From Lelliottia nimipressuralis (lineage in GTDB: Bacteria > Pseudomonadota > Gammaproteobacteria > Enterobacterales > Enterobacteriaceae), in the NCBI RefSeq assembly GCF_004402045.1, contig NZ_SOMG01000016.1, positions 1 through 64,000 on the forward strand: a stretch of DNA of 64,000 bases. Direction: 5' to 3'. The notes under the pieces are model-generated. The model worked only from the letters and a program-made list of their open reading frames with translations. It made no database searches and was not told where the DNA came from. Position 1 is the first letter of the stretch; the number at the start of each line of letters is the position of its first letter. The position numbers were made by a program, and so were the translations under genes. This document shows, one piece after another, positions 1 to 64,000 of this stretch.

Positions 1-87
1 CACAAACGGCCCGCCCTGCGCGGTGACGTAACCCGCCCAGTCCCCGGCGTCGGGGGTTACGTCACCGCGCAGGGCGGGCCGTTTGTG
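1..87. repeat. Perfect 34-bp inverted repeat at window start (fold-back)
   Basis: Bases 1-34 are the exact reverse complement of 54-87, with a 19-base spacer. The reverse complement of 1-50 reads in the gene A frame (DAGDWAGYVTAQGGPFV), and the forward strand from 55 reads the same protein segment again (GYVTAQGGPFV). The arm therefore duplicates gene A coding sequence in inverted orientation and is not a regulatory hairpin. Because it starts exactly at base 1, a contig-end fold-back or library chimera is the most likely explanation. A true inversion junction inside gene A cannot be excluded. Confidence 0.9.
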
Positions 88-657
88 CGTCGCGATGATT
101 TACAGGTGCGCACGCTGTATGCGCCGCGCGCCGGGTTTAACCAGTATGGCGAGGAAACTGTCCGCATTCGCGGCGTGTACGATTCCGCCGTTGGTGCGGG
201 CAGCTCGATTATAACCCGACTCACGCAGTGGAAAATTGTACCGAAGCGGGCCGTGGACCTGAAGGATGTGCCTGTGCCTCCTCGGAGTTCTGTCAATAAC
301 TGTACGCTGAGCGATCTCTCTCAACCTCTTAACCGGCGTGCGAGACGGGCATTAACCGAGCGCATCAAACGCATCCAGCCCGGTGCAGCGGCGCCCTTTG
401 TCTATGAGAGGGATCCGCAGAACGGGGTTCCGGAGAGGGTGATTGACGAGATCCGGCTTGCCACCGGAATAGCCATCAGCCGGGGAGAGGCCCTGCATCT
501 TATGGCGGGTGGCGTCAGCCGTTTTAACGACAAATGGTGCCGGGGCGCAGCTGACGGATCGCTCTTTCCGGCGGCGCGTTCTTATCAGGAAAAGGCGCGG
601 AAAATCCTTGAACGTATTGGGCATTTAACGAATCTGTTAACCCAGCGAGCACGCTAA
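55..657 (+). CDS. A: Phage replication endonuclease gpA, C-terminal part only
   Basis: This is the C-terminal 200 residues of a P2/186-type gpA, the rolling-circle initiator that nicks the phage origin. The stretch with AQGGPFVRRD, then WKIVPK and later PPRSSVNNC, lines up by eye with the P2 gpA region containing AQGGANV, WRIVPK and APRSPVNNC. The N-terminal part with the catalytic tyrosines is absent because the window begins within the gene at the fold-back repeat. The first possible internal start (GTG at 85) is not a real start. Position just upstream of the tum-like gene is the 186 order. No function can be claimed for the fragment alone. Confidence 0.8.
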   Translation, partial: GYVTAQGGPFVRRDDLQVRTLYAPRAGFNQYGEETVRIRGVYDSAVGAGSSIITRLTQWKIVPKRAVDLKDVPVPPRSSVNNCTLSDLSQPLNRRARRALTERIKRIQPGAAAPFVYERDPQNGVPERVIDEIRLATGIAISRGEALHLMAGGVSRFNDKWCRGAADGSLFPAARSYQEKARKILERIGHLTNLLTQRAR

Positions 658-730
658 TCTCCATCGATATCATGCACATACCGTGATGAGTTCTGATTTT
701 TCGCTTCACTCTTTTTATGAATACGTGCTA

Positions 731-746
731 CTGTATGTTTATACAG
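731..746 (+). promoter_or_regulatory. LexA (SOS) box upstream of the tum-like gene
   Basis: CTGTATGTTTATACAG matches the LexA consensus CTG-N10-CAG with the full CTGT/ACAG ends, and it is extended outward to TACTGT...ACAGTA. It lies 20 bp before the GTG start at 767, overlapping where the promoter must be. Phage 186 controls tum in the same way from its LexA-repressed promoter p95. Repression by LexA and release by DNA damage is the expected behaviour. Confidence 0.92.
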
Positions 747-766
747 TATCTCGTGGTGGAGGGTGT

Positions 767-1207
767 GTGAACAGAGAGTTGAACGAGCAGGTCATGATTG
801 AACGAGTCGAGATGATTGCGCGACTGACGACAGAAGGAACGTGTCAGGAAAGAGATCGTGAAATTGCCCTGAATTTGATCGCTGAGATTGCGCGGGGAAA
901 TTTAATCAAGAACAACGCGTTTACCGTTGTTTTCTCAGCATCGCCTGTTCCGGAACGCATTAAAAAAGAGAACAACGTTCGGGTAAACATTACGCTCGAT
1001 AAAGATCGGCAGATTGACCCTGCCGTCGTCGAGGCCTTCCAGTGCGAGCTGACCCGCAGAATACGGTCCCTTTTTCCGTCATCCCGGGTGACCGTGAAAA
1101 TAGGGTCTGTGACGGGGGTCGAGCTCCAGGGGCTTGAAAGAGAGGTCGATCGCGAGGCGTTGGACGCTATTCTCCGGGAAGTCTGGGAAGACGAGAGCTG
1201 GCGCTAG
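767..1207 (+). CDS. tum: Tum-like SOS antirepressor, DinI family C-terminus
   Basis: The 147-residue protein has a DinI-like C-terminal half (VRVNITLDK..., ELTRRIRSLFP, ILREVWED at the end) after an extra N-terminal region of about 70 residues. That is the size and plan of coliphage 186 Tum, which inactivates the CI repressor after DNA damage. The start is taken as GTG at 767, preceded by GGTGGAGG. An upstream ATG at 683 would place the LexA box inside the gene and is unlikely. It follows gene A directly, as in 186. Normally cos and the head genes would come next, but tail gene X follows after 179 bases. A role as an SOS switch for the downstream tail and lysis genes, through a CI-type repressor, is inferred. 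Confidence 0.82.
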   Translation: MNRELNEQVMIERVEMIARLTTEGTCQERDREIALNLIAEIARGNLIKNNAFTVVFSASPVPERIKKENNVRVNITLDKDRQIDPAVVEAFQCELTRRIRSLFPSSRVTVKIGSVTGVELQGLEREVDREALDAILREVWEDESWR

Positions 1208-1386
1208 CCCCGGCTCATTACCCGAACCCACACCCTCATTCAGATTTTGCGCTTTCGTTGAACCACGCTTCGCTGCTCGCGGACGGCCTGTTGTGTCCGC
1301 GATTGTCCATCTCTCAGCGATAGCGAAAAGGCTGCCGGCCCGGGAAACTCTACAGTACCTGGAAAACCGGATGTTGGGAGCGTCTG
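1208..1386 (+). promoter_or_regulatory. Junction region replacing cos-Q-P-O-N-M-L; probable late promoter
   Basis: In P2 and 186 the cos site and the six head/packaging genes lie between this position and X. None is recognisable here. The region holds TGTTGTGT at 1289-1296, a word also found (TGTTGTTT, TGTTGTGT) upstream of V and FI, the heads of the other two tail operons. It may be what remains of an Ogr-activated late promoter such as PO, now placed 90 bp from X. No convincing gene is seen in the interval. Confidence 0.45.
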
Positions 1387-1590
1387 ATGAAAATCTATGC
1401 AATGCAGGGGGACACGCTTGATGCGGTTTGCGCCCGCTTTTATGGGCGCACGGCAGGCGTGGTTGAAGCCGTTCTGAAGGCCAATTCTGGCCTCGCGGAG
1501 TTAGGCGTTATCTTGCCTCACGGCACGCCGGTAGAGATGCCGGAGGTGGATAGCGCCCCCACAAAAGAATCCGTAAACCTATGGGACTGA
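1387..1590 (+). CDS. X: Tail protein X (gpX), LysM-like
   Basis: The 67-residue protein has the gpX pattern: MKIYAMQGDTLDAVCARFYG at the start, then VLKANSGLAELG and a closing LPHGTPVEMP. This is a single LysM-like fold found in P2 tails and in tailocin clusters, probably contacting peptidoglycan or the baseplate hub. It is the first gene of the tail/lysis run and overlaps the holin start by 10 bases. In P2 the head completion gene L precedes X; here L and all other head genes are missing. Confidence 0.9.
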   Translation: MKIYAMQGDTLDAVCARFYGRTAGVVEAVLKANSGLAELGVILPHGTPVEMPEVDSAPTKESVNLWD

Positions 1591-1802
1591 GCCTGGAGAA
1601 AATCACCACGTTTATCGCCTACTGGCTGGCCGTGGCGCTGGCCTGGTTCGGGGCGATGTCTCCTGAAAAAGTCGCGCTGTACGTGGGGAGTCTTTGCGCC
1701 ATTTTTACCGCGCTGACGAATTACTGGTTTAAGCGAAAAACCTGGCGCTATCTCCAGTCTCTGGGCCTCGATAAGAAGAGCATTCGTGAACTCAATCATT
1801 AA
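1581..1802 (+). CDS. Phage holin, two membrane segments (gpY-like)
   Basis: A 73-residue protein with two hydrophobic spans (about residues 9-27 and 33-51), a short turn between them and a basic C-terminal tail (FKRKTWRYLQ). This is the plan of a class II holin. It lies in the P2 gpY position between X and the endolysin, overlapping both. It should form the inner-membrane lesion or pinhole that depolarises the cell and releases or activates the endolysin. In a tailocin setting it would let particles out by lysing the producer. Confidence 0.85.
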   Translation: MGLSLEKITTFIAYWLAVALAWFGAMSPEKVALYVGSLCAIFTALTNYWFKRKTWRYLQSLGLDKKSIRELNH

Positions 1803-2295
1803 GCGTTGCAGCGTCGCCGGCGTGCTGGCCCTGGCGGTGTTGATGCCTGACTTTCGGCTACTGAAAACGTCCCCGGAAGGGCTGGCGTTGATTGCCGATC
1901 TTGAAGGATGTCGCCTCTCGCCCTACCGGTGTAGCGCTGGGGTATGGACGTCAGGCATTGGCCACACGGCAAACGTCGTGCCGACGCGGGACATTACCGA
2001 GCGTGAGGCTGCGGTAAACCTGGTCGCTGATGTGCTCAACGTTGAGCGGCGGCTGGCGGCGTGTGCGCCGGTGGAGATGCCACCCCGGGTCTACGACGCG
2101 CTGGTGAGCTTTACCTTTAATGTCGGCACGGGCGCCGCCTGCCGTTCGACCCTGGTGTCGTTTATTAAGCGTAAACAGTGGCCGCAGGCATGCGGCGAAC
2201 TTACCCGCTGGGTGTACGTCAACGGCGTCAAAAATGCCGGGCTGGAAAATCGCCGCGTTCGCGAGAAGGCCTGGTGCATGAAGAGGCTGCCGTGA
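1786..2295 (+). CDS. SAR endolysin, T4-type lysozyme (GH24, gpK position)
   Basis: The 169-residue muramidase has the glutamate-8-cysteine-5-threonine catalytic array: E40, C49 and T55 in LEGCRLSPYRCSAGVWT. A weakly hydrophobic N-terminal segment (about residues 9-20) rich in Ala, Gly and Val behaves as a signal-anchor-release domain. C8 in that segment, C42 and the active-site C49 reproduce the cysteine layout of P1 Lyz. There the membrane-tethered form is locked by a disulfide, and the SAR cysteine unlocks it on release. The start is GTG, overlapping the holin by 17 bases. The regulation by disulfide exchange is inferred from the cysteine pattern. Confidence 0.9.
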   Translation: MNSIIKRCSVAGVLALAVLMPDFRLLKTSPEGLALIADLEGCRLSPYRCSAGVWTSGIGHTANVVPTRDITEREAAVNLVADVLNVERRLAACAPVEMPPRVYDALVSFTFNVGTGAACRSTLVSFIKRKQWPQACGELTRWVYVNGVKNAGLENRRVREKAWCMKRLP

Positions 2296-2717
2296 GGGGC
2301 CTCATGCTGATATTGGCCGGGCTGCTGGCTATCACGCTGTGGCTTCGTCATGACAACCTGACCCTGTCCCGTTCCTTAGCCACCGCTAACCGGGTCGCCA
2401 GCGAGCAAAAAAACGCTCTCGCCGCGCTTAATCAACAGCTTTCCCTGTCACAGCGGATAGCCAGAGCCAACGAAAATGCTCAGGTCAGGCTCCGTGAGGA
2501 GTTGCTCACTGCGGGTGAGGAGAGGGCGAGACGGGAAGCGACTATCGGGAAATTACTCAATGAAAATGAAGCGTTACGCCGCTGGTATACCGCTCAGCTG
2601 CCTGATGCTGTCCGCAGGCTGCACACCCGCACCGCCTGCGCCTCCGCAGCACATTGTTTACAACGCCTGCCCGAAGGTGAGCCGCTGCCCGATGCCGGGA
2701 AGCGAACCCGCCACTAA
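2292..2717 (+). CDS. lysB: LysB/Rz-like inner-membrane spanin subunit
   Basis: About 141 residues: one N-terminal membrane span (MLILAGLLAITLWLRHD), then a long charged, heptad-rich helix (SRSLATANRVASEQKNALAALNQQ...) and a short tail. This matches i-spanins of the LysB/Rz group, which cross the periplasm with an outer-membrane lipoprotein partner to fuse the two membranes in the last step of lysis. The GTG at 2292 overlaps the endolysin stop; the ATG at 2304 is an equally possible start. The o-spanin gene begins inside this one in the +1 frame. Confidence 0.85.
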   Translation: MRGLMLILAGLLAITLWLRHDNLTLSRSLATANRVASEQKNALAALNQQLSLSQRIARANENAQVRLREELLTAGEERARREATIGKLLNENEALRRWYTAQLPDAVRRLHTRTACASAAHCLQRLPEGEPLPDAGKRTRH

Positions 2718-2850
2718 CGGCGATCTCAGCGCAGATATTCGCAGGCTTGAGTATGCCCTTATCGCCTGCGCGCTGCAGGTGGAAACCATTAAAGACTGTC
2801 AGGATAAACTCGATGCACAAACTCAAGAGCCTGCGTCAGGCATTAATTGA
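2560..2850 (+). CDS. lysC: LysC/Rz1-like outer-membrane lipoprotein spanin
   Basis: This gene begins inside lysB in another frame, the typical nested Rz/Rz1 arrangement. The N-terminus has a signal peptide and lipobox ending LSAGC, followed directly by the proline-rich TPAPPAPPQ segment usual in o-spanins. It runs past the end of lysB and overlaps the start of R by 38 bases. The protein should be lipidated on the cysteine and act with the LysB-like protein. The start ATG at 2560 (MKMKRYAAG) is chosen because it places the signal peptide correctly. Confidence 0.85.
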   Translation: MKMKRYAAGIPLSCLMLSAGCTPAPPAPPQHIVYNACPKVSRCPMPGSEPATNGDLSADIRRLEYALIACALQVETIKDCQDKLDAQTQEPASGIN

Positions 2851-3280
2851 CGCGATCCCCCAGCTGAATGCTCACCCGGAGCGCCTGCAGATGTCGGTCG
2901 GCAGCGGCAATATTGACGCCCGGCTGGCCACCTCGCTCTCCTTTGAAAAGCGGTATGCGCTAAACGCGAAGGTCAGCGGTTTTACCGGAGACAGCGAGGG
3001 ATTTTTCGTTCCGGTGCTGGCCTGGCTTCGGGAAAACCAGCCGGACATTTTTACCCTCGATGAGGGACGCCAAAACGGATACACCTTCGCGATCGTCCTG
3101 AACGATGACGATACGACGGACATCAGCATCAGCGTGCAGGTAACCGAGCGCATTCTTGTTTCCCAGGAGCAGGGCGTTCTGCACGCCACGTATTCCCCGG
3201 AGCCGCCGCTGCCGGAGCCCGTCACGCGTCCGAAGGCGCTGTACATCAACGGTGAGCTCGTCAGCCAGTGGGAGGACTAA
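2813..3280 (+). CDS. R: Tail completion protein R (gpR)
   Basis: The 155-residue protein has P2 gpR features: KLKSLRQALIDAIPQL at the N-terminus, VPVLAWLRENQPDIF in the middle and the VTERILVSQ segment near the end. gpR and gpS finish the upper end of the contractile tail. The start is ATG 2813, just after the overlapping o-spanin. In P2 relatives S follows R with overlap; here R ends and 112 non-coding bases lead to V, so S is missing from this cassette. The sequence differs clearly from the R fragment at 19072-19202, showing the two elements come from different phages. Confidence 0.88.
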   Translation: MHKLKSLRQALIDAIPQLNAHPERLQMSVGSGNIDARLATSLSFEKRYALNAKVSGFTGDSEGFFVPVLAWLRENQPDIFTLDEGRQNGYTFAIVLNDDDTTDISISVQVTERILVSQEQGVLHATYSPEPPLPEPVTRPKALYINGELVSQWED

Positions 3281-3392
3281 CTTCCCCACGCTGAAGGCCG
3301 CCTGCGGCCTGCTGTCTGGACAGCTTGTTGTTTCATCCCGCAGAAAACCCCGTCTCGTTGCTGCCGTTCTTCCTGAACGGCATTCTCTTCTC
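3281..3392 (+). promoter_or_regulatory. R-V intergenic region: S absent, probable late promoter
   Basis: P2 has gene S and then the late promoter PV here. No S-like frame remains. TTGTTGTTTCATCC at 3325-3338 resembles TTGTTGTGTAATCC upstream of FI (8562-8575), with a fixed TTGTTGT core. This could be the Ogr-binding half-site of PV. A full TGT-N12-ACA element as described for Ogr/Delta activators is not present exactly, so the assignment is tentative. Confidence 0.4.
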
Positions 3393-4034
3393 ATGAATAC
3401 ATTAACTTCCATGAACGGTATCGCTCGCGCGATCCGCAATCTGATTCGTATCGGTGTTGTGACCGATGTTGACCTCAACAGAGGGCTTTGTCGTGTCCAG
3501 ACCGGCGGTATGAAAACCACCTGGCTGAACTGGCTAACCTGCCGCGCGGGACGTTCGCGCGTGTGGTGGGCCCCTTCCGAGGGAGAGCAGGTGTTGCTGC
3601 TGGCCATCGGCGGGGAGCTTGATACCGCCTTCGTGCTGCCCGGCATTTTCTCGGACGACCATCCGGCGCCGTCCGGGTCGCCTGACGCGTTCCACGTCTC
3701 GTTTCCTGACGGCGCGGTAATTGAGTACGAACCCGGGCGCGGGGCATTGACGGTTTCAGGCATTAAAACGGCCGACATTACCGCCTCTGAATCGCTGACC
3801 GCCACCGTGCCGGAAGTGCGGGTGACGTCAACGTCCCGCATCACGCTGGATACGCCTGAGGTGGTGTGTACCAACAAGCTAATTACCGCCTCTCTTGAAG
3901 TGCAGAAGGGCGGTGTGATGGCCGGAAATATTGAGCATTCCGGCGGCAAATTCACCTCCAACGGGGTGCAGGTGGACAACCATGCGCACGGCGGTGTGCA
4001 AAGCGGCGGAAGCTGGACTAAGGGGACACAATGA
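3393..4034 (+). CDS. V: Baseplate spike protein V (gpV)
   Basis: The 213-residue gpV homologue is the central spike that pierces the outer membrane when a contractile tail fires. The N-terminal OB-fold region contains TTWLNWLTCRAG and WWAPSEGEQVLLL. The C-terminal beta-helix ends in VDNHAHGGVQ, whose His-x-His motif is the iron-binding tip signature of P2 gpV. ATG 3393 fits the family start. The gene overlaps W by 4 bases and starts the V-W-J-I-H-G operon. The complete tip motif argues that the spike is functional. Confidence 0.93.
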   Translation: MNTLTSMNGIARAIRNLIRIGVVTDVDLNRGLCRVQTGGMKTTWLNWLTCRAGRSRVWWAPSEGEQVLLLAIGGELDTAFVLPGIFSDDHPAPSGSPDAFHVSFPDGAVIEYEPGRGALTVSGIKTADITASESLTATVPEVRVTSTSRITLDTPEVVCTNKLITASLEVQKGGVMAGNIEHSGGKFTSNGVQVDNHAHGGVQSGGSWTKGTQ

Positions 4035-4381
4035 CGGTGCGTTACAGGGGAATGAACAGGCAGACCGGGCTTAGCATTTCAGAGGCGGACCACATCCGGC
4101 AAAGCGTGCGCGACATTCTGGTCACGCCGATTGGCTCGCGGGTCATGCGCCGGGATTACGGCTCGCTGCTGGCGGCGATGATCGACAGGCCGCAGAGTCC
4201 GGCGCTGCGCCTGCAAATCATGGCCGCCTGTTATTCCGCCATCCAGAAATGGGAGCCGCGGATAAGCCTGACGGCCATCACTTTCGAGCGTTCGGAGAAC
4301 GACGGGACGTTGTATGTCGATATCACCGGCACGCGTCCGACCTCCGGACAATCCTTTTCTATCACCATTTCACTGAGTTAA
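4031..4381 (+). CDS. W: Baseplate wedge protein W (gpW, T4 gp25-like)
   Basis: The 116-residue protein carries the gp25/gpW signature, including SIRQSVRDIL-like sequence, TPIGSRVMRRDYGSLL and a C-terminal ITISLS strand. It is a sheath-like initiator that joins baseplate wedge to sheath in contractile tails. It overlaps V by 4 bases (ATGA) and sits in the conserved V-W-J-I order. Confidence 0.93.
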   Translation: MTVRYRGMNRQTGLSISEADHIRQSVRDILVTPIGSRVMRRDYGSLLAAMIDRPQSPALRLQIMAACYSAIQKWEPRISLTAITFERSENDGTLYVDITGTRPTSGQSFSITISLS

Positions 4382-4386
4382 ACGCT

Positions 4387-5295
4387 ATGGCTATTGTTGA
4401 TCTGAGCCAGCTCGCCGCGCCTGATGTCGTGGAGGAGGTGGATTATGAAACGCTGTTGGCAGAACGAAAGGCCACCTTTGTCTCGCTCTATCCGGAAGAG
4501 GAGCGAGAGGCGATTGCACGGACGCTGACGCTGGAGTCAGAGCCGATTGTGAAGCTGCTGCAGGAGAACGCGTATCGGGAGGTTATCTGGCGCCAGCGCG
4601 TTAATGAGGCCGCACGTGCGGTCATGCTGGCCTACGCCGCGGGCAGCGATCTGGACCAGATTGGGGCAAACGCTAATCTTGAGCGTCTGGTGATTACGCC
4701 TGCCGACGACACCACGTTTCCGCCCACGTCGGCCGTGATGGAGTCCGATACCGATTTTCGTCTGCGCATCCAGCAGGCGCCGGAAGGGCTGAGCGTGGCC
4801 GGTTCAACAGGGGCGTATCAGTTCCATGGTCGCAGTGCAGATGGCCGGGTGGCGGACATTTCTGTGATCAGCCCACAGCCGGCGAACGTCACGGTCTCCG
4901 TGCTCTCCCGGGAGAATAACGGCGTGGCGTCTGAGGAACTGCTCGCCGTTGTTCGCAATGCGCTGAACGATGAGGACGTCAGGCCCGTCGCCGACCGCGT
5001 GACCGTCCAGTCGGCGAGGATTGTCGACTACAGCATTGCCGCCTCGCTATTTCTCTTCCCCGGCCCTGAAAGTGAACCTGTGCTTAGCGCGGCAAGGGCC
5101 CGGCTACAGGCCTATATCACGGCCCAGCATCGGCTTGGACGCGATATCCGCAAGTCAGCCATTTACGCAGCACTTCACGTGGAAGGGGTGCAGCGGGTGG
5201 AACTGACCGCACCTGCTGCTGACATCGTGCTTGATGAAACTCAGGCCTCATGGTGCAGCCACTACAGCGTAACCGTGGGGGGAAACGATGAGTAA
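4387..5295 (+). CDS. J: Baseplate wedge protein J (gpJ)
   Basis: The 302-residue protein belongs to the baseplate J family (T4 gp6-like wedge). Visible family features are VDYETLLAERKATFVSLYPEEER near the start, YAAGSDLDQIGANANLERL, and SDTDFRLRIQQAPEGLSVAGSTGAY split over the middle. The start ATG 4387 gives MAIVDLSQLAAPDV, matching P2 relatives. It overlaps I by 8 bases. Confidence 0.93.
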   Translation: MAIVDLSQLAAPDVVEEVDYETLLAERKATFVSLYPEEEREAIARTLTLESEPIVKLLQENAYREVIWRQRVNEAARAVMLAYAAGSDLDQIGANANLERLVITPADDTTFPPTSAVMESDTDFRLRIQQAPEGLSVAGSTGAYQFHGRSADGRVADISVISPQPANVTVSVLSRENNGVASEELLAVVRNALNDEDVRPVADRVTVQSARIVDYSIAASLFLFPGPESEPVLSAARARLQAYITAQHRLGRDIRKSAIYAALHVEGVQRVELTAPAADIVLDETQASWCSHYSVTVGGNDE

Positions 5296-5818
5296 TACCC
5301 GCCTTTTACCGGTTGGCTCATCGCCGCTTGAGGTCGCTGCGGCGCGGGCCTGTGCGGATATCGAAAAGACGCCTGTTCCGCTGCGCCATCTCTGGAATGC
5401 AGACACCTGCCCGGCGGATCTGCTGCCCTGGCTGGCATGGGCGTTTTCGGTTGATCGCTGGGATGAGAACTGGCCGGAGGCCACCAAGCGGGAGGTGATC
5501 CGCGCCGCGTGGTTTATTCATGCCCACAAGGGAACGATTGGCGCCGTGCGTCGCGTGGTGGAACCGCTTGGCTATCTGATCAACGTTACCGAGTGGTGGC
5601 AAACCAACGATCCGCCCGGCACCTTCCGCCTTGATATCGGTGTGTTAGACACGGGCATCACCGAGGAGATGTATTACGAAATGGAGAGGCTTATCGCCGA
5701 TGCGAAGCCTGCCAGCCGCCACCTTATTGGCCTGAATATCATCCAGGACATACCGGGTTATCTCTATACCGGCGCCCTGAGCTATGACGGCGACATCATC
5801 ACGGTTTATCCCGGATAA
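5288..5818 (+). CDS. I: Baseplate wedge protein I (gpI)
   Basis: The 176-residue gpI homologue contains the family blocks LLPWLAWAFSVDRWDENWPE and KGTIGAVRRVVEPLGY, and is the usual length for gpI. With J and W it forms the baseplate wedges that hold the tail fibres. It starts inside the end of J and is followed 11 bases later by the fibre gene H. Confidence 0.93.
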   Translation: MSNTRLLPVGSSPLEVAAARACADIEKTPVPLRHLWNADTCPADLLPWLAWAFSVDRWDENWPEATKREVIRAAWFIHAHKGTIGAVRRVVEPLGYLINVTEWWQTNDPPGTFRLDIGVLDTGITEEMYYEMERLIADAKPASRHLIGLNIIQDIPGYLYTGALSYDGDIITVYPG

Positions 5819-5829
5819 GTGAGAGCACA

Positions 5830-8106
5830 ATGACAGTGAAATATAAAACGGTTATCACCAAAGCCGGTGCCGAAAAACTGGCTGCAGCAACCATCCCGAA
5901 CGGTAAGAAAGTCAATTTTACGGCGATGGCCGTGGGGGACGGTGGGGGCACATTGCCGGTGCCAAACGCAAACCAGACGAAACTCATCAATGAAGTCTGG
6001 CGTCATGCGCTGAATAAAATCAGCCAGGACAAAAAGAATAAAAACTATGTCGTGGCGGAGCTGCTGATCCCTCCTGAGGTCGGCGGTTTCTGGATGCGCG
6101 AGATGGGGCTGTATGACGATGCCGGGACGCTGATTGCGGTCGGGAATATGGCTGATAGTTACAAACCTGCACTTGCTGAAGGTTCGGGGCGTGCTCAAAC
6201 CTTACGCATGGTTATCATGGTGAGTGATATTGCTTCGGTTGAACTCTCTATTGACGCGTCAACGGTGATGGCGACGAAGGATTATGTCGACGAGAAGCTG
6301 ACGGAGCATGAGCAGTCGCGCCGCCATCCGGACGCCACGCTTACCGCAAAGGGCTTTACCCAATTAAGCAGTGCAACCGACAGCGTATCTGAGATATTCG
6401 CTGCAACACCGAAAGCGGTGAAGGCGGTTTACGATCTGGCAAACGCTAAGTATACGGCGGTGGATGCGACGACTGCACGCAAGGGGATTGTTCAACTTAG
6501 CAGTGCTACCGACAGTGTGTCTGAAGTGCTGGCGGCGACGCCGAAGGCGATAAAGAGCGTTAGTGATGACCTGGTAAAACTAAAAGATAGTCTTGGCACT
6601 GCATCAAAACTGAATATTGTTACATCCGCGATTGACTTAACGACGGGTCGCCTGCCAGTGGTCGGCTGGATGGGTCTGGGCGGTGTAAGAGATACGAAAG
6701 TAGCAGATGAAAATTTTGCTTCTTTTTGGCGTGATACCAGTATTGGAAAATCAGGTATTACCATCCCCTATGATGGTACCCCAACGATTTCATATCTTGC
6801 AGTAGATGGTGCCAATCAACATGCCTATGTAGGCCGGAAAAAGGGTAATGTTGATATTTCATGGGTAAAGCTCTATAGCGAATTTAATAAGCCGACATCT
6901 CAGGAGATATTCGGGACAACATCAGGCATAGGTGGAAGTGCAGACCTTAACACCTATACTGCTCCGGGTCTTTATTATCAACCTGCCAACGCTCAGGCAC
7001 AAACGGGTAAAAATTATCCTGAGGCGGTTGCGGGTTCACTTGAGGTTTATAAGCATGCAGGTATCACTCAAATTTATCGAATTTATAGTAACTCGCGGTC
7101 CTATATTCGTACCCTTTATAATGGAACATGGTCTGCCTGGTCAAAACAATACGATACTGCGAACAGACCTTCTGCAGATGATGTTGATTCGGTATCCGCC
7201 TCGAACGGAGGAACATTCAGGAAATTAGTTAGTTTTAGTGAAGGACTTGAGGTGCGAAGCCGTACGGGAATTACGAGCGGGAACGATGCAGCCAGTTTTG
7301 ACAGTGCTAATATGATTTTAAAATCTTGGTATGGCATTGGTTTTTATTCGACCTTGTTGGATTCAGTTGGTAAAGAAACTGGAATGACGGGCTACATCAA
7401 CACCCGTAATGGCCTTTTGCAAATGAAAGGGCAAATTATTCCCGGTGATTACGGCAACTTTGACGGGCGCTTTATCAAACTGTCTGGCAGTCAGAATATA
7501 ACGGGTACGTTGCGTAATTCAGATGAATATCAGTCAACGTCTGCCAATGGTTATCGTTCTGTTTACGGTAGTTATGGTACTTTCTGGCGAAATGATGGTT
7601 CTAATTTATACCTGATGATCACTAACTCGGGTGATCAGTATGGTGCATATAACAACCTCCGACCATTTGCTGTAAATCTGGCAACGGGTTATCCAACGAT
7701 GAGTAGATTGGCGTTAACTGATTATGCCAATTTTGATGCGCGTTATTACACTAAAAGCCAGTCAGACGCTGGTTATATGCCTAAAGTCTCTGCTTATACA
7801 AAAGCCGAAAGCGATGCGCGCTATAACCTGAAAAATGCAGCCAGTAAGGCAGCGAGCGGTTGGGAGAAGGATAACTCTACGGGCGTGATAAAGCAGTGGG
7901 GGGTGGCAACGCGTAGTGCTGATTCGACGCGTATTACCTTCCCAACGGCGTTTCCTAACGCCTGTCTCAGCGTGCAGTTAACCTTGCTTTTTACCAATGG
8001 GTTCCACGACCAAAATATTTACGTGCAAAACCCTGATAGATCAGGTTTCACCTACGTAGCGGGCAGTGGCGAAGTTAAAGCTTATTTTGAAGCGCGAGGC
8101 TATTAA
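5830..8106 (+). CDS. H: Tail fibre protein H (gpH), receptor-binding
   Basis: The 758-residue fibre has the conserved P2 gpH N-terminal attachment domain (MTVKYKTVITKAGAEKL..., PPEVGGFWMREMGLYDD) to about residue 150. Two near-copies of a collar repeat follow (LSSATDSVSEIFAATPKAVK and LSSATDSVSEVLAATPKAIK). A long variable shaft rich in Tyr, Ser and Asn comes next, then a C-terminal tip (VIKQWGVATRSADSTRITFP) of the QWG type common in enterobacterial fibres. The tip sets target specificity and folds with the help of the G protein. The drop in G+C from about 6580 on points to exchange of the distal module. No frame break is seen. Confidence 0.92.
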   Translation: MTVKYKTVITKAGAEKLAAATIPNGKKVNFTAMAVGDGGGTLPVPNANQTKLINEVWRHALNKISQDKKNKNYVVAELLIPPEVGGFWMREMGLYDDAGTLIAVGNMADSYKPALAEGSGRAQTLRMVIMVSDIASVELSIDASTVMATKDYVDEKLTEHEQSRRHPDATLTAKGFTQLSSATDSVSEIFAATPKAVKAVYDLANAKYTAVDATTARKGIVQLSSATDSVSEVLAATPKAIKSVSDDLVKLKDSLGTASKLNIVTSAIDLTTGRLPVVGWMGLGGVRDTKVADENFASFWRDTSIGKSGITIPYDGTPTISYLAVDGANQHAYVGRKKGNVDISWVKLYSEFNKPTSQEIFGTTSGIGGSADLNTYTAPGLYYQPANAQAQTGKNYPEAVAGSLEVYKHAGITQIYRIYSNSRSYIRTLYNGTWSAWSKQYDTANRPSADDVDSVSASNGGTFRKLVSFSEGLEVRSRTGITSGNDAASFDSANMILKSWYGIGFYSTLLDSVGKETGMTGYINTRNGLLQMKGQIIPGDYGNFDGRFIKLSGSQNITGTLRNSDEYQSTSANGYRSVYGSYGTFWRNDGSNLYLMITNSGDQYGAYNNLRPFAVNLATGYPTMSRLALTDYANFDARYYTKSQSDAGYMPKVSAYTKAESDARYNLKNAASKAASGWEKDNSTGVIKQWGVATRSADSTRITFPTAFPNACLSVQLTLLFTNGFHDQNIYVQNPDRSGFTYVAGSGEVKAYFEARGY

Positions 8107-8107
8107 T

Positions 8108-8530
8108 ATGAGTTATATATACTCTCCTGAAAACGGGGCTTTTTATAATGATGATCTGGAGGCTGATTATCGTTCCGCCCAAACGTGGCCGGATAATTAT
8201 GTCAGCGTGCTTGATGAAGACTATGTGTCGCTGATGGAGGGGCAAGCAGACGGGAAAATAATTATTCCAGATAAAAATGGCTATCCCGTATTAGCGGAAC
8301 CTCCCGCACCAACCTATGAAGAGCGCGTGAGCCAGGCAACGATGCAAAAAAACGCCTTAATGAAAACGGCAAGTGACATTATTACTCCACTTGAGGATGC
8401 AGCTGAACTCGGTATAGCTACCGACGAAGAGGCAGCCTCGCTTTTAGGCTGGAAGCGATACCGGGTCATGCTTAACCGGGTAGATGTGAGCGCCGCCCCG
8501 GACATTCAATGGCCCGCACTCCCTGCCTGA
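8108..8530 (+). CDS. G: Tail fibre assembly chaperone G (Tfa family)
   Basis: The 140-residue protein has the Tfa layout: an N-terminal part facing the fibre tip (MSYIYSPENGAFYNDDLEADY) and a C-terminal half with EERVSQATMQKNALMKTASDIITPLEDAAELGIATDEE-type helices, TSLLGWKRYRVMLNRVD-like sequence and a final WPALPA. It helps the H fibre trimerise. The ATG at 8108 directly follows the H stop. A strong terminator closes the operon. Confidence 0.92.
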   Translation: MSYIYSPENGAFYNDDLEADYRSAQTWPDNYVSVLDEDYVSLMEGQADGKIIIPDKNGYPVLAEPPAPTYEERVSQATMQKNALMKTASDIITPLEDAAELGIATDEEAASLLGWKRYRVMLNRVDVSAAPDIQWPALPA

Positions 8531-8534
8531 CCCC

Positions 8535-8559
8535 AAACCCTCCATCCGGAGGGTTTTTC
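8535..8559 (+). terminator. Rho-independent terminator after G
   Basis: Perfect 9-bp stem AAACCCTCC/GGAGGGTTT with an ATCC loop, ending in TTTTT. It ends the V-W-J-I-H-G operon before the FI operon. Confidence 0.9.
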
Positions 8560-8560
8560 G

Positions 8561-8654
8561 TTTGTTGTGTAATCCTTTCCCCAACCCCAATACGTCGCAT
8601 CAATCACGCACTCCACAGACAATAGCTTCACCACTAAACGAAGGAGTTAACCGG
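8561..8654 (+). promoter_or_regulatory. Probable late promoter of the FI operon (PF position)
   Basis: The interval between the G terminator and FI is where P2 has PF. It holds TTGTTGTGTAATCC at 8562-8575, close to the word upstream of V, about 93 bp before the FI start. A good ribosome site, AAGGAG (8641-8646), precedes ATG 8655. Activation by the Ogr protein at 14862 is inferred. Confidence 0.4.
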
Positions 8655-9848
8655 ATGGGCGACTATCACCACGGCGTGGAAGTCATCGAAATCAACGATG
8701 GCACGCGCACCATTTCCACCGTCTCGACGGCAATCATCGGCATGGTCTGTACGGCCAGCGATGCTGACGACAAGACATTCCCTTTAAACGAGCCTGTGCT
8801 CATTACCAACGTGCAAAATGCGATTGCGAAAGCCGGCAAGGCGGGGACGCTGTCCGCTTCTCTGCAGGCTATCGCTGACCAGTGCAAACCGGTTGTCGTT
8901 GTTGTGCGCGTGGCTGAAGGTATCGACGACCCGGAAGATCCGGAAGCGGCACAGAAAAAGACTATCTCCAACATCATCGGTACCACTGATGAAAACGGCA
9001 AATACACCGGTCTGAAGGCGCTTCTGACCGCGAAAACGGTGACCGGCGTTAAGCCGCGTATTCTCGGCGTACCGGGGCTGGATTCTCAGGAAGTAGCGAC
9101 TGCACTGGCCGCCATGTGCCAGAGCCTGCGCGCATTCGGCTATGTCAGCGCATGGGGTTGTAAAACCATTTCGGAAGCAATCGACTACCGCAAAAACTTC
9201 AGCCAGCGCGAGCTGATGGTTATCCATCCTGATTTTCTGGCTTGGGATACCACCACGAACGCAACGACAACGGCCTGGGCAACCGCCCGCGCGCTTGGCC
9301 TGCGCGCCAAAATCGACCAGACAATCGGCTGGCATAAAACCCTGTCAAACGTTGGCGTCAACGGTGTTACTGGCGTAAGCGCTTCTGTCTCCTGGGATCT
9401 TCAGGAACAGGCCACCGATGCGAACCTGCTTAACCAGGCTGGCGTCACCACGCTGATTCGCAACGACGGCTTCAAATTCTGGGGTAACCGTACCTGCTCA
9501 GACGATCCGTTATTCGTCTTTGAAAACTACACCCGTACCGCACAGGTGCTGGCCGATACCATGGCGGAAGCGCATGCGTGGGCGATGGATAAACCTATCA
9601 CCCCAACGCTTATCCGCGACATTGTTTCCGGTATTAACGCCAAGTTCCGCGAGCTGAAAACCAACGGCTATATCGTCGACGGTACCTGCTGGTATGACCC
9701 TGAATCGAACGATGCATCCACCCTGAAAGCGGGGAAACTGTATATCGATTACGACTACACCCCTGTCCCGCCGCTGGAAAACCTGACCCTGCGCCAGCGC
9801 ATCACCGATACCTATCTGGCAGACCTGTCAGATTCGGTTAATAGCTAA
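8655..9848 (+). CDS. FI: Tail sheath protein FI
   Basis: The 397-residue contractile sheath protein is close to the 396 residues of P2 FI. Family features include the start MGDYHHGVEVIEINDGTRTI, the conserved FWGNRTCSDDPLFVFENYTR block and a C-terminal YDYTPVPPLENLTLRQRITD. It contracts to drive the inner tube through the envelope. It opens the FI-FII-E-T-U-D operon. Confidence 0.95.
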   Translation: MGDYHHGVEVIEINDGTRTISTVSTAIIGMVCTASDADDKTFPLNEPVLITNVQNAIAKAGKAGTLSASLQAIADQCKPVVVVVRVAEGIDDPEDPEAAQKKTISNIIGTTDENGKYTGLKALLTAKTVTGVKPRILGVPGLDSQEVATALAAMCQSLRAFGYVSAWGCKTISEAIDYRKNFSQRELMVIHPDFLAWDTTTNATTTAWATARALGLRAKIDQTIGWHKTLSNVGVNGVTGVSASVSWDLQEQATDANLLNQAGVTTLIRNDGFKFWGNRTCSDDPLFVFENYTRTAQVLADTMAEAHAWAMDKPITPTLIRDIVSGINAKFRELKTNGYIVDGTCWYDPESNDASTLKAGKLYIDYDYTPVPPLENLTLRQRITDTYLADLSDSVNS

Positions 9849-9859
9849 GGAGCTGAAGC

Positions 9860-10378
9860 ATGGCGTTACCACGCAAACTTAAATACCTGAATATGTTCAA
9901 CGATGGCCTGAGCTATATGGGCGTTGTTGAGTCTGTCACCTTACCGAAGCTCACCCGCAAGCTGGAGAAGTATCGCGGTGGCGGTATGCCTGGCTCGGTC
10001 TCTATCGACCTCGGCCTGGACGATGATGCCCTGGCGCTGGAGTGGACCATTGGCGGTCTGCCGGACGTGGCGCTATGGGCGCAGTATGCCTCTCCGGGCG
10101 CGGACAGCGTGCCTCTGCGCTTTACCGGCTCTTTCCAGCGTGACGACACCGGCGAAATCTCCGCCGTCGAAATCGTCATGCGCGGCCGTCACAAAGAGTT
10201 TGATGGCGGTGAAAACAAGCAGGGCGAGAGCGGCACCACCAAGATGTCCACCGAGTGCGCTTACTACCAGCTGACCATCGATGGCAAAGAGATCGTCGAA
10301 ATCGACATCATCAACATGGTGCTGAAAGTCGACGGCGTCGATCGTCTGGCGGAACACCGTAAGGCGATTGGCCTGTAA
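9860..10378 (+). CDS. FII: Tail tube protein FII
   Basis: The 172-residue tube protein has the same length as P2 FII. MALPRKLKYLNMFNDGLSYMG at the start (one residue omitted from quotation is not implied) and the RKLEKYRGGGMPG loop are typical. It polymerises into the inner tube under the sheath. The ribosome site AAGGAGCTGAAGC lies just upstream, 11 bases after FI. Confidence 0.95.
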   Translation: MALPRKLKYLNMFNDGLSYMGVVESVTLPKLTRKLEKYRGGGMPGSVSIDLGLDDDALALEWTIGGLPDVALWAQYASPGADSVPLRFTGSFQRDDTGEISAVEIVMRGRHKEFDGGENKQGESGTTKMSTECAYYQLTIDGKEIVEIDIINMVLKVDGVDRLAEHRKAIGL

Positions 10379-10434
10379 CCCTTTAACCGGCCGGGACTAC
10401 CGGCCGGCAAGTTAACTTTCTGAAGAGTAACGAA

Positions 10435-10743
10435 ATGAACAATATCAACGAGACTGCCATGAACGAAAGTGAAAACCCACATATCGTCACGCTGGATAGC
10501 CCCGTTATGCGCGGCGAGCAAAAAATCGAAAAAGTGACCGTCGCAAAACCCAATGCGGGGACCCTGCGCGGGGTATCGCTGGCTTCGCTTGCGCAATCTG
10601 ACGTCGATGCGCTGATTAAGGTGCTGCCGCGAATGACCTCGCCGGCGCTGACCGAGCATGAGGTTGCGCGCCTGGATGCCTGCGATCTGCTCTCTTTTGC
10701 AGGTAAGGTGATCGGTTTTTTGTCACCGGCTTCGGCTCGCTGA
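10435..10743 (+). CDS. E: Tail assembly chaperone E
   Basis: The 102-residue short product of the E/E' pair contains the gpE core VTLDSPVMRGEQKIEKVTV and LPRMTSPALTEHEVARLDACD. It wraps the tape measure during tail assembly. The slippery TTTTTTG at 10716-10722 near its 3' end allows a -1 shift into E'. An ATG nine codons downstream (10459) is an alternative start. Confidence 0.93.
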   Translation: MNNINETAMNESENPHIVTLDSPVMRGEQKIEKVTVAKPNAGTLRGVSLASLAQSDVDALIKVLPRMTSPALTEHEVARLDACDLLSFAGKVIGFLSPASAR

Positions 10744-10895
10744 AATTTCCCGAAAAACTGTCGGTCGACGATCTGATGGCGGATATCGCGGTGATCTTTC
10801 ACTGGCCGCCGTCAGAACTGTACTCCCTGAGCGTGACCGAACTCCTCTTATGGCGCGAAAAAGCGCTGCAGCGAAGCGGAAACCACCATGAGTAA
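10435..10895 (+). CDS. E': E+E' tail assembly chaperone by -1 ribosomal frameshift
   Basis: A -1 shift on T-TTT-TTG (10716-10722) carries translation from E into an open frame. That frame reads VTGFGSLKFPEKLSVDDLMA and ends LQRSGNHHE with TAA at 10893-10895, overlapping the T start. The fused product is about 153 residues. The same slippery heptamer and layout are known for P2 E+E' and, in equivalent form, for most long-tailed phages. The ratio of the two products matters for tail assembly, so the intact shift site supports a working assembly line. Confidence 0.88.
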
Positions 10896-13167
10896 TAATG
10901 TCAGTCTTCAGGAGCTGCTTAAGGCAGTCGACCGGGCAACCCGACCGCTTAACGCTCTCCATAACGCCAGCCTCACCCTCGCGAGCGATATCCGCAATAC
11001 GCAGACGTCGCTGGGAGCGCTCGATGAGCAGGCGGGGCGTATTGACGGCTTCAGGAAAGCAAATGCCCGGCTCACCGTGACGGAGCAGTCGCTTGCCCGG
11101 GCGAAACAGCAGGCAGCGGCGCTGGCGGTGCAGCTTAAGAACACGCAAAACCCCACCCAGGTTCAGGCTGATGCGCTGTCCGCAGCCCGAAAATCGGCAG
11201 CCGACCTTAAGCTTGAGTACAACAGCCTGCGCTACTCGGTACAGCGCCAGCGCACCGAACTCGCCCAGGCGGGAATAAACACGCGCACGCTCTCGTCGGA
11301 TGAGCGTCGTTTACGCACCCACATCAGCGATAAAACGCTGCAGCTTAACCGACAGCGGGATGCGCTGGCCCGCGTCAACCAGCAGCAGGAGCGGCTGAGT
11401 ACCGTTCAGAATCGCTATGAGTCAGGCAAACGCGTGGCCGCGCGGGTACATCAGCTGGCTAATGCAGGCGTGGGCATGGCCAAAGCGGGCTTTGACCAGA
11501 CGTCCCGGTTTATGGCGCCTGGCATCAGTTTTGAAAAACAGATGTCGGCCATTCAGGCAAATCTTGGCCTGGAGAAGGGCGACGTCCGGCTTGAGGCCAT
11601 TCGCCAGCAGGCGCGGGAGGTTAGCGTCAGCGCCGGCGTACCTGCGGATACGGTTGTCCAGGCTCAGAACGAGCTGGCCCGTTCAGGCTATGACGCCGAT
11701 GGGCTGCTTGCGGCCACCGCGCCAGCGGTCAACCTCAGCCTGGCGGGGAATGTCGACGCGGCGAAAGCGGCCGATACGATCGCCAGCACGCAGGCCGCGT
11801 ATAACCTGGCGAATACGGATGCGGGGCGCATCGCAGACGTTCTTACGCGCGGTTTTACCTCTTCAAATACCACCCTCGCTGAGATGGAGGCCGCCGTCAC
11901 CTCCGCCGCGCCCGCTGCGGATGCTTTCGGTATGGGGCTTGAAGAGACCACCGCGCTGCTTGGCGTCCTGGCGGAAAAAGGGATGAAAGGTGCCGCCGCC
12001 GGGGATGCGCTCAGCGCGATGCTGCGCCATGTTCAGACTCCGGATGCCATAAAAGCCGCGGGGGTGCTGGCTTCCGCTGCGGGTGATGGATCGCTTGATG
12101 AAAAACGCCAGCAGCTGCAGGGGGCAAAGGGCAGTACCGCACTCGTGGCTTCCGTTCAGACCGATAATCTTGACGGCGATATCAGCCGGTTCCAGGCCGC
12201 GCTGAACGGGTTAAAGATTGATGTGTTTGATAAATCGGATGGCGCTTTGCGCAATCTGACCACTACCGCGACGGGGTGGGTCGGCACGCTTTCGCTTTGG
12301 GTAAACGCTAACCCTGAGCTGACGCAAACCCTGGTTAGCGTGATTATCGGCGCACAGGCATTTGCCGGCGTACTGGGCACCTTAGGGATGGTCGTCGCGC
12401 CGGTGTTGTCTGGCCTGAATCTGGTCATGACCGCCGCAGGAATGTTGGGAACGGTATTCAGCGTGGTGGGTGGTGCCATCATGACGGTGCTGGGCGCCCT
12501 TAGCTGGCCGGTTATTGCCCTTGGCGCGGCGATTGCCGCCGGTGCTTTGCTGATTTTTAAATACTGGGAGCCCATCAGCGCCTTCTTTGGTGGAGTGATT
12601 GAGGGGCTTTCTGCAGCCTTCGCGCCGCTGGGCGAGCTGTTCGCTCCGCTGTTACAGGCCTTTGGTTTCATCGCAGAAAAACTGGGCGGGATCTGGCAAT
12701 GGTTTACCGATCTTATTGCGCCGATCAAGGCGACGCAGGAAACGCTCGACAGCTGCAAAAATGTCGGCGTGGCGTTCGGTCAGGCGCTGGGCGATGCGCT
12801 GATGGCACCGCTTAATCTCTTTAACAGCCTGAGCGGCAAGGCCAGCTGGCTGTTGGAAAAACTCGGACTGATCAAAAACGAGTCGGGCAATCTCGACTCC
12901 GCTGCGGCAAAAGCCGACGTGGCATCCTCTCCTGCGGGCAGTTCGTATATTCCGGGGACGGGGACCTATGGCGGCTACCAGGGATATCAGCCAGCCCTCG
13001 CGACGGGAGGACGCTCTTACGTCGATCAGAGTAAAAGCGAATACAACATCACGCTGCAGGGGAGCACGGCCTCCGGAACGGATCTGACCCGTCAAATCCG
13101 GGAGGCAATAGAGAGCAGTGAACAGGATAAAGCGAGACGGCAGCAATCCAGCTTTTTGTATGTTTGA
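10888..13167 (+). CDS. T: Tail tape measure protein T
   Basis: The 759-residue protein sets tail length and sits inside the tube. It has an N-terminal helical coiled-coil region (to about 190), a P2 TMP core domain (ISFEKQMSAIQANLGLEKGD, then ARSGYDADGLLAAT and VTSAAPAADAFGMGLEET), two or three hydrophobic spans around residues 485-560, and a C-terminal part with glycine and tyrosine. It overlaps E' by 8 bases. The length is slightly below P2 T (815 residues), predicting a tail a little shorter than that of P2. Confidence 0.93.
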   Translation: MSNNVSLQELLKAVDRATRPLNALHNASLTLASDIRNTQTSLGALDEQAGRIDGFRKANARLTVTEQSLARAKQQAAALAVQLKNTQNPTQVQADALSAARKSAADLKLEYNSLRYSVQRQRTELAQAGINTRTLSSDERRLRTHISDKTLQLNRQRDALARVNQQQERLSTVQNRYESGKRVAARVHQLANAGVGMAKAGFDQTSRFMAPGISFEKQMSAIQANLGLEKGDVRLEAIRQQAREVSVSAGVPADTVVQAQNELARSGYDADGLLAATAPAVNLSLAGNVDAAKAADTIASTQAAYNLANTDAGRIADVLTRGFTSSNTTLAEMEAAVTSAAPAADAFGMGLEETTALLGVLAEKGMKGAAAGDALSAMLRHVQTPDAIKAAGVLASAAGDGSLDEKRQQLQGAKGSTALVASVQTDNLDGDISRFQAALNGLKIDVFDKSDGALRNLTTTATGWVGTLSLWVNANPELTQTLVSVIIGAQAFAGVLGTLGMVVAPVLSGLNLVMTAAGMLGTVFSVVGGAIMTVLGALSWPVIALGAAIAAGALLIFKYWEPISAFFGGVIEGLSAAFAPLGELFAPLLQAFGFIAEKLGGIWQWFTDLIAPIKATQETLDSCKNVGVAFGQALGDALMAPLNLFNSLSGKASWLLEKLGLIKNESGNLDSAAAKADVASSPAGSSYIPGTGTYGGYQGYQPALATGGRSYVDQSKSEYNITLQGSTASGTDLTRQIREAIESSEQDKARRQQSSFLYV

Positions 13168-13178
13168 GGAGAGAGAAA

Positions 13179-13643
13179 ATGTTAATGGTGCTGGGTCTGT
13201 TTGTCTTTGAACGACGAACCTTACCGTATCAGTCAATGCAATTTTCAAAGGACTACCGCTGGGTGTCCAACGAGCGCATCGGAAAACCCAAAGCCTGGCA
13301 GTATCTTGGCGAAGGCGAGACTTCTCATTTGCTTACAGGGACGCTCTATCCGGAAATCACCGGCGGGCGACTCTCCCTGAAGGCGATTGAGCTGATGGCG
13401 AATGAAGGGCGGGCGTGGCCGTTGATAGACGGCACCGGCATCATTCACGGCATGTTTGTCATTGAGAAAGTCACGCACACGCACACGGATTTTTACAGCG
13501 ATGGTGCCGCCCGAAAAATCGAGTTTACCCTGTCGCTAAAACGCGTGGACGAATCGCTGATGACGATGTTTGGCGACCTGAGAACGCAGGCCTCAGAGCT
13601 GGTGGAAAGCGCACGTAATAGCATTGGAGGGCTGGTGGGATGA
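13179..13643 (+). CDS. U: Tail protein U (gpU)
   Basis: The 154-residue gpU homologue has the family blocks LPYQSMQFSKDYRWVSNERI and GEGETSHLLTGTLYPEITGG. It probably caps the tail tube end. The start ATG 13179 follows GAGGAGAGAG; an in-frame ATG upstream overlaps T and is less likely. It overlaps D by 4 bases. Confidence 0.93.
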   Translation: MLMVLGLFVFERRTLPYQSMQFSKDYRWVSNERIGKPKAWQYLGEGETSHLLTGTLYPEITGGRLSLKAIELMANEGRAWPLIDGTGIIHGMFVIEKVTHTHTDFYSDGAARKIEFTLSLKRVDESLMTMFGDLRTQASELVESARNSIGGLVG

Positions 13644-14794
13644 TCGCTGAAATGAATATCCAGGCGGGTGGGAAAATCGCCCCTGATTTTATGCTTAAGC
13701 TTGACGATCGCGATATCACGCAAAATTTCAGCCATCGTCTTATCAGTTTGACCATGACCGACAAGCGTGGGCTGGAAGCCGATCAGCTGGATATTCAACT
13801 GGATGATTCCGACGGGCTGTTAGACCTGCCTGCCCGGGGGGCAACGCTCTCCTTATGGCTGGGATGGACGGGAACCCCGCTCGAGCTGAAAGGGAACTTT
13901 ACGGTCGATACCATTGAGTTTCGGGGGGCGCCGGACACGCTGACCATTCGGGGATGCAGCGCGGATTTTCGCGGAAAGCTAAACGTTCGGCGCGAACAGT
14001 CGTGGCATGACACGACGATCGGCGCGATCGTTAATACGATTGCTCAGCGTAACCAGTTGACCGCCAGCGTTGCGGCGGATCTTTCATCTAATGCTATTTC
14101 GCATATCGATCAGTCTCAGGAGACAGACGCGGCGTTTCTCACCCGCCTGGCCGAGCGTAACGGTGCCTTTGTTTCAATCAAAGCCGGCAAGGTTATTTTT
14201 ATGAAGGCGGGCCAGGCCGTGACGGCTGGCGGCACATCGATTCCCCTAATGATGATTGAACGCGGGGATGGCGATAAGCATCTTTTTTCCGTCGCTGACC
14301 GTGAAAATTACTCCGGCGTGACGGCCAAATGGCTGCAAACGCGCGACCCTAAAAAACAAAATACTCAATTGAGTATTTTTCGTTTGCCTGAGGGGCAGGC
14401 GACACAGGGACTGCCGCACCCGGATGCCGCTGCGCCGTTTGCGGGAGCCGGGGGCAAGGAACAGAAGCCGCAAGAGATGCTGGTGGGCTCTGCGGAGAAC
14501 GTATTTGAGCTCACCACGGTGTATGCCTCCGAAGAGCAGGCACTCAGGGCTGCGGAGGCGAAGTGGCGCGCGCTGCAGCGAGGTACGGTGAATTTTTCCA
14601 TCCAGCTGGCGCTGGGACGCGCCGATCTGTTCCCCGAGACGCCGGTGCTGGTCAACGGCTTTAAACGCGTTATTGACGAGCAGGCCTGGATCATCAGCGA
14701 GGTGGTTCATACCCTCAGCGGGAGTGGATATACCACGAAGCTGAACCTTGAGCTTAACGTCGCTGAGGAAAAATTTTCTGTCGACAGTGAGTAA
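13640..14794 (+). CDS. D: Baseplate hub protein D (gpD, T4 gp27-like)
   Basis: The 384-residue hub protein matches P2 gpD (387 residues). Blocks seen are LTMTDKRGLEADQLDIQLDD, SWHDTTIGAIVNTIAQRNQL and, in the C-terminal half, NYSGVTAKWLQTRDPKKQ. It joins the spike V to the tube. The gene overlaps U by 4 bases and ends the operon before ogr, as in P2. Confidence 0.94.
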   Translation: MIAEMNIQAGGKIAPDFMLKLDDRDITQNFSHRLISLTMTDKRGLEADQLDIQLDDSDGLLDLPARGATLSLWLGWTGTPLELKGNFTVDTIEFRGAPDTLTIRGCSADFRGKLNVRREQSWHDTTIGAIVNTIAQRNQLTASVAADLSSNAISHIDQSQETDAAFLTRLAERNGAFVSIKAGKVIFMKAGQAVTAGGTSIPLMMIERGDGDKHLFSVADRENYSGVTAKWLQTRDPKKQNTQLSIFRLPEGQATQGLPHPDAAAPFAGAGGKEQKPQEMLVGSAENVFELTTVYASEEQALRAAEAKWRALQRGTVNFSIQLALGRADLFPETPVLVNGFKRVIDEQAWIISEVVHTLSGSGYTTKLNLELNVAEEKFSVDSE

Positions 14795-14826
14795 TTCATT
14801 TGCCATTACGTTGTTTTTGAGTATTA

Positions 14827-14849
14827 TTGATTCACAAGTTGTGAATCAA
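14827..14849. promoter_or_regulatory. 10-bp palindrome upstream of ogr
   Basis: TTGATTCACA and TGTGAATCAA form a perfect 10-bp inverted repeat with a 3-base centre (AGT), 12 bases before the ogr start and 32 after the D stop. The symmetry and AT-rich flanks suggest a protein operator. A short mRNA hairpin near the ogr ribosome site (GGAGGGG) is the other reading. No second copy was noticed in the window. Confidence 0.6.
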
Positions 14850-14861
14850 ACGGAGGGGTAC

Positions 14862-15062
14862 ATGTTTCATTGTCCTAAGTGCAAGCATTCAGCGCATGCG
14901 CGTACCAGTCGCTACTTAAGTGAAAATACCAAAGAGCGCTATCACCAGTGCACCAATGTGGACTGCAGCTGTACGTTCGTGACGATGGAGTCCGTGGAGC
15001 GTCTGATTGCGACCCCTGGCGAGGCTGGGAAAGCCCGAACAGCTTCGCTACCAGTTGTTTAA
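14862..15062 (+). CDS. ogr: Ogr/Delta-type late transcription activator
   Basis: The 66-residue zinc-finger activator has the Ogr signature: CPKCKHSAHARTSRYLS, a CTNVDCSCTF second cysteine pair (C-x2-C...C-x4-C) and TMESVERLI. Ogr proteins bind upstream of P2-type late promoters and recruit RNA polymerase through its alpha subunit. The gene follows D and precedes att, as in P2. Its presence means the tail cassette retains its own late activator. Start ATG 14862 follows GGAGGGG. Confidence 0.93.
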   Translation: MFHCPKCKHSAHARTSRYLSENTKERYHQCTNVDCSCTFVTMESVERLIATPGEAGKARTASLPVV

Positions 15063-15068
15063 AAACCA

Positions 15069-15104
15069 ATAAATAAGCCACTCAATGAGTGGCTTATTTA
15101 TTTG
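15069..15104 (+). terminator. Terminator after ogr
   Basis: Arms 15069-15084 and 15086-15101 form a long hairpin (ATAAATAAGCCACTCA and its complement around one central base), followed by TTTG. A/T-rich ends make it bidirectional. It closes the first prophage just before the att repeat. Confidence 0.9.
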
Positions 15105-15121
15105 ATTCTAAAGCTAAAATT

Positions 15122-15168
15122 TGGTGGCCACTGCTGGACTTGAACCAGCGACCAAGCGATTATGAGTC
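15122..15168. repeat. Attachment-site repeat, left copy (ileX 3' part)
   Basis: The 47 bases match 25101-25147 with a single mismatch (A at 15130 against C at 25109); 15131-15168 are identical over 38 bases. It equals the 3' half of tRNA ileX from the anticodon loop to CCA. The 5' half is missing here, so this is an att copy and not a tRNA gene. It is the junction between the ogr end of the first prophage and the int end of the second, the attM of a tandem pair. The next 188 bases carry only an imperfect hairpin at about 15240-15271. Confidence 0.93.
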
Positions 15169-15356
15169 CCAATATGATGTTAGAAAAATCAGTAATTTAA
15201 TGTTTTTTAAAGCTTTAACTAAGACGTATAGTGATGAAAAGTGGCAGATAGCGTTGCGCTCTGCTGCCACTTTGCTGCCAATCATCAGCTAGAATGAACC
15301 GCTCATCCTAGAGTGCTTTAATAAGTAAGCTGAACGTAATTATATAATATCGGAAG

Positions 15357-16268
15357 TTATGCGCTCTTAATTAAATAAGAATTGCTTAGTTCAATTATAT
15401 CTCTTATTTTAACGTCAATGTATTTTAGGAAGATGATGATCTCTTGCGACTCAAGGTTCTTTTGGTTTGTAGTTATACTCATTGGCGTAGCATGAAGTAG
15501 TTTGCTTGTGAATGAATAGATGAAGTCATATTCATCTTCCATATTGACTGATTTTGCCATTTCGAACCAATTCCATTTTTTAGGTATTAGGCTTTTTATC
15601 TGAGGTGGAATTGATGAGTTGAATTCTAGTTGGTTTTGCTGTAGTTCAGAAATGTTTTTTGTGATTGAAGTTAATTGATTTCTCTCAACTAAACTAGCCT
15701 GGAAACCATATCCATTATGTTTGGCTTGTTCTGCGTGAATGGAAAAGTATCTTGCTGCATTAGAGTCAATTGTATTTTGTACCTTTGTGCTTAATGAACT
15801 TGCTGCTTCAAGCATCTCTTTTTCATCAGTGATAGATGAAAGTGCTATTATCTCTTTATCTAATAGTTGCTTTTCTTCTTTTTCAGTTTTTTTTAGGAAG
15901 GTAATTTCTCTTTCCATCTGATTTTTGAATCTTTCCCAATATTGTATGTTGCCTTTAATTAGCTGATCATAATAAACAAGCCCGTAGCGAGAGTCTTGCA
16001 TAAAAAGATTTAGCCAGATGCTAAGTTCTAATATATATCTAGTTGTTGAGACTAAACTGAGAGTCTCTATTACAATGAAATTGTTATCAGTAATCAGCCT
16101 CAGCTTAATCAAACTATCCCCATAGACAGAGTTGCACCAATCATCACAGTTTGATTTATCAAAGCTGGCTATTTTTGATTGTGTTCTAAAAGGAATTGCC
16201 GTGCTCTCAAGGTTTTGACGATGTTCTCTTATATTGTGAACTAATTTATCAATTTCGCTTACGTTCAT
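15357..16268 (-). CDS. Unknown 303-residue protein, AT-rich cargo gene beside att
   Basis: I do not recognise this family with confidence. The protein is soluble and mostly helical, with a charged coiled-coil stretch around residues 110-150 (QMEREITFLKKTEKEEKQLLDKE split here for length) and a C-terminal YSFTSKLLHATPMS segment. That segment weakly recalls DUF5677-type proteins. Base composition is far more AT-rich than in the phage tail genes, and it lies between att and int on the minus strand. This is the extreme edge of the element and a common site for accessory, including phage-defence, genes. Such a role is inference from position only. Confidence 0.7.
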   Translation of the reverse strand: MNVSEIDKLVHNIREHRQNLESTAIPFRTQSKIASFDKSNCDDWCNSVYGDSLIKLRLITDNNFIVIETLSLVSTTRYILELSIWLNLFMQDSRYGLVYYDQLIKGNIQYWERFKNQMEREITFLKKTEKEEKQLLDKEIIALSSITDEKEMLEAASSLSTKVQNTIDSNAARYFSIHAEQAKHNGYGFQASLVERNQLTSITKNISELQQNQLEFNSSIPPQIKSLIPKKWNWFEMAKSVNMEDEYDFIYSFTSKLLHATPMSITTNQKNLESQEIIIFLKYIDVKIRDIIELSNSYLIKSA

Positions 16269-16349
16269 GAATCATCCTTTTGGTTTGTTGTTATCGCGTT
16301 TACGTATAATTATCATGACAAGATGTCGTAAAGATATATGTCATCATGC

Positions 16350-17363
16350 TTACAGACGTTCAAGGGGGTTTAGTAACTTAGCTTCAGCCAAATGGTCAGG
16401 AGCAAAGTGTGCATACCGCATCGTAACTTTGATATCCGTATGCCCTAATATCCGCTGAAGCACAAGAACATTACCCCCGTTCATCATGAGATGAGATGCG
16501 AAGGTGTGTCGCAAGACGTGTGTTAACTGTCCAGTAGGTGTCTCGATGCCTGCACGTTGCATACCCTTTCTAAATGCGGAGTAACAAGGTTTAAAGAGCA
16601 ATTGCGCTTTCCTGCTTGATGGCAGTTCAGCCTGCAACTTTTCAGTTATCGGCACCGCTCGGTTTTTCTTGCCTTTAGTTTTTACATAGATGATCTGGCC
16701 TTCTCGGATTTGGTTTCCCTTCAACCCTTCCGCTTCACTCCACCGTGCTCCAGTTGCTAGGCAGATTTTTACAATGGTAGTTAGGTCTTTGGAGCGGCTG
16801 TTCTCGCATTCAGAGAGGAGGGTTCTTATTTCCTCAATGGTGAGATATGTCATTTCCGATTCACTGATTTTAAACTCTCGAACATTTTCTAGCGGATTGG
16901 GTGCAGTCCATTCATCCAATCGTCGCAGCTCATTAAACATCGCCCGGAAGTAAGCCAATTCTAAATTCACCGTACGTGGTGTTACCGCCTTAACTCGACT
17001 TGAACGAGTGATTTTGCCACTTAGCCGCTGCTCACGGTATGACGCGAAAATCTTCGCGTTGAATTCGGTAGCAAGTGGATTTCCCATTGCCTCACAGGCG
17101 AAAGCCATAGTGGTTCGTCGCTTTTGGCCATCCGCCAACGTGATGCCATGCGTGTTAAACCATAATTCAACCAGCTCAATTACCCGACGTTTATCTGTTT
17201 TCTCTCCCAGCCACGGTTTGTCGTGAGCCTGATCTCTCACAAATTTCTCATAAGACTATGCTTCGCCTTTGGTGGCAAATTGACGGCGTATTCTTTTGCC
17301 GTCACGGCCACTAGGGAAAATCTGTACCTGCCACTTTCCGTTTGGTAACTTGCTTGTCGCCAT
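16350..17363 (-). pseudogene. int: P2-type tyrosine integrase with an amber codon
   Basis: From ATG at 17363 the frame reads MATSKLPNGKWQVQIFPSGR, then GKRIRRQFATKGEA, a TAG at codon 36 (17256-17258), then SYEKF and the rest of a full integrase. Catalytic residues are present: Arg in ATGARWSEAEGL, HVLRH with His-x-x-Arg, LGHTD and the Tyr in VTMRYAHF. Relatives have leucine where the stop lies, so one base change explains it. The downstream frame can restart only at a GTG (17240), which would lose the arm-binding N-terminal domain. The gene points toward att at 15122, as P2 int does. The element is probably fixed in place unless the amber is suppressed. Confidence 0.88.
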
Positions 17364-17371
17364 AATATTAC

Positions 17372-18274
17372 TTAAAAATCCAGATCTTCTGTTATAAATT
17401 CCAAATCAGGAGATTCTTTTTCAAAGAAAGTAAGTTTGTTTTTATTTTTAAAAACGTGACACAGTTTTCCTGATGGGTCTTTATCCATCCCTACATAATC
17501 ACCTAGAAATTCGCCTGCTTTAAAGTATGAGTTTTTATAGTATGCATCTCGCTTATAAGTATTGATTTGATACAAGAAAGACTCCCCCGTTTTTGTTGGG
17601 CCATCCATCAGCTTTATTATTTTTTGTGGTGAGAGTTGTTTATCTGATAGACTATTAAAACGACTGTTTAAATCGTTGATTGCATCTAAGATAAGTGTGT
17701 CAGTTGAACTTAAAATTGTCTTTTCACCAACTTGTGCTGGTTGTATTTTCAGTAGTTGAACAATTGAATTTACATCACTTTCATCAGCAGCCGAAGTAGA
17801 TTTTAACGCCTTTTCGATTGATGATATGTTATTAAATGCATTATCGATTCTAAGACTAATGTCATATTCACAATATCTAAAGGCCTGAACATCAAAAGGG
17901 CTTATAGTTTTGTCATCTTTAATTAAAACTGTTTTCTTATTGAAAGCCTGCCTTAGCCCAAGTTCATACATAACGTTAGGGTTTCTTCCGCTTAAATCAC
18001 AGATGGCAATATCACATTCAACAATTCTTCTCAAAATATCAAGTACGATTAAATTTGAACTACTAACCTCATCAGCCCTAATGGGAGAGAACCCTGCTTT
18101 TTCACAGGCAGGTTTGATGATATGGCTATAGACTCTATCAAAGTGGCGTGTCTCATAACCATTCATATCCGCGATTGGCATTATTACGAAACATGTCTTA
18201 AGAGATTCTGAACTCGTGTTTTCAGCAACAACTGAGGCGGATATCTCTTCATTTCTTTCAACGCTACTGTCCAT
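17372..18274 (-). CDS. TIR/nucleoside deoxyribosyltransferase-like protein, candidate defence gene
   Basis: The 300-residue protein begins with a Rossmann-like domain (about residues 25-125) of a group often annotated TIR-like or nucleoside 2-deoxyribosyltransferase-like. Its pattern is CFVIMPIAD, HFDRVYSHIIKPACEKAGF, then IRADEVSS, ILRRIVECDIAICDLSGRNP and NVMYELGLRQA. Proteins of this group bind or cleave nucleotides such as NAD and serve as effectors in several bacterial immune systems. The C-terminal half (about 190-300) is unassigned. It lies between int and cI in a P2-type element, on the minus strand, with AT-rich codon use unlike its phage neighbours. A role in phage defence is inferred. 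Confidence 0.75.
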   Translation of the reverse strand: MDSSVERNEEISASVVAENTSSESLKTCFVIMPIADMNGYETRHFDRVYSHIIKPACEKAGFSPIRADEVSSSNLIVLDILRRIVECDIAICDLSGRNPNVMYELGLRQAFNKKTVLIKDDKTISPFDVQAFRYCEYDISLRIDNAFNNISSIEKALKSTSAADESDVNSIVQLLKIQPAQVGEKTILSSTDTLILDAINDLNSRFNSLSDKQLSPQKIIKLMDGPTKTGESFLYQINTYKRDAYYKNSYFKAGEFLGDYVGMDKDPSGKLCHVFKNKNKLTFFEKESPDLEFITEDLDF

Positions 18275-18285
18275 TCTAGATTCCT

Positions 18286-18891
18286 TTATAAAAACTCAGT
18301 CTTGGCAACAACCTTTCCAAGAACTTTAATATCATCTGCTTTGCATTCAAATGATGCTTTGCCATTCTCTACATGAATGCGTCTGCCGGGAAAACGGTAC
18401 AACTCTTTAACGCTAATGAGCTTATCAATCTCGATAAGCCACAGCCCATCAGTGATCTCAGCGGTAGTCATATCTACTAGGTAATTTTGCTTCTCGAAAT
18501 GTACTAACAGAGGTGCTTTTACATCACTTGGTAAGAGCTGAGCGTCATAGTCAACCCAATCCGATGATGAAAACTTTCCATTTGTGATTTTTTTTAGTTC
18601 GATTTTGGTTGGTGTTTCATCTTGCTTTGTGATGTTCGAATCACCGCGACCATACGTCAGCCACTCTAATGAAGTGCCTGTTTCCATCGAACAAATCAGA
18701 ATCCAATCAGCAGGAAAATTCCCACGCATTATGCGGTTAGCCATCGTGCTCTGTGACACATCTAAATGGCGGCACAGCGCTTGTCGGGATGAAAAGCCAT
18801 ATGCTTGAACGATACGCTCAATGGGTTCTTTTCCACCCTTTGGTAAAGCTGGTGCTTTACGATTCGTAAAATATTTCGTTGAGCTTTCCAA
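18286..18891 (-). CDS. cI: CI-type phage repressor (186 CI family)
   Basis: The 201-residue protein has an N-terminal helix-turn-helix of the phage CI family (IVQAYGFSSRQALCRHLDVS, then QSTMANRIMRGNFPADWI) and a C-terminal S24-like oligomerisation domain. It lacks a clear Ala/Cys-Gly cleavage site, as in 186 CI, which is removed by the Tum antirepressor and not by RecA. It is intact although its prophage is wrecked. It may still silence related promoters and give superinfection immunity. It might also be a target of the Tum-like protein at 767, which belongs to a different phage, so this link is speculative. Confidence 0.85.
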   Translation of the reverse strand: MESSTKYFTNRKAPALPKGGKEPIERIVQAYGFSSRQALCRHLDVSQSTMANRIMRGNFPADWILICSMETGTSLEWLTYGRGDSNITKQDETPTKIELKKITNGKFSSSDWVDYDAQLLPSDVKAPLLVHFEKQNYLVDMTTAEITDGLWLIEIDKLISVKELYRFPGRRIHVENGKASFECKADDIKVLGKVVAKTEFL

Positions 18892-18980
18892 TTTGTGATC
18901 CTAATATTCACTTATCGTATCAAGACATGTTTAATAGTGATAAATAGAGTTGGCTAGAACTCAACAGAGGATAGTGCATC
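18892..18980. promoter_or_regulatory. cI / cox divergent promoter-operator region
   Basis: The 89 bases between the divergent cI and cox-type starts are AT-rich and hold related half-sites (AGTGATAA at 18936-18943 and AGTGAATA read on the minus strand near 18910-18917). AGAGGA, a ribosome site, precedes ATG 18981. In 186 and P2 this interval carries the face-to-face or divergent early promoters and repressor operators. Exact promoter boxes cannot be assigned by eye. Confidence 0.55.
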
Positions 18981-19202
18981 ATGACCCGTAAACTTTCAAT
19001 GCGTCCATCAATCAATCTCGTAATTTCTGAACCGTACATCACTGTCGAAGAGTTTTGCCGCCGTAACGATCTGTGTGATCTCAGCCTCAATCTGCAGCTC
19101 ACGGAGCGTGTGATTGTCAGCACAGACGGCACCGTATCGAGCGTTGAAGCGGTGCCGGAACCCGACGTACCCGAAGAAATGTGGACGGTGAAACGTGGAT
19201 GA
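18981..19202 (+). pseudogene. Chimeric ORF: cox/apl N-terminus fused to tail gene R C-terminus
   Basis: The first 31 or so codons (MTRKLSMRPSINLVISEPYI, then TVEEFCRRNDL) look like the start of a P2-type Cox/Apl regulator and sit in the cox position, divergent from cI. The rest (LSLNLQLTERVIVSTDGTV and VPEPDVPEEMWTVKRG) is the C-terminal end of a gpR tail-completion protein, followed by S in its natural overlap. A single deletion, with its join near 19072-19080, has removed everything between: replication genes, cos, head genes and lysis genes. The fusion happens to stay in frame. A new function is not expected. Confidence 0.8.
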
Positions 19203-19638
19203 CCTGCAGAGGGTGGATGACTGGCTGGCGGCCCTGCTGGCGAATCTGGAACCGGCAGCCCGCAACCGTATGATGCGACAACTGTCGCAGGAGTTGCGCC
19301 GGTCGCAACAGCAAAACATCAGGCTGCAGCGCAATCCAGACGGCACCGCCTTTGAGGCGCGCCGGGTGACGACCAGAAGTAAAAAGGGGCGCATCAAGCG
19401 CCAGATGTTCGCCAAATTGCGCACCACTAAATATCTTAAAACAGACGCCACTTCGGACTCTTCCAGCGTGTATTTTGATGGAAAGGTCCAGCGTATTGCC
19501 CGTGTTCATCATTACGGCTTACGTGATAAGGTAAGTCGCCATAGTTTTAAAGTGAAATACCCGCAACGACGTCTTCTTGGCGTAAATAAAGATATGGCAG
19601 TTTTGGTTCGAAACACACTGATGTACTGGCTAGTTTAG
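19195..19638 (+). CDS. S: Tail completion protein S (gpS / virion morphogenesis)
   Basis: The 147-residue gpS homologue appears complete: MDDLQRVDDWLAALLANLEP at the start, MMRQLSQELRRSQQQNIRLQ, and a C-terminal RLLGVNKDMAVLVRNTLMYW. It helps finish the tail for head joining. The GTG start overlaps the R remnant by 8 bases. It is the only intact structural gene of the second element. The first element lacks S altogether, so this could in principle supply it, but the two phages differ in sequence. Confidence 0.87.
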   Translation: MDDLQRVDDWLAALLANLEPAARNRMMRQLSQELRRSQQQNIRLQRNPDGTAFEARRVTTRSKKGRIKRQMFAKLRTTKYLKTDATSDSSSVYFDGKVQRIARVHHYGLRDKVSRHSFKVKYPQRRLLGVNKDMAVLVRNTLMYWLV

Positions 19639-19664
19639 TACTTCAGTGTGTTGTAAATTGAAGT

Positions 19665-21416
19665 CTATTGGTTGAATATGAAATTAATGATATTTTCAGG
19701 GGTGAGGGTGGTGTTTCTTTTATCAATTTTTTGAAGGTGCATTTTATATTTCATTTCAACGCTTCGGAAACCTTGTGCCACAGAAAGTATCTCTACCGGA
19801 TGGGAGGATAGCTTTATTAAAGAGTTAATGATTGTGTCTAAGTAGATATGGGCATGTTCAACTAAAATATTTGTTTTCGATGGGGTTTGCCCTGTGTGAA
19901 CTATTAAGTTTCTTGTTCTATAAATTCTCTTTATTTGCCAATTAATTCTTTCTGCATGGTTTTTGAGTGCTTGAGAAATAGTTTCAGTTGAGGATATTAA
20001 GTTGCTAATATATTCAAATCTCTCTTTCAATAATGGGAATTGTGCTAATTCTATCTTAAACTGATTGATGCTAGGGGCGTGTTCTTGAGAAACAATAAGA
20101 ATCACTAGTGATTTAGCTATGTCGTCATTTCCAATCAGTCTTAGAAGAGACATAGTGCGTGGGTAGTTCCATCGTTGCAAATCTTTTATAAGGTTTCTTA
20201 CTAGGTCTTCAATGTAATTTAGGTTTAAAAATGGTATAACTGAATTAACTATATGTTCTATTGTGGATTGATCTTCTTTTTTAGATTCGTCAGGGATGAG
20301 TGATTCGATAGCAATCCATAAATTTAGAAGCTGGTTTTCAACAGCATTTGTCCGGAGTGCCATTGAATGTAATTGTGCGCTTCTTATAAACTTATTGAAA
20401 GAATCCTCACGCATTCTGAAGTTGTTCATGAATTCTTCAAGTCTTCTGCTTGCGTATTCTTGAACCAGATCTTTACAGCGGTGCATTGGGTTGATGCTAT
20501 TTTTTATATTGAAAATTTCCCTGCGCTCATTCACTACAATATTCTCTGCAGACCATGATGCTTCTTGTTTATGATGATAGAGTGATAGCAAAGTTGATGC
20601 TAGTTTTAAGTTTCTTTCAGCTTTCCTTCTTGCAGTAAATGGATCAAGTGCTTTAACTTGCTTAACTAAAATAGTTCGTTGCTCATGGTTATCGAAAAAT
20701 TCTTGTTCATTGATATGTTCTGGAGTTGCAAGAACAACCTCAATTTCTAATTGTGATAAGCATGGAGTGATGTAGCTAAATGATTTATCAGCATTAAAAT
20801 AAACAGAATATGTTTGAGTCTTTGTGGGGATATTTTCTAGAAACGGAATAATCTCTTGATTTGAACTAATTTCTCGTTCTCTTTGGAAGAAGTGTTTCTT
20901 TAAACTTTCCATTAAATATTCCTGACTCAGGCCTTTGGATATAAAATGGGTAATTAATAGTCTTGTAAGTCTTCGGATCTTATCGGGATTGTATTCTGAA
21001 GTTATTGTAGAACAAAGTTCACTGATGAGTCTGTTTTCATAATTACCAATATTAAGGTGTACCTTCAGTAACTCAAGAGTTATCTTCAGATTTTTATTTC
21101 CTAACGGATTGTTGTTAAGTTGATCTAAAAATGAACCTAAAGGAGTTTTTAGAAGGCTGACTGCGATATCATCATTTTTAATGTTTTTGGTTAACTCGTC
21201 AATGACATGGGATATGTGTGCGGGACTTATGCTACCTTTTTCAATATCATCGATAGTTGATATTGCCTCTATACATAAACTTGGTGTGTTCATTATAGAG
21301 GGTTTATACGTACTATGGGTGTAATCAAAGAGAAGTTCCTCCATTAACTCGGTAAAATAAATAAGTGAAGTGCATTTTTCAATATTGCTCCAATTATGTA
21401 GTCTTCTAAATTTCAT
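19665..21416 (-). CDS. HEPN-like 583-residue protein, candidate defence cargo gene
   Basis: The protein is large, soluble and AT-rich, and is encoded opposite to the tail genes between S and V. Its C-terminal third has a HEPN/ApeA-type layout: NLWIAIESLIPDESKKEDQS, then many helices, then KRIYRTRNLIVHTGQTPSKT. The RNLIVH segment gives the R-x4-H motif of HEPN ribonucleases. The N-terminal 300 residues have no family I recognise. HEPN proteins of this size occur in abortive-infection systems that cut RNA during phage growth. Position inside a P2-type tail operon supports a 'moron' origin. Function is inferred, not shown. Confidence 0.72.
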   Translation of the reverse strand: MKFRRLHNWSNIEKCTSLIYFTELMEELLFDYTHSTYKPSIMNTPSLCIEAISTIDDIEKGSISPAHISHVIDELTKNIKNDDIAVSLLKTPLGSFLDQLNNNPLGNKNLKITLELLKVHLNIGNYENRLISELCSTITSEYNPDKIRRLTRLLITHFISKGLSQEYLMESLKKHFFQREREISSNQEIIPFLENIPTKTQTYSVYFNADKSFSYITPCLSQLEIEVVLATPEHINEQEFFDNHEQRTILVKQVKALDPFTARRKAERNLKLASTLLSLYHHKQEASWSAENIVVNERREIFNIKNSINPMHRCKDLVQEYASRRLEEFMNNFRMREDSFNKFIRSAQLHSMALRTNAVENQLLNLWIAIESLIPDESKKEDQSTIEHIVNSVIPFLNLNYIEDLVRNLIKDLQRWNYPRTMSLLRLIGNDDIAKSLVILIVSQEHAPSINQFKIELAQFPLLKERFEYISNLISSTETISQALKNHAERINWQIKRIYRTRNLIVHTGQTPSKTNILVEHAHIYLDTIINSLIKLSSHPVEILSVAQGFRSVEMKYKMHLQKIDKRNTTLTPENIINFIFNQ

Positions 21417-21524
21417 TTTAAAACCTTATTTTTTGAGCCTTAAATACATTTTTTGCACATTGTTTGTTGCGTCATACAAACACGGTTTGTTTGTGACCTC
21501 AAGTGTTTGATTGAAAATTGGAGA

Positions 21525-21692
21525 ATGAACGCACAACTAACCGAAATCATGCGTCTTATCACCAACCTGATCCGCACTGGAACCGTAACCGAAGCGGACC
21601 GGGAAAACTGGCTGTGCCGGGTGAAAGTGGGCGAGCTTGAAACCAACTGGATTAACTGGCTGACACTGCGCGCATGGTGCCCGTCGCCGGAT
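21525..21692 (+). pseudogene. V: 5' fragment of spike gene V, cut by IS insertion
   Basis: MNAQLTEIMRLITNLIRTGT and NWINWLTLRAW match the first 55 codons of gpV and differ clearly from the intact V at 3393 (roughly half identical by eye). The frame stops at the IS left end at 21693. After TLRA the sequence jumps to WCPSPD, which looks like a small internal deletion relative to the usual RAG..TWWAPS. The spike, its tip and the rest of the tail operon are gone. Confidence 0.87.
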
Positions 21693-21708
21693 TGTAAGCA
21701 CACCCGTT

Positions 21709-22587
21709 TTAGTTCCACGCACTTTTTGAGATTTCCGGTGTTTCAGCCATCAGCCGGTACTCTTCCGGCGTCAGGTTGTTCAGGGATTCATGAGGCCGTT
21801 CGCTGTTATATTCAGCCACCCAGCGCTCTGTAATTTCCCGTGCTTCATTCAGCGTTCTGAATAAATAAAAATCCAGTATTTCTGTCCGGTAGGTCCGGTT
21901 AAAACGTTCGATAAACGCATTCTGTGTTGGCTTGCCAGGTTTGATAAATTCCAGTATCACTCCATGCTCTTCTGCCCACTGCGCCAGCGAAATGAGTTCC
22001 GGGCTGTTGTCCATCCGCAGTTTCAGCGGATAACCCCGGTTTGCCACGATCCTTTCCAGCACCCTGACCACCCGCTGTGCCGGGATATTCAGATCGATTT
22101 CAATTGCCAGCGCTTCGCGGTTAAAGTCATCCACCACATTGAAGGTCCTGAAGCGTCTGCCGCAGACCAGCGCATCGTGCATAAAATCGATGGACCAGCT
22201 CTGGTTCATCGCCTCCGGCGTTGCCAGCGGAGCCGGATTACGTACCGGCAGGCGCTGTTTTCCCTTACGGCGAAAATTCAGTTTCAGCAGGCAGTAAATA
22301 CGGTGAACTCTTTTATGATTCCAGCTATTGCCCTGCCTGCGAAGGACCTGAAAAAGCTTTTTAAATCCGTATCGCGGATAGCGTTCAGCCGCCACGGTCA
22401 GAGCCATAATCACCGGTTCATCACGTCGCGTATCCGGCTGATAACGAAATACCGTCCTGCTCAGCGACAATGTCCTGCAGGCCTGGCGTAAGCTCATGGC
22501 AAACTGCGCGATCAGATAGCTGACCAGCTCACGCTTTATCGCTGGTGTTAAAGCTTTTTTTCGATGACGTCTTTCAGGGCCCGGCAT
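21709..22587 (-). CDS. IS3-family transposase OrfB (DDE catalytic part)
   Basis: The 292-residue frame holds the rve/DDE integrase core: SWSIDFMHDAL with the first Asp, LRMDNSPELISLAQWAEEHG with the second, and KPTQNAFIERFNRTYR with the Glu. An N-terminal HTH_21-type region precedes it. In active elements it is made as an OrfAB fusion by -1 frameshift at the A7G run (22561-22554, minus strand). The frame is intact, so the element may still move. Confidence 0.93.
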   Translation of the reverse strand: MPGPERRHRKKALTPAIKRELVSYLIAQFAMSLRQACRTLSLSRTVFRYQPDTRRDEPVIMALTVAAERYPRYGFKKLFQVLRRQGNSWNHKRVHRIYCLLKLNFRRKGKQRLPVRNPAPLATPEAMNQSWSIDFMHDALVCGRRFRTFNVVDDFNREALAIEIDLNIPAQRVVRVLERIVANRGYPLKLRMDNSPELISLAQWAEEHGVILEFIKPGKPTQNAFIERFNRTYRTEILDFYLFRTLNEAREITERWVAEYNSERPHESLNNLTPEEYRLMAETPEISKSAWN

Positions 22588-22814
22588 TCAAGGCTGAGAT
22601 CAGCAAACATCTGTTTGAGGCGCCGGTTCTCATCCTCCAGGTCTTTCATCTTTTTGATCTCAGAGGCTTCCATCCCGCCAAACTTCGCTTTCCAGTTGTA
22701 ATAGCTGGCCTCAGAAATACCGGCTTCACGGCAGACATCCTTGACGGTACGTCCGGCTTCGACGGACTTCAGAACGGCAATGATCTGGTGTTCGGTGAAT
22801 CGGGCTTTACGCAT
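22548..22814 (-). CDS. IS3-family transposase OrfA (DNA-binding part)
   Basis: The 88-residue protein has a helix-turn-helix (FTEHQIIAVLKSVEAGRTVK, DVCREAGISEASYYNWK) and a leucine-zipper-like C-terminus (MKDLEDENRRLKQMFADLSL) used for dimerisation. It overlaps OrfB by 40 bases around the slippery A7G run. By sequence it belongs with the IS407-type OrfA group; the exact IS name cannot be given without a database. Confidence 0.93.
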   Translation of the reverse strand: MRKARFTEHQIIAVLKSVEAGRTVKDVCREAGISEASYYNWKAKFGGMEASEIKKMKDLEDENRRLKQMFADLSLECRALKDVIEKKL

Positions 22815-22893
22815 GGTGATCTCCTCAGGGGAAATAATCAGTATGTCGGAAGATCTCTAAAAGTGAATGGTCCGGTTTACCGGGATGCTTACA

Positions 22894-23197
22894 CAAAGGC
22901 GTGAAGCTGATAAGCCTGTGTGAAGGTTTCGACCTGAGCACACCAGCCGGGCAAATGATGCTTCATATGATGGCGGGCTTTGCGGAAATGGAGAAAAGTA
23001 TTATTGCAGAACGCCGTGAAGCTGGCATTGCCCGTGCTAAAGCCGAAGGGGGGCATTGTGGCCGCCCGCAGTTTGAACACGGTGATCTGATTGCTAGCCT
23101 GTGGTCAAAAGGATTGAGTTACCCGCAGATTGCGGCGGAGCTGGCTGGGCGTGGTATTACTGCCGGAAAAACTACTATTTATAGGTTCAAAAAATGA
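22894..23197 (+). pseudogene. Serine recombinase (Gin/Pin-like invertase), C-terminal fragment
   Basis: Directly after the IS end the frame reads KGVKLISLCEGFDLSTPAG, MLHMMAGFAEMEKSIIAERR, AGIARAKAEGG and a C-terminal helix-turn-helix (LSYPQIAAELAGRGITAGKT). This is the second half of a resolvase/invertase family protein. The catalytic serine half is missing, cut by the IS-linked deletion. In P2-type phages such invertases lie beside the fibre genes and flip fibre ends. The remnant suggests the parent phage had a switching fibre module, now lost. Confidence 0.85.
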
Positions 23198-23216
23198 ATT
23201 GTTTATGGAGTTATTG

Positions 23217-23236
23217 GGGCTTTAATTAAGCCCCTG
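23217..23236. terminator. Hairpin between convergent genes
   Basis: GGGGCTTAA-type arms (GGGGCTTTAATTAAGCCCC) form a compact palindrome between the recombinase fragment and the convergent gene at 23257. It probably ends transcription from either side, though a T-run is weak. Confidence 0.55.
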
Positions 23237-23256
23237 CTATTGCCTGAGTAAATTAA

Positions 23257-23901
23257 CTATTCTGGTAGTTTTTCTAAAATACTGCTGAGAAACTGAAACT
23301 CATAACTACAACTGATTTCAATCATTTTTCTCAGTTCTGCTTCATCATCAGTATGCTTTCCTAAACTGAGGTAATAGTTTTTCTCTTCAAAAGTAGTATA
23401 AATAATCCAATGTCCTGTCATTTCCCTGTCAGACGACCGCCTCATGTAGTGTTCTGTGACTACTTGATGGGCAATTTTTTTTGCATCTTCCTCAGTCAAG
23501 TAGTGGGTTACTCCTGTACGTTCTGATTCATCCAAAATCTCTTGCAAGTAAGGAATTCCGTATTTCTGCAAGGAGTTACGTAGATTTTGAGCCATTGAGG
23601 GAACACCAACTCCCTGATAGTGCTTATGCCACAGGCCTTTTAGATAAGGTTTACGGTTGAACATTTTTGGTGGCTTAGTGTGACTTCCTCCATGTAAAGG
23701 CTTGCCTTCTAAACAAAGAATTTCATGACAAATGCGGAAAGGATCTTCAGTCCTAGACATAAAGGCCGTATAGATTTGCATTACTAAAAGTGAACTAAAT
23801 CTATCAAGAATATCGGGGGTGATACCAGTAATTGTGATTACACTTAAGACATCTTCAGTTATGTCCTTATCTCCAGACATTATCTTGTTAATGCGGGACA
23901 T
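23257..23901 (-). CDS. Unknown 214-residue protein in prophage remnant
   Basis: Not recognised. The start ATG at 23901 (MSRINKIMSGDKDITEDVLS) is preceded by AAGGAAG at good spacing; an upstream ATG at 23955 would add 18 residues. The protein is soluble with no signal or membrane segment. Recognisable stretches are KGLWHKHYQGVGVPSMAQNL and EHYMRRSSDREMTGHWIIYT. It follows the recombinase fragment in opposite orientation, a typical accessory gene location near the right end of a P2-type prophage. Its AT-rich composition suggests recent acquisition. No function is proposed. Confidence 0.7.
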   Translation of the reverse strand: MSRINKIMSGDKDITEDVLSVITITGITPDILDRFSSLLVMQIYTAFMSRTEDPFRICHEILCLEGKPLHGGSHTKPPKMFNRKPYLKGLWHKHYQGVGVPSMAQNLRNSLQKYGIPYLQEILDESERTGVTHYLTEEDAKKIAHQVVTEHYMRRSSDREMTGHWIIYTTFEEKNYYLSLGKHTDDEAELRKMIEISCSYEFQFLSSILEKLPE

Positions 23902-24109
23902 TTTCACTTCCTTACTTGTAGGGTTTGTCGCTAATTTTTGATCAGTGAATGTCATTAATCTATGTGTAAAAGTGCGATCTAAGCGCTAACAGTGAGAATG
24001 GATGAAAATTTACATCCATTGTTATGAATGCTTCATGCCATTCTTACTCAAATAAAAATAAAATGAATAAGGTATAAAACATTGATTTTTATTTTTATTG
24101 TGAGGTTTT

Positions 24110-24559
24110 ATGTTAAATAAATTATTCAGCAAACTTATAAATAGGCGTGCTGATAAGGCATCTCCTTCAGATTTGATTTTCACGGATAATGAAGCCGCTT
24201 TTTTCTATGCGTGCATTTATCTGGATTGCAGTCTGAAAAAAAACGCCCCACTAATCGCTCTTGTAATGCCTGGACCGAATGGAACAGATCCTGTGTGCAC
24301 AGAATCTGGCATCCAACGCATGATTTTGAGGGTATCCTCAAACGATGGGGGGTTTATGGTTGTTGCAGAAACATCCGGTCCAAGGGGGCCGAAGCTGAAT
24401 ATAGGTGATTTGGTGAGTTGGATTCCACTTACTTATATTGAGAGCCTGTGCCAGGAAGACACTGATAGTCGTTTTGCATGGTGCGGGCTAGTGACTGGAA
24501 AGTTAAAACCTATATTGTCCCCTACGGGGTGGGTTGGTGAGAAGAGCTTTGGTGTATGA
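24110..24559 (+). CDS. Unknown 149-residue protein in prophage remnant
   Basis: Not recognised. After a basic N-terminus (MLNKLFSKLINRRADKASPS) the protein is a mixed alpha/beta domain without signal peptide or membrane span. Motif-like segments are ALVMPGPNGTDPVCTESGIQ and SWIPLTYIESLCQEDTDSRF. The gene is transcribed divergently from 23257-23901 with 208 bases between the starts. That arrangement might reflect a two-gene module, but nothing else supports it. A 15-bp hairpin follows. Confidence 0.65.
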   Translation: MLNKLFSKLINRRADKASPSDLIFTDNEAAFFYACIYLDCSLKKNAPLIALVMPGPNGTDPVCTESGIQRMILRVSSNDGGFMVVAETSGPRGPKLNIGDLVSWIPLTYIESLCQEDTDSRFAWCGLVTGKLKPILSPTGWVGEKSFGV

Positions 24560-24563
24560 CGTA

Positions 24564-24600
24564 GTCGTACCCACCAGTTTTAAATACTGGTGGGTACGAC
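24564..24600. terminator. Long perfect hairpin between convergent genes
   Basis: Arms 24564-24578 and 24586-24600 (GTCGTACCCACCAGT and its complement) form a perfect 15-bp stem with a 7-base TTTAAAT loop. It lies between convergent stop codons at 24559 and 24606. A bidirectional terminator is the simplest reading, although no T-run follows. Confidence 0.7.
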
Positions 24601-24605
24601 CAGCA

Positions 24606-24935
24606 TCATAGAACGATTCGGTTCTCTCTTAAAAAATCCTCTACATCCATGCCAAGCGATTCCGCGATCTCCTGGTAATATTCTCTCAGCAATGCCTTTT
24701 TGGTGTGTTCGTCCGTTGTCACCATTTCAATAACACTTACGGTGGTATCGCCGGGCAGGGTGTTAAGGTAGTGCCCGAAAGCCAGGTTAATTTGTTCGCT
24801 TATAAACTGGTTTCTTTCCAGCCCCAGTGCCGCCGCTTCGTGATCAGCTTCTCTTTCAGTCTGCCGGATATGGGCGGGGTTAGCGTCAACAAAAAGTTTA
24901 CGCAGTTCTGCAAAACAATCATTCCGTGTTTTCAC
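24606..24935 (-). CDS. Unknown small protein next to attR
   Basis: About 109 residues if translation starts at GTG 24935 (KTRNDCFAELRKLFVDANPA), which has AGAGGAC upstream. A longer ATG frame from 24986 is possible but has no ribosome site. The protein is acidic and helical, with QTEREADHEAAALGLERNQF in the middle and EYYQEIAESLGMDVEDFLRE near the end. No family is assigned. It is the last gene before the tRNA-side attachment site. Confidence 0.7.
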   Translation of the reverse strand: MKTRNDCFAELRKLFVDANPAHIRQTEREADHEAAALGLERNQFISEQINLAFGHYLNTLPGDTTVSVIEMVTTDEHTKKALLREYYQEIAESLGMDVEDFLRENRIVL

Positions 24936-25055
24936 TGTGTGTGTCCTCTGAAAAAAAATAATTACGTTATGCCAGAGGTAAAGCAATGTCGGAGCAAAAT
25001 AGTTACTTCTGAGTCACCAATCTACCCTTACTACGGTATCCCCGAAGTATCCCCG

Positions 25056-25091
25056 ATAAAAAGTAAAAGGGCCGGAGATTTCTCTCCAGCC
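25056..25091 (-). terminator. Terminator downstream of ileX
   Basis: On the minus strand GGCTGGAGA-GAAA-TCTCCGGCC forms a stable stem, followed by CTTTTACTTTTT. It ends transcription from the tRNA. It lies outside the att core, on the element side, so it was probably brought in by the prophage. Confidence 0.85.
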
Positions 25092-25100
25092 CTTGGTATA

Positions 25101-25147
25101 TCTGGTGGCCCCTGCTGGACTTGAACCAGCGACCAAGCGATTATGAG
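25101..25147. repeat. Attachment-site repeat, right copy (attR, inside ileX)
   Basis: This copy of the 47-bp repeat (partner 15122-15168) overlaps the 3' half of ileX. The element carried its own copy of the tRNA 3' end and so left a working tRNA. The distance between copies gives an element of about 10 kb, far below the 30-33 kb of P2 or 186, consistent with the deletions seen. Confidence 0.93.
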
Positions 25148-25176
25148 TCGCCTGCTCTAACCACTGAGCTAAGGGG
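25101..25176 (-). tRNA. ileX: tRNA-Ile (CAU anticodon, lysidine-modified), ileX
   Basis: 76 nt including an encoded CCA. The acceptor stem is GGCCCCT/AGGGGCC, and the anticodon loop CTCATAA puts CAT at 25143-25141. The sequence agrees with E. coli ileX, and it is next to mug as in E. coli. The CAU anticodon is often misannotated as Met; in this tRNA it is changed to lysidine and reads AUA. It is the integration target of both tandem elements. Confidence 0.95.
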
Positions 25177-25303
25177 CCGTGGCGGTGAATTATAAAGTAA
25201 CTCCCCGCAGCAATCCAGCCATTCACACCTGCCTGCTGTTTTTATAAACAACGCATAATCAATCCTTTATACTTCACTCACGATGTATCGATCGGGAGTA
25301 AAG

Positions 25304-25810
25304 ATGATCAACGATATTCTGGCCCCTGGCCTGAGGGTTGTGTTCTGCGGAATTAACCCAGGCAAGTCCTCGGCGCACACCGGCTTTCACTTCGCCCATC
25401 CGGGCAATCGCTTCTGGAAGGTGATCTACCAGGCTGGGTTTACCGACAGGCTACTCAAGCCCGAAGAGGAGCAGCATCTGCTGGATACGCGCTGCGGGAT
25501 CACCATGCTGGTCGAGCGGCCTACGGTGCAGGCGAGCGAGGTTAACCTGCATGAGCTGCGAAGCGGCGGGAGAGAGCTGGTCAAAAAGATAGAAGATTAT
25601 CAGCCGGCCGCGCTGGCGATCCTCGGTAAGCAGGCCTACGAGCAGGCGTTCAGCCAGCGCGGGGCGCAGTGGGGCAAGCAGGCCATCACCATCGGCGTGA
25701 CGCAGGTGTGGGTGCTGCCGAATCCGAGTGGGCTCAACAGGGCGACGCTGGATAAGCTGGTGGAGGCGTATCGGGAACTCGATGAGGCGCTGATGGTGCG
25801 GGGGCTTTAG
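25304..25810 (+). CDS. mug: G/U mismatch-specific DNA glycosylase
   Basis: The 168-residue Mug removes uracil and ethenocytosine opposite guanine. [20 protein letters not shown] includes the active-site GINPG motif, and [20 protein letters not shown] the second conserved NPSG motif. ATG 25304 matches the E. coli start, with GGGAGTAAAG upstream. It is convergent with rpoD. Confidence 0.97.
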
Positions 25811-25821
25811 GGGCCTCTGCA

Positions 25822-25857
25822 GCCTGATGCCCTGACCCTCAGCCCACAGGGAGAGGG
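25822..25857 (+). repeat. Intergenic repeat, related copy at 48338
   Basis: TGATGCCCTGACCCTCAGCC then CACAGGGAGAGGG is a slightly diverged version of the sequence after hldE (48338-48380). Such short repeats are widespread in Enterobacter intergenic regions. It lies between convergent mug and rpoD. Confidence 0.75.
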
Positions 25858-25865
25858 AATAAACA

Positions 25866-25896
25866 AAAAAAAAGCTCCCGGTTGGGAGCTTTTTCA
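25866..25896 (-). terminator. Terminator of the rpsU-dnaG-rpoD operon
   Basis: On the minus strand AAAAAGCTCCC-AACC-GGGAGCTTTTTTTTT is a classic stem with a long U-tract, just past the rpoD stop. The A-run on the other side lets it act on mug transcripts also. Confidence 0.92.
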
Positions 25897-25909
25897 CTGT
25901 CAGGACTGA

Positions 25910-27757
25910 TTAATCGTCCAGGAAGCTACGCAGCACTTCAGAGCGGCTTGGATGACGCAGCTTACGCAGCGCCTTCGCTTCGATCTGACGGATACGTTCG
26001 CGGGTCACGTCGAACTGTTTACCCACTTCTTCCAGCGTGTGGTCGGTGTTCATATCAATACCGAAACGCATACGCAGTACTTTCGCTTCACGGGCGGTCA
26101 GGCCAGCCAGCACGTCGTGCGTTGCAGCACGCAGGCTCTCGGTGGTGGCAGAGTCCAGCGGCAACTCGAGGGTGGTATCCTCGATGAAATCACCCAGATG
26201 CGAATCTTCATCATCACCGATTGGTGTTTCCATGGAGATTGGCTCTTTGGCGATCTTCAGCACTTTACGGATCTTGTCTTCCGGCATCAGCATGCGCTCG
26301 GCCAGCTCTTCCGGCGTCGGCTCGCGGCCCATCTCCTGCAGCATCTGGCGGGAAATACGGTTGAGCTTGTTGATGGTCTCAATCATATGCACCGGAATAC
26401 GGATGGTGCGCGCCTGATCCGCGATAGAGCGGGTGATAGCCTGACGGATCCACCAGGTTGCGTAGGTGGAGAACTTGTAGCCACGACGGTATTCAAACTT
26501 ATCTACCGCTTTCATCAGACCGATGTTGCCTTCCTGAATCAGATCCAGGAACTGCAGACCACGGTTGGTGTATTTCTTGGCGATAGAGATAACCAGACGC
26601 AAGTTCGCTTCAACCATCTCTTTCTTCGCACGGCGGGCTTTCGCTTCACCGATGGACATACGACGGTTGATATCTTTAACCTGCTCGATGGTCAGGCCAG
26701 TCTCTTCTTCAATCTGATGCAGTTTCTGCAGGCCGCGATGCACATCGTCCTTCACGTCGTGCAGTTTTTCAGACCACGGCTTGTTCATCGCGATAGCCGC
26801 GTTGAACCAGGTTTCGCTGGTTTCGTTGCCGGTGAAGAGGGTGATGAAGTTCTTCTTCGGCATTTTGCACTGCTCAACGCACAGCTTCATGATGATGCGT
26901 TCCTGGGTACGTACGCGATCCATCATCACGCGCATGCTGTTTACCAGGTAGTCGAACTGTTTTGGCACCAGGCGGAACTGTTTGAACACTTCAGACAGTT
27001 TCAGGATCTCTTCCTGAGCGGCGGCATGGCTGCGGCCTTTCGCTTTGATGGTGTCACGCGTCACTTCGTACTGGGTACGCAGTTCGGCAAACTTCTCACG
27101 CGCCAGCTCCGGGTCGATGCTGTTGTCATCATCCGCGGTGTCGTCGTCACTCTCTTCCTCATCTTCGTCTTCGTCATCATCCATCTCTTCCTGAGACAGT
27201 TCAGAACCGACGTGAGTGGCGGTAGGCGCCATATCTTCTTCAGCGTTCGGGTCGACAAAACCGGTGATCAGGTCAGACAGGCGCGCTTCTTCCGCTTCAA
27301 CGCGATCGTACTGCTCAAGCAGATAGGTGATCGCTTCCGGGTACTCGGCAACAGAGCACTGAACCTGGTTGATCCCGTCTTCGATGCGTTTTGCGATGTC
27401 AATTTCGCCTTCGCGGGTCAACAGTTCAACGGTACCCATTTCGCGCATGTACATGCGGACCGGGTCAGTAGTACGCCCGATTTCAGATTCCACGCTGGAC
27501 AGTACCTGTGCAGCAGCTTCTTCCGCATCTTCGTCAGTGTTGTTGGAGGTTTCAGCCAGCAACAGATCATCGGCATCCGGTGCTTCTTCCATCACCTGAA
27601 TGCCCATGTCATTGATCATTTGGATGATGTCTTCGATTTGATCTGAATCGACGATATCTTCCGGCAGATGGTCATTGACCTCGGCATAGGTCAGATAGCC
27701 TTGCTCCTTACCACGTTGGACAAGAAGTTTCAGCTGTGACTGCGGGTTTTGCTCCAT
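25910..27757 (-). CDS. rpoD: RNA polymerase sigma factor RpoD (sigma-70)
   Basis: The 615-residue housekeeping sigma factor starts [20 protein letters not shown], as in E. coli. Region 1.1 is followed by a very acidic non-conserved stretch ([20 protein letters not shown]) at about residues 190-210. Regions 2.1-2.4 include [20 protein letters not shown], and region 4.2 ([20 protein letters not shown]) carries the -35 recognition helix. It is the last gene of the macromolecular synthesis operon. An upstream in-frame start at 27814 is not used in relatives. Confidence 0.98.
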
Positions 27758-27922
27758 AAGACGGTATCCACACTTAATTCGTTTGATTGGTGTCGGCGAT
27801 GGGGCTACCAACATTTAAAGCGAGGGCGTACTTATATTTTTGCCGCTGCCTCTCAGTGCGGCTGCCGGGGGCTTCCCGATCGATATTCGGCACTTAAGCC
27901 GTTAAATACTGTTGTCTTTGAC

Positions 27923-29668
27923 TTATTTCTTCGCCAGTTCCTGGTTAATCATCCAGAGCTCCCGGCGTTCTTCGCTGCTTAAACCGTGTGTGCGCTCGCG
28001 AGCAATCAACTCTTCCTGGCGCAGCTCAAGCATCGAATCAAACATATGGTTGAGTGAGTCGGTGAACGTTTTTTCTGCAATGTCCTTATCTGCTATATCG
28101 TCCCACATCGACAATTTTTCAAGGGTAGCGGCTTCTTTTGTGCCGCGATAATGCTCTAAAAGTTGTCCGGTGGTCAGACCTGGCTGAGACAAACAAGTGT
28201 TGACCAGTTCTGAAAATAAGCCAAGTCCGGGCAATTTTTCGTGGTTCAAACCCGCCAGCGACGGCACCTGAGGTGCAAGCTCGGGGTTTTGTACCAGCAA
28301 CCCTATCAGTATACGCATGGTTGTGCGTTTTAGCTGAGGCGCGGCGCGAACCGTGCCGTTTTCAGCGTGTTTAGGCATTAAACGTTCAAGCTGGCTGTCA
28401 TCCAGAATGCCGAGCTTGTTGCCTAATTCCTGACGCAGATAGATGCGCAGCGTTTCGCCGGGCACCTGGCTGATTAACGGCAGCGCCAGCGTACTGAGCT
28501 GCGCGCGCCCGTCAGGAGTACTCAAATCGACCTGCGGCATCAGGCTGTTAAACAAAAACGTGGAGAGCGGCTGTGCCTGCTCCATCCGCGCTTCAAACGC
28601 CGCTTTGCCCTCTTTACGCACCAGCGTATCCGGGTCTTCACCATCGGGCAGGAACATAAAGCGTAGCTGACGGCCGTCGGTCATATACGGCAGCGCGGTT
28701 TCCAGCGCTCGCCAGGCGGCGTCGCGTCCGGCGCGGTCTCCGTCGTAACAACAAATCACGTTGTTGGTCACGCGGAACAGCAGCTGGATATGATCCGCCG
28801 TGGTGGACGTACCTAACGACGCAACCGCGTAGTTGATGTCGTACTGCGCCAGCGCCACGACGTCCATATAGCCTTCGACGACCAGCAGACGCGGAGGTTC
28901 CGCATTATCCTGCTGCGCCTCATAAAGACCGTACAGCTGACGGCCCTTATGGAAAATATCGGTTTCCGGGGAGTTGAGGTACTTCGGCAGGGCATCACCC
29001 AGCACGCGACCACCAAAACCAATTACCCGGCCACGCTTGTCGCGGATCGGGAACATCACCCGTTCGCGGAAGCGGTCGTAGCTTCGTCCCTGGTCGTTGG
29101 TGACCAGCATGCCTGCATCGATAAGAGACTTACGATCTTCGCTATTGCCGCCAAAACGCTTTAACACGTTGTCCCAGCCGGGCGGGGCGTAACCAATAGC
29201 GAAACGCGCAATGACATCGTCGCTCAGTCCGCGCTTGTTCAGATACTGACGCGCAGGCTCAGCCGCAGAGTGCTTAAGAGACTGTTGGTAAAACGAATTC
29301 AGGCCATCCATCAGTTGATACAGCGTTTGCCGTTGATGGCGCTCGATCTGACTTGGCCCACTGCCTGCTTCATACGGCACTTCAAGGTTATGCATCGCCG
29401 CCAGCTCTTCGACGGTTTCAACGAACTCGAGCTTGTCGTAGTTCATCAAAAAATCGACGGCATTACCGTGTGCGCCACAGCCGAAGCAATGGTAGAACTG
29501 CTTTTCACCGTTTACGGTGAAGGAGGGGGTTTTTTCGTTATGGAACGGACAGCACGCATGGTAGTTCTTGCCCTGCTTTTTTAGCTTTACCCGCGCGTCG
29601 ATGAGATCGACGATGTCGGTTCTGGCAAGCAGGTCATTGATGAAAACGCGTGGGATTCTTCCGGCCAT
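27923..29668 (-). CDS. dnaG: DNA primase
   Basis: The 581-residue primase, the E. coli length, starts MAGRIPRVFINDLLARTDIV. An N-terminal zinc finger (CCPFHNEKTPSFTVNG, then FYHCFGCGAHG) is followed by the TOPRIM core with LLVVEGYMDVVALAQYDI and CCYDGDRAGRDAA. The C-terminal domain that contacts DnaB ends MINQELAKK. It makes RNA primers at the replication fork. It lies between rpsU and rpoD in the conserved operon. Confidence 0.98.
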   Translation of the reverse strand: MAGRIPRVFINDLLARTDIVDLIDARVKLKKQGKNYHACCPFHNEKTPSFTVNGEKQFYHCFGCGAHGNAVDFLMNYDKLEFVETVEELAAMHNLEVPYEAGSGPSQIERHQRQTLYQLMDGLNSFYQQSLKHSAAEPARQYLNKRGLSDDVIARFAIGYAPPGWDNVLKRFGGNSEDRKSLIDAGMLVTNDQGRSYDRFRERVMFPIRDKRGRVIGFGGRVLGDALPKYLNSPETDIFHKGRQLYGLYEAQQDNAEPPRLLVVEGYMDVVALAQYDINYAVASLGTSTTADHIQLLFRVTNNVICCYDGDRAGRDAAWRALETALPYMTDGRQLRFMFLPDGEDPDTLVRKEGKAAFEARMEQAQPLSTFLFNSLMPQVDLSTPDGRAQLSTLALPLISQVPGETLRIYLRQELGNKLGILDDSQLERLMPKHAENGTVRAAPQLKRTTMRILIGLLVQNPELAPQVPSLAGLNHEKLPGLGLFSELVNTCLSQPGLTTGQLLEHYRGTKEAATLEKLSMWDDIADKDIAEKTFTDSLNHMFDSMLELRQEELIARERTHGLSSEERRELWMINQELAKK

Positions 29669-29783
29669 ATGCCCCAAAATTTTAAGCGACTTATAAACGA
29701 AAACAAGCCGCGCATTCCTTCCGGAAGCACGGCCTTACGACTATTACTCTGTCTGTCAATTGAGGGCTTTGGCCCTCAACCAA

Positions 29784-30038
<255 letters not shown>

Positions 30039-30235
30039 TCAACGCCAGCTTATTTCAAAATGGTGCGGAATTTTACTGCAAATGCTGCTGCTTTGTAAAG
30101 CACCGATGCGATTTTGAAAGGGACTTTAATAAGGGTGAGGAGTATACACGAGCCTTCTTCCTGGGGCGAACAAAGTTTTACATCAACCCGCCCAGGCTCT
30201 ACACTGCGCGGTATTGAAACGAGGTAAAACAAGTC

Positions 30236-31249
30236 ATGCGTGTACTGGGTATTGAAACATCCTGCGATGAAACCGGCATCGCCATTTACGACGACGAAAA
30301 AGGCCTTCTGGCCAACCAGCTGTATAGTCAGGTGAAATTGCACGCTGACTACGGCGGCGTCGTGCCTGAACTGGCCTCTCGTGACCATGTGCGTAAAACG
30401 GTTCCCCTGATTCAGGCGGCGCTGAAAGAGGCCGGGTTGAGTTCAAACGATATTGATGCCGTGGCCTACACCGCGGGTCCGGGCCTGGTCGGCGCGCTGC
30501 TGGTCGGCGCTACGGTTGGTCGTTCGCTGGCCTTCGCGTGGGATGTTCCGGCCATTCCGGTTCACCATATGGAAGGGCATCTTCTGGCGCCGATGCTGGA
30601 AGAGAATCCGCCTGAGTTTCCGTTTGTGGCGCTGCTGGTCTCCGGCGGTCATACGCAGCTGATTAGCGTTACGGGCATTGGCAAGTACGAGCTGCTGGGT
30701 GAGTCGATCGACGATGCCGCCGGCGAAGCGTTCGACAAAACCGCCAAGCTGCTGGGGCTGGATTACCCGGGTGGCCCGATGCTGTCAAAAATGGCGTCGC
30801 AGGGAACGGAAGGGCGCTTTGTCTTCCCGCGCCCGATGACCGACCGTCCAGGGCTGGATTTCAGCTTCTCCGGGCTGAAAACCTTCGCGGCCAATACTAT
30901 CCGCAATAATGACGACAGCGAGCAGACCCGTGCTGATATCGCCCGTGCGTTCGAAGATGCGGTAGTCGATACGCTGATGATCAAGTGCAAGCGCGCGCTG
31001 GATCAGACCGGCTTTAAGCGTCTGGTGATGGCCGGTGGCGTGAGCGCTAACCGCACGCTGCGCGCGAAGCTTGCCGAGATGATGCAAAAGCGTCGCGGAG
31101 AAGTGTTCTATGCCCGTCCGGAGTTCTGTACCGATAACGGGGCGATGATCGCCTACGCCGGGATGGTGCGCCTGAATGCGGGTGCAACGTCCGACCTGAG
31201 CGTGTCCGTGCGTCCGCGCTGGCCGCTGGCGGAACTGCCGGAGGCGTGA
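30236..31249 (+). CDS. tsaD: tRNA threonylcarbamoyladenosine transferase TsaD
   Basis: The 337-residue subunit of the TsaBDE complex makes t6A37 in ANN-reading tRNAs. It has the ASKHA fold: [20 protein letters not shown], the metal-binding [11 protein letters not shown] histidines and [18 protein letters not shown]. It is divergent from rpsU as in E. coli. Next to it E. coli has ttd genes; here the urease cluster follows. Confidence 0.98.
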
Positions 31250-31255
31250 GTTTTT

Positions 31256-31288
31256 GCCCGGTGGCGCTGCGCTTACCGGGCCTACAAC
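31256..31288 (+). repeat. REP element after tsaD
   Basis: GCCCGGTGGCGCTGCGCTTA then CCGGGCCTACAA is a typical enterobacterial REP palindrome between convergent tsaD and ureG. Related units lie at 36909, 56637 and 58667. Confidence 0.88.
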
Positions 31289-31319
31289 ATCCACATGTGC
31301 CAACGTGCAATAACCCGCA

Positions 31320-31937
31320 CTACACCCGCAACATCCCTTTCTCTTCCAGAAACGCAATTATCGTCGCTAAACCGTCACCCGCCTTCAGGTTGGTAAACGT
31401 CCACGGACGCTCGCCGCGCATGCGGTTGGTATCGCGCTCCATCACCTCCAGCGAAGCACCCACATACGGCGCAAGATCGGTTTTGTTGATCACCAGAAAA
31501 TCGGATTTGGTGATCCCCGGTCCGCCCTTGCGGGGGATTTTTTCCCCTTCGGCCACGTCAATCACGTAAATGGTCAGATCCGCCAGCTCCGGGCTGAAGG
31601 TCGCGCTCAGGTTGTCGCCGCCGCTTTCAACGAAGATCAGATCCAGATTGCCGAACTTCTCGCTGAGCGCTTCCACTGCCGCGAGGTTCATCGAGGCATC
31701 TTCGCGGATGGCGGTATGCGGGCAGCCGCCGGTCTCCACGCCGACGATGCGCTCCGGCTCCAGGGCTCCCGCTTCGGTCAGGATGCGCTGATCCTCTTTG
31801 GTGTAGATGTCATTCGTTACCACCGCCAGGTGATACGTGTCGCGCATTGCCTTGCAGAGCGCTTCCAGCAGTGCGGTTTTGCCCGACCCTACCGGGCCGC
31901 CCACGCCAACGCGCAGGGGATGTTTGTAATCAGCCAT
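31320..31937 (-). CDS. ureG: Urease accessory GTPase UreG
   Basis: The 205-residue SIMIBI GTPase drives nickel delivery to urease. The P-loop [15 protein letters not shown] is near the N-terminus, the metal-binding CPH ([13 protein letters not shown]) follows, and the NKTD base-recognition motif is seen in [15 protein letters not shown]. It is the last gene of the ureDABCEJFG operon. Confidence 0.98.
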
Positions 31938-31946
31938 GTTGCTTCC

Positions 31947-32621
31947 TCAGGAACGGAATAGTCGTGAATATTGTGTTTCGTGCCGCGCAGAGGCGATGGC
32001 GGACAGCGGCGTAGCAGCCCCCAGCGCGTCATCACTGCGCAAAAATGCTTGTTCAAAACCCGCGGCAAAATGGTCGCTCAGCGCGATAATCAGCTGCTGT
32101 GCGGCCTGTTGCCCAAACGGCACCAGCTTGACGCCCGCCATCACCGCGCTCTCAATCCAGCTGTAGCCCAGGCTCAGAGCCAGCTCGCGCACGCTAATGC
32201 CCCAGCGTGCGCCGAGCCACGCCATGCCGCAGAGCTGGCTTTGCAGACACAGCGCTAACCACGCGGGCGAACAGTCAGGCTCCCAGCTTTTGATGAGACG
32301 CGTAAAGGCCGCTCCACGGTTGCGCTCCTCGTCGCGCAGCTCGCGCGTTTCCCGGCAGGCGAGCAGCCAGGACGTCCAGCGCGTGGCCGCCGGCAGATCG
32401 TCCTGCACGCAGGCCTGGCAGAGACGGTGAAACAGCGGCAGATCGACGCAGAAAAAGCTCTGCTCCATCTGCTGGATTTGCCAGAGTTTAAAGGCCTCGG
32501 CGTCGGTAACCCAGCCTGCTTCAACAGCCCATTCCAGCCCCTGCGACCAGGTAAACGACCCAACCGGCAGGCTGCTGCTCGAGAGCTGCATCAGGCGCAG
32601 CCACTGGCGGGAGCGTTCCAT
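31947..32621 (-). CDS. ureF: Urease accessory protein UreF
   Basis: The 224-residue all-helical protein ([20 protein letters not shown] and [20 protein letters not shown]) joins UreD and UreG on the apo-urease for nickel insertion. Its ATG overlaps the stop of the HupE/UreJ gene by one base, so the two are translationally coupled. Confidence 0.96.
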
Positions 32622-33160
32622 CAGCTCATCAACGCCAGAAGGGCAGAGACGATCAGCCCGCCGCCGAAGGTTTTACGCAGGCCGTCGTGACGGCGCAGCA
32701 GCAATCCTGCGGCGAAACTGACGCACAGCACCGTGGCGCTGGCGAGCATAAACCCGCTGGTGAAGAGCCAGAAGCTATGGCCGGACATCTCCACGCCGTG
32801 CGCCCAGCCGTGGAACATCGCCAGCGCGGGCACTGCCAGCAGCAGACGGTTTTCGGTTTTAAACATCATCACGCCGCAGACCGCCAGCGAGGCGATAATC
32901 AGCATCTCCATGCCGCTAAAGCCGCCGAGCAGGCTGCCCGCAACGGCGCCGACAAGCATCATCCCGAGGGTGGCAAACGGCAGCAGGAGTTTGCGACCGC
33001 TCAGCGCCGAGAGCACGCCTGCGCCCGCCAGCATCAGCAGGTGATCGAGCCCGGTCAGCGGGTGGAGAAAACCGGCCTGAAAGCTGTCGGCGCCGTGGCC
33101 GGGGTGGGCGAGCGCCGGAACGGAAAAGGCCAGAAGCAGCAGAGGTAAATACTTACGCAT
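32621..33160 (-). CDS. ureJ: HupE/UreJ-family nickel permease
   Basis: The 179-residue membrane protein has a signal peptide ending ALA, then [20 protein letters not shown] and DHLLML, whose histidines and Asp match the HupE/UreJ nickel-binding motif. Several further spans include [19 protein letters not shown]. It lies between ureE and ureF and probably supplies nickel across the membrane. This eight-gene form with ureJ differs from the seven-gene Klebsiella operon. Confidence 0.93.
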
Positions 33161-33169
33161 GATTAATCC

Positions 33170-33628
33170 TTAATGTGAATGAGCGTGAGAGTGGCTGTGG
33201 GCATCGCTGGTGTAAGCGCCCGCTTCCGGTTCAAACGGCAGGCTGGCGTAGGCCACTTCCAGCCCGAACTGGCGCAGCATGTCGTCGAGAACGTGATCGT
33301 GGTGATAGCGCAGCTCGCCGGGCATGATCTGCAGCGGCACGTGGCGGTTGCCCAGGTGGTAGCAGGCGCGGGCGAGCAGGAACGGATCGGCGCAGCGCAC
33401 CACGGAGACGGACTCCGGGGCGGCGATCACTTCGATCACTTCGCTGCCGTCGTCGGTGGTTAGCAGATCGCCCCCGCGCAGCAGCAGGCCGCGCGGCAGC
33501 ATCAGCCCGGCTTCGCGGCCGTCGTTGAGCGATACGCGGGCGCGGCTTTTCACCCGCACGTCAATCGGCAGCGTGACGCTGGCGGTAATCGGGTGCGCAT
33601 GGTCCAGGCGTTGGGTTAAATAGATCAT
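33170..33628 (-). CDS. ureE: Urease nickel metallochaperone UreE
   Basis: The 152-residue protein starts MIYLTQRLDHAHPITASVTL. CYHLGNRHVPLQIMPGELRY and HHDHVL carry the conserved metal-site His, and the C-terminus is a short histidine-rich tail (DAHSHSHAHSH). It hands nickel to the UreDFG complex. ATG 33628 is chosen from spacing to GAGGAG; two further ATG/GTG codons lie directly before it. Confidence 0.96.
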   Translation of the reverse strand: MIYLTQRLDHAHPITASVTLPIDVRVKSRARVSLNDGREAGLMLPRGLLLRGGDLLTTDDGSEVIEVIAAPESVSVVRCADPFLLARACYHLGNRHVPLQIMPGELRYHHDHVLDDMLRQFGLEVAYASLPFEPEAGAYTSDAHSHSHAHSH

Positions 33629-33637
33629 CATCACTCC

Positions 33638-35341
33638 TCAAAACAGGAAATAGCGTTGCGCCATCGGCAGAACGTCAGCCGGTTCGCTGGTAATCAGTTC
33701 GCCGTCGACGCGCACCTCGTAGGTTTGCGAATCGACGGTGATATTCGGCTGCAGGCCGTTGTGGATCATGTCCGCTTTTTTGACCGTCCGGCAGCCTTTC
33801 ACCACCGCCGTGGCGCTCTGCAGGTTAAGCCGTTGCGGGATGCCGTTGGCACTGGCGGCCTGCGAGACAAACGTCAGCCGGGTGGCGTGGCGCGCGGCAC
33901 CCAGCGCGCCAAACATCGGGCGATAATGCACCGGCTGCGGCGTGGGAATAGAGGCGTTGATATCGCCCATCGGCGCGCAGGCGATCATCCCGCCCTTGAC
34001 GATGGTGGCGGGTTTGACGCCGAAGAACGCCGGGGACCAGACCACTAAATCCGCCAGCTTGCCCGCCTCGATGGAACCCACTTCATGGGCGATGCCGTGC
34101 GTCAGCGCCGGGTTAATGGTGTATTTGGCGACATAGCGCTTCACGCGGAAATTGTCGTTTTCGCCAGTCTCTTCCGGCAGGGCGCCGCGCTGGACCTTCA
34201 TGCGGTGCGCCACCTGCCAGGTGCGGATAATCACTTCCCCTACGCGGCCCATTGCCTGAGAGTCTGACGAGGTGAGTGAAAACGCGCCGATATCGTGCAG
34301 CACGTCTTCGGCGGCGATGGTTTCCCGGCGAATGCGCGATTCGGCAAAGGCGACATCTTCGGCGATATCCGGATCGAGGTGATGACACACCATCAGCATG
34401 TCGAGATGCTCGTCGATGGTATTCACCGTGTAGGGCAGCGTCGGGTTGGTGGAAGAGGGCAGAATATTCGGGTGTGCGCAGGCGGTAATAATATCCGGCG
34501 CATGGCCGCCGCCCGCCCCTTCGGTGTGAAAGGTGTGGATGGTGCGCCCGCCAATGGCGGCCAGCGTGTCTTCCACAAATCCGGACTCGTTCAGCGTGTC
34601 GCTGTGCAGCGCCACCTGAATATCCATCTCTTCAGCCACCTCCAGCGAGCAGTTGATTGCCGCAGGCGTCGCGCCCCAGTCTTCGTGGATCTTCAGCCCA
34701 ATGGCGCCGGCTGCGATTTGCTCGCGCAGGGCCTCCGGGTTTGAACCGTTGCCCTTGCCGAGCAGGCCGATATTGACCGGCAAGGTATCAGCAGCCTGTA
34801 GCATGCGGGCGATATACCACGGCCCCGGCGTGCAGGTGGTGGCGTTGGTGCCCGCCGCGGGCCCGGTACCGCCGCCGATCATGGTCGTGACGCCGGAGAC
34901 CAGCGCCTCTTCCGCCTGTTGCGGGCAGATCCAGTGGATGTGGGTGTCGATCCCGCCGGCGGTGACGATCTTCCCTTCGGCGGCGATCGCTTCCGTCGCG
35001 GCGCCAATTGGGATCGTTACGCCGGGCTGAATATCCGGGTTACCGGCTTTACCGACGGCAAAGATCCGCCCGTTCTTCACGCCGATATCGGCCTTTACGA
35101 TCCCCCAGTGATCGACGATCAGCGCGTTGGTCAGCACCAGATCCACGCAGTCGTCTGCGGTCATCTGCCCCTGACCCATGCCGTCGCGGATCACTTTCCC
35201 GCCGCCGAACTTGACCTCTTCACCGTAGATCGTGAGATCGTCTTCCACTTCGATCCACAGCTCGCTGTCGGCCAGCCGCACTTTATCGCCGGTGGTAGGG
35301 CCGAACATATCGGCGTAAGCCTGGCGCGAAATCTCAGCCAT
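33638..35341 (-). CDS. ureC: Urease alpha subunit (catalytic)
   Basis: The 567-residue catalytic subunit hydrolyses urea to ammonia and carbamate at a two-nickel centre. Active-site elements are all visible: [14 protein letters not shown] (nickel His pair), [17 protein letters not shown] with the carbamylated lysine, and the flap Cys-His in [20 protein letters not shown]. Length is that of the Klebsiella protein. It overlaps ureB by 8 bases. Confidence 0.98.
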
Positions 35342-35648
35342 TTTTCACCTCTCCCATTACCTCGCCGCGAAAACCGACTATGCGCTGCGCCCCTGTAACC
35401 TGTACCAGCGTCACTTCGCGCTTCTGGCCGGGTTCAAAACGTACGGCGGTGCCCGCCGGAATATTCAGCCGGTAGCCTTTGGTGGTTTCCCGGTTAAACT
35501 TCAGCGCCGGGTTGACCTCGTAAAAGTGGTAGTGCGATCCGACCTGGATCGGCCGGTCACCGTGGTTTTCGACGATGACGCGCCGGGTTTCTCGCCCGAC
35601 GTTGAGGGCGATATTGCCGGGCTTGATCTGGTATTCGCCTGGGATCAT
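35334..35648 (-). CDS. ureB: Urease beta subunit
   Basis: The 104-residue subunit ([20 protein letters not shown], then [20 protein letters not shown]) assembles with UreA and UreC into the (ABC)3 enzyme. The ATG at 35648 matches relatives; a GTG lies immediately upstream. The C-terminus overlaps the ureC start. Confidence 0.97.
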
Positions 35649-35658
35649 CACGCGCTCC

Positions 35659-35961
35659 TTAGACGATCGGGTTGTGGACGGTGACGAGCTTGGATCCGTC
35701 CGGGAAGGTCGCTTCGACCTGAATATTCGGGATCATCTCCGGCACGCCCTCCATCACCTGGTCGCGCGTCAGAACGTGGCGGCCCGCTTCCATCAGTGAG
35801 GCGACGGTTTCGCCATCGCGCGCGCCTTCCATAATGAAAGCGCTGATCAGCGCGACCGATTCCGGGTAATTGAGCTTTACCCCGCGCGCAAGGCGGCGTT
35901 CGGCAACCAGCGCGGCGGTGAACAGCAACAGCTTGTCTTTTTCTCTGGGGGTCAGTTCCAT
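35659..35961 (-). CDS. ureA: Urease gamma subunit
   Basis: The 100-residue subunit ([20 protein letters not shown], then [19 protein letters not shown] and [20 protein letters not shown]) has exactly the usual length. It is the first structural gene after ureD. Confidence 0.98.
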
Positions 35962-35971
35962 AACGTTTCTC

Positions 35972-36799
35972 TTATGTCTGCCAGATACGCGGCGAACAGG
36001 CGGTTTTTGTGGTGAGAAGCGGGCGAAGCGACTGCCAGATGTCGCGCATCACCCGCTGACAAATCAGGTTATCGTGGGAGAGAAAACGCACCGACAGCAG
36101 ATCGTCAGTGAGCGTTGCGCCGGCAAAGGTACCCAGCGGGGCGAGCAGTTCGCGCACCGTGTCGAGGTGCGCTTCCCCGGCTGGATAAAACAGCAGCGTG
36201 CCAAGCCACGGATGCCCGGCAACGGGCGTGAGATCGCCGTCGCTGAGATGCTGGCGCTCAATCAGGCGCGGCGCGTCGTCGACCCAGACCTCAAGACGGC
36301 TCTCCAGCGTGCCGTGGCTGAAGGTCTCATCGATCACCGGGCGCCCCAGGCAGTACAGCTCCCACGCCAGCAGCGTGCTGGACGCCTTCAGGTGGAAGAT
36401 GGAACGCAGCGCGGCATTCGCGCCGGGAAAGACAATGGTGTCCTGCGGCAGCCACTCGAGCGTGGAGCCATCATCGAGATAAAAGTGCTGATTAAGGCGT
36501 GCCAGCGGGCCGCTGCTGCGATAGAACTTGCTGGCGCCGGGCATGGTGATGAGCGCGTGGCTGTTGGCGTCCAGCCGGACAGAAATATCCAGCGTATCGC
36601 CGCCCACAACGCCACCAGGTGGGTGCAGCAGATAGAGATGGCAGGTTTCACCTTCTGGATAAAACGGACGCTGAACGGTAAGCGGCCCGAGGTGATGAGC
36701 AGAGTGCAGGAGGGTTTTCTCAGGGGTATGACAAAACTGCAGGGCAAGCGACGCCTGCCAGCCTTTATACGTATTATCAGTGACCTGAGCTGCTAACAT
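35972..36799 (-). CDS. ureD: Urease accessory protein UreD
   Basis: The 275-residue scaffold binds apo-urease and recruits UreF and Ure[41 protein letters not shown] and [20 protein letters not shown] are conserved blocks. It starts the operon. The 144 bases upstream contain its promoter and a REP unit; no nearby ureR-type regulator is seen, so urea induction is not suggested here. Confidence 0.96.
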
Positions 36800-36908
36800 G
36801 CTGCATCCATCTGCTCATCATCGGGGTCGTTTCAGTATGCCCTGGCAGAATTGAAGGCTGTCATATGAGTCGCTTATGGATAAAAAACGGGACGGTTTCA
36901 GTAATATA

Positions 36909-36935
36909 GGCCGGGTAAGCTCAGCGCCACCCGGC
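36909..36935. repeat. REP element between ureD and the MFS gene
   Basis: GCCGGGTAAGCTCAGCGCCA then CCCGGC is a single REP-type palindrome in the 143-base gap between ureD and the MFS gene. Confidence 0.8.
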
Positions 36936-36943
36936 AAGAAAGG

Positions 36944-38410
36944 CTAGCGGTAATCCTCTGCATCCACATCATATCCGGACGGTTCCCAGCGGATCGCCAG
37001 CAGCGACGCCAGGCCGATAAACGGCGCCAGCGCAATCACCCAGAACACGGCGGTATCCAGCGAGGCAACCAGCAGCGGGAACAGGAATAGCGACAGCGTC
37101 GAGCTGCTGCGCATCAGCGTCTGGTTGAGGCCCACGCCGACGCCGCGCAGCGAGGTCGGGTAGCTCAGCGAGGCAAACGTCATGGTATGCGCGCCCGGCC
37201 CAAAGCCCTGGCCGAACAGGAATAACGCCAGCATCCCGACGGCAACCACACCTTCCGCTGCGCCTTCAGGTCGTCCTACCAGCGCCAGCCCGAGCAGCGC
37301 AACCAGCTGGCAGGCATAGCCCGCAAGTGACATCCGCCAGGCACCGAAGCGAGGCACGTAGCGTACCGCCAGCAGCCCGCCGACGAAGGCAAATAGCAGG
37401 TTAAGTACCAGAGAAATCAGAATGGTGGTGAGCATCGACTGGACAAAGAAGCTGGAGATGATCACCGGCAGACCAAACGCCACGGCGTTATAGGCGAAGG
37501 AAGAGACGACAGACAGCAGCGTGGCGAGCGTCGTGCGGCGTAAATAGATTCCGCGGAACAGGTTCAGGTAGTTTGACCATTTTGCCTTGTTGACCACGGG
37601 CGCTGGCTGGCTGAGCGCGTCCTGCGGCACGTGGGCATTGATGTTATAGGACTGGCGCAGGATCGAGGCTGCCTCTTTCAGGTTGCCCTGATTCGCTGCC
37701 CAGACCGGCGATTCGCTCATATAGCGGCTGCGGATGGCGATAATCACCAGCGCCGGCACCGCGCCAAAGCCCAGAATCAAACGCCATAGCCAGTCGCTGT
37801 GGCTTTCCGGCAGTACGGCGTAGAAGAAGAGCACCAGCAGGTAGGAGATGCTGATGGCGGCATACCAGGTAGGGCACCACATTGCGACGCTGGAGGCCTT
37901 ATTCCCCGGGCCTTTGAGTTTGGCAAACTCGCTCAGAAACGCCATCGCCACGGGAAGGTCGATCCCCACGCCGAGACCCATCACAAAGCGGGCGCCCGCC
38001 AGCGCGTATTCGTTGGGCGCCAGCGCACAGGCGATGGCGGCCACCACGAAGAAGAGCATGTCGGCCATAAAGACCCGGTAGCGGCCAATCTTGTCCGTAA
38101 GATATCCGCCGAGCAGCGCCCCGACAATAGCCCCGAAGGTAATGGCCGAGGCCACCATGCCGGTGCCTGCTGGCGTGAGGTTAAATTCGCGGGTAATGTC
38201 TTTTATGCCGAAGGCCAGCGCGCCGAGGTCGTAGGCATCGAGGAAAATACCGCCCAGCGCGATACCGATGACGATACGCGCATTCGCCCGTCCCTGAGAA
38301 CCATGATTGACCAGCCGCGAGACGTCAGCGGCGCTGCGTACCCAATGGACGTCGCCATCCGCTGAATGTTGTGGTGTTGAAAGGGGAGTGGTGTCTGTAA
38401 TGTCTGCCAT
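36944..38410 (-). CDS. MFS transporter, sugar/metabolite:H+ symporter type
   Basis: The 488-residue protein has twelve predicted spans and the sugar-porter signatures: GGYLTDKIGRYRVFMADMLF between spans 2 and 3, and FVMGLGVGIDLPVAMAFLSE after span 4. The first 50 residues are hydrophilic. The substrate cannot be read from the sequence. It lies between the urease operon and plsY in the same direction, but 143 bases and a REP unit separate it from ureD, so a shared urea or nickel role is not supported. Confidence 0.88.
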   Translation of the reverse strand: MADITDTTPLSTPQHSADGDVHWVRSAADVSRLVNHGSQGRANARIVIGIALGGIFLDAYDLGALAFGIKDITREFNLTPAGTGMVASAITFGAIVGALLGGYLTDKIGRYRVFMADMLFFVVAAIACALAPNEYALAGARFVMGLGVGIDLPVAMAFLSEFAKLKGPGNKASSVAMWCPTWYAAISISYLLVLFFYAVLPESHSDWLWRLILGFGAVPALVIIAIRSRYMSESPVWAANQGNLKEAASILRQSYNINAHVPQDALSQPAPVVNKAKWSNYLNLFRGIYLRRTTLATLLSVVSSFAYNAVAFGLPVIISSFFVQSMLTTILISLVLNLLFAFVGGLLAVRYVPRFGAWRMSLAGYACQLVALLGLALVGRPEGAAEGVVAVGMLALFLFGQGFGPGAHTMTFASLSYPTSLRGVGVGLNQTLMRSSSTLSLFLFPLLVASLDTAVFWVIALAPFIGLASLLAIRWEPSGYDVDAEDYR

Positions 38411-38494
38411 TTTCTTCTAATGTGGTTGTGTTGTGTCTCTAACAGTTACCACAGGCAGAAGATGGCCAAAATCACATTTGGCTATAAGGCATAA

Positions 38495-39115
38495 CTAACC
38501 TTTCGGAGCGTCTTTTTTCTTCCTCTTGAGCTTCGTCCAGATTTTGGTCTCCTGACGACGCCACAGGCGCTGAATATTATCGTGATGGCGCAGCAGGATA
38601 AGGCAGGAGAGCATCGATACCGGGAAGGTAAACTGAGGTTTAAACCACCAGACGTAGAACGGGGCGATCAGCGCGCTGACAATGGCGCCCAGCGACGAAT
38701 AGCCGCTCAGAAGAATGGTCAGCAGCCAGGTACCGGCCATAACGCCGGTTAAGTCCCAGCCGATAGGCGCAATGGCGCCAAAAGCGGTAGCCACGCCTTT
38801 GCCACCTTTGAAGCCGAAGAATACGGGCCAGATGTGACCGACGCAGGCAGCAATAGCAATGAGCCCCAGCCAGAACGGCGTGACGCCCAGCGCATACGCG
38901 CCCCAGACGGGTAGCATTCCTTTCAGAACATCAAAAATCAAAACCGCTACGGCTGCTCCCTTGCCGCCAATTCGTAGTACGTTGGTCGCCCCCGGATTCC
39001 CGGAACCACTTTCACGCGGGTCAGGTAACCCGGCGATGCGGCAGACCAGAATGGCGCTGGAGATTGAGCCGCAAAGATAGGCGAGGATGATCATTCCAGG
39101 CGCGATTGCACTCAT
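38495..39115 (-). CDS. plsY: Acyl-phosphate:glycerol-3-phosphate acyltransferase PlsY
   Basis: The 206-residue membrane enzyme starts phospholipid synthesis. It has the three PlsY motifs, including [40 protein letters not shown] and a late RHHDNIQRL. The start at 39115 (MSAIAPGMI) matches E. coli; the longer frame from 39205 overlaps the promoter region. It is divergent from folB. Confidence 0.97.
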
Positions 39116-39222
39116 AACGCTGTTCCGTTTTGAAAATGTATCTGTATTCTCAGCATCTGTGGATAATACGCATAATTCGCCGGAAGTGGTATCCGGTTTA
39201 GCCAAAAAGCAGGCAGGTCGTG

Positions 39223-39591
39223 ATGGATATTGTATTTATAGAGCAACTTTCGGTAATCACCACAATTGGTGTTTACGACTGGGAACAGACCATCGAGCAG
39301 AAGCTGGTGTTCGATATCGAAATGGGCTGGGATAACCGCAAATCGGCAAAAAGCGATGACGTGAATGACTGTCTGAGCTATGCCGACATCAGTGAAACGG
39401 TCATCGCCCACGTTGAAGGGCAACGTTTTGCGCTCGTCGAACGGGTGGCTGAAGAAGTCGCAGAATTACTGCTGAATAAATTCAACTCACCGTGGGTGCG
39501 CATCAAGCTGAGCAAGCCGGGCGCGGTGGCGCGTGCCGCCAATGTGGGCGTTATCATCGAGCGTGGCACAAATCTGAAAGGAAAGATTTAA
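39223..39591 (+). CDS. folB: Dihydroneopterin aldolase
   Basis: The 122-residue folate enzyme ([20 protein letters not shown], then [20 protein letters not shown]) forms 6-hydroxymethyl-dihydropterin and glycolaldehyde. The ATG at 39223 follows a GTG; the E. coli start is used. The conserved C-terminal [20 protein letters not shown] is present. Confidence 0.97.
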
Positions 39592-39696
39592 CGTCATAAT
39601 AGCTAAACCATTGTAGGTTATACCGGTCTTAAGGCTGTATCTTTCTCGGTTGTCTGTAGGGACACCGTTTTTTTATATCTTTTTAGGGGTTTATAG

Positions 39697-40518
39697 ATGA
39701 GCGATATGCACTCGCTGCTGGTGGCGGCAATACTGGGTGTGGTCGAAGGATTGACGGAATTTTTACCGGTTTCCAGTACGGGCCATATGATTATCGTTGG
39801 CCATCTGCTGGGCTTTGAAGGTGATACCGCTAAAACGTTTGAAGTGGTGATTCAGCTGGGGTCTATTCTGGCGGTAGTCGTGATGTTCTGGCGTCGCCTG
39901 TTTGGTCTGATCGGCATCCATTTTGGTCGTCCGCCTCAGCACGAAGGGGCCGGTAAAGGGCGTTTGTCACTGATCCATATTCTGCTCGGGATGGTCCCTG
40001 CAGTGGTGCTGGGTCTGGTTTTCCACGACGCCATTAAATCTCTGTTTAACCCGATTAACGTGATGTACGCGCTGGTGGTGGGGGGCTTCCTGCTGATCGC
40101 CGCAGAAGTGCTGAAGCCAAAAACGCCGCGCGCGGAAGGTCTGGACGATATGACGTATCGTCAGGCATTTATCATTGGCTGCTTCCAGTGTCTGGCGCTG
40201 TGGCCGGGCTTCTCGCGTTCAGGCGCAACCATCTCCGGCGGGATGCTGATGGGCGTAAGCCGTTACGCCGCATCCGAGTTTTCGTTCCTGCTGGCGGTGC
40301 CGATGATGATGGGTGCAACCGTACTCGACGTCTATAAGAGCTATCACTTCCTGACGGCTGGCGATATTCCAATGTTCGCCGTTGGCTTCATCACCGCGTT
40401 TATCGTGGCGCTGATTGCCATCAAAACCTTCCTGCAGTTGATTAAGCGTATCTCGTTTATTCCGTTCGCGATCTATCGCTTTATCGTGGCGGCTGCGGTG
40501 TACGTGGTCTTCTTCTGA
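39697..40518 (+). CDS. uppP: Undecaprenyl-diphosphatase UppP (BacA)
   Basis: The 273-residue integral membrane phosphatase recycles the undecaprenyl carrier for peptidoglycan and gives bacitracin tolerance. Motifs [20 protein letters not shown] and [15 protein letters not shown] carry the active-site Glu/Ser/His and Arg/Ser residues. Length and order are as in E. coli. Confidence 0.98.
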
Positions 40519-40528
40519 CCGATTGCCC

Positions 40529-41770
40529 TCAGTCTTTTGGCTGAGGGCAATGCCGTTCCTTCCAGTCCGATACCACCTGAATTCGCCGTTTCGTGAGCTC
40601 TTCCCGAATCTCCGGTCCTTTGAATCCCGCATCAACAACGTCTTTCGTCGGCACCGCTTTCGCCACGTCCCAGGCTTTACGCAGTAAACGTCCCTGCGGG
40701 TAATCGCACGCTTCAAACCCGGTACGACCGCGCACGTCCGCTTCGCTGGTGAGCGCAATTTGCTCCACGCGCTGGGGTTTGCGCCAGGCGTCGATGTTAT
40801 CGAACAGCTTGACGATGGTGGCCGGCTTCAAAATCGGGAAGGTGTGGATCAGGTCGTGGAACTCGGCCACCAGTTTCGCCAGATCGCGGATCTCGTTCGG
40901 GACGCGCAGACGCTGGCACAGCCCTTCGACCAGCTTCACCCCAGCCGGGCCGTGTCCGTGGTGGCGAGGCCAGAATTCTTTTGGCGTTAAGCCTTTGCCG
41001 AGATCGTGGCACAGGGTGGAAAAACGCACGTCCACGTCGGGGCTGAGCATGGCCGCCATACTGAGCGTCATCAGCGTGTGCACGCCGGTATCAATTTCCG
41101 GATGCCATTTCGCCGGAGCAGGAACGCCAAACAGCGCGTCTATTTCCGGGAACAGCACCTTCAGTGCGCCGCAGTCGCGCAGGACCTGGAAAAAGACCTG
41201 CGGGTTACGCGTGGTGAGGGCATTTTCCGTCTCTTTCCAGACGCGCTCTGGTGTCAGGTGTGCAAGCTCGCCCGCCTCGGTCATGGCGGTCATCAGCGCC
41301 ATCGTCTCATCGGCAATACGGAAGCTGAGATGGGCATAACGCGCGGCAAAGCGCGCCACGCGCAGTACGCGGAGCGGATCTTCAGAAAACGCCGGGGAGA
41401 CGTGACGTAAAAGACGGTTGCGTAGATCGTCCTGGCCGCCATAAGCGTCAACGATCTGGCCGTTCTCGTCCTGCGCCAGCGCGTTGATGGTGAGATCGCG
41501 GCGCAGGAGATCTTGCTCTAGCGTGACATCCGGCGCGGCATAGCAGGTGAAGCCGGTATAGCCCGAACCTGATTTCCGCTCGGTACGCGCCAGGGCATAC
41601 TCTTCGCGGCTTTGCGGGTGCAAAAACACGGGAAAATCGCGGCCTACCTGCTGGTAGCCCGCGTCGAGCATCTCTTCAGGGGTGGCGCCAACCACCACCC
41701 AGTCTTTATCTTTGACCGGCAGACCTAACAACGCATCACGTACCGCACCACCGACCAGATAGCTCTTCAC
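40529..41770 (-). CDS. cca: CCA-adding enzyme (tRNA nucleotidyltransferase)
   Basis: The 413-residue enzyme repairs tRNA 3' CCA ends. It has the nucleotidyltransferase head ([20 protein letters not shown], then [15 protein letters not shown]) and a gammaproteobacterial HD domain ([20 protein letters not shown]) with phosphohydrolase activity. It is convergent with uppP with only 10 bases between the stop codons. Confidence 0.98.
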
Positions 41771-41830
41771 GCCTACACTCCCGTTTTCTCTTTTGGCAAG
41801 ATAATACGTAAGTCTGGCAGAGAAGACGAA

Positions 41831-42451
41831 TTAGTTCATCCAGCGGTCTTTACGCTTACGGCTTGGGATCAGATGCGGCAGAACCAGACCCAGTACCAGA
41901 CCGACGCCCAGAACGCCGCCGCCATACATAAACCACTGCATGATGATGGTGCGCTGTTTGTCATCAAGCTGCAGATTGGCGGCATTCACTTTCTTCTGCG
42001 CGACAATCAGCTCGTTTTTCAGTTTCTGGTTCTCTTCTTTCAGACCGTTAATCACACCGTCGCTTTGCGCGACTTTCTGCTGCATTTCAGCGGTGCGCTG
42101 GTTCCAGGTTCCGTCGATGTTGTTCAGCTTGTCGGTCAGGGTTTTCACCTGGTTTTCCAGGTCCGGGACGCGGGTGCGCAGGCTAGGCACGGTGCTTAGC
42201 TCTTTCAGCGGGATCCAGGAGGTACGACCGGTACTGTCGCGCACCTGGCCGTAGTTGGTGTCCGCGTTGGTCTGCACCAGCGTCACTTCCTCGCCGGCAT
42301 TCACCGTGCCCACGAGGCGATAATTATCTCCAGGGCCACTGCGTACCCAGGTGTTCAGTTCGTCAGAAACGTAACGCTTCTCTTCAGCGTGCACTGCGGT
42401 TGCGGCGCTAAAAGCGAGTAAAGTAAGTCCAATCAGGCGTAATTTAAGCAT
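41831..42451 (-). CDS. ygiM: SH3-domain membrane protein YgiM
   Basis: The 206-residue protein has a signal peptide (ending AVHA), a bacterial SH3 domain (WVRSGPGDNYRLVGTVNAGE), a long coiled coil (about 90-165) and a C-terminal membrane anchor (MYGGGVLGVGLVLGLVLPHL) with a basic tail. It matches E. coli YgiM. The molecular role is unknown; a periplasmic envelope role is inferred from topology. Confidence 0.95.
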   Translation of the reverse strand: MLKLRLIGLTLLAFSAATAVHAEEKRYVSDELNTWVRSGPGDNYRLVGTVNAGEEVTLVQTNADTNYGQVRDSTGRTSWIPLKELSTVPSLRTRVPDLENQVKTLTDKLNNIDGTWNQRTAEMQQKVAQSDGVINGLKEENQKLKNELIVAQKKVNAANLQLDDKQRTIIMQWFMYGGGVLGVGLVLGLVLPHLIPSRKRKDRWMN

Positions 42452-42680
42452 CATTAGTCGTTATTTTCATAAATAGTGGAACGATAGTAGTGGCAACAGT
42501 GTCTCTACGCAAAGCATTCGTCAGCAATCAGAATCATCTGTGTCACGACTCTATACATTTACGCCCGTCAAATTGCTCATTGCATGGCAATTTGGCGCAA
42601 AATACTATGTACTGACAAACAAATGGCGAGGAAGTTCGCCCTCATTGACGCGTCTGTGACGCCCGCAAAAGTACAAGGCT

Positions 42681-43982
42681 ATGGCTCAGGAAATCGAATT
42701 AAAATTTATCGTCGAAAAAGACAGCGTTGACGCACTCCGCCAGCGTCTGCACACGCTTTCCGGCGAACACCATGCACCGGTACAACTGCTTAATATCTAT
42801 TACGAAACGCCGGACAACTGGCTGCGCCGCCACGATATGGGGCTGCGCATCCGTGGCGTGAGCGGTCGCTACGAGATGACGATGAAAATTGCCGGCCGCG
42901 TGGTCGGCGGTTTACATCAGCGTCCGGAATACAATATCGACATCAGTAAGCCAGAACTTGAGCTGGAACGTTTCCCGGCGGAAGTCTGGCCGGAAGGCGA
43001 GCTGCCTTCCACGCTGGCGGAGCAGGTGCAACCGCTGTTCAGCACTGATTTCTGGCGCGAGAAATGGCTGGTGACGGAAGGCAAAAGCCGCATCGAAATC
43101 GCCCTGGATTTGGGCGACGTGAAGGCGGGGGAATTCCAGGAGCCGATTTGTGAACTGGAGCTTGAACTGCTGGAAGGTGATGCGAATGACGTGCTGAAGC
43201 TGGCGCGCAAGCTGGTGAACCAGTCCGGATTACGTCAGGGGAGCCTGAGCAAAGCCGCGCGGGGTTACCATCTGGCCGCCGGGAATGCGCCGCGCGTGCT
43301 GAAAGAGACGACCATTTTGCACGTTGCGCCGAAAGCCAGCGTTGAAGAGGGTCTGGAAGCCGCGCTCGAGCTGGCGCTTTCTCAGTGGCAGTACCACGAA
43401 GAACTGTGGGTGCGAAATGTGAAAAACGCGAAATCCCACGTGCTGGCGGCCATTGCTCTGGTGCGCCATGCCCTGACGCTCTTCGGCGGTATCGTTCCTC
43501 GCAAAGCGAGCGCTCACTTACGTGATCTGCTGACGCAAACCGAAACGCTGATGCTCTCCGACGTCTCTGCGCAAACGGCAATCTACAGCCCGCAAAATGC
43601 GACGGCAAAACTGGCGCTGACCGAGTTCCTGGTGACGCGAGGCTGGCGTGCCTTCCTGGATGCGAAAGCGCAAACCAAAATCGCGGAAAACTTTAAGCGT
43701 TTCGCGGATATTCATCTTTCCCGCCATGCCGCTGAACTGAAGACCACCTTTGCGTATCCGCTGGGCGACCAGTATGGCGATCAGCTTCCCCGTCTTTCGC
43801 GCAACGTCGACAGCATGCTGCTGCTTTCCGGCGCTTATGACGGCGTGAAAGCCCAGGCCTGGCTGGAAAACTGGCAGGGGCTGAAGCATGCCATTGAAAC
43901 CCGTCAGCATATTGAGATTGAGCATTTCCGTAACGAAGCTATTTCGCAGGAGCCGTTCTGGCTGCACAGCGGAAAACGATAA
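42681..43982 (+). CDS. ygiF: Inorganic triphosphatase YgiF (CYTH-CHAD)
   Basis: The 433-residue protein has an N-terminal CYTH domain (QEIELKFIVEKDSV with the ExExK signature) that hydrolyses tripolyphosphate. A C-terminal CHAD domain (about 220-420) has paired helices and histidines. It is followed 21 bases later by glnE in the same direction, as in E. coli. The 226 bases before it hold its promoter. Confidence 0.96.
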   Translation: MAQEIELKFIVEKDSVDALRQRLHTLSGEHHAPVQLLNIYYETPDNWLRRHDMGLRIRGVSGRYEMTMKIAGRVVGGLHQRPEYNIDISKPELELERFPAEVWPEGELPSTLAEQVQPLFSTDFWREKWLVTEGKSRIEIALDLGDVKAGEFQEPICELELELLEGDANDVLKLARKLVNQSGLRQGSLSKAARGYHLAAGNAPRVLKETTILHVAPKASVEEGLEAALELALSQWQYHEELWVRNVKNAKSHVLAAIALVRHALTLFGGIVPRKASAHLRDLLTQTETLMLSDVSAQTAIYSPQNATAKLALTEFLVTRGWRAFLDAKAQTKIAENFKRFADIHLSRHAAELKTTFAYPLGDQYGDQLPRLSRNVDSMLLLSGAYDGVKAQAWLENWQGLKHAIETRQHIEIEHFRNEAISQEPFWLHSGKR

Positions 43983-44003
43983 CTCTGGCAAGGAACCCCA
44001 ATA

Positions 44004-46859
44004 ATGCCGCTTTCTTCGCAGTTACAGCAGCAGTGGCAGACCGTTTGCGAACGTCTGCCTGAGTCATTACCGGCGTCATCGTTAAGCGAGCAGGCAAAGA
44101 GCGTGCTCGTCTTCAGTGATTTTGTGCAGGAAAGTATCACCGCCAACCCGGACTGGCTGGCGGAACTTGAGAACGCACCACCGCAGGCAGAAGAGTGGCG
44201 GCACTATGCTGGCTGGCTGCAAACTGCACTCGAAGACGTTACGGATGAGGCCACGCTGATGCGCGTCCTGCGCCAGTTCCGTCGTCGGGTGATGGTGCGC
44301 ATTGCCTGGGCTCAGGCGCTGGAACTGGTGAGCGAAGAGAGTACGCTGCAGCAGTTAAGCGAGCTGGCGCAAACGTTGATTGTCGCCGCGCGAGACTGGC
44401 TCTATGCCGCCTGCTGTAAAGAGTGGGGCACGCCGTGCAGCGAGGAAGGGGTTCCTCAGCCGCTGTTGATTCTGGGGATGGGAAAGCTGGGCGGCTGCGA
44501 GCTGAACTTCTCCTCTGATATCGACCTGATTTTTGCCTGGCCGGAGAACGGCTCCACGCGCGGCGGGCGTCGCGAGCTGGACAACGCGCAGTTCTTTACC
44601 CGTCTCGGCCAGCGCCTGATTAAAGCGCTGGATCAGCCCACGCAGGACGGTTTTGTCTACCGCGTGGACATGCGCCTGCGTCCGTTTGGCGACAGCGGGC
44701 CGCTGGTGCTGAGCTTTGCGGCGCTGGAAGATTATTACCAGGAGCAAGGTCGCGACTGGGAGCGTTACGCGATGGTCAAAGCGCGGATCATGGGCGACAG
44801 CGACGACGCTTACGCCAACGAGCTGCGCGCCATGCTGCGTCCGTTCGTGTTCCGTCGCTATATCGACTTCAGCGTCATCCAGTCCCTGCGAAATATGAAA
44901 GGGATGATTGCCCGCGAGGTGCGCCGCCGTGGGCTGAAAGACAATATCAAGCTCGGCGCGGGCGGCATCCGCGAAATCGAATTTATCGTCCAGGTCTTCC
45001 AGCTTATTCGCGGCGGACGCGAGCCGTCGCTGCAGTCCCGTTCCTTATTACCGACGCTGAGCGCCATTGCGCAGCTGCATCTCCTGCCGGACGGCGACGC
45101 GCAAACCCTGCGCGAGGCCTATCTTTTCCTGCGTCGTCTGGAAAACCTGCTGCAAAGCATTAATGACGAACAGACCCAAACCCTGCCGGGCGACGACCTT
45201 AACCGGGCGCGTCTGGCCTGGGGAATGCGCGTGGAAGACTGGTCAACGCTGACCGAACGGCTCGATGCCCATATGGCAGGCGTGCGCCGAATCTTTAACG
45301 AACTGATCGGTGATGACGAAAGTGAGTCGCAGGACGATGCGCTTTCCGAGCACTGGCGCGAGCTGTGGCAGGACGCGCTTCAGGAAGATGACACCACGCC
45401 GGTGCTGACGCACTTAACCGACGACGCGCGCCATCGCGTGGTGGCGCTGATCGCTGATTTCCGTCTTGAGCTGAACAAACGCGCCATCGGCCCGCGTGGT
45501 CGCCAGGTGCTGGATCACCTGATGCCGCACCTGCTGAGCGAAGTCTGCTCGCGTGCCGATGCGCCGGTGCCGCTGTCGCGGATGATGCCCCTGCTGAGCG
45601 GGATTATCACCCGTACCACCTACCTTGAACTCCTGAGCGAGTTCCCCGGCGCGCTTAAGCACCTGATTTCACTCTGCGCCGCGTCGCCGATGGTGGCCAA
45701 CAAGCTGGCGCGTTACCCGCTGCTGCTGGATGAGCTGCTCGATCCGAATACCCTTTATCAACCGACGGCGACCGACGCCTACCGGGACGAACTGCGTCAG
45801 TATCTGCTGCGCGTGCCGGAAGAAGACGAAGAGCAACAGCTGGAGGCGCTGCGTCAGTTTAAGCAGGCCCAGATGCTGCGCGTGGCGGCCGCAGATATCG
45901 CCGGAACGCTGCCGGTGATGAAAGTGAGCGATCACTTAACCTGGCTTGCGGAAGCGATTATCGACGCGGTGGTGCATCAGGCTTGGGTGCAGATGGTGGC
46001 GCGCTATGGCCAGCCGAAACATCTGGCCGACCGTGATGGTCGCGGCTTCGCGGTGGTGGGTTACGGTAAGCTCGGCGGTTGGGAGCTGGGCTATAGCTCC
46101 GATCTGGATTTAATCTTCCTCCACGACTGCCCGGTTGATGTGATGACCGACGGCGAGCGCGAGATTGACGGGCGTCAGTTCTACCTGCGCCTGGCGCAGC
46201 GCATCATGCACCTGTTCAGCACCCGCACCTCGTCGGGCATTTTGTATGAAGTGGATGCCCGCCTGCGACCGTCCGGCGCGGCGGGCATGCTGGTCACCTC
46301 GACGGAGTCCTTCGCTGATTACCAGAAGAATGAAGCCTGGACGTGGGAGCATCAGGCGCTGGTGCGCGCTCGTGTGGTGTATGGCGATCCGCTGCTGAAA
46401 ACGCAGTTTGACGTGATTCGTAAGGAAGTCATGACCACCGTGCGCGATGGCAGCACGCTGCAAACGGAAGTGCGCGAAATGCGCGAGAAAATGCGCGCGC
46501 ACTTAGGCAATAAACATCGCGATCGCTTTGATATTAAAGCCGATGAGGGCGGTATTACCGATATTGAGTTTATTACCCAGTATCTGGTGCTGCTGCACGC
46601 GCACGACAAGCCGAAGCTGACGCGCTGGTCGGATAACGTGCGCATTCTGGAACTGCTGGCGCAAAACGACATTATGGATGAACAAGAGGCGCAGGCCTTA
46701 ACCCGTGCCTATACAACGCTTCGCGATGAGCTCCACCATCTGGCGTTACAGGAGCAGCCGGGACACGTGGCGCTGGACTGTTTCACCGCTGAACGCGCTC
46801 AGGTAACGGCCAGCTGGCAGAAGTGGCTGGTGGAACCGTGCGTAACAAATCAAGTGTGA
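44004..46859 (+). CDS. glnE: Glutamine synthetase adenylyltransferase/adenylyl-removing enzyme
   Basis: The 951-residue bifunctional enzyme adds AMP to and removes it from glutamine synthetase. Two nucleotidyltransferase halves are obvious: [20 protein letters not shown] (adenylyl-removing) and [20 protein letters not shown] (adenylylating). The linking helical region contains the PII response part. It is co-directional with ygiF and hldE. Confidence 0.98.
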
Positions 46860-46899
46860 TATTATCGCGCGCAAATTGTGAATCTTTCTGGAGTCAGGA

Positions 46900-48330
46900 A
46901 TGAAAGTAACACTGCCAGAGTTTGAACGTGCTGGGGTAATGGTTGTTGGGGATGTGATGCTGGATCGCTACTGGTATGGGCCGACCAGCCGCATCTCTCC
47001 GGAGGCACCGGTACCGGTGGTTAAGGTCGACACCATTGAAGAGCGTCCCGGCGGCGCGGCAAACGTGGCGATGAACATTGCTTCTCTGGGCGCGCATTCG
47101 CGTCTGGTGGGCCTGACCGGCATTGACGATGCGGCGCGTGCGCTGAGCAAGTCGCTGGCGGACGTGAACGTAAAGTGCGACTTCGTTTCTGTTCCGACCC
47201 ACCCGACGATCACGAAACTGCGCGTGCTGTCGCGTAACCAGCAGCTGATCCGCCTCGATTTTGAAGAAGGGTTCGAAGGCGTTGATCCTGAGCCGCTGCA
47301 CGAGCGTATTAACCAGGCGCTGGGCAATATCGGCGCGCTGGTGCTCTCTGATTATGCGAAAGGCGCGCTGGCCAGCGTGCAGACGATGATTCAGCTGGCG
47401 CGTAAAGCCAGCGTGCCGGTGCTGATTGATCCGAAAGGGACTGATTTTGAGCGCTATCGCGGCGCGACGCTGCTGACGCCAAACCTGTCAGAGTTTGAAG
47501 CGGTGGCGGGCAAGTGTAAAAACGAGCAAGAGCTGGTTGAGCGCGGCATGAAGATCATTGCTGACTTCGAGCTGTCTGCGCTGCTGGTGACCCGCTCCGA
47601 GCAGGGGATGACGCTGCTGCAGCCGGGTAAAGCGCCGCTGCATATGCCAACCCAGGCACAGGAAGTGTACGACGTAACCGGTGCTGGTGATACGGTGATT
47701 GGCGTCCTGGCGGCAACGCTGGCAGCGGGTAATTCCCTGGAAGAAGCGTGCTACTTTGCGAACGCTGCGGCGGGCGTGGTGGTCGGTAAACTCGGGACGT
47801 CTACCGTTTCGCCAATCGAGCTGGAAAACGCCGTGCGCGGTCGTGCCGATACCGGTTTTGGCGTCATGAGCGAAGACGAGTTGAAAGTGGCCGTCGCCGC
47901 TGCGCGCAAGCGCGGTGAAAAAGTGGTGATGACCAACGGAGTGTTCGACATCCTGCATGCGGGCCATGTCTCTTATCTGGCGAATGCGCGCAAGCTTGGC
48001 GATCGCCTGATTGTGGCGGTCAACAGCGATGCGTCGACGAAACGCCTGAAGGGTGAAACGCGTCCGGTGAACCCGTTGGAACAGCGTATGATCGTTCTTG
48101 GCGCACTGGAAGCCGTGGACTGGGTGGTGTCGTTTGAAGAAGACACACCGCAGCGCCTGATTGCCGGTATTCTGCCGGATCTGCTGGTAAAAGGCGGGGA
48201 TTACAAACCGGAGCAAATCGCGGGTAGCGAAGAGGTCTGGGCCAACGGCGGTGAAGTGATGGTGCTCAATTTTGAAGACGGGTGTTCAACCACCAACATC
48301 ATCAAGAAGATCCAGAAAGACAGTCAGTAG
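46900..48330 (+). CDS. hldE: Bifunctional heptose kinase/adenylyltransferase HldE
   Basis: The 476-residue enzyme makes ADP-heptose for the LPS inner core. The N-terminal PfkB-type kinase ([20 protein letters not shown], then [20 protein letters not shown]) is followed by a C-terminal nucleotidyltransferase with [20 protein letters not shown] (HxGH). Both halves are intact. The ADP-heptose made is also an innate-immune ligand in hosts. Confidence 0.98.
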
Positions 48331-48337
48331 TCCGTGC

Positions 48338-48416
48338 GGGCTGATGCCCTCACCCCAACCCTCTCCCACAGGGAGAGGGCGCAAATCTAAAAAACGGCAA
48401 CCGAGGTTGCCGTTTT
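48338..48416 (+). repeat. Intergenic repeat plus terminator after hldE
   Basis: The 48338-48380 segment (GGGCTGATGCCCTCACCCCA then ACCCTCTCCCACAGGGAGAG) is the better-preserved copy of the repeat at 25822. A hairpin AAAACGGCAACC/GGTTGCCGTTTT at 48391-48416 follows and probably terminates both hldE and the convergent ubiK. Confidence 0.8.
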
Positions 48417-48425
48417 GCATTGATT

Positions 48426-48722
48426 TTAGGCCTGGTCATCCACCGGTGGAATTGCCGGTGCCGGCTTCACTTCTTCCGGGGTATTGCGGTTTTCCAGCTC
48501 GGTCAGGCGCTGTTCCAGCAGCGCCAGCTTTTCGCGGGTGCGCAGCAGAACCTGGGTTTGCACGTCAAACTCTTCGCGGCTCACTAAATCAAGGCGAACT
48601 AACTGTGCCTGCAGCGTCTGGCGGATTTTCTTCTCAACGTCATCACCAAATTCACGAATGCCTTTTGGCATGGACTCGTGAACCTGACGCGCAATTTGCT
48701 CAATTTTCTTTGGGTCAATCAT
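48426..48722 (-). CDS. ubiK: Ubiquinone biosynthesis accessory factor UbiK
   Basis: The 98-residue protein ([20 protein letters not shown], formerly YqiC/BMFP family) has a C-terminal coiled coil ([20 protein letters not shown]). It helps the soluble Ubi complex in aerobic ubiquinone synthesis. Start 48722 matches E. coli; the longer frame has no support. Confidence 0.95.
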
Positions 48723-48846
48723 TGTCGTTTCCCTTGATGGAAAGGTGTTAGTGTCCATTGTAGCGCGTCATCCCCGGGGTAAACAAAATTGTTTGATGCT
48801 TATGCATTGCCCAGGATAATCAATAGCGTTATAGTTATCTCGCTTA

Positions 48847-48992
48847 TTCTCAGGGCGGGGCGAAATTCCCCACCGGCGGTAAATCAGCGTGACGCTGAAA
48901 GCCCGCGAGCGCTTTGGGTGAATACTCAAAGGTCAGCAGATCCGGTGTAATTCCGGGGCCGACGGTTAGAGTCCGGATGGGAGAGAGTAACG
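48847..48992 (+). ncRNA. FMN riboswitch (RFN element) ahead of ribB
   Basis: The leader has the RFN signature: TCAGGGCGGGGCGAAATTCC, then CCACCGGCGGTAAAT, AGCCCGCGAGC, GGTCAGCAGATCCGGTGTAA and CCGACGGTTAGAGTCCGGAT closing with GGGAGAGAG. FMN binding lowers ribB expression. About 107 bases of expression platform follow before the ATG at 49099. The 48723-49098 gap holds this element and the ribB and ubiK promoters and nothing else seen. Confidence 0.96.
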
Positions 48993-49098
48993 ATCCAGTC
49001 GGGCATGGGCCCGCTCACGTTATCTTTTTGCCGCTTGTACGGCGCTCCTAAGACTGCCCTGATTCTGGTAACCATAATGTTAATGAGGTTTTTTTACC

Positions 49099-49752
49099 AT
49101 GAATCAGACGCTACTTTCCTCTTTTGGCACTTCAACTCAACGTGTTGAACATGCACTGGATGCACTGCGCGAAGGCCGCGGTGTGATGGTGCTTGACGAT
49201 GAAAACCGTGAAAACGAAGGCGATATGATTTTCGCCGCCGAAAACATGACCGTTGAACAGATGGCGCTGACCATCCGTCACGGTAGCGGCATCGTATGCC
49301 TGTGTATTAACGAAGACCGTCGTAAGCAGCTTGACCTGCCGATGATGGTCGAAAACAACACCAGCGCTTTTGGTACCGGTTTTACCGTGACCATCGAAGC
49401 GGCGCACGGCGTGACTACCGGTGTGTCTGCGGCTGACCGTCTGACTACCGTACGTGCAGCGATTGCCGATGGTGCGAAGCCATCCGACCTGCATCGTCCA
49501 GGCCACGTTTTCCCACTGCGCGCGCAGGCGGGCGGCGTGCTGACCCGTGGCGGCCACACCGAAGCGACTATCGATCTGGTGACGCTGGCAGGCTTCAAAC
49601 CTGCTGGTGTGCTGTGTGAACTGACCAACGATGATGGCACCATGGCGCGCGCGCCGGAGTGCATCACCTTTGCGCGTCTGCACAATATGCCGGTGGTGAC
49701 GATTGAAGATCTGGTGGAGTATCGCCAGGCGCACGAGCGTAAAGCCAGCTGA
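49099..49752 (+). CDS. ribB: 3,4-dihydroxy-2-butanone-4-phosphate synthase
   Basis: The 217-residue enzyme turns ribulose 5-phosphate into the four-carbon unit of riboflavin. [20 protein letters not shown] has the acidic metal site, and [20 protein letters not shown] and [20 protein letters not shown] are the other conserved blocks. It stands alone under the FMN riboswitch. Confidence 0.98.
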
Positions 49753-49766
49753 AAGTGCTGATGTGA

Positions 49767-49792
49767 AAAGCCGGGGAAACCCGGCTTTTTTG
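49767..49792 (+). terminator. Terminator after ribB
   Basis: AAAAGCCGGG-GAAA-CCCGGCTTTTTT forms a strong stem and T-run between convergent ribB and the fimbrial operon. Confidence 0.93.
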
Positions 49793-49795
49793 TAT

Positions 49796-50854
49796 CTAGT
49801 GGTAGTTAATTTTGAACAGTACGACGGTTTCAAAAGGGCCTGAGTCAATGCCCGAACCTTCGGCATGTGAAAGCTCGGCGGTGTAGGTGGTCTCGAACTG
49901 CAGCACCGAACCGGTAAAATCAGCATATTCGTCATACTGATTGAAGGTATAGGGCTGTGTGCCGTTAAGAATACGCAGCTTTAAGCCGTTGCCGATCAGC
50001 AGTGCCGTGTCATTGGCCGTGAGCGTTTTATCGGTATAAAACGAAGAGTCAATCTTAAACCCGTCAGAGCATTGTGCATCCTGCACCTTAGTCGTTTTTA
50101 CCGAAAACGTGCGGGTTCGCGTGCCCTGATTCACTATGTCTCGCGCGCTGAAGGTGCCAAAATCGATCTCCTGATTTTCAGGATAAATACTGAACGTTGC
50201 CCCGCAGTCCAGCACTTTAATATTTTCCAGTCCATTAATATGATATTTAAGGTTTTTCGCATCAGAAAGGGTGTTTACACCCCCTTTGCCGTCAAACTGC
50301 ACCACGATGTAATCTCCCAGCGTGCTGACGTACCCCTGAGGCGGCACCGCTTTGAGTTTGACGTACAGCCTGAAGCGCGCCACAAAGGTTCGGGAGGTAT
50401 GTACGTCCCACGGATTCCCCGAACATACGTATTTCTCCCAGCCCATCGCTTTTAGCTGTTCAGCCGTGTAATTGCTCAGGCTGTTGTTGTCCAGACACTG
50501 ACGGGTATCCACGCCGAAACTTTGTCCGATAGCATCGTAATCCGCACCTTCGTAGGTCACACCCAACTCGTAATAAGGGTCTGATACCGACGGGTAAGGG
50601 TTCACCCAGGCGAATACATCTTCATTCTCATGATTCGAAGCGGTATTTCTGTCGCAGTAAACCGGGATCTTGATGTCGTTGGATTCCCAAATTTTTTGAC
50701 CTACCGTTGCGTTGCTGGGGATCGAAAATTCAGACACCGTTTTGGTTTGCTCAACCGGACCATTTTGTGTGGCAAGGTAGCAGTTCAGAGCCAGCGCCTG
50801 CTTAAGCGGCAACATCACCAACATCAGAAAGAAAAGCTTAACGAGATGTCGCAT
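49796..50854 (-). CDS. yqiI: Fimbrial tip/minor subunit, YqiI-like
   Basis: The 352-residue exported protein (signal peptide ending ALA, then LNCYLATQNGPVEQTKTVSE) has a large N-terminal domain and a C-terminal pilin-type domain with SIYPENQEIDFGTFSARDIV and a final penultimate-aromatic VVLFKINYH strand for chaperone binding. It matches the E. coli yqiI position and size (about 350 residues). It is probably the adhesin, the last gene of the operon. It overlaps yqiH by 17 bases. Confidence 0.88.
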   Translation of the reverse strand: MRHLVKLFFLMLVMLPLKQALALNCYLATQNGPVEQTKTVSEFSIPSNATVGQKIWESNDIKIPVYCDRNTASNHENEDVFAWVNPYPSVSDPYYELGVTYEGADYDAIGQSFGVDTRQCLDNNSLSNYTAEQLKAMGWEKYVCSGNPWDVHTSRTFVARFRLYVKLKAVPPQGYVSTLGDYIVVQFDGKGGVNTLSDAKNLKYHINGLENIKVLDCGATFSIYPENQEIDFGTFSARDIVNQGTRTRTFSVKTTKVQDAQCSDGFKIDSSFYTDKTLTANDTALLIGNGLKLRILNGTQPYTFNQYDEYADFTGSVLQFETTYTAELSHAEGSGIDSGPFETVVLFKINYH

Positions 50855-51596
50855 GTTGCCCTGCCTTGCGCGGCGTCAGTGTGCATTGGGTTGACCCGGA
50901 ACACGTTAAATCGACCTTGCGTAGCGCACCATAATCATCAATATATCCAATGCCGTAGCCACTCCCTTCAGCTTCGCTTAGTGAGAGGGAGCTGGTTTCA
51001 AAAGGGCTAATCATCAGGCTGTCGAAACCCGGGAGCATGGTTTTACCGTTATTGCTCAGCCACGCCAGGGTGATGAAATACGGCGTGGGGTTTTTTATCG
51101 TCATCGTTTTGCCAGATAGCGTGACCGCCAGCCGCATTTCCGCGTTTTCGCCTGCTTTCTTGCGAATGGCTTCCGGGCGCCAGAAAAGCTTGATTCGGCT
51201 TTGCATCGCCACCTGCATGACGCTGTGCTCTGCGTTCAGGCTGTCACTTTTAGGCGGCACTTCGCGCAGGTTGAAAAAGAACAGGGTCTCCCTGTCTTTA
51301 GGCAGCTCGCGTGTTGCCAGCTGTTTTACCACCCGCACCTGTGATGAGGTGCCTGGTTCAATGCGCTGCACGGGAGGAAGCACCATAAAATGGCTGTTCT
51401 CTTTGCGACCCTCACTATCTTCAATCCAGGCGAGCGCCAGGTAGGGAAGCGCATGGCTTTGGTTTTCAATCGTCAGGCTGCTGGCTTTGTCGTTTTCAGG
51501 AAAGACAATCCGCGTGCGATCCAGATTGATCGCCGCGAATGAGGCGCAGGAGCCAAAGAGAAAAAGGATTGCTGCTAAGAGGTGTGATTTCATCAT
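50838..51596 (-). CDS. yqiH: Periplasmic fimbrial chaperone, YqiH-like
   Basis: The 252-residue PapD-family chaperone has a signal peptide (ending SFA), the INLDRTRIVFPENDKASSLT G1-type strand, FFFNLREVPPKSD, and the MQSRIKLFWRPEAIRKKAGE block with the conserved Arg-Ile-Lys-Leu-Phe-Tyr/Trp-Arg signature. The start at 51596 (MMKSHLLAAILFLFGS) is used; a longer frame reaches into the usher. It caps subunits before the usher. Confidence 0.94.
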   Translation of the reverse strand: MMKSHLLAAILFLFGSCASFAAINLDRTRIVFPENDKASSLTIENQSHALPYLALAWIEDSEGRKENSHFMVLPPVQRIEPGTSSQVRVVKQLATRELPKDRETLFFFNLREVPPKSDSLNAEHSVMQVAMQSRIKLFWRPEAIRKKAGENAEMRLAVTLSGKTMTIKNPTPYFITLAWLSNNGKTMLPGFDSLMISPFETSSLSLSEAEGSGYGIGYIDDYGALRKVDLTCSGSTQCTLTPRKAGQHATSR

Positions 51597-51601
51597 GATA
51601 T

Positions 51602-54040
51602 CTACTGGCAGGGCAGCATAAGCTGCGTCGTGTTTTCCAGAGAAGCGGGCAGGGAGAAGCGGCACTGCTGGCCGTCTCCCCACGTCACCGTAAAATGTTG
51701 TTCCGCTTTTACCGCTCCCAGCCAGAGATGGCCGTTTTCGGCAACAATGCTAACCTCGACGCCGGTCTCCTGGTCGTGAACCCGCGCGCCGAGCGGCGGC
51801 ATGCCGGTGGGCGTGCGCAGAATGCCAACAACATCCTGCCCCTTACGGGTCGCGATTTTTCGATAACCAATGGCCCCCTCGGTCCATGTGGCGCGGATAA
51901 TGCGATTGTCGACATCAACACCCTCCGGCAGAGCATTGAGATTGACCTGCACACTGGCGGGTAAATAGCTCGAAAAGGCAGGCAGAACGCCAATGCCAAA
52001 CGCGTTGGTGGCGTCACGGGACATATTTAATGGGATATTGCCGATGCCTTCCGTGCTGACCATGACGCGCGGCTCGTTGCCATAGCTTCGGCGATGCAGT
52101 GCGGCACCGTGGGCGGTCGCGGTGAACGAGCCATTCCAGCTTGCGCTAACAGAACGGTATTCGTTGGCCTTATAGCCTCCGGAAAGGTTGAGGTCTCCCG
52201 TCCCGGCATAGTGCTGATAGGTACCGCTGAGTTGCGCACCGGCGTCGGGTTTTTCACTTTCCGTACCCGCTGATATCCCCCAGGTGTTATTCCTGTCTGA
52301 GGTGTCGTACCAGGAAAGCGTCTGACGCGTATTGTCACTGCTTCTCAGGTCATAATTGAGGCGATGCTCCGGATCGAGGGGAATGCTTAACGAGAGGTAA
52401 GCCTGCGTGTCATCGCTCTGATCCTGATAATGTGTTTTGCTCCACGAGACCGTTACACCGAGATTTTTCCAGCGGCCAAAGTCGAAGTTGTATCCTGCTG
52501 TTAGCGTTCCGGTGGTGGAGGGGGATCTGTCCCACCACGTCTGGCGCAGCATGCCGAGATACAGGTTCAAAGACAGGGCGGGAATATACTGGCTGGCGGT
52601 AATGCTCAGCGTCTGCTTTTCCGTCTCCTGATTGTCCTGCTCATTTTCAAGGAAACGGGCGTAGCTGAGAAAATGGCTGTCGGAGTATCGGTAGCTGGCA
52701 AGCGTAAGCTGGCTGCCGGTCGTGTCGAAACGTTTGCTGTAGTTGATGCGGTAGCTGTAGCCCGTTTGTTGATCTTTACCGGTTAGTTGGCTGGTGGCCT
52801 GAGTGACATCAAACGAGAGCGCCCCCAGCACATCCATGTTTTGTCCGATGCCAGCGGCCAGCGAGCGATAATCATTGCCGCTATTCAGCACGCCGCCGTA
52901 CAGCGAGGTTTGGGACATAATGCCCCATGAAAATTCGCTGCTCAAAAACGCATCGCTTTCAATGCGGTGCGAGCTGTCCTCACGGGCTTTCCCTCCCGAC
53001 AGTTTGTAGCGAACCTGGCCCTTGCGGGTAAGAAATGGCACTGACGCCGCAGCAACCTGGAATGTGCTGGTACGTCCATCTTCTTCAACGACCTTGACGT
53101 CCAGGGTGCCCTGCACGGACTGGTTGATATCCTGAATCACAAAGGGGCCCGGCGGCACGTTGGTCTGATAGATAATTCGGTCAGACTGGCTGACGGTCAC
53201 GGTTGCATTGGTCTGGGCGATACCGGTGATTTGCGGTGCGTAGCCGCGCAGTGACCAGGGGAGCATACGCTCGTCGCTGACAAGTGAGGCTCCGGTATAT
53301 GAAAAACCGTCGAAAATATCAGACTGGAAATCAGACTCACCCAGCGTCAGCTTTGCGCCAAATGCTGGCAGAGGGCGAAAAAGGTAAGCGCGGGATAAGC
53401 GTCCCTCGCTCTGCGAACCCTCATCGGTACGATTGAGGGCGTACTGATAATCTCCCCGTAGCCGCCAGGCGCCCAGGTTGGCTCCGGCGGTTCCGTAGGT
53501 GTTCACGTTATCGCTGCTTGATCCTTCATCAGGCTGGTAGCGACTGGCGAAGAGATTGTAATCCAGCAGCGCGCCGAAGACGCCGTTATCCCAGGTGGCG
53601 GGCGGCATCCAGTTGGTGGCACGGTACAGTAGCCAGGCCTGAGGAATTGTCACCTCCAGCGTTTGCGTCTGCTGGATAAACTCGAAATGAATCTGAGGCA
53701 GCGCGGAAAAATCGACGCAGCCCGCGTTTTCCGTAAGCATGCTGCGGAACTTATCGTCCAGACCGAACGTATCCGCCAGATCTGCCGGAATGCAGACTTC
53801 CGTAGTGTCATCTTTTTTTTGCCAGGCCAACTGCCAGCCGTTAGCAAGCGGGGTCTTATTTATTGAGACGGTAACGAAATAGTTTCCCGGAGCAATACGG
53901 CTTTTATCTTTGAACTGCGATAAATCAATATTGCTGCGCTGATCTTTATCGATGGCGTTAATGTTAAATTCAACGGCGAGCAGAGGAGGGGGCGTGAGAA
54001 AGCCTGCGATGATGATCCATAGTGAACTGTATTTCATCAT
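51602..54040 (-). CDS. yqiG: Fimbrial outer-membrane usher, YqiG-like
   Basis: The 812-residue usher has a signal peptide (ending LLAVEFN), an N-terminal periplasmic domain with two cysteines (EVCIPADLADTFGLDDKFRS, then NAGCVDF), a 24-strand barrel with plug, and C-terminal domains containing GARVHDQETGVEVSIVAENG and a final Cys pair (CRFSLPA...LPCQ). The frame is uninterrupted, whereas E. coli K-12 carries an interrupted yqiG. Confidence 0.94.
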   Translation of the reverse strand: MMKYSSLWIIIAGFLTPPPLLAVEFNINAIDKDQRSNIDLSQFKDKSRIAPGNYFVTVSINKTPLANGWQLAWQKKDDTTEVCIPADLADTFGLDDKFRSMLTENAGCVDFSALPQIHFEFIQQTQTLEVTIPQAWLLYRATNWMPPATWDNGVFGALLDYNLFASRYQPDEGSSSDNVNTYGTAGANLGAWRLRGDYQYALNRTDEGSQSEGRLSRAYLFRPLPAFGAKLTLGESDFQSDIFDGFSYTGASLVSDERMLPWSLRGYAPQITGIAQTNATVTVSQSDRIIYQTNVPPGPFVIQDINQSVQGTLDVKVVEEDGRTSTFQVAAASVPFLTRKGQVRYKLSGGKAREDSSHRIESDAFLSSEFSWGIMSQTSLYGGVLNSGNDYRSLAAGIGQNMDVLGALSFDVTQATSQLTGKDQQTGYSYRINYSKRFDTTGSQLTLASYRYSDSHFLSYARFLENEQDNQETEKQTLSITASQYIPALSLNLYLGMLRQTWWDRSPSTTGTLTAGYNFDFGRWKNLGVTVSWSKTHYQDQSDDTQAYLSLSIPLDPEHRLNYDLRSSDNTRQTLSWYDTSDRNNTWGISAGTESEKPDAGAQLSGTYQHYAGTGDLNLSGGYKANEYRSVSASWNGSFTATAHGAALHRRSYGNEPRVMVSTEGIGNIPLNMSRDATNAFGIGVLPAFSSYLPASVQVNLNALPEGVDVDNRIIRATWTEGAIGYRKIATRKGQDVVGILRTPTGMPPLGARVHDQETGVEVSIVAENGHLWLGAVKAEQHFTVTWGDGQQCRFSLPASLENTTQLMLPCQ

Positions 54041-54113
54041 TCAGCTCTCAAATAAAATTACGGCAATGGCTGGCAAATATATTGCCAGCCGAAATAGATC
54101 TAACGGTGTTAGC

Positions 54114-54671
54114 TTATTTATACAGCAGGACGTAATTTGCGATAGATTCAACCTGACCGGCCGTCGCTGTTTTACCATTGGCCACTTCCATCTGCGCTTT
54201 GAAGTGCAGCGTCTGCGTGGTGGAGCCTGCTGACAGATCAACAGTTTCAGCGGAGCCAAGGGTGATTGGGGATTCTGCGTTATCCAGCAGACGAACACCG
54301 ACGTTCTGTGCGCCACCCGCATAGGTGTTGCTCATCAGGCTGGTATCGGCTGCGTCCGTCGCGGTGCTGCTGAAGGTGACATCAACCTTGGTGACAGGGG
54401 TTGCGGTTTCATCTGCAGCATCAAGCTGACAATTTTCCAGATTGATATCAACCGGAACCGCCGTTGATTTCTTGTTGGCATTCATAACTGCAGTAGTCAC
54501 CTGACCAAGGTCGATCTCTTTATCAACGCTGTCAGGCGCGATGTTACAGGGCGCATCAATGACTATCCCTTTGAAGGTTATTTTTCCGGAGCCTTGATCG
54601 TTGGCGAAAACAGGTGCAGACAGGAAAGCGGCGAGTGTCAGTGCGAGAAGGGTTTTATTTCCATTTTTCAT
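54114..54671 (-). CDS. ygiL: Major fimbrial subunit, YgiL-like
   Basis: The 185-residue pilin has a signal peptide (ending VFA), NDQGSGKITFKGIVIDAPCN with the first cysteine, VDINLENCQLDAADET with the second, and a C-terminal beta-zipper ending YVLLYK. ATG 54671 matches E. coli YgiL (183 residues). It is the first gene of the ygiL-yqiGHI chaperone-usher operon. The AT-rich 200 bases upstream to zupT contain its promoter. Confidence 0.93.
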   Translation of the reverse strand: MKNGNKTLLALTLAAFLSAPVFANDQGSGKITFKGIVIDAPCNIAPDSVDKEIDLGQVTTAVMNANKKSTAVPVDINLENCQLDAADETATPVTKVDVTFSSTATDAADTSLMSNTYAGGAQNVGVRLLDNAESPITLGSAETVDLSAGSTTQTLHFKAQMEVANGKTATAGQVESIANYVLLYK

Positions 54672-54872
54672 TAGAATTTCCTTTACATGAGAATTTTTGA
54701 ACGGCCAAAAATTTTCTCGGTAAATTTTACATTCTAAATGTAACAATGTGTTGTTAGTAATTATTAAGCCAGATTTAAGATGGCTTATATATATGTGTGT
54801 ATTGAATGGATGAGTGGTTAATTAAGCTTGAAATACGGGCGCTTATGAAAAAATAAGCGCCATAATATAATA

Positions 54873-55646
54873 TTAACCAATCCCTGCCGTTTGTAACAAC
54901 ACCAGGCTGAATCCCATTACGGACATACCGCATAGCACGCCATAGCTGGGGTTGTTATTGGGGTCGATCTCTTTTGCCAGCGGCATCAGTTCATCTACCG
55001 AAAGCGCGACCATAATCCCGGCTACCGCTGCCATAATGGCCGCCATCACCACCGGCGAGACCAGACTGCCAAGGATCAGCCAGGCCAGCACGCCGCCGAG
55101 AATCTCAGCCATGCCTGATATTCCTGCCCAGAACACGGCGGTGCGTTTTGAACCGGTGGCGGCATAAACCGGGCCGGCGACGGCCAGTCCTTCAGGAATA
55201 TTGTGTAAGGCGACCGCCAGCGCGATGCCAAAGCCCATTTCCAGATTGCTGCTGGCCGTCACATAGGTGGCGACCCCTTCCGGGAAGTTATGCAGGCTGA
55301 TGCCCAGCGTCAGCAGAACCGCTGTTCGCTTAATATTCCGCGGTATAGGCGTTACGTTTTTCTGCATTAAATCTTGCGGATGCGCGTGCGGTAGCATTCG
55401 GTCGAGGGCAAAGTACCCCAGCAGGCCAAAGACAAACATGCCGTAACCCAGCAGCGGAGACATGCCTTCTGTGCCCAGCGCGGCAGGTAGCATCTCCATC
55501 AGGGAGATGAGCAGCATGATCCCGGCAGCAAAGCCCAGCGAAAAAGCCAGTACGCGGTTAGACGGCTTCTGGCCAAGCACGCCGAGGATCGCACCAATGA
55601 AGGTCGCGGCACCCGCCAGTATGGTCAGGATCAAGGGGACTGACAT
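54873..55646 (-). CDS. zupT: Zinc/divalent metal transporter ZupT
   Basis: The 257-residue ZIP-family importer has eight predicted spans and the two ZIP signatures [20 protein letters not shown] and [20 protein letters not shown] with the His/Asn/Glu metal-binding residues. It takes up zinc, iron and other divalent cations. A Fur-box-like site lies just upstream, unlike the constitutive expression reported for E. coli. Confidence 0.96.
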
Positions 55647-55660
55647 GCATTGCTCCTTAT

Positions 55661-55690
55661 GATAATGATTCTCATTAATGGTAATGATTC
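55661..55690. promoter_or_regulatory. Fur-box-like operator upstream of zupT
   Basis: GATAATGATTCTCATTAATG followed by GTAATGATTC contains two to three consecutive GATAAT-like hexamers with the classical head-to-head arrangement (GATAATGAT...TCATTA). It lies 15 bases upstream of the zupT start on the minus strand, overlapping the likely transcription start. Iron-dependent repression by Fur is inferred. Confidence 0.75.
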
Positions 55691-55842
55691 ATTGCGCGCA
55701 AAGCGAGAGAGGGGGCTCTGTTTTACACATTCCTTACATTCAAATTTCCTGATGATGATCTTCACGCTTATCAGCGTTCATCTTTGCCTGATTGCGCGTA
55801 ATGTAGCACCATTAAATTGACACCTTCTGTAAGGATATCACC

Positions 55843-56631
55843 ATGACTTCTTCCCGTATGCCAGCCCTGTTTTTAGGCCACGGTAGCCCAATGAACGTTC
55901 TGGAAGACAACGTCTATACCCGCGCATGGCATCATCTGGGCGAGACGCTGCCGCGTCCAAAAGCGATTGTGGTGGTGTCTGCGCACTGGTTTACCCGTGG
56001 GACGGGCGTGACCGCCATGGAAACGCCAAAAACGATTCATGATTTCGGTGGTTTCCCGCAGGCGCTGTATGACACGCATTATCCGGCCCCCGGCTCGCCC
56101 GAGCTGGCACAGAAGCTGGTTGATTTGCTGGCACCTGTCCCGGTCGCGCTCGATAAAGAAGCCTGGGGCTTTGACCATGGCTCGTGGGGCGTGCTGATTA
56201 AAATGTATCCTGATGCGGATATCCCGATGGTGCAGTTAAGTATCGACAGCACCAAACCCGCGGCATGGCACATGGAGATGGGCCGTAAGCTGGCATCGCT
56301 TCGTGATGAAGGCATCATGCTGGTGGCGAGCGGCAACGTGGTGCATAACCTCCGCACGGCACGCTGGCACGGTGAAAATACCCCGTACCCGTGGGCGGCC
56401 TCTTTTAACGACTACGTAAAAGCGAACCTGACATGGCAAGGCCCGGTCGAAGAGCATCCGCTGGTGAACTATCTGGATCACGAAGGCGGTTCGCTCTCTA
56501 ACCCGACGCCGGAACATTTCCTGCCGCTGCTGTACGTTCTTGGCGCGTGGGACGGCCAGGAACCGGTGACGATCCCGGTCGACGGGATTGAGATGGGGAG
56601 TTTGAGTATGCTGTCGGTACAGGTGGGGTAA
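55843..56631 (+). CDS. ygiD: 4,5-DOPA dioxygenase extradiol, YgiD
   Basis: The 262-residue LigB-type dioxygenase opens DOPA at the 4,5 position in related enzymes. PALFLGHGSPMNVLEDNVYT, VVSAHWFTRGTGVTAMETPK and VASGNVVHNLRTARWHGENT carry the metal-binding histidines. The physiological substrate in enteric bacteria is not known. Confidence 0.94.
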   Translation: MTSSRMPALFLGHGSPMNVLEDNVYTRAWHHLGETLPRPKAIVVVSAHWFTRGTGVTAMETPKTIHDFGGFPQALYDTHYPAPGSPELAQKLVDLLAPVPVALDKEAWGFDHGSWGVLIKMYPDADIPMVQLSIDSTKPAAWHMEMGRKLASLRDEGIMLVASGNVVHNLRTARWHGENTPYPWAASFNDYVKANLTWQGPVEEHPLVNYLDHEGGSLSNPTPEHFLPLLYVLGAWDGQEPVTIPVDGIEMGSLSMLSVQVG

Positions 56632-56636
56632 AAACA

Positions 56637-56710
56637 TGCCGGGTGGCGGCTTCGCCTTACCGGGCCTACACGTCGAGCGTAGGCCCGGTAAGCGTAGCGC
56701 CACCGGGCAA
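56637..56710. repeat. BIME: two inverted REP units between ygiD and ygiC
   Basis: GCCGGGTGGCGGCTTCGCCT then TACCGGGCCTAC and, after a short spacer, GTAGGCCCGGTAAGCGTAGC then GCCACCGGGC. The two REP units face each other between convergent genes. Confidence 0.92.
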
Positions 56711-56713
56711 GTC

Positions 56714-57874
56714 TTACTCAATAAAAATATGCGGATAGAATCGTGACAGATCCTGCGTGATCAGCGCGCGATCTTCGCGGATGCCAATCCCGGCAGGTTG
56801 ATCGTTGATGAGCCAACTGCCAATCAGCGTATAGCTGTCGCCAAATTTCGGCAGTTGATAAAATTCCTGGACGATCATCCCTTCCTCGCCGTAAGGCCCT
56901 TCAACGGCTTCCAGCGTCTTACCGTCTTCGATAATCGATACGTTTGCCCCTTCGCGGGAGAAGATCGGCTTAACGACGTATTTTTCCATTTGTGGGAAAT
57001 CGTCTTCCGCAAAGTAGGCTGGCAACAGGTTCGGATGGTTCGGGAACATCTTCCACAGCATCGGCAGCAGGGCTTTGTTGGAGATAATGCTCTTCCAGGC
57101 CGGTTCCAGCCAGCGTACGCCAGCATCTTCCAGCTTGGTGGAGAACATCTCGCGCAGCATGTATTCCCACGGGTAGAGCTTGAACAGGTTGCTGATGACC
57201 TGATCCTGCATATCCGTAAACTGACCTTTTTCACCCAGGCCGATATCCTCGATATAGAGGAACTCGGTCGCCACCTCCGCTTCTGCAGCACAGTCTTGCA
57301 GATACTGAACCGTGCCACGGTCTTCTTCCGTATCGCGGCAGCAGGCGAGATGCAGCAGGTTGAAACCATGTTGTTCGCGCAGCTCGGCAAAACGCTCAAT
57401 CAGCTTTTCCTGCAGGCTGTTGAACTGGTCGCTGCCTTCCGGCAGGTTTCCGGCATTGGCCTGGTCTTCCAGCCAGACCCACTGGAAGAACGCCGCTTCG
57501 TACAGGGATGTCGGCGTATCGGCGTTGTTTTCCAGAAGCTTAGGTTCACCCACGCCGTCCCACGCCAGATCGAGGCGAGAATAGAGCGATGGCTGGCTGG
57601 TTTTCCACGACTGGCGCACAAAGCCCCAGGTGTGCTTTGGAATGCGGAATTTTGCCATCAGCTCGTCGCTGTCGATGACTTTTTCCACGACCTTCAGACA
57701 CATCTGGTGCAGCTCTGCCGTCACTTCTTCCAGTTTTTCAACCTGGGCCAGCGTGAGCTTGTAATAGGCGTCTTCACACCAGTACGGCTCGCCGTACATG
57801 GTGTGGAAGTTAAAGCCGTATTCGGTGGCTTTTTCACGCCAGTCCGGGCGCTCGGTGATACTGACTCGTTCCAT
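56714..57874 (-). CDS. ygiC: ATP-grasp protein YgiC (glutathionylspermidine synthase-like)
   Basis: The 386-residue ATP-grasp C-N ligase starts [20 protein letters not shown], has [20 protein letters not shown] and ends with ATP-binding strands ([20 protein letters not shown]). It resembles the synthetase half of glutathionylspermidine synthase but lacks the amidase half; its substrate is unknown. ygiB ends 2 bases upstream, so the two genes are cotranscribed. Confidence 0.94.
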
Positions 57875-57876
57875 GA

Positions 57877-58545
57877 TCAGCCGCCCATTGAGCGAGTAGA
57901 GGAGGTGCCTGTTGCGCTGCGTTGCATACTGGTCTGTTTCGCCACAGACTCACCGAACCCGCCGCGGGTGATGGTGCTGGTGGTCGCCGGTTTCGGTGCC
58001 ATTGCCGTTTTCGGTACCGTCACGGTACGACCAGGGGTGGCTGCACCATAGCCTTTGCCGCTGGCATCGGTATATTGACCGTAAGCCGGGCTGGCCGGGT
58101 TTTTCGAGCTAAAGAGTGGTTGCTGCTGGTAGCCTGCGCCGCCGCCCATCAGACGACCCATCATGTAACCTGCCATCAGCGGCATCCAGAAGCTGCCGCT
58201 GGACTGCGCCTGCGCCTGATTTTCAGGTGCGGTACCCGCCTGAGCCGGTGCCTGCTGGCATTGACCTTCACCGAACTCTGCCACGCAGTCTTCGCGTGAG
58301 GCATATTTCGGCGCGGTGCGTTCCGCTTCTTTCAGCGCGCCAGTGTATGCCGTCTTACATTCGGCAGCTTTACCGGTTGCGGCAGAGCAGTCGTCCGCGT
58401 TTTGATACAGCGAAACCGTTTCGTCGTTTTTCTCACAGCCTGCCAGCATAAAGACAGCCGTGACCGCCAGCGCAACAGGAGTGAGATGACGTGCGTTCCA
58501 GCTTTTGCGGAACGACGCGTGATTGATGGATTTTGTCCGTTTCAT
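57877..58545 (-). CDS. ygiB: YgiB-type DUF1190 protein
   Basis: The 222-residue protein has a hydrophobic N-terminal segment ending in [11 protein letters not shown], a lipobox-like site. Cysteine-bearing repeats follow ([20 protein letters not shown] and [15 protein letters not shown]), then a Gly/Gln-rich segment and a Ser/Thr-rich C-terminus with [18 protein letters not shown]1190 proteins lie with ygiC downstream of tolC in many enterobacteria. The role is unknown; an envelope location is inferred. Confidence 0.92.
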
Positions 58546-58666
58546 ATTTGTCTTCCAGGACCCAGTGGTAATAACGCTCAGGATAGAGGATGAGTGGTTG
58601 AAAATGAAGCGAAGAGGGGCGGAATCAGGGGGATCTTTACGTTGGCTTACGTTCGGGTGTGATTTT

Positions 58667-58738
58667 GCGCCGGGTGGCGCTGCGCTTACCCGGCCTACGA
58701 TTCAGTAGGCCCGATAAGCGAAGCGCCATCGGGCAATG
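58667..58738. repeat. BIME: two inverted REP units between ygiB and tolC
   Basis: GCGCCGGGTGGCGCTGCGCT then TACCCGGCCTAC, followed by GTAGGCCCGATAAGCGAAGC then GCCATCGGGC. The pair ends one base before the tolC stop and may stabilise the 3' end of the tolC transcript. Confidence 0.92.
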
Positions 58739-58739
58739 T

Positions 58740-60227
58740 TTAGTGACGGAACGGATTATTGCCTTTGCTGGCGGACGTCGTGGTACGCGCAGCGGCTGGC
58801 TGTGCAGCAGGGGTGTTGCTGTCACCGTTGAAGTTATCAACTGCGGCAACCTGATCAGGGTTCTCAGGTGCAACGCTGTCCGGAGAGGTGGAGACCGGTT
58901 TACCCAGCGCGCTGTTCAGCATCTGCAGGTCTTGCTCGTTCAGCGTACCCAGAGCCTGTTTGATGTTCAGCTGGTTAATCAGGTACTGGTAACGTGCGCT
59001 GGAGAGCTGCTGTTTCGCGTTGTAAAGCGTGGTGGTTGCGTCCAGCACGTCAACGATGGTACGGGTACCAACGGAGTAACCCGCTTCCATCGCGTCCAGG
59101 GAGCTCTGTGCAGACACAACGGCCTGTTTATAGGCGTTGATGCTGCTGATCGAAGCGTTCACGTTATTGAAGGAAGAACGCACGGTCTGCACCACGTTGC
59201 GGTGGGCACTTTCCAGCTGCTCGCTCGCGCCAACAAAGTTGTACTGCGCCTGTTTCACCTGGGAGTTGACCTGACCGCCCTGATACAGCGGCAGGGAGAA
59301 GCTCAGGCCAACCTGGTTCTGTCCAATATTTTTATCGTCGTATGCTGAAGCGCTGGCTCCGTGGGTTTTGGAACCGCTATAGCTGGTATCCGATACGCTG
59401 GTTGATGCGCTCAGGCTCAGGGTTGGCAGGTGGCCGTCCTGCGCCTGACGAATTTGCTCGCGGGCCAGATCCTGGCTCAGACGCGCCTGCAGCAAGTTTA
59501 AATTGCGGTTTTCCGCTTCTTTCAGCAGGGCGTTAACGGCCTGCGGTTTATCCGTTTTAAAGCTGTCCACGTTCAGGGACGCCAGTTCAGGGTAGTAATT
59601 CCCGGTGACCTGACGCAGGGATTCCAGCGCGTTATCGAGGTTGTTACGCGCGGTCACTTCGTTGGCCAGTACGGTGTCGTACTGTGAACGGGCGTTTTGC
59701 ACGTCGGTGATCGCCACCAGACCCACGTTGAAACGCTGGGTGGTTTGATCTAACTGGCGGTAAATCGCCTGTTTCTGCGCTTCGGTGTAGGAGAGCGCGT
59801 CAATGGCGCTCAGTACATTGAAGTAAGCCGTGGCAGTATTCAGGATCAGCGTCTGCTGGTCGGTCTGATAGGTTACATCCTGAATGCCCGCGCTCTTTTC
59901 CTGCAGGCTCAGGGCGCGCCATTTGGACATATCAAACAGCGTCTGTGTCAATTGCAGGGAGGCGCTGGTAGCATTGGAGTTAATGCCATTATTATCGCGA
60001 TAACCGTTACCGTAGGTATAATCTGCACCTAAACCTAACTGTGGCAGCAAGGGGCTACGCGCTTCGTTAATCTTTTCAAACGCAGCATCACGATCGGCCG
60101 CTGATTTACGTAAATCAGGGTTGCCCAGACGTGCCTGCTGGTAGACCTGTAACAGGTTTTCCGCCTGGCTCATTGCACTGAAGCCCGTCAGGCTCAGGCC
60201 GATAAGGATGGGGAGCAATTTCTTCAT
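58740..60227 (-). CDS. tolC: Outer-membrane efflux channel TolC
   Basis: The 495-residue channel has a signal peptide ending SQA, then ENLLQVYQQARLGNPDLRKS. Two tandem structural repeats (about 1-215 and 216-430) form the barrel and alpha-helical tunnel, and the C-terminal tail is variable (RTTTSASKGNNPFRH). It serves AcrAB, EmrAB, MacAB and haemolysin-type secretion. ATG 60227 matches E. coli. The 204 bases upstream to nudF hold the divergent promoters; a mar/rob box was not resolved. Confidence 0.98.
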   Translation of the reverse strand: MKKLLPILIGLSLTGFSAMSQAENLLQVYQQARLGNPDLRKSAADRDAAFEKINEARSPLLPQLGLGADYTYGNGYRDNNGINSNATSASLQLTQTLFDMSKWRALSLQEKSAGIQDVTYQTDQQTLILNTATAYFNVLSAIDALSYTEAQKQAIYRQLDQTTQRFNVGLVAITDVQNARSQYDTVLANEVTARNNLDNALESLRQVTGNYYPELASLNVDSFKTDKPQAVNALLKEAENRNLNLLQARLSQDLAREQIRQAQDGHLPTLSLSASTSVSDTSYSGSKTHGASASAYDDKNIGQNQVGLSFSLPLYQGGQVNSQVKQAQYNFVGASEQLESAHRNVVQTVRSSFNNVNASISSINAYKQAVVSAQSSLDAMEAGYSVGTRTIVDVLDATTTLYNAKQQLSSARYQYLINQLNIKQALGTLNEQDLQMLNSALGKPVSTSPDSVAPENPDQVAAVDNFNGDSNTPAAQPAAARTTTSASKGNNPFRH

Positions 60228-60431
60228 TTGCATTCCTTGTTGTGAAGCAGTATTAGCGCTGATCTAATTAAAAAATAATTGCCGATTCTAACAGAATCTT
60301 CCATACCAAAAGGTTGGCGTTACGTGCCATCTGGCGGTAATTTGCACCAATCTATCATATAGCCTTACAAACGGCAGCCAAACAGCCTTGAAATTCACAA
60401 TTTCATCACCATTGCTACCAGGACTCGACTC

Positions 60432-61064
60432 ATGCAAAAACCAGAAAAGTTGCCCGTGACATTCGCCAAAAACGATGTAGAAATTATTGCACGAGAAACG
60501 CTTTATAGCGGTTTTTTTTCAATGGAACTTTACCGTTTCAGGCATCGCCTGTTTAACGGTGAAATGAGTGGCGAAATCAGACGCGAAATTTTTGAGCGCG
60601 GGCATGCGGCAGTCTTGCTACCCTTTGACCCAGTGCGTGACGAAGTTGTGCTGGTGGAGCAGATCCGCATAGCCGCTTATGACGTGAGCGAGAGCCCGTG
60701 GCTGCTGGAGATGGTGGCCGGGATGATCGAAGAAGGTGAATCGGTTGAAGACGTCGCCCGGCGCGAGGCGCTGGAAGAGGCGGGGCTGGTGGTGGGCCGC
60801 ACAAAACCGGTGTTGAGCTATCTGGCAAGCCCGGGAGGCACCAGCGAGCGCTTGTCCATTATGGTGGGTGAAGTGGACGCCACGACGGCGGAAGGGATCC
60901 ACGGTCTGGCAGATGAAAACGAAGATATTCGGGTTCATGTGGTGAGCCGGGAGCAGGCTTATCAGTGGGTAGAAGAGGGTTCAATCGACAACGCAGCGTC
61001 TGTCATCGCCCTGCAATGGCTGCAGCTGCATTATCAGGCATTACGAAACGAGTGGAAAAAATGA
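60432..61064 (+). CDS. nudF: ADP-ribose pyrophosphatase
   Basis: The 210-residue Nudix hydrolase cleaves ADP-ribose. The Nudix box [20 protein letters not shown] then AGL matches GX5EX7REUXEEXGU. It starts the nudF-yqiB-cpdA-yqiA-parE cluster and overlaps yqiB by 4 bases. Confidence 0.97.
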
Positions 61065-61483
61065 AGCGCTATACACCTGACTTCCCAGAAATGATGCGCC
61101 TGTGCGAAACCAATTTCGCACAATTGCGCCGCCTGCTGCCGAAAAACGACGCACCCGGCGAAACGGTAAGCTATCAGGTGAGTAACGCGCAGTATCGATT
61201 AACGATAACAGAATCAACGCGCTACACTACGCTGGTGGAGATTGAGCAAACGGCGCCCAGCATTAGCTACTGGAGCCTGCCGTCGATGACGGTGCGCCTC
61301 TATCACGACGCGATGGTCGCTGAAGTGTGTTCGAGTCAGCAGATCTTTCGCTTCAAGGCGCGGTATGATTACCCGAATAAAAAGTTGCATCAACGCGACG
61401 AAAAGCATCAAATTAACCAGTTTTTAGCCGACTGGCTAAGATATTGTTTAGCACATGGAGCAATGGCGATTCCGGTTTGTTAG
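61061..61483 (+). CDS. yqiB: YqiB, DUF1249 protein
   Basis: The 140-residue protein ([20 protein letters not shown], ending [10 protein letters not shown]) is the E. coli YqiB length. The biochemical role is unknown. ATG 61061 overlaps the nudF stop (ATGA), which fixes the start; the longer frame is not used. Confidence 0.95.
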
Positions 61484-61510
61484 CGTCATAAACCTACCTA
61501 AGGACACCAT

Positions 61511-62338
61511 TTGGAAAGCCTGTTGAACCTGACTGTTGCTGGTGGGGCGCCAGTCAGGATATTACAAATCACCGATACCCACCTTTTTGCCGAAAAGCAT
61601 GAGACGCTACTGGGGGTCAACACCTGGGAGAGTTATCAGGCGGTACTTAGCGCCATTCACGCTGAAAATCGTGGATGCGATCTGATTGTCGCAACTGGCG
61701 ATCTGGCGCAGGATCAATCCTCCGCGGCCTATCAGCATTTTGCTGAAGGCATCGCGAGCTTTAGCGTGCCTTGCGTCTGGCTGCCCGGAAACCATGATTT
61801 CCAGCCCGCGATGTACAGTTCCCTCCAGGATGCGGGGATTTCTCCGGCGAAATGTGTTTTTGCGGGTGAACAGTGGCAAATCTTGCTGCTGGACAGCCAG
61901 GTGTTCGGCGTCCCGCACGGTGAATTAAGCGAGTTTCAACTCGACTGGCTAGAGACCAAACTGGCTGCTGAACCTGAACGTCATACGCTGTTGCTGCTTC
62001 ATCATCATCCTCTGCCGGCGGGATGCAGCTGGCTCGATCAACACAGCCTGCGCAACTCCGCGGCGCTGGATCGCGTGCTGGCGAAGTTCCCGCGGGTGAA
62101 GAACCTGCTGTGTGGACACATTCATCAGGAACAGGATCTCGACTGGAATGGACGTCGCATGCTGGCGACGCCATCGACCTGCGTTCAGTTTAAGCCGCAC
62201 TGCGCCAATTTTACGCTTGATACTATCGCGCCAGGCTGGCGCTGGCTGGAACTGCATGCCGATGGCACGCTGGCCACGGAAGTCTGCCGTTTAACCGGCG
62301 CGCAATTCCGCCCGGACACCGCTTCAGAAGGCTATTGA
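61511..62338 (+). CDS. cpdA: 3',5'-cyclic-AMP phosphodiesterase CpdA
   Basis: The 275-residue metallophosphatase lowers cAMP. All five motifs are seen: [25 protein letters not shown] and GHIHQE. The start is TTG at 61511 with AAGGAC upstream, as in E. coli, and may keep expression low. Confidence 0.97.
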
Positions 62339-62919
62339 TGTCTACGCTCCTTTATCTGCACGGCTTCAACAGCTCGCCGCGTTCCGCAAAAGCGACACAG
62401 TTTCGCCAGTGGCTGAGCGAGCATCACCCCGATGTTGAGATGATCATCCCGCAACTGCCGCCTTATCCGGCCCAGGCCGCGGAGATGCTGGAATCTATCG
62501 TGCTTGAGCACGGCGGGGAAACGTTCGGTGTGGTCGGCTCATCGCTGGGCGGGTATTACGCCACCTGGCTCTCGCAATGCTTCATGCTGCCCGCCGTAGT
62601 GGTTAATCCAGCGGTGCGGCCATTTGAGCTGCTGCGGGACTTTCTTGGCGAAAACGAGAACCCCTACACCGGCCAGCAATATGTGCTAGAGTCACGCCAT
62701 ATTTACGATCTCAAAGTTATGCAGGTCGACCCGCTTGAGGCGCCGGATCTTATCTGGCTGCTGCAACAGACGGGAGATGAAGTGCTGGATTACCGCCAGG
62801 CAGTGGCGTATTACGCATCCTGCCGCCAGACTATAGAAGAGGGCGGAAACCATGCTTTCACGGGCTTTGAGAATCATTTCACCCAGATTGTCGATTTTCT
62901 TGGACTGCACAGCCACTGA
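62338..62919 (+). CDS. yqiA: Esterase YqiA
   Basis: The 193-residue alpha/beta hydrolase (UPF0227) has [20 protein letters not shown] and the nucleophile elbow [20 protein letters not shown] (GxSxG). The late [12 protein letters not shown] carries the catalytic His. The ATG overlaps the cpdA stop (TGATG), so they are coupled. Confidence 0.96.
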
Positions 62920-62947
62920 CAATCAATGCGAATTGCTAGTTTAAATC

Positions 62948-64000
62948 ATGACGCAAACCTATAACGCTGATGCCATTGAGGTCCTCACCGGGCTTGAGCC
63001 GGTTCGCCGCCGCCCGGGGATGTACACCGATACGACGCGCCCAAATCATCTGGGCCAGGAAGTTATTGATAACAGTGTGGACGAAGCGCTGGCTGGCCAT
63101 GCCAAACGCGTTGACGTTATCCTGCATGCCGATCAGTCGCTGGAAGTCATCGACGACGGGCGCGGCATGCCGGTGGATATCCACCCGGAAGAGGGTGTAC
63201 CTGCCGTTGAGCTGATCCTCTGTCGTCTGCATGCGGGCGGTAAGTTCTCCAACAAAAACTACCAGTTCTCCGGTGGTTTGCACGGCGTGGGCATTTCCGT
63301 CGTCAACGCCCTGTCCAAACGCGTGGAAGTGAACGTCCGTCGCGACGGCCAGATCTATAACATCGCGTTTGAAAATGGCGATAAGGTGCAGGATCTGCAG
63401 GTTGTCGGCACGTGCGGTAAACGCAATACCGGGACCAGCGTCCACTTCTGGCCTGATGAAAGCTTCTTCGACAGCCCGCGCTTTTCCGTTTCTCGCCTGA
63501 CGCACCTGCTGAAAGCCAAAGCGGTGCTGTGTCCGGGCGTGGAAATTACCTTTAAAGATCACGTCAACAATACCGAGCAGAGCTGGCGCTATGAAGATGG
63601 TCTTAACGACTATCTGTGCGAAGCGGTGAACGGCCTGCCGACGCTGCCGGAAAAACCGTTCGTCGGTAATTTCACCGGTGACACCGAAGCGGTGGACTGG
63701 GCGCTGCTGTGGCTGCCGGAAGGCGGCGAGCTGCTGACCGAAAGCTACGTCAACCTGATCCCGACCATGCTCGGCGGTACCCACGTCAACGGCCTGCGTC
63801 AGGGGCTGCTGGATGCGATGCGCGAGTTCTGTGAATACCGCAATATCCTGCCACGCGGCGTGAAGCTGTCGGCGGAAGATATCTGGGACCGTTGCGCCTA
63901 CGTGCTTTCCGTGAAGATGCAGGATCCGCAGTTTGCCGGTCAGACCAAAGAGCGCCTCTCTTCACGTCAGTGCGCGGCGTTTGTCTCCGGCGTGGTGAAA
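62948..64000 (+). CDS. parE: Topoisomerase IV subunit B ParE, 5' part
   Basis: The first 351 codons of ParE (about 630 in the family) are present; the window end cuts the gene. The GHKL ATPase features are visible: VIDNSVDEALAGHAKRVDVI, VIDDGRGMPVDIHPEEGVPA and SGGLHGVGISVVNALSKRVE. It decatenates daughter chromosomes with ParC. It closes the nudF cluster in the E. coli order. Confidence 0.97.
   Translation, partial: MTQTYNADAIEVLTGLEPVRRRPGMYTDTTRPNHLGQEVIDNSVDEALAGHAKRVDVILHADQSLEVIDDGRGMPVDIHPEEGVPAVELILCRLHAGGKFSNKNYQFSGGLHGVGISVVNALSKRVEVNVRRDGQIYNIAFENGDKVQDLQVVGTCGKRNTGTSVHFWPDESFFDSPRFSVSRLTHLLKAKAVLCPGVEITFKDHVNNTEQSWRYEDGLNDYLCEAVNGLPTLPEKPFVGNFTGDTEAVDWALLWLPEGGELLTESYVNLIPTMLGGTHVNGLRQGLLDAMREFCEYRNILPRGVKLSAEDIWDRCAYVLSVKMQDPQFAGQTKERLSSRQCAAFVSGVVK

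Follow-up and report, generated by a model that had tools for sequence, protein, structure and literature searches.

The closest described systems are a phage and several R-type tailocins. Escherichia phage 186 (Eganvirus) carries cI, A, tum and the genes from X to ogr in the same order as the headless island reported here, and shares with it a LexA box, a CI operator before ogr, a late-activator site and a slip site, but it also has Q, P, O, N, M, L, S, orf97 and cos, which the island lacks. Xenorhabdicin, a P2-like R-type tailocin from a different genus, Xenorhabdus, is described as having OgrK, CI and a DinI regulator in its tail locus, as here (PMC13280938), a likeness drawn from the published description and not from sequence; the word "replication" does not occur in the main text of that paper. 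Dickeyocin P2D1 of Dickeya dadantii is a P2-related contractile tail cluster which, like the island, is without O, M, N and L. It is mitomycin-induced and kills relatives (PMC10719855). The P2 tape measure is reported missing from dickeyocin, in contrast to the T gene present here, and the available portions of that paper, from which the comparison is again by description and not by sequence, mention neither A nor Tum (PMC10719855). Kosakonicin, carotovoricin, enterocoliticin and the R-pyocins, named as R-type tailocins in one review (PMC10598620), are likened to the island by class only. Tailocins are described as being without replication genes in the available portions of two reviews (PMC12090994, PMC10598620).

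The window, a stretch of 64,000 nucleotides from Lelliottia nimipressuralis, contains a 186/P2-type tail and lysis cassette spanning positions 731-15062, as judged by gene calls and family matches. We consider it very probable, from the sequence comparisons set out below, that this island is an R-type tailocin derived from a 186-type prophage, with mainly vertical descent in Enterobacter and Lelliottia; the computational checks thereby support the original prediction of a candidate R-type tailocin. Enterobacter is an important opportunistic genus, and no Enterobacter R-type tailocin appeared among the literature matches listed, several of them in part, as judged by titles and the starts of abstracts.

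The named genes lie at the predicted places on the plus strand with open frames, and all of them, together with the C-terminus of A, matched the expected families, giving a complete contractile tail and baseplate set with its own lysis genes. A tum-like antirepressor gene of the DinI family (767-1207; it also matches 186, by analogy with which the GTG start was placed) is followed by the baseplate hub gene X (1387-1590), a holin (1581-1802), an endolysin that by eye is of the SAR type (1786-2295), Rz-like (LysB, 2307-2717) and Rz1-like (LysC, 2590-2850, also matching 186) spanins whose starts are not fixed, and the tail terminator R (2813-3280). Next are the baseplate spike V (3393-4034), baseplate wedge W (4031-4381), baseplate J (4387-5295), tail protein I (5288-5818), tail fibre H (5830-8106) and fibre assembly protein G (8108-8530), and then the contractile sheath FI (8655-9848), tube FII (9860-10378), tail chaperone E (10435-10743), tape measure T (10888-13167; 759 amino acids, 812 in 186), U (13179-13643), baseplate hub D (13640-14794) and late activator ogr (14862-15062). 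E' would arise by slippage at 10716, where the site T_TTT_TTG has the same context as in 186. The key motifs that had been predicted were also found: HAHG in V and E-8-C-5-T in the endolysin, both read by eye, are what we take to be the spike and endolysin motifs.

The predicted absence of head-side genes and cos was likewise borne out. The 186 proteins Q, P, O, N, M, L and S gave no tblastn match in window positions 1-15100 (E 1e-5), and R is retained while S is gone. A copy of S at 19195 is part of the following element, outside the tail island. For the 19-base 186 cos, the window's element came no closer than 4 mismatches, and a relative's element shuffled 20 times came within 4-6; across the 12 headless elements tested, 186-type cos likewise stood at the chance level of 4-6 mismatches, against 0-1 in 186 itself and in all three headed prophages having that region. 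Among other 186 functions, cII, fil and dhr were found within the element in none of the 14 relatives, apl was absent from 11 of those 14, and only 3 of the 15 elements contain a full-length int. The head, terminase and cos of a viable 186-type prophage are lacking from the headless island; a CI/Tum/Ogr circuit with its sites appears from the sequence to be present.

That circuit begins with the LexA box CTGTATGTTTATACAG (731-746, plus strand), which had been predicted before the tum-like gene and proved the same as the box at the 186 tum promoter; it is identical in 13 of 14 relatives, with one base differing in G035. In 186, Tum is a LexA-controlled anti-CI factor according to the portion of the source available (PMC7708051). 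The original prediction had the SOS gene joined directly to the tail operon: the headless order stands, but a late promoter is retained between tum and X. Here a late-activator (Ogr/B-type) site (1289-1309, plus strand) agrees at 17 of 20 bases with 186 positions 3798-3817, the annotated site of the head-scaffold promoter, from which it is apparently derived. A pattern for this site, drawn from the headless elements themselves, occurred before X in 15 of 15 headless elements and in none of four headed loci. A putative second site before FI (8563-8583, plus strand), with a TGTTGT sequence, was likened by eye to 186 positions 14091-14110 and was not recovered by pattern search in every relative. 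A further TGTTGT site before V, at 3326, recurs in relatives; we do not call it a promoter because it departs from the 186 late sites. A CI operator, TTCAC-N5-GTGAA, lies before ogr at 14831-14845, like that at 186 pB, and is conserved; all 14 relatives encode a full-length CI.

Given the late-activator site before X and the CI operator before ogr, SOS control is most likely exerted via CI and Ogr rather than by transcription running straight on from the tum promoter. By analogy with 186, control probably passes from LexA to Tum, CI, Ogr and finally the late promoters. DNA damage would take LexA off the tum promoter, Tum would inactivate CI, and the loss of CI would free ogr and the early operon, including A; Ogr would then switch on the late promoters upstream of X and FI. 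Contractile tails would be built without heads, and holin, endolysin and spanins would break the cell and release them, with targets chosen by H and G. The killing of related bacteria by such particles is expected from known tailocins.

As predicted, relatives in other species share this head-free gene order, again at the tRNA-Ile2 (ileX-type) site. Counting Enterobacter and Lelliottia as one genus, it occurs in 15 of 61 genomes, a quarter of the Enterobacter-group species genomes searched, four of the 15 being single-contig; it is no assembly accident. Fourteen of the 15 elements could be placed in a common tRNA-Ile2/mug/rpoD region; in the window, a partial tRNA-Ile2 (15122-15168), the attachment repeat, marks the right end of the element, and the full tRNA-Ile2 is at 25103-25178. 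The 15 elements share one alignable junction and form a single clade (100/100) apart from five headed phages. Tail distances were correlated with those of rpoD (Mantel r 0.96, n=15; 0.88, n=13) and of an unlinked gene (0.90, n=15; 0.95, n=13); a second unlinked stretch was left out because G007 and G011 are without most of it. The best reading is that the island is old and has been passed on mainly vertically. The order is absent from 46 of the 61 genomes and requires nine changes on the rpoD tree, so that loss or some transfer must be frequent, and J, I and H have been exchanged in three elements. Of 42 other genomes of the genus that were surveyed, 8 have headed P2/186 phages at this tRNA. 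The presence at one tRNA of a single headless clade and of its headed sister phages amounts to a built-in natural experiment.

The strongest of the alternatives, itself unlikely, is an ordinary defective prophage in decay, its head deleted and the remainder drifting. Consistent with this, 12 of 15 elements have no int or a truncated one, and tail genes are broken in G007 (W, J and I) and G037 (D) or shortened in G035 (W), so some copies do decay. Against it, median dN/dS was 0.03-0.35 over 19 genes at median dS of 0.27-0.74 (H 1.17), which agrees with the predicted purifying selection and not with relaxed selection. These values exclude the broken copies of the genes concerned and rows covering less than 85% of a gene (leaving, of 15, 13 for W and D and 14 for J, I, T and ogr; A had 14, window left out); they cover 19 of 20 genes, the cI value being unused because the window's cI row came from its second element's CI, with Rz1 and G outside the set. 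The prediction of unbroken frames held in 12 of 15 elements for the conserved X-to-ogr genes other than G, and failed in the three just named. The common junction and clade, the retention of R without S, and the late-activator site kept before X also argue against decay. The fibre tip varied strongly, as predicted, with a median identity of 20% in pairs whose sheaths stood at 99% (21 pairs). A fixed locus under selection with a variable receptor-binding tip is what an R-type tailocin should show. On this reading the parent phage lost its head long ago and persists in several Enterobacter-group species as a tail-only, damage-triggered island, probably used against rival bacteria.

It is very unlikely that the island is instead an immunity locus and no weapon, retaining CI and its other genes as a barrier to related phages; full-length CI in every relative and the use of the same site by headed phages fit this idea, but CI alone would suffice, and constraint on the sheath, tube, baseplate and lysis genes, as well as the turnover of the tip, would be left unexplained. 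The slightest probability attaches to a phage satellite that makes tails, replicates by A and is packaged into heads supplied by a helper phage. The retained A and origin and the headed phages at the same tRNA could be cited for it, but no packaging signal was found (186-type cos being the only kind sought) of the sort that headed prophages and 186 carry, int is mostly lost, and tail distances track the host.

The feature of the proposed tailocin that does not fit the published descriptions is its retention of A. The window's contig begins, at base 1, inside this replication initiator gene, whose 3' part (57-657, plus strand; phrog_91, 3.8e-35, with a 186 A match) includes a rolling-circle nick site (281-302, plus strand) of 22 bases identical to 186 positions 28572-28593. 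The other half of the element (cI, DUF5347 and most of A) lies at the end of another contig, C9, so that in the genome of the window the gene is split between two contigs, and about 200 bases of it, judging by G017, are unassembled. In all 14 relatives A is open with its catalytic motifs, and the nick site has 0-2 mismatches; two headless elements from outside the genus likewise retain both. A and its origin were probably kept to raise tail-gene copy number, or late transcription, in place. More tentatively, and at somewhat less than even odds, the island may be a self-amplifying tailocin, a locked-in element that copies its own template where it stands and needs no excision, head or packaging to do so. 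Upon SOS induction, A would nick the origin within the chromosome, and strand displacement would proceed rightward via tum and the entire tail operon. Whether in-place replication raises the yield of some tailocins, contrary to the review statements, is a new and testable question.

A single headless group was rejected by the tail proteins (p 1e-115; 11 headless rows, comprising 9 of the 15 elements plus G294 and G284) but not by A (p 0.33; 10 headless rows, window left out). The head may have been lost more than once, each time with cI, DUF5347, a DksA-like gene, A and its origin, tum, the tail and ogr retained; if true, replication would be a selected part of such weapons. Several candidate parallels were set aside. 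DUF5347 is present in 68 phage records and is no headless-only marker; the Klebsiella record ST437-OXA245phi4.2, seemingly headless by its size (18 kb), has capsid, portal and terminase; and an E. coli ST131 "tailocin" is a full intact prophage in its authors' account, as far as available (PMC9205054). None of 5426 complete E. coli genomes contained 80% of window positions 700-2300, and the 40 E. coli matches listed begin at X and overlap the head completion gene too.

We describe here a predicted R-type tailocin lineage that retains a conserved replication initiator. P2-related tailocins are already known in Dickeya and Xenorhabdus, and among the matches listed from open-licence PMC papers none described such a tailocin from Enterobacter. 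The headless order occurs in 15 of 61 genomes of the genus (Enterobacter, with Lelliottia), four of them single-contig (G010, G023, G024 and G037), as anticipated for relatives; the order is thus not an assembly artefact. A similarity search of the 61 genomes with window positions 700–1700 gave some match in 27 and an unbroken tum-to-X junction in 13, the window's own included; in G032 and G035 the junction lay in two pieces with length differences. A junction pattern derived from the headless elements, which covers the late-activator site together with the beginning of X, was missing from the four headed loci checked. In a set of 84,980 species genomes it matched six named records, two of Enterobacter asburiae and one each of E. 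cloacae DSM 26481, E. mori, Enterobacter genomosp. O and Lelliottia nimipressuralis. These records appear to belong to the same 14 relatives, naming the lineage and adding no new cases. No one-piece junction was found outside the genus in a 392-genome sample of the family, and none of 5426 complete E. coli genomes held 80% of window 700–2300.

The window makes up the opening 64 kb of contig C17 in a 4.88 Mb genome of 29 contigs. The C-terminal part of gene A runs from base 57, followed by a LexA box at 731 and a DinI-family tum gene (767–1207), and then by X, holin, endolysin, two spanins, R, V, W, J, I, H, G, FI, FII, E/E', T, U, D and ogr, all with open frames; family matches and a frame check bore out the original observation of this order. 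The absence of head and packaging genes, S and cos noted at first was also borne out, as the Q, P, O, N, M, L and S proteins of phage 186 had no match within window 1–15100 in a translated search, and a search for a 186-type cos gave nothing better than chance in the headless element. The remainder of the element (CI, DUF5347, most of A and an integrase shortened to 86 aa) lies at the end of C9, another contig of the same genome; in relatives a DksA-like gene sits between DUF5347 and A, as seen in G032. The contig start (1–86) is an inverted repeat of its own following bases, probably a fold-back assembly end, and C9 likewise terminates in a repeated piece of A. Ten of the 15 elements have a tape measure (window 10888–13167) of 759 aa, four have one of 815 aa and one has 720 aa, against 812 in 186; because most are shorter than that of 186, most tails would be expected to be slightly shorter as well.

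Fourteen of the 15 elements could be placed at the tRNA/mug/rpoD site, in agreement with the ileX-type location expected in relatives. The mug/rpoD flank was matched within the stretch taken in ten, including the window. A 45–47-base copy of the tRNA end directly follows ogr in the window, G049, G008 and G010, and lies 3.3 kb further beyond ogr in G018; in G008, G010, G018 and G049, mug/rpoD is found 21–51 kb onward in the same direction, with extra DNA between. The G035 element runs to its contig end. Of the 46 other genomes of the genus, we surveyed 42 at the same site (all but G002, G040, G043 and G054), covering up to 20 kb each and only 5 kb in one: eight carried a headed P2/186-type phage in which both head genes and S are present, and the remaining 34 had no run of tail genes there. 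A second element occupies the same tRNA in the window (15169–25102). It encodes an integrase of the 186 type, a repressor resembling CI, an orphan S gene and two probable defence proteins, one TIR-type (17372–18274) and one ApeA-like (19665–21416); an IS3-type transposase frame (21709–22587) was identified by eye. Some 11 kb to the left of the tailocin CI, C9 carries a long frame that is haemagglutinin-like and, judged by eye, resembles CdiA (positions 11–1813 of locus L065); the left flank in G017 also has a long frame.

To quantify selection, we calculated pairwise dN/dS by the Nei-Gojobori method, using only pairs with dS of 0.05–1.5. Median dN/dS over 19 genes ranged from 0.03 (FII) to 0.35 (Rz), with H at 0.31, consistent with the values below 1 foreseen for the tail genes; the highest single-pair value was 0.94 (ogr), and median dS was 0.27–0.74, with H at 1.17. 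Intactness across relatives stood in part: frames were unbroken in 12 of the 15 elements (G left aside, H judged by open length), but W, J and I are broken in G007, D is broken in G037, and W is shortened in G035, where D and ogr were incompletely covered by the stretch taken. The expected variation at the H tip was pronounced. Among seven close elements (21 pairs) the sheath is about 99% identical, whereas over the final 150 residues of H median identity is 20% (range 1–67%); with a 50% cut-off, the 15 elements fall into ten tip types. In G008, G018 and G007 the segment reaching from J to where H begins has also been replaced (J 70–77%, I 55–66%). In the fibre regions of G007 (L036/L037) and of G284, from another genus (L135/L136), fibre assembly genes were matched twice, once in each orientation, which suggests that the fibre cassette can invert.

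A deletion had been proposed to join the SOS gene directly to the tail operon. The head genes are indeed gone, but a putative late-activator site is retained between the two, at 1289, where 17 of 20 bases equal the B-protein site annotated upstream of the head scaffold gene in 186. If the ancestral order was that of 186, tum-orf97-cos-Q-P-(site)-O-N-M-L-X, the losses comprise one block to the left of the late promoter, another to its right and, apart from these, S. A CI operator, TTCAC-N5-GTGAA, occurs at 14831 in the window and in 13 of 14 relatives (G035 was not covered), and is annotated before ogr in 186 too. Together, the two sites support a putative chain in which LexA would control Tum, Tum CI, CI Ogr, and Ogr the late promoters. 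In 186, Tum is under LexA control and acts as an inhibitor of CI (PMC7708051).

All 14 relatives carry gene A as a long open frame of 653–733 aa, each with the HUH motif PHWHM and the YxxxY pair, and its median dN/dS is 0.156 (90 pairs). The window and eight relatives match the nick site exactly, five relatives have one mismatch and G035 has two; the site lies within the frame of A, so its conservation is not independent of that of the gene. Within the element, cII, fil and dhr were not found in any of the 14 relatives and apl is absent from 11, and int is full-length in only three of the 15 elements. Given the 186 origin annotated at 28576 and the nick polarity of P2-type phages, extension would proceed rightward across the tail operon. 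Late transcription in P2 and 186 depends on A, which, if so here, would be a second reason for keeping the gene. Two reviews (PMC12090994 and PMC10598620) state that tailocins, or prophages becoming them, lack or lose replication genes; unlike the tailocins described there, the headless element keeps A.

A tree built on eight concatenated tail and lysis genes unites the 15 headless elements (100/100) and sets them apart from five headed phages; the closest of the five are G042 and G051. Distances between elements followed those between the rpoD genes (Mantel r 0.96, p 0.0001, n 15; 0.88 without G035 and G011). Because rpoD adjoins the site, the comparison was run again on a single unlinked gene that lies on a different contig of the window's genome: element distances correlated with it at r 0.90 (n 15) and 0.95 (n 13), and the gene itself with rpoD at 0.83 (n 15) and 0.86 (n 13). 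The headless label requires nine changes on the rpoD tree (49 of 61 genomes), indicating that losses or some transfers also took place. We also examined five genomes from the family search, chosen by eye mainly for close tum and X pieces, so that the count is not exhaustive. G294 and G284, which belong to other genera, lack the head and have kept the same set of genes (CI, DUF5347, DksA-like, A, tum, and X to ogr); their tum matches are confined to the first 60–68 residues, and no 186-type int, head proteins or S were found. G190 and G326 are headed. G179 (L137, L138) is a 186-type element caught half way, retaining a P fragment, a near-complete L, int and apl, with no Q, O, N, M or S found. 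A single headless group including the other-genus elements was rejected by the tail proteins (p 1e-115) and not by A (p 0.33), pointing either to repeated head loss with A kept each time or to one headless backbone exchanging tails.
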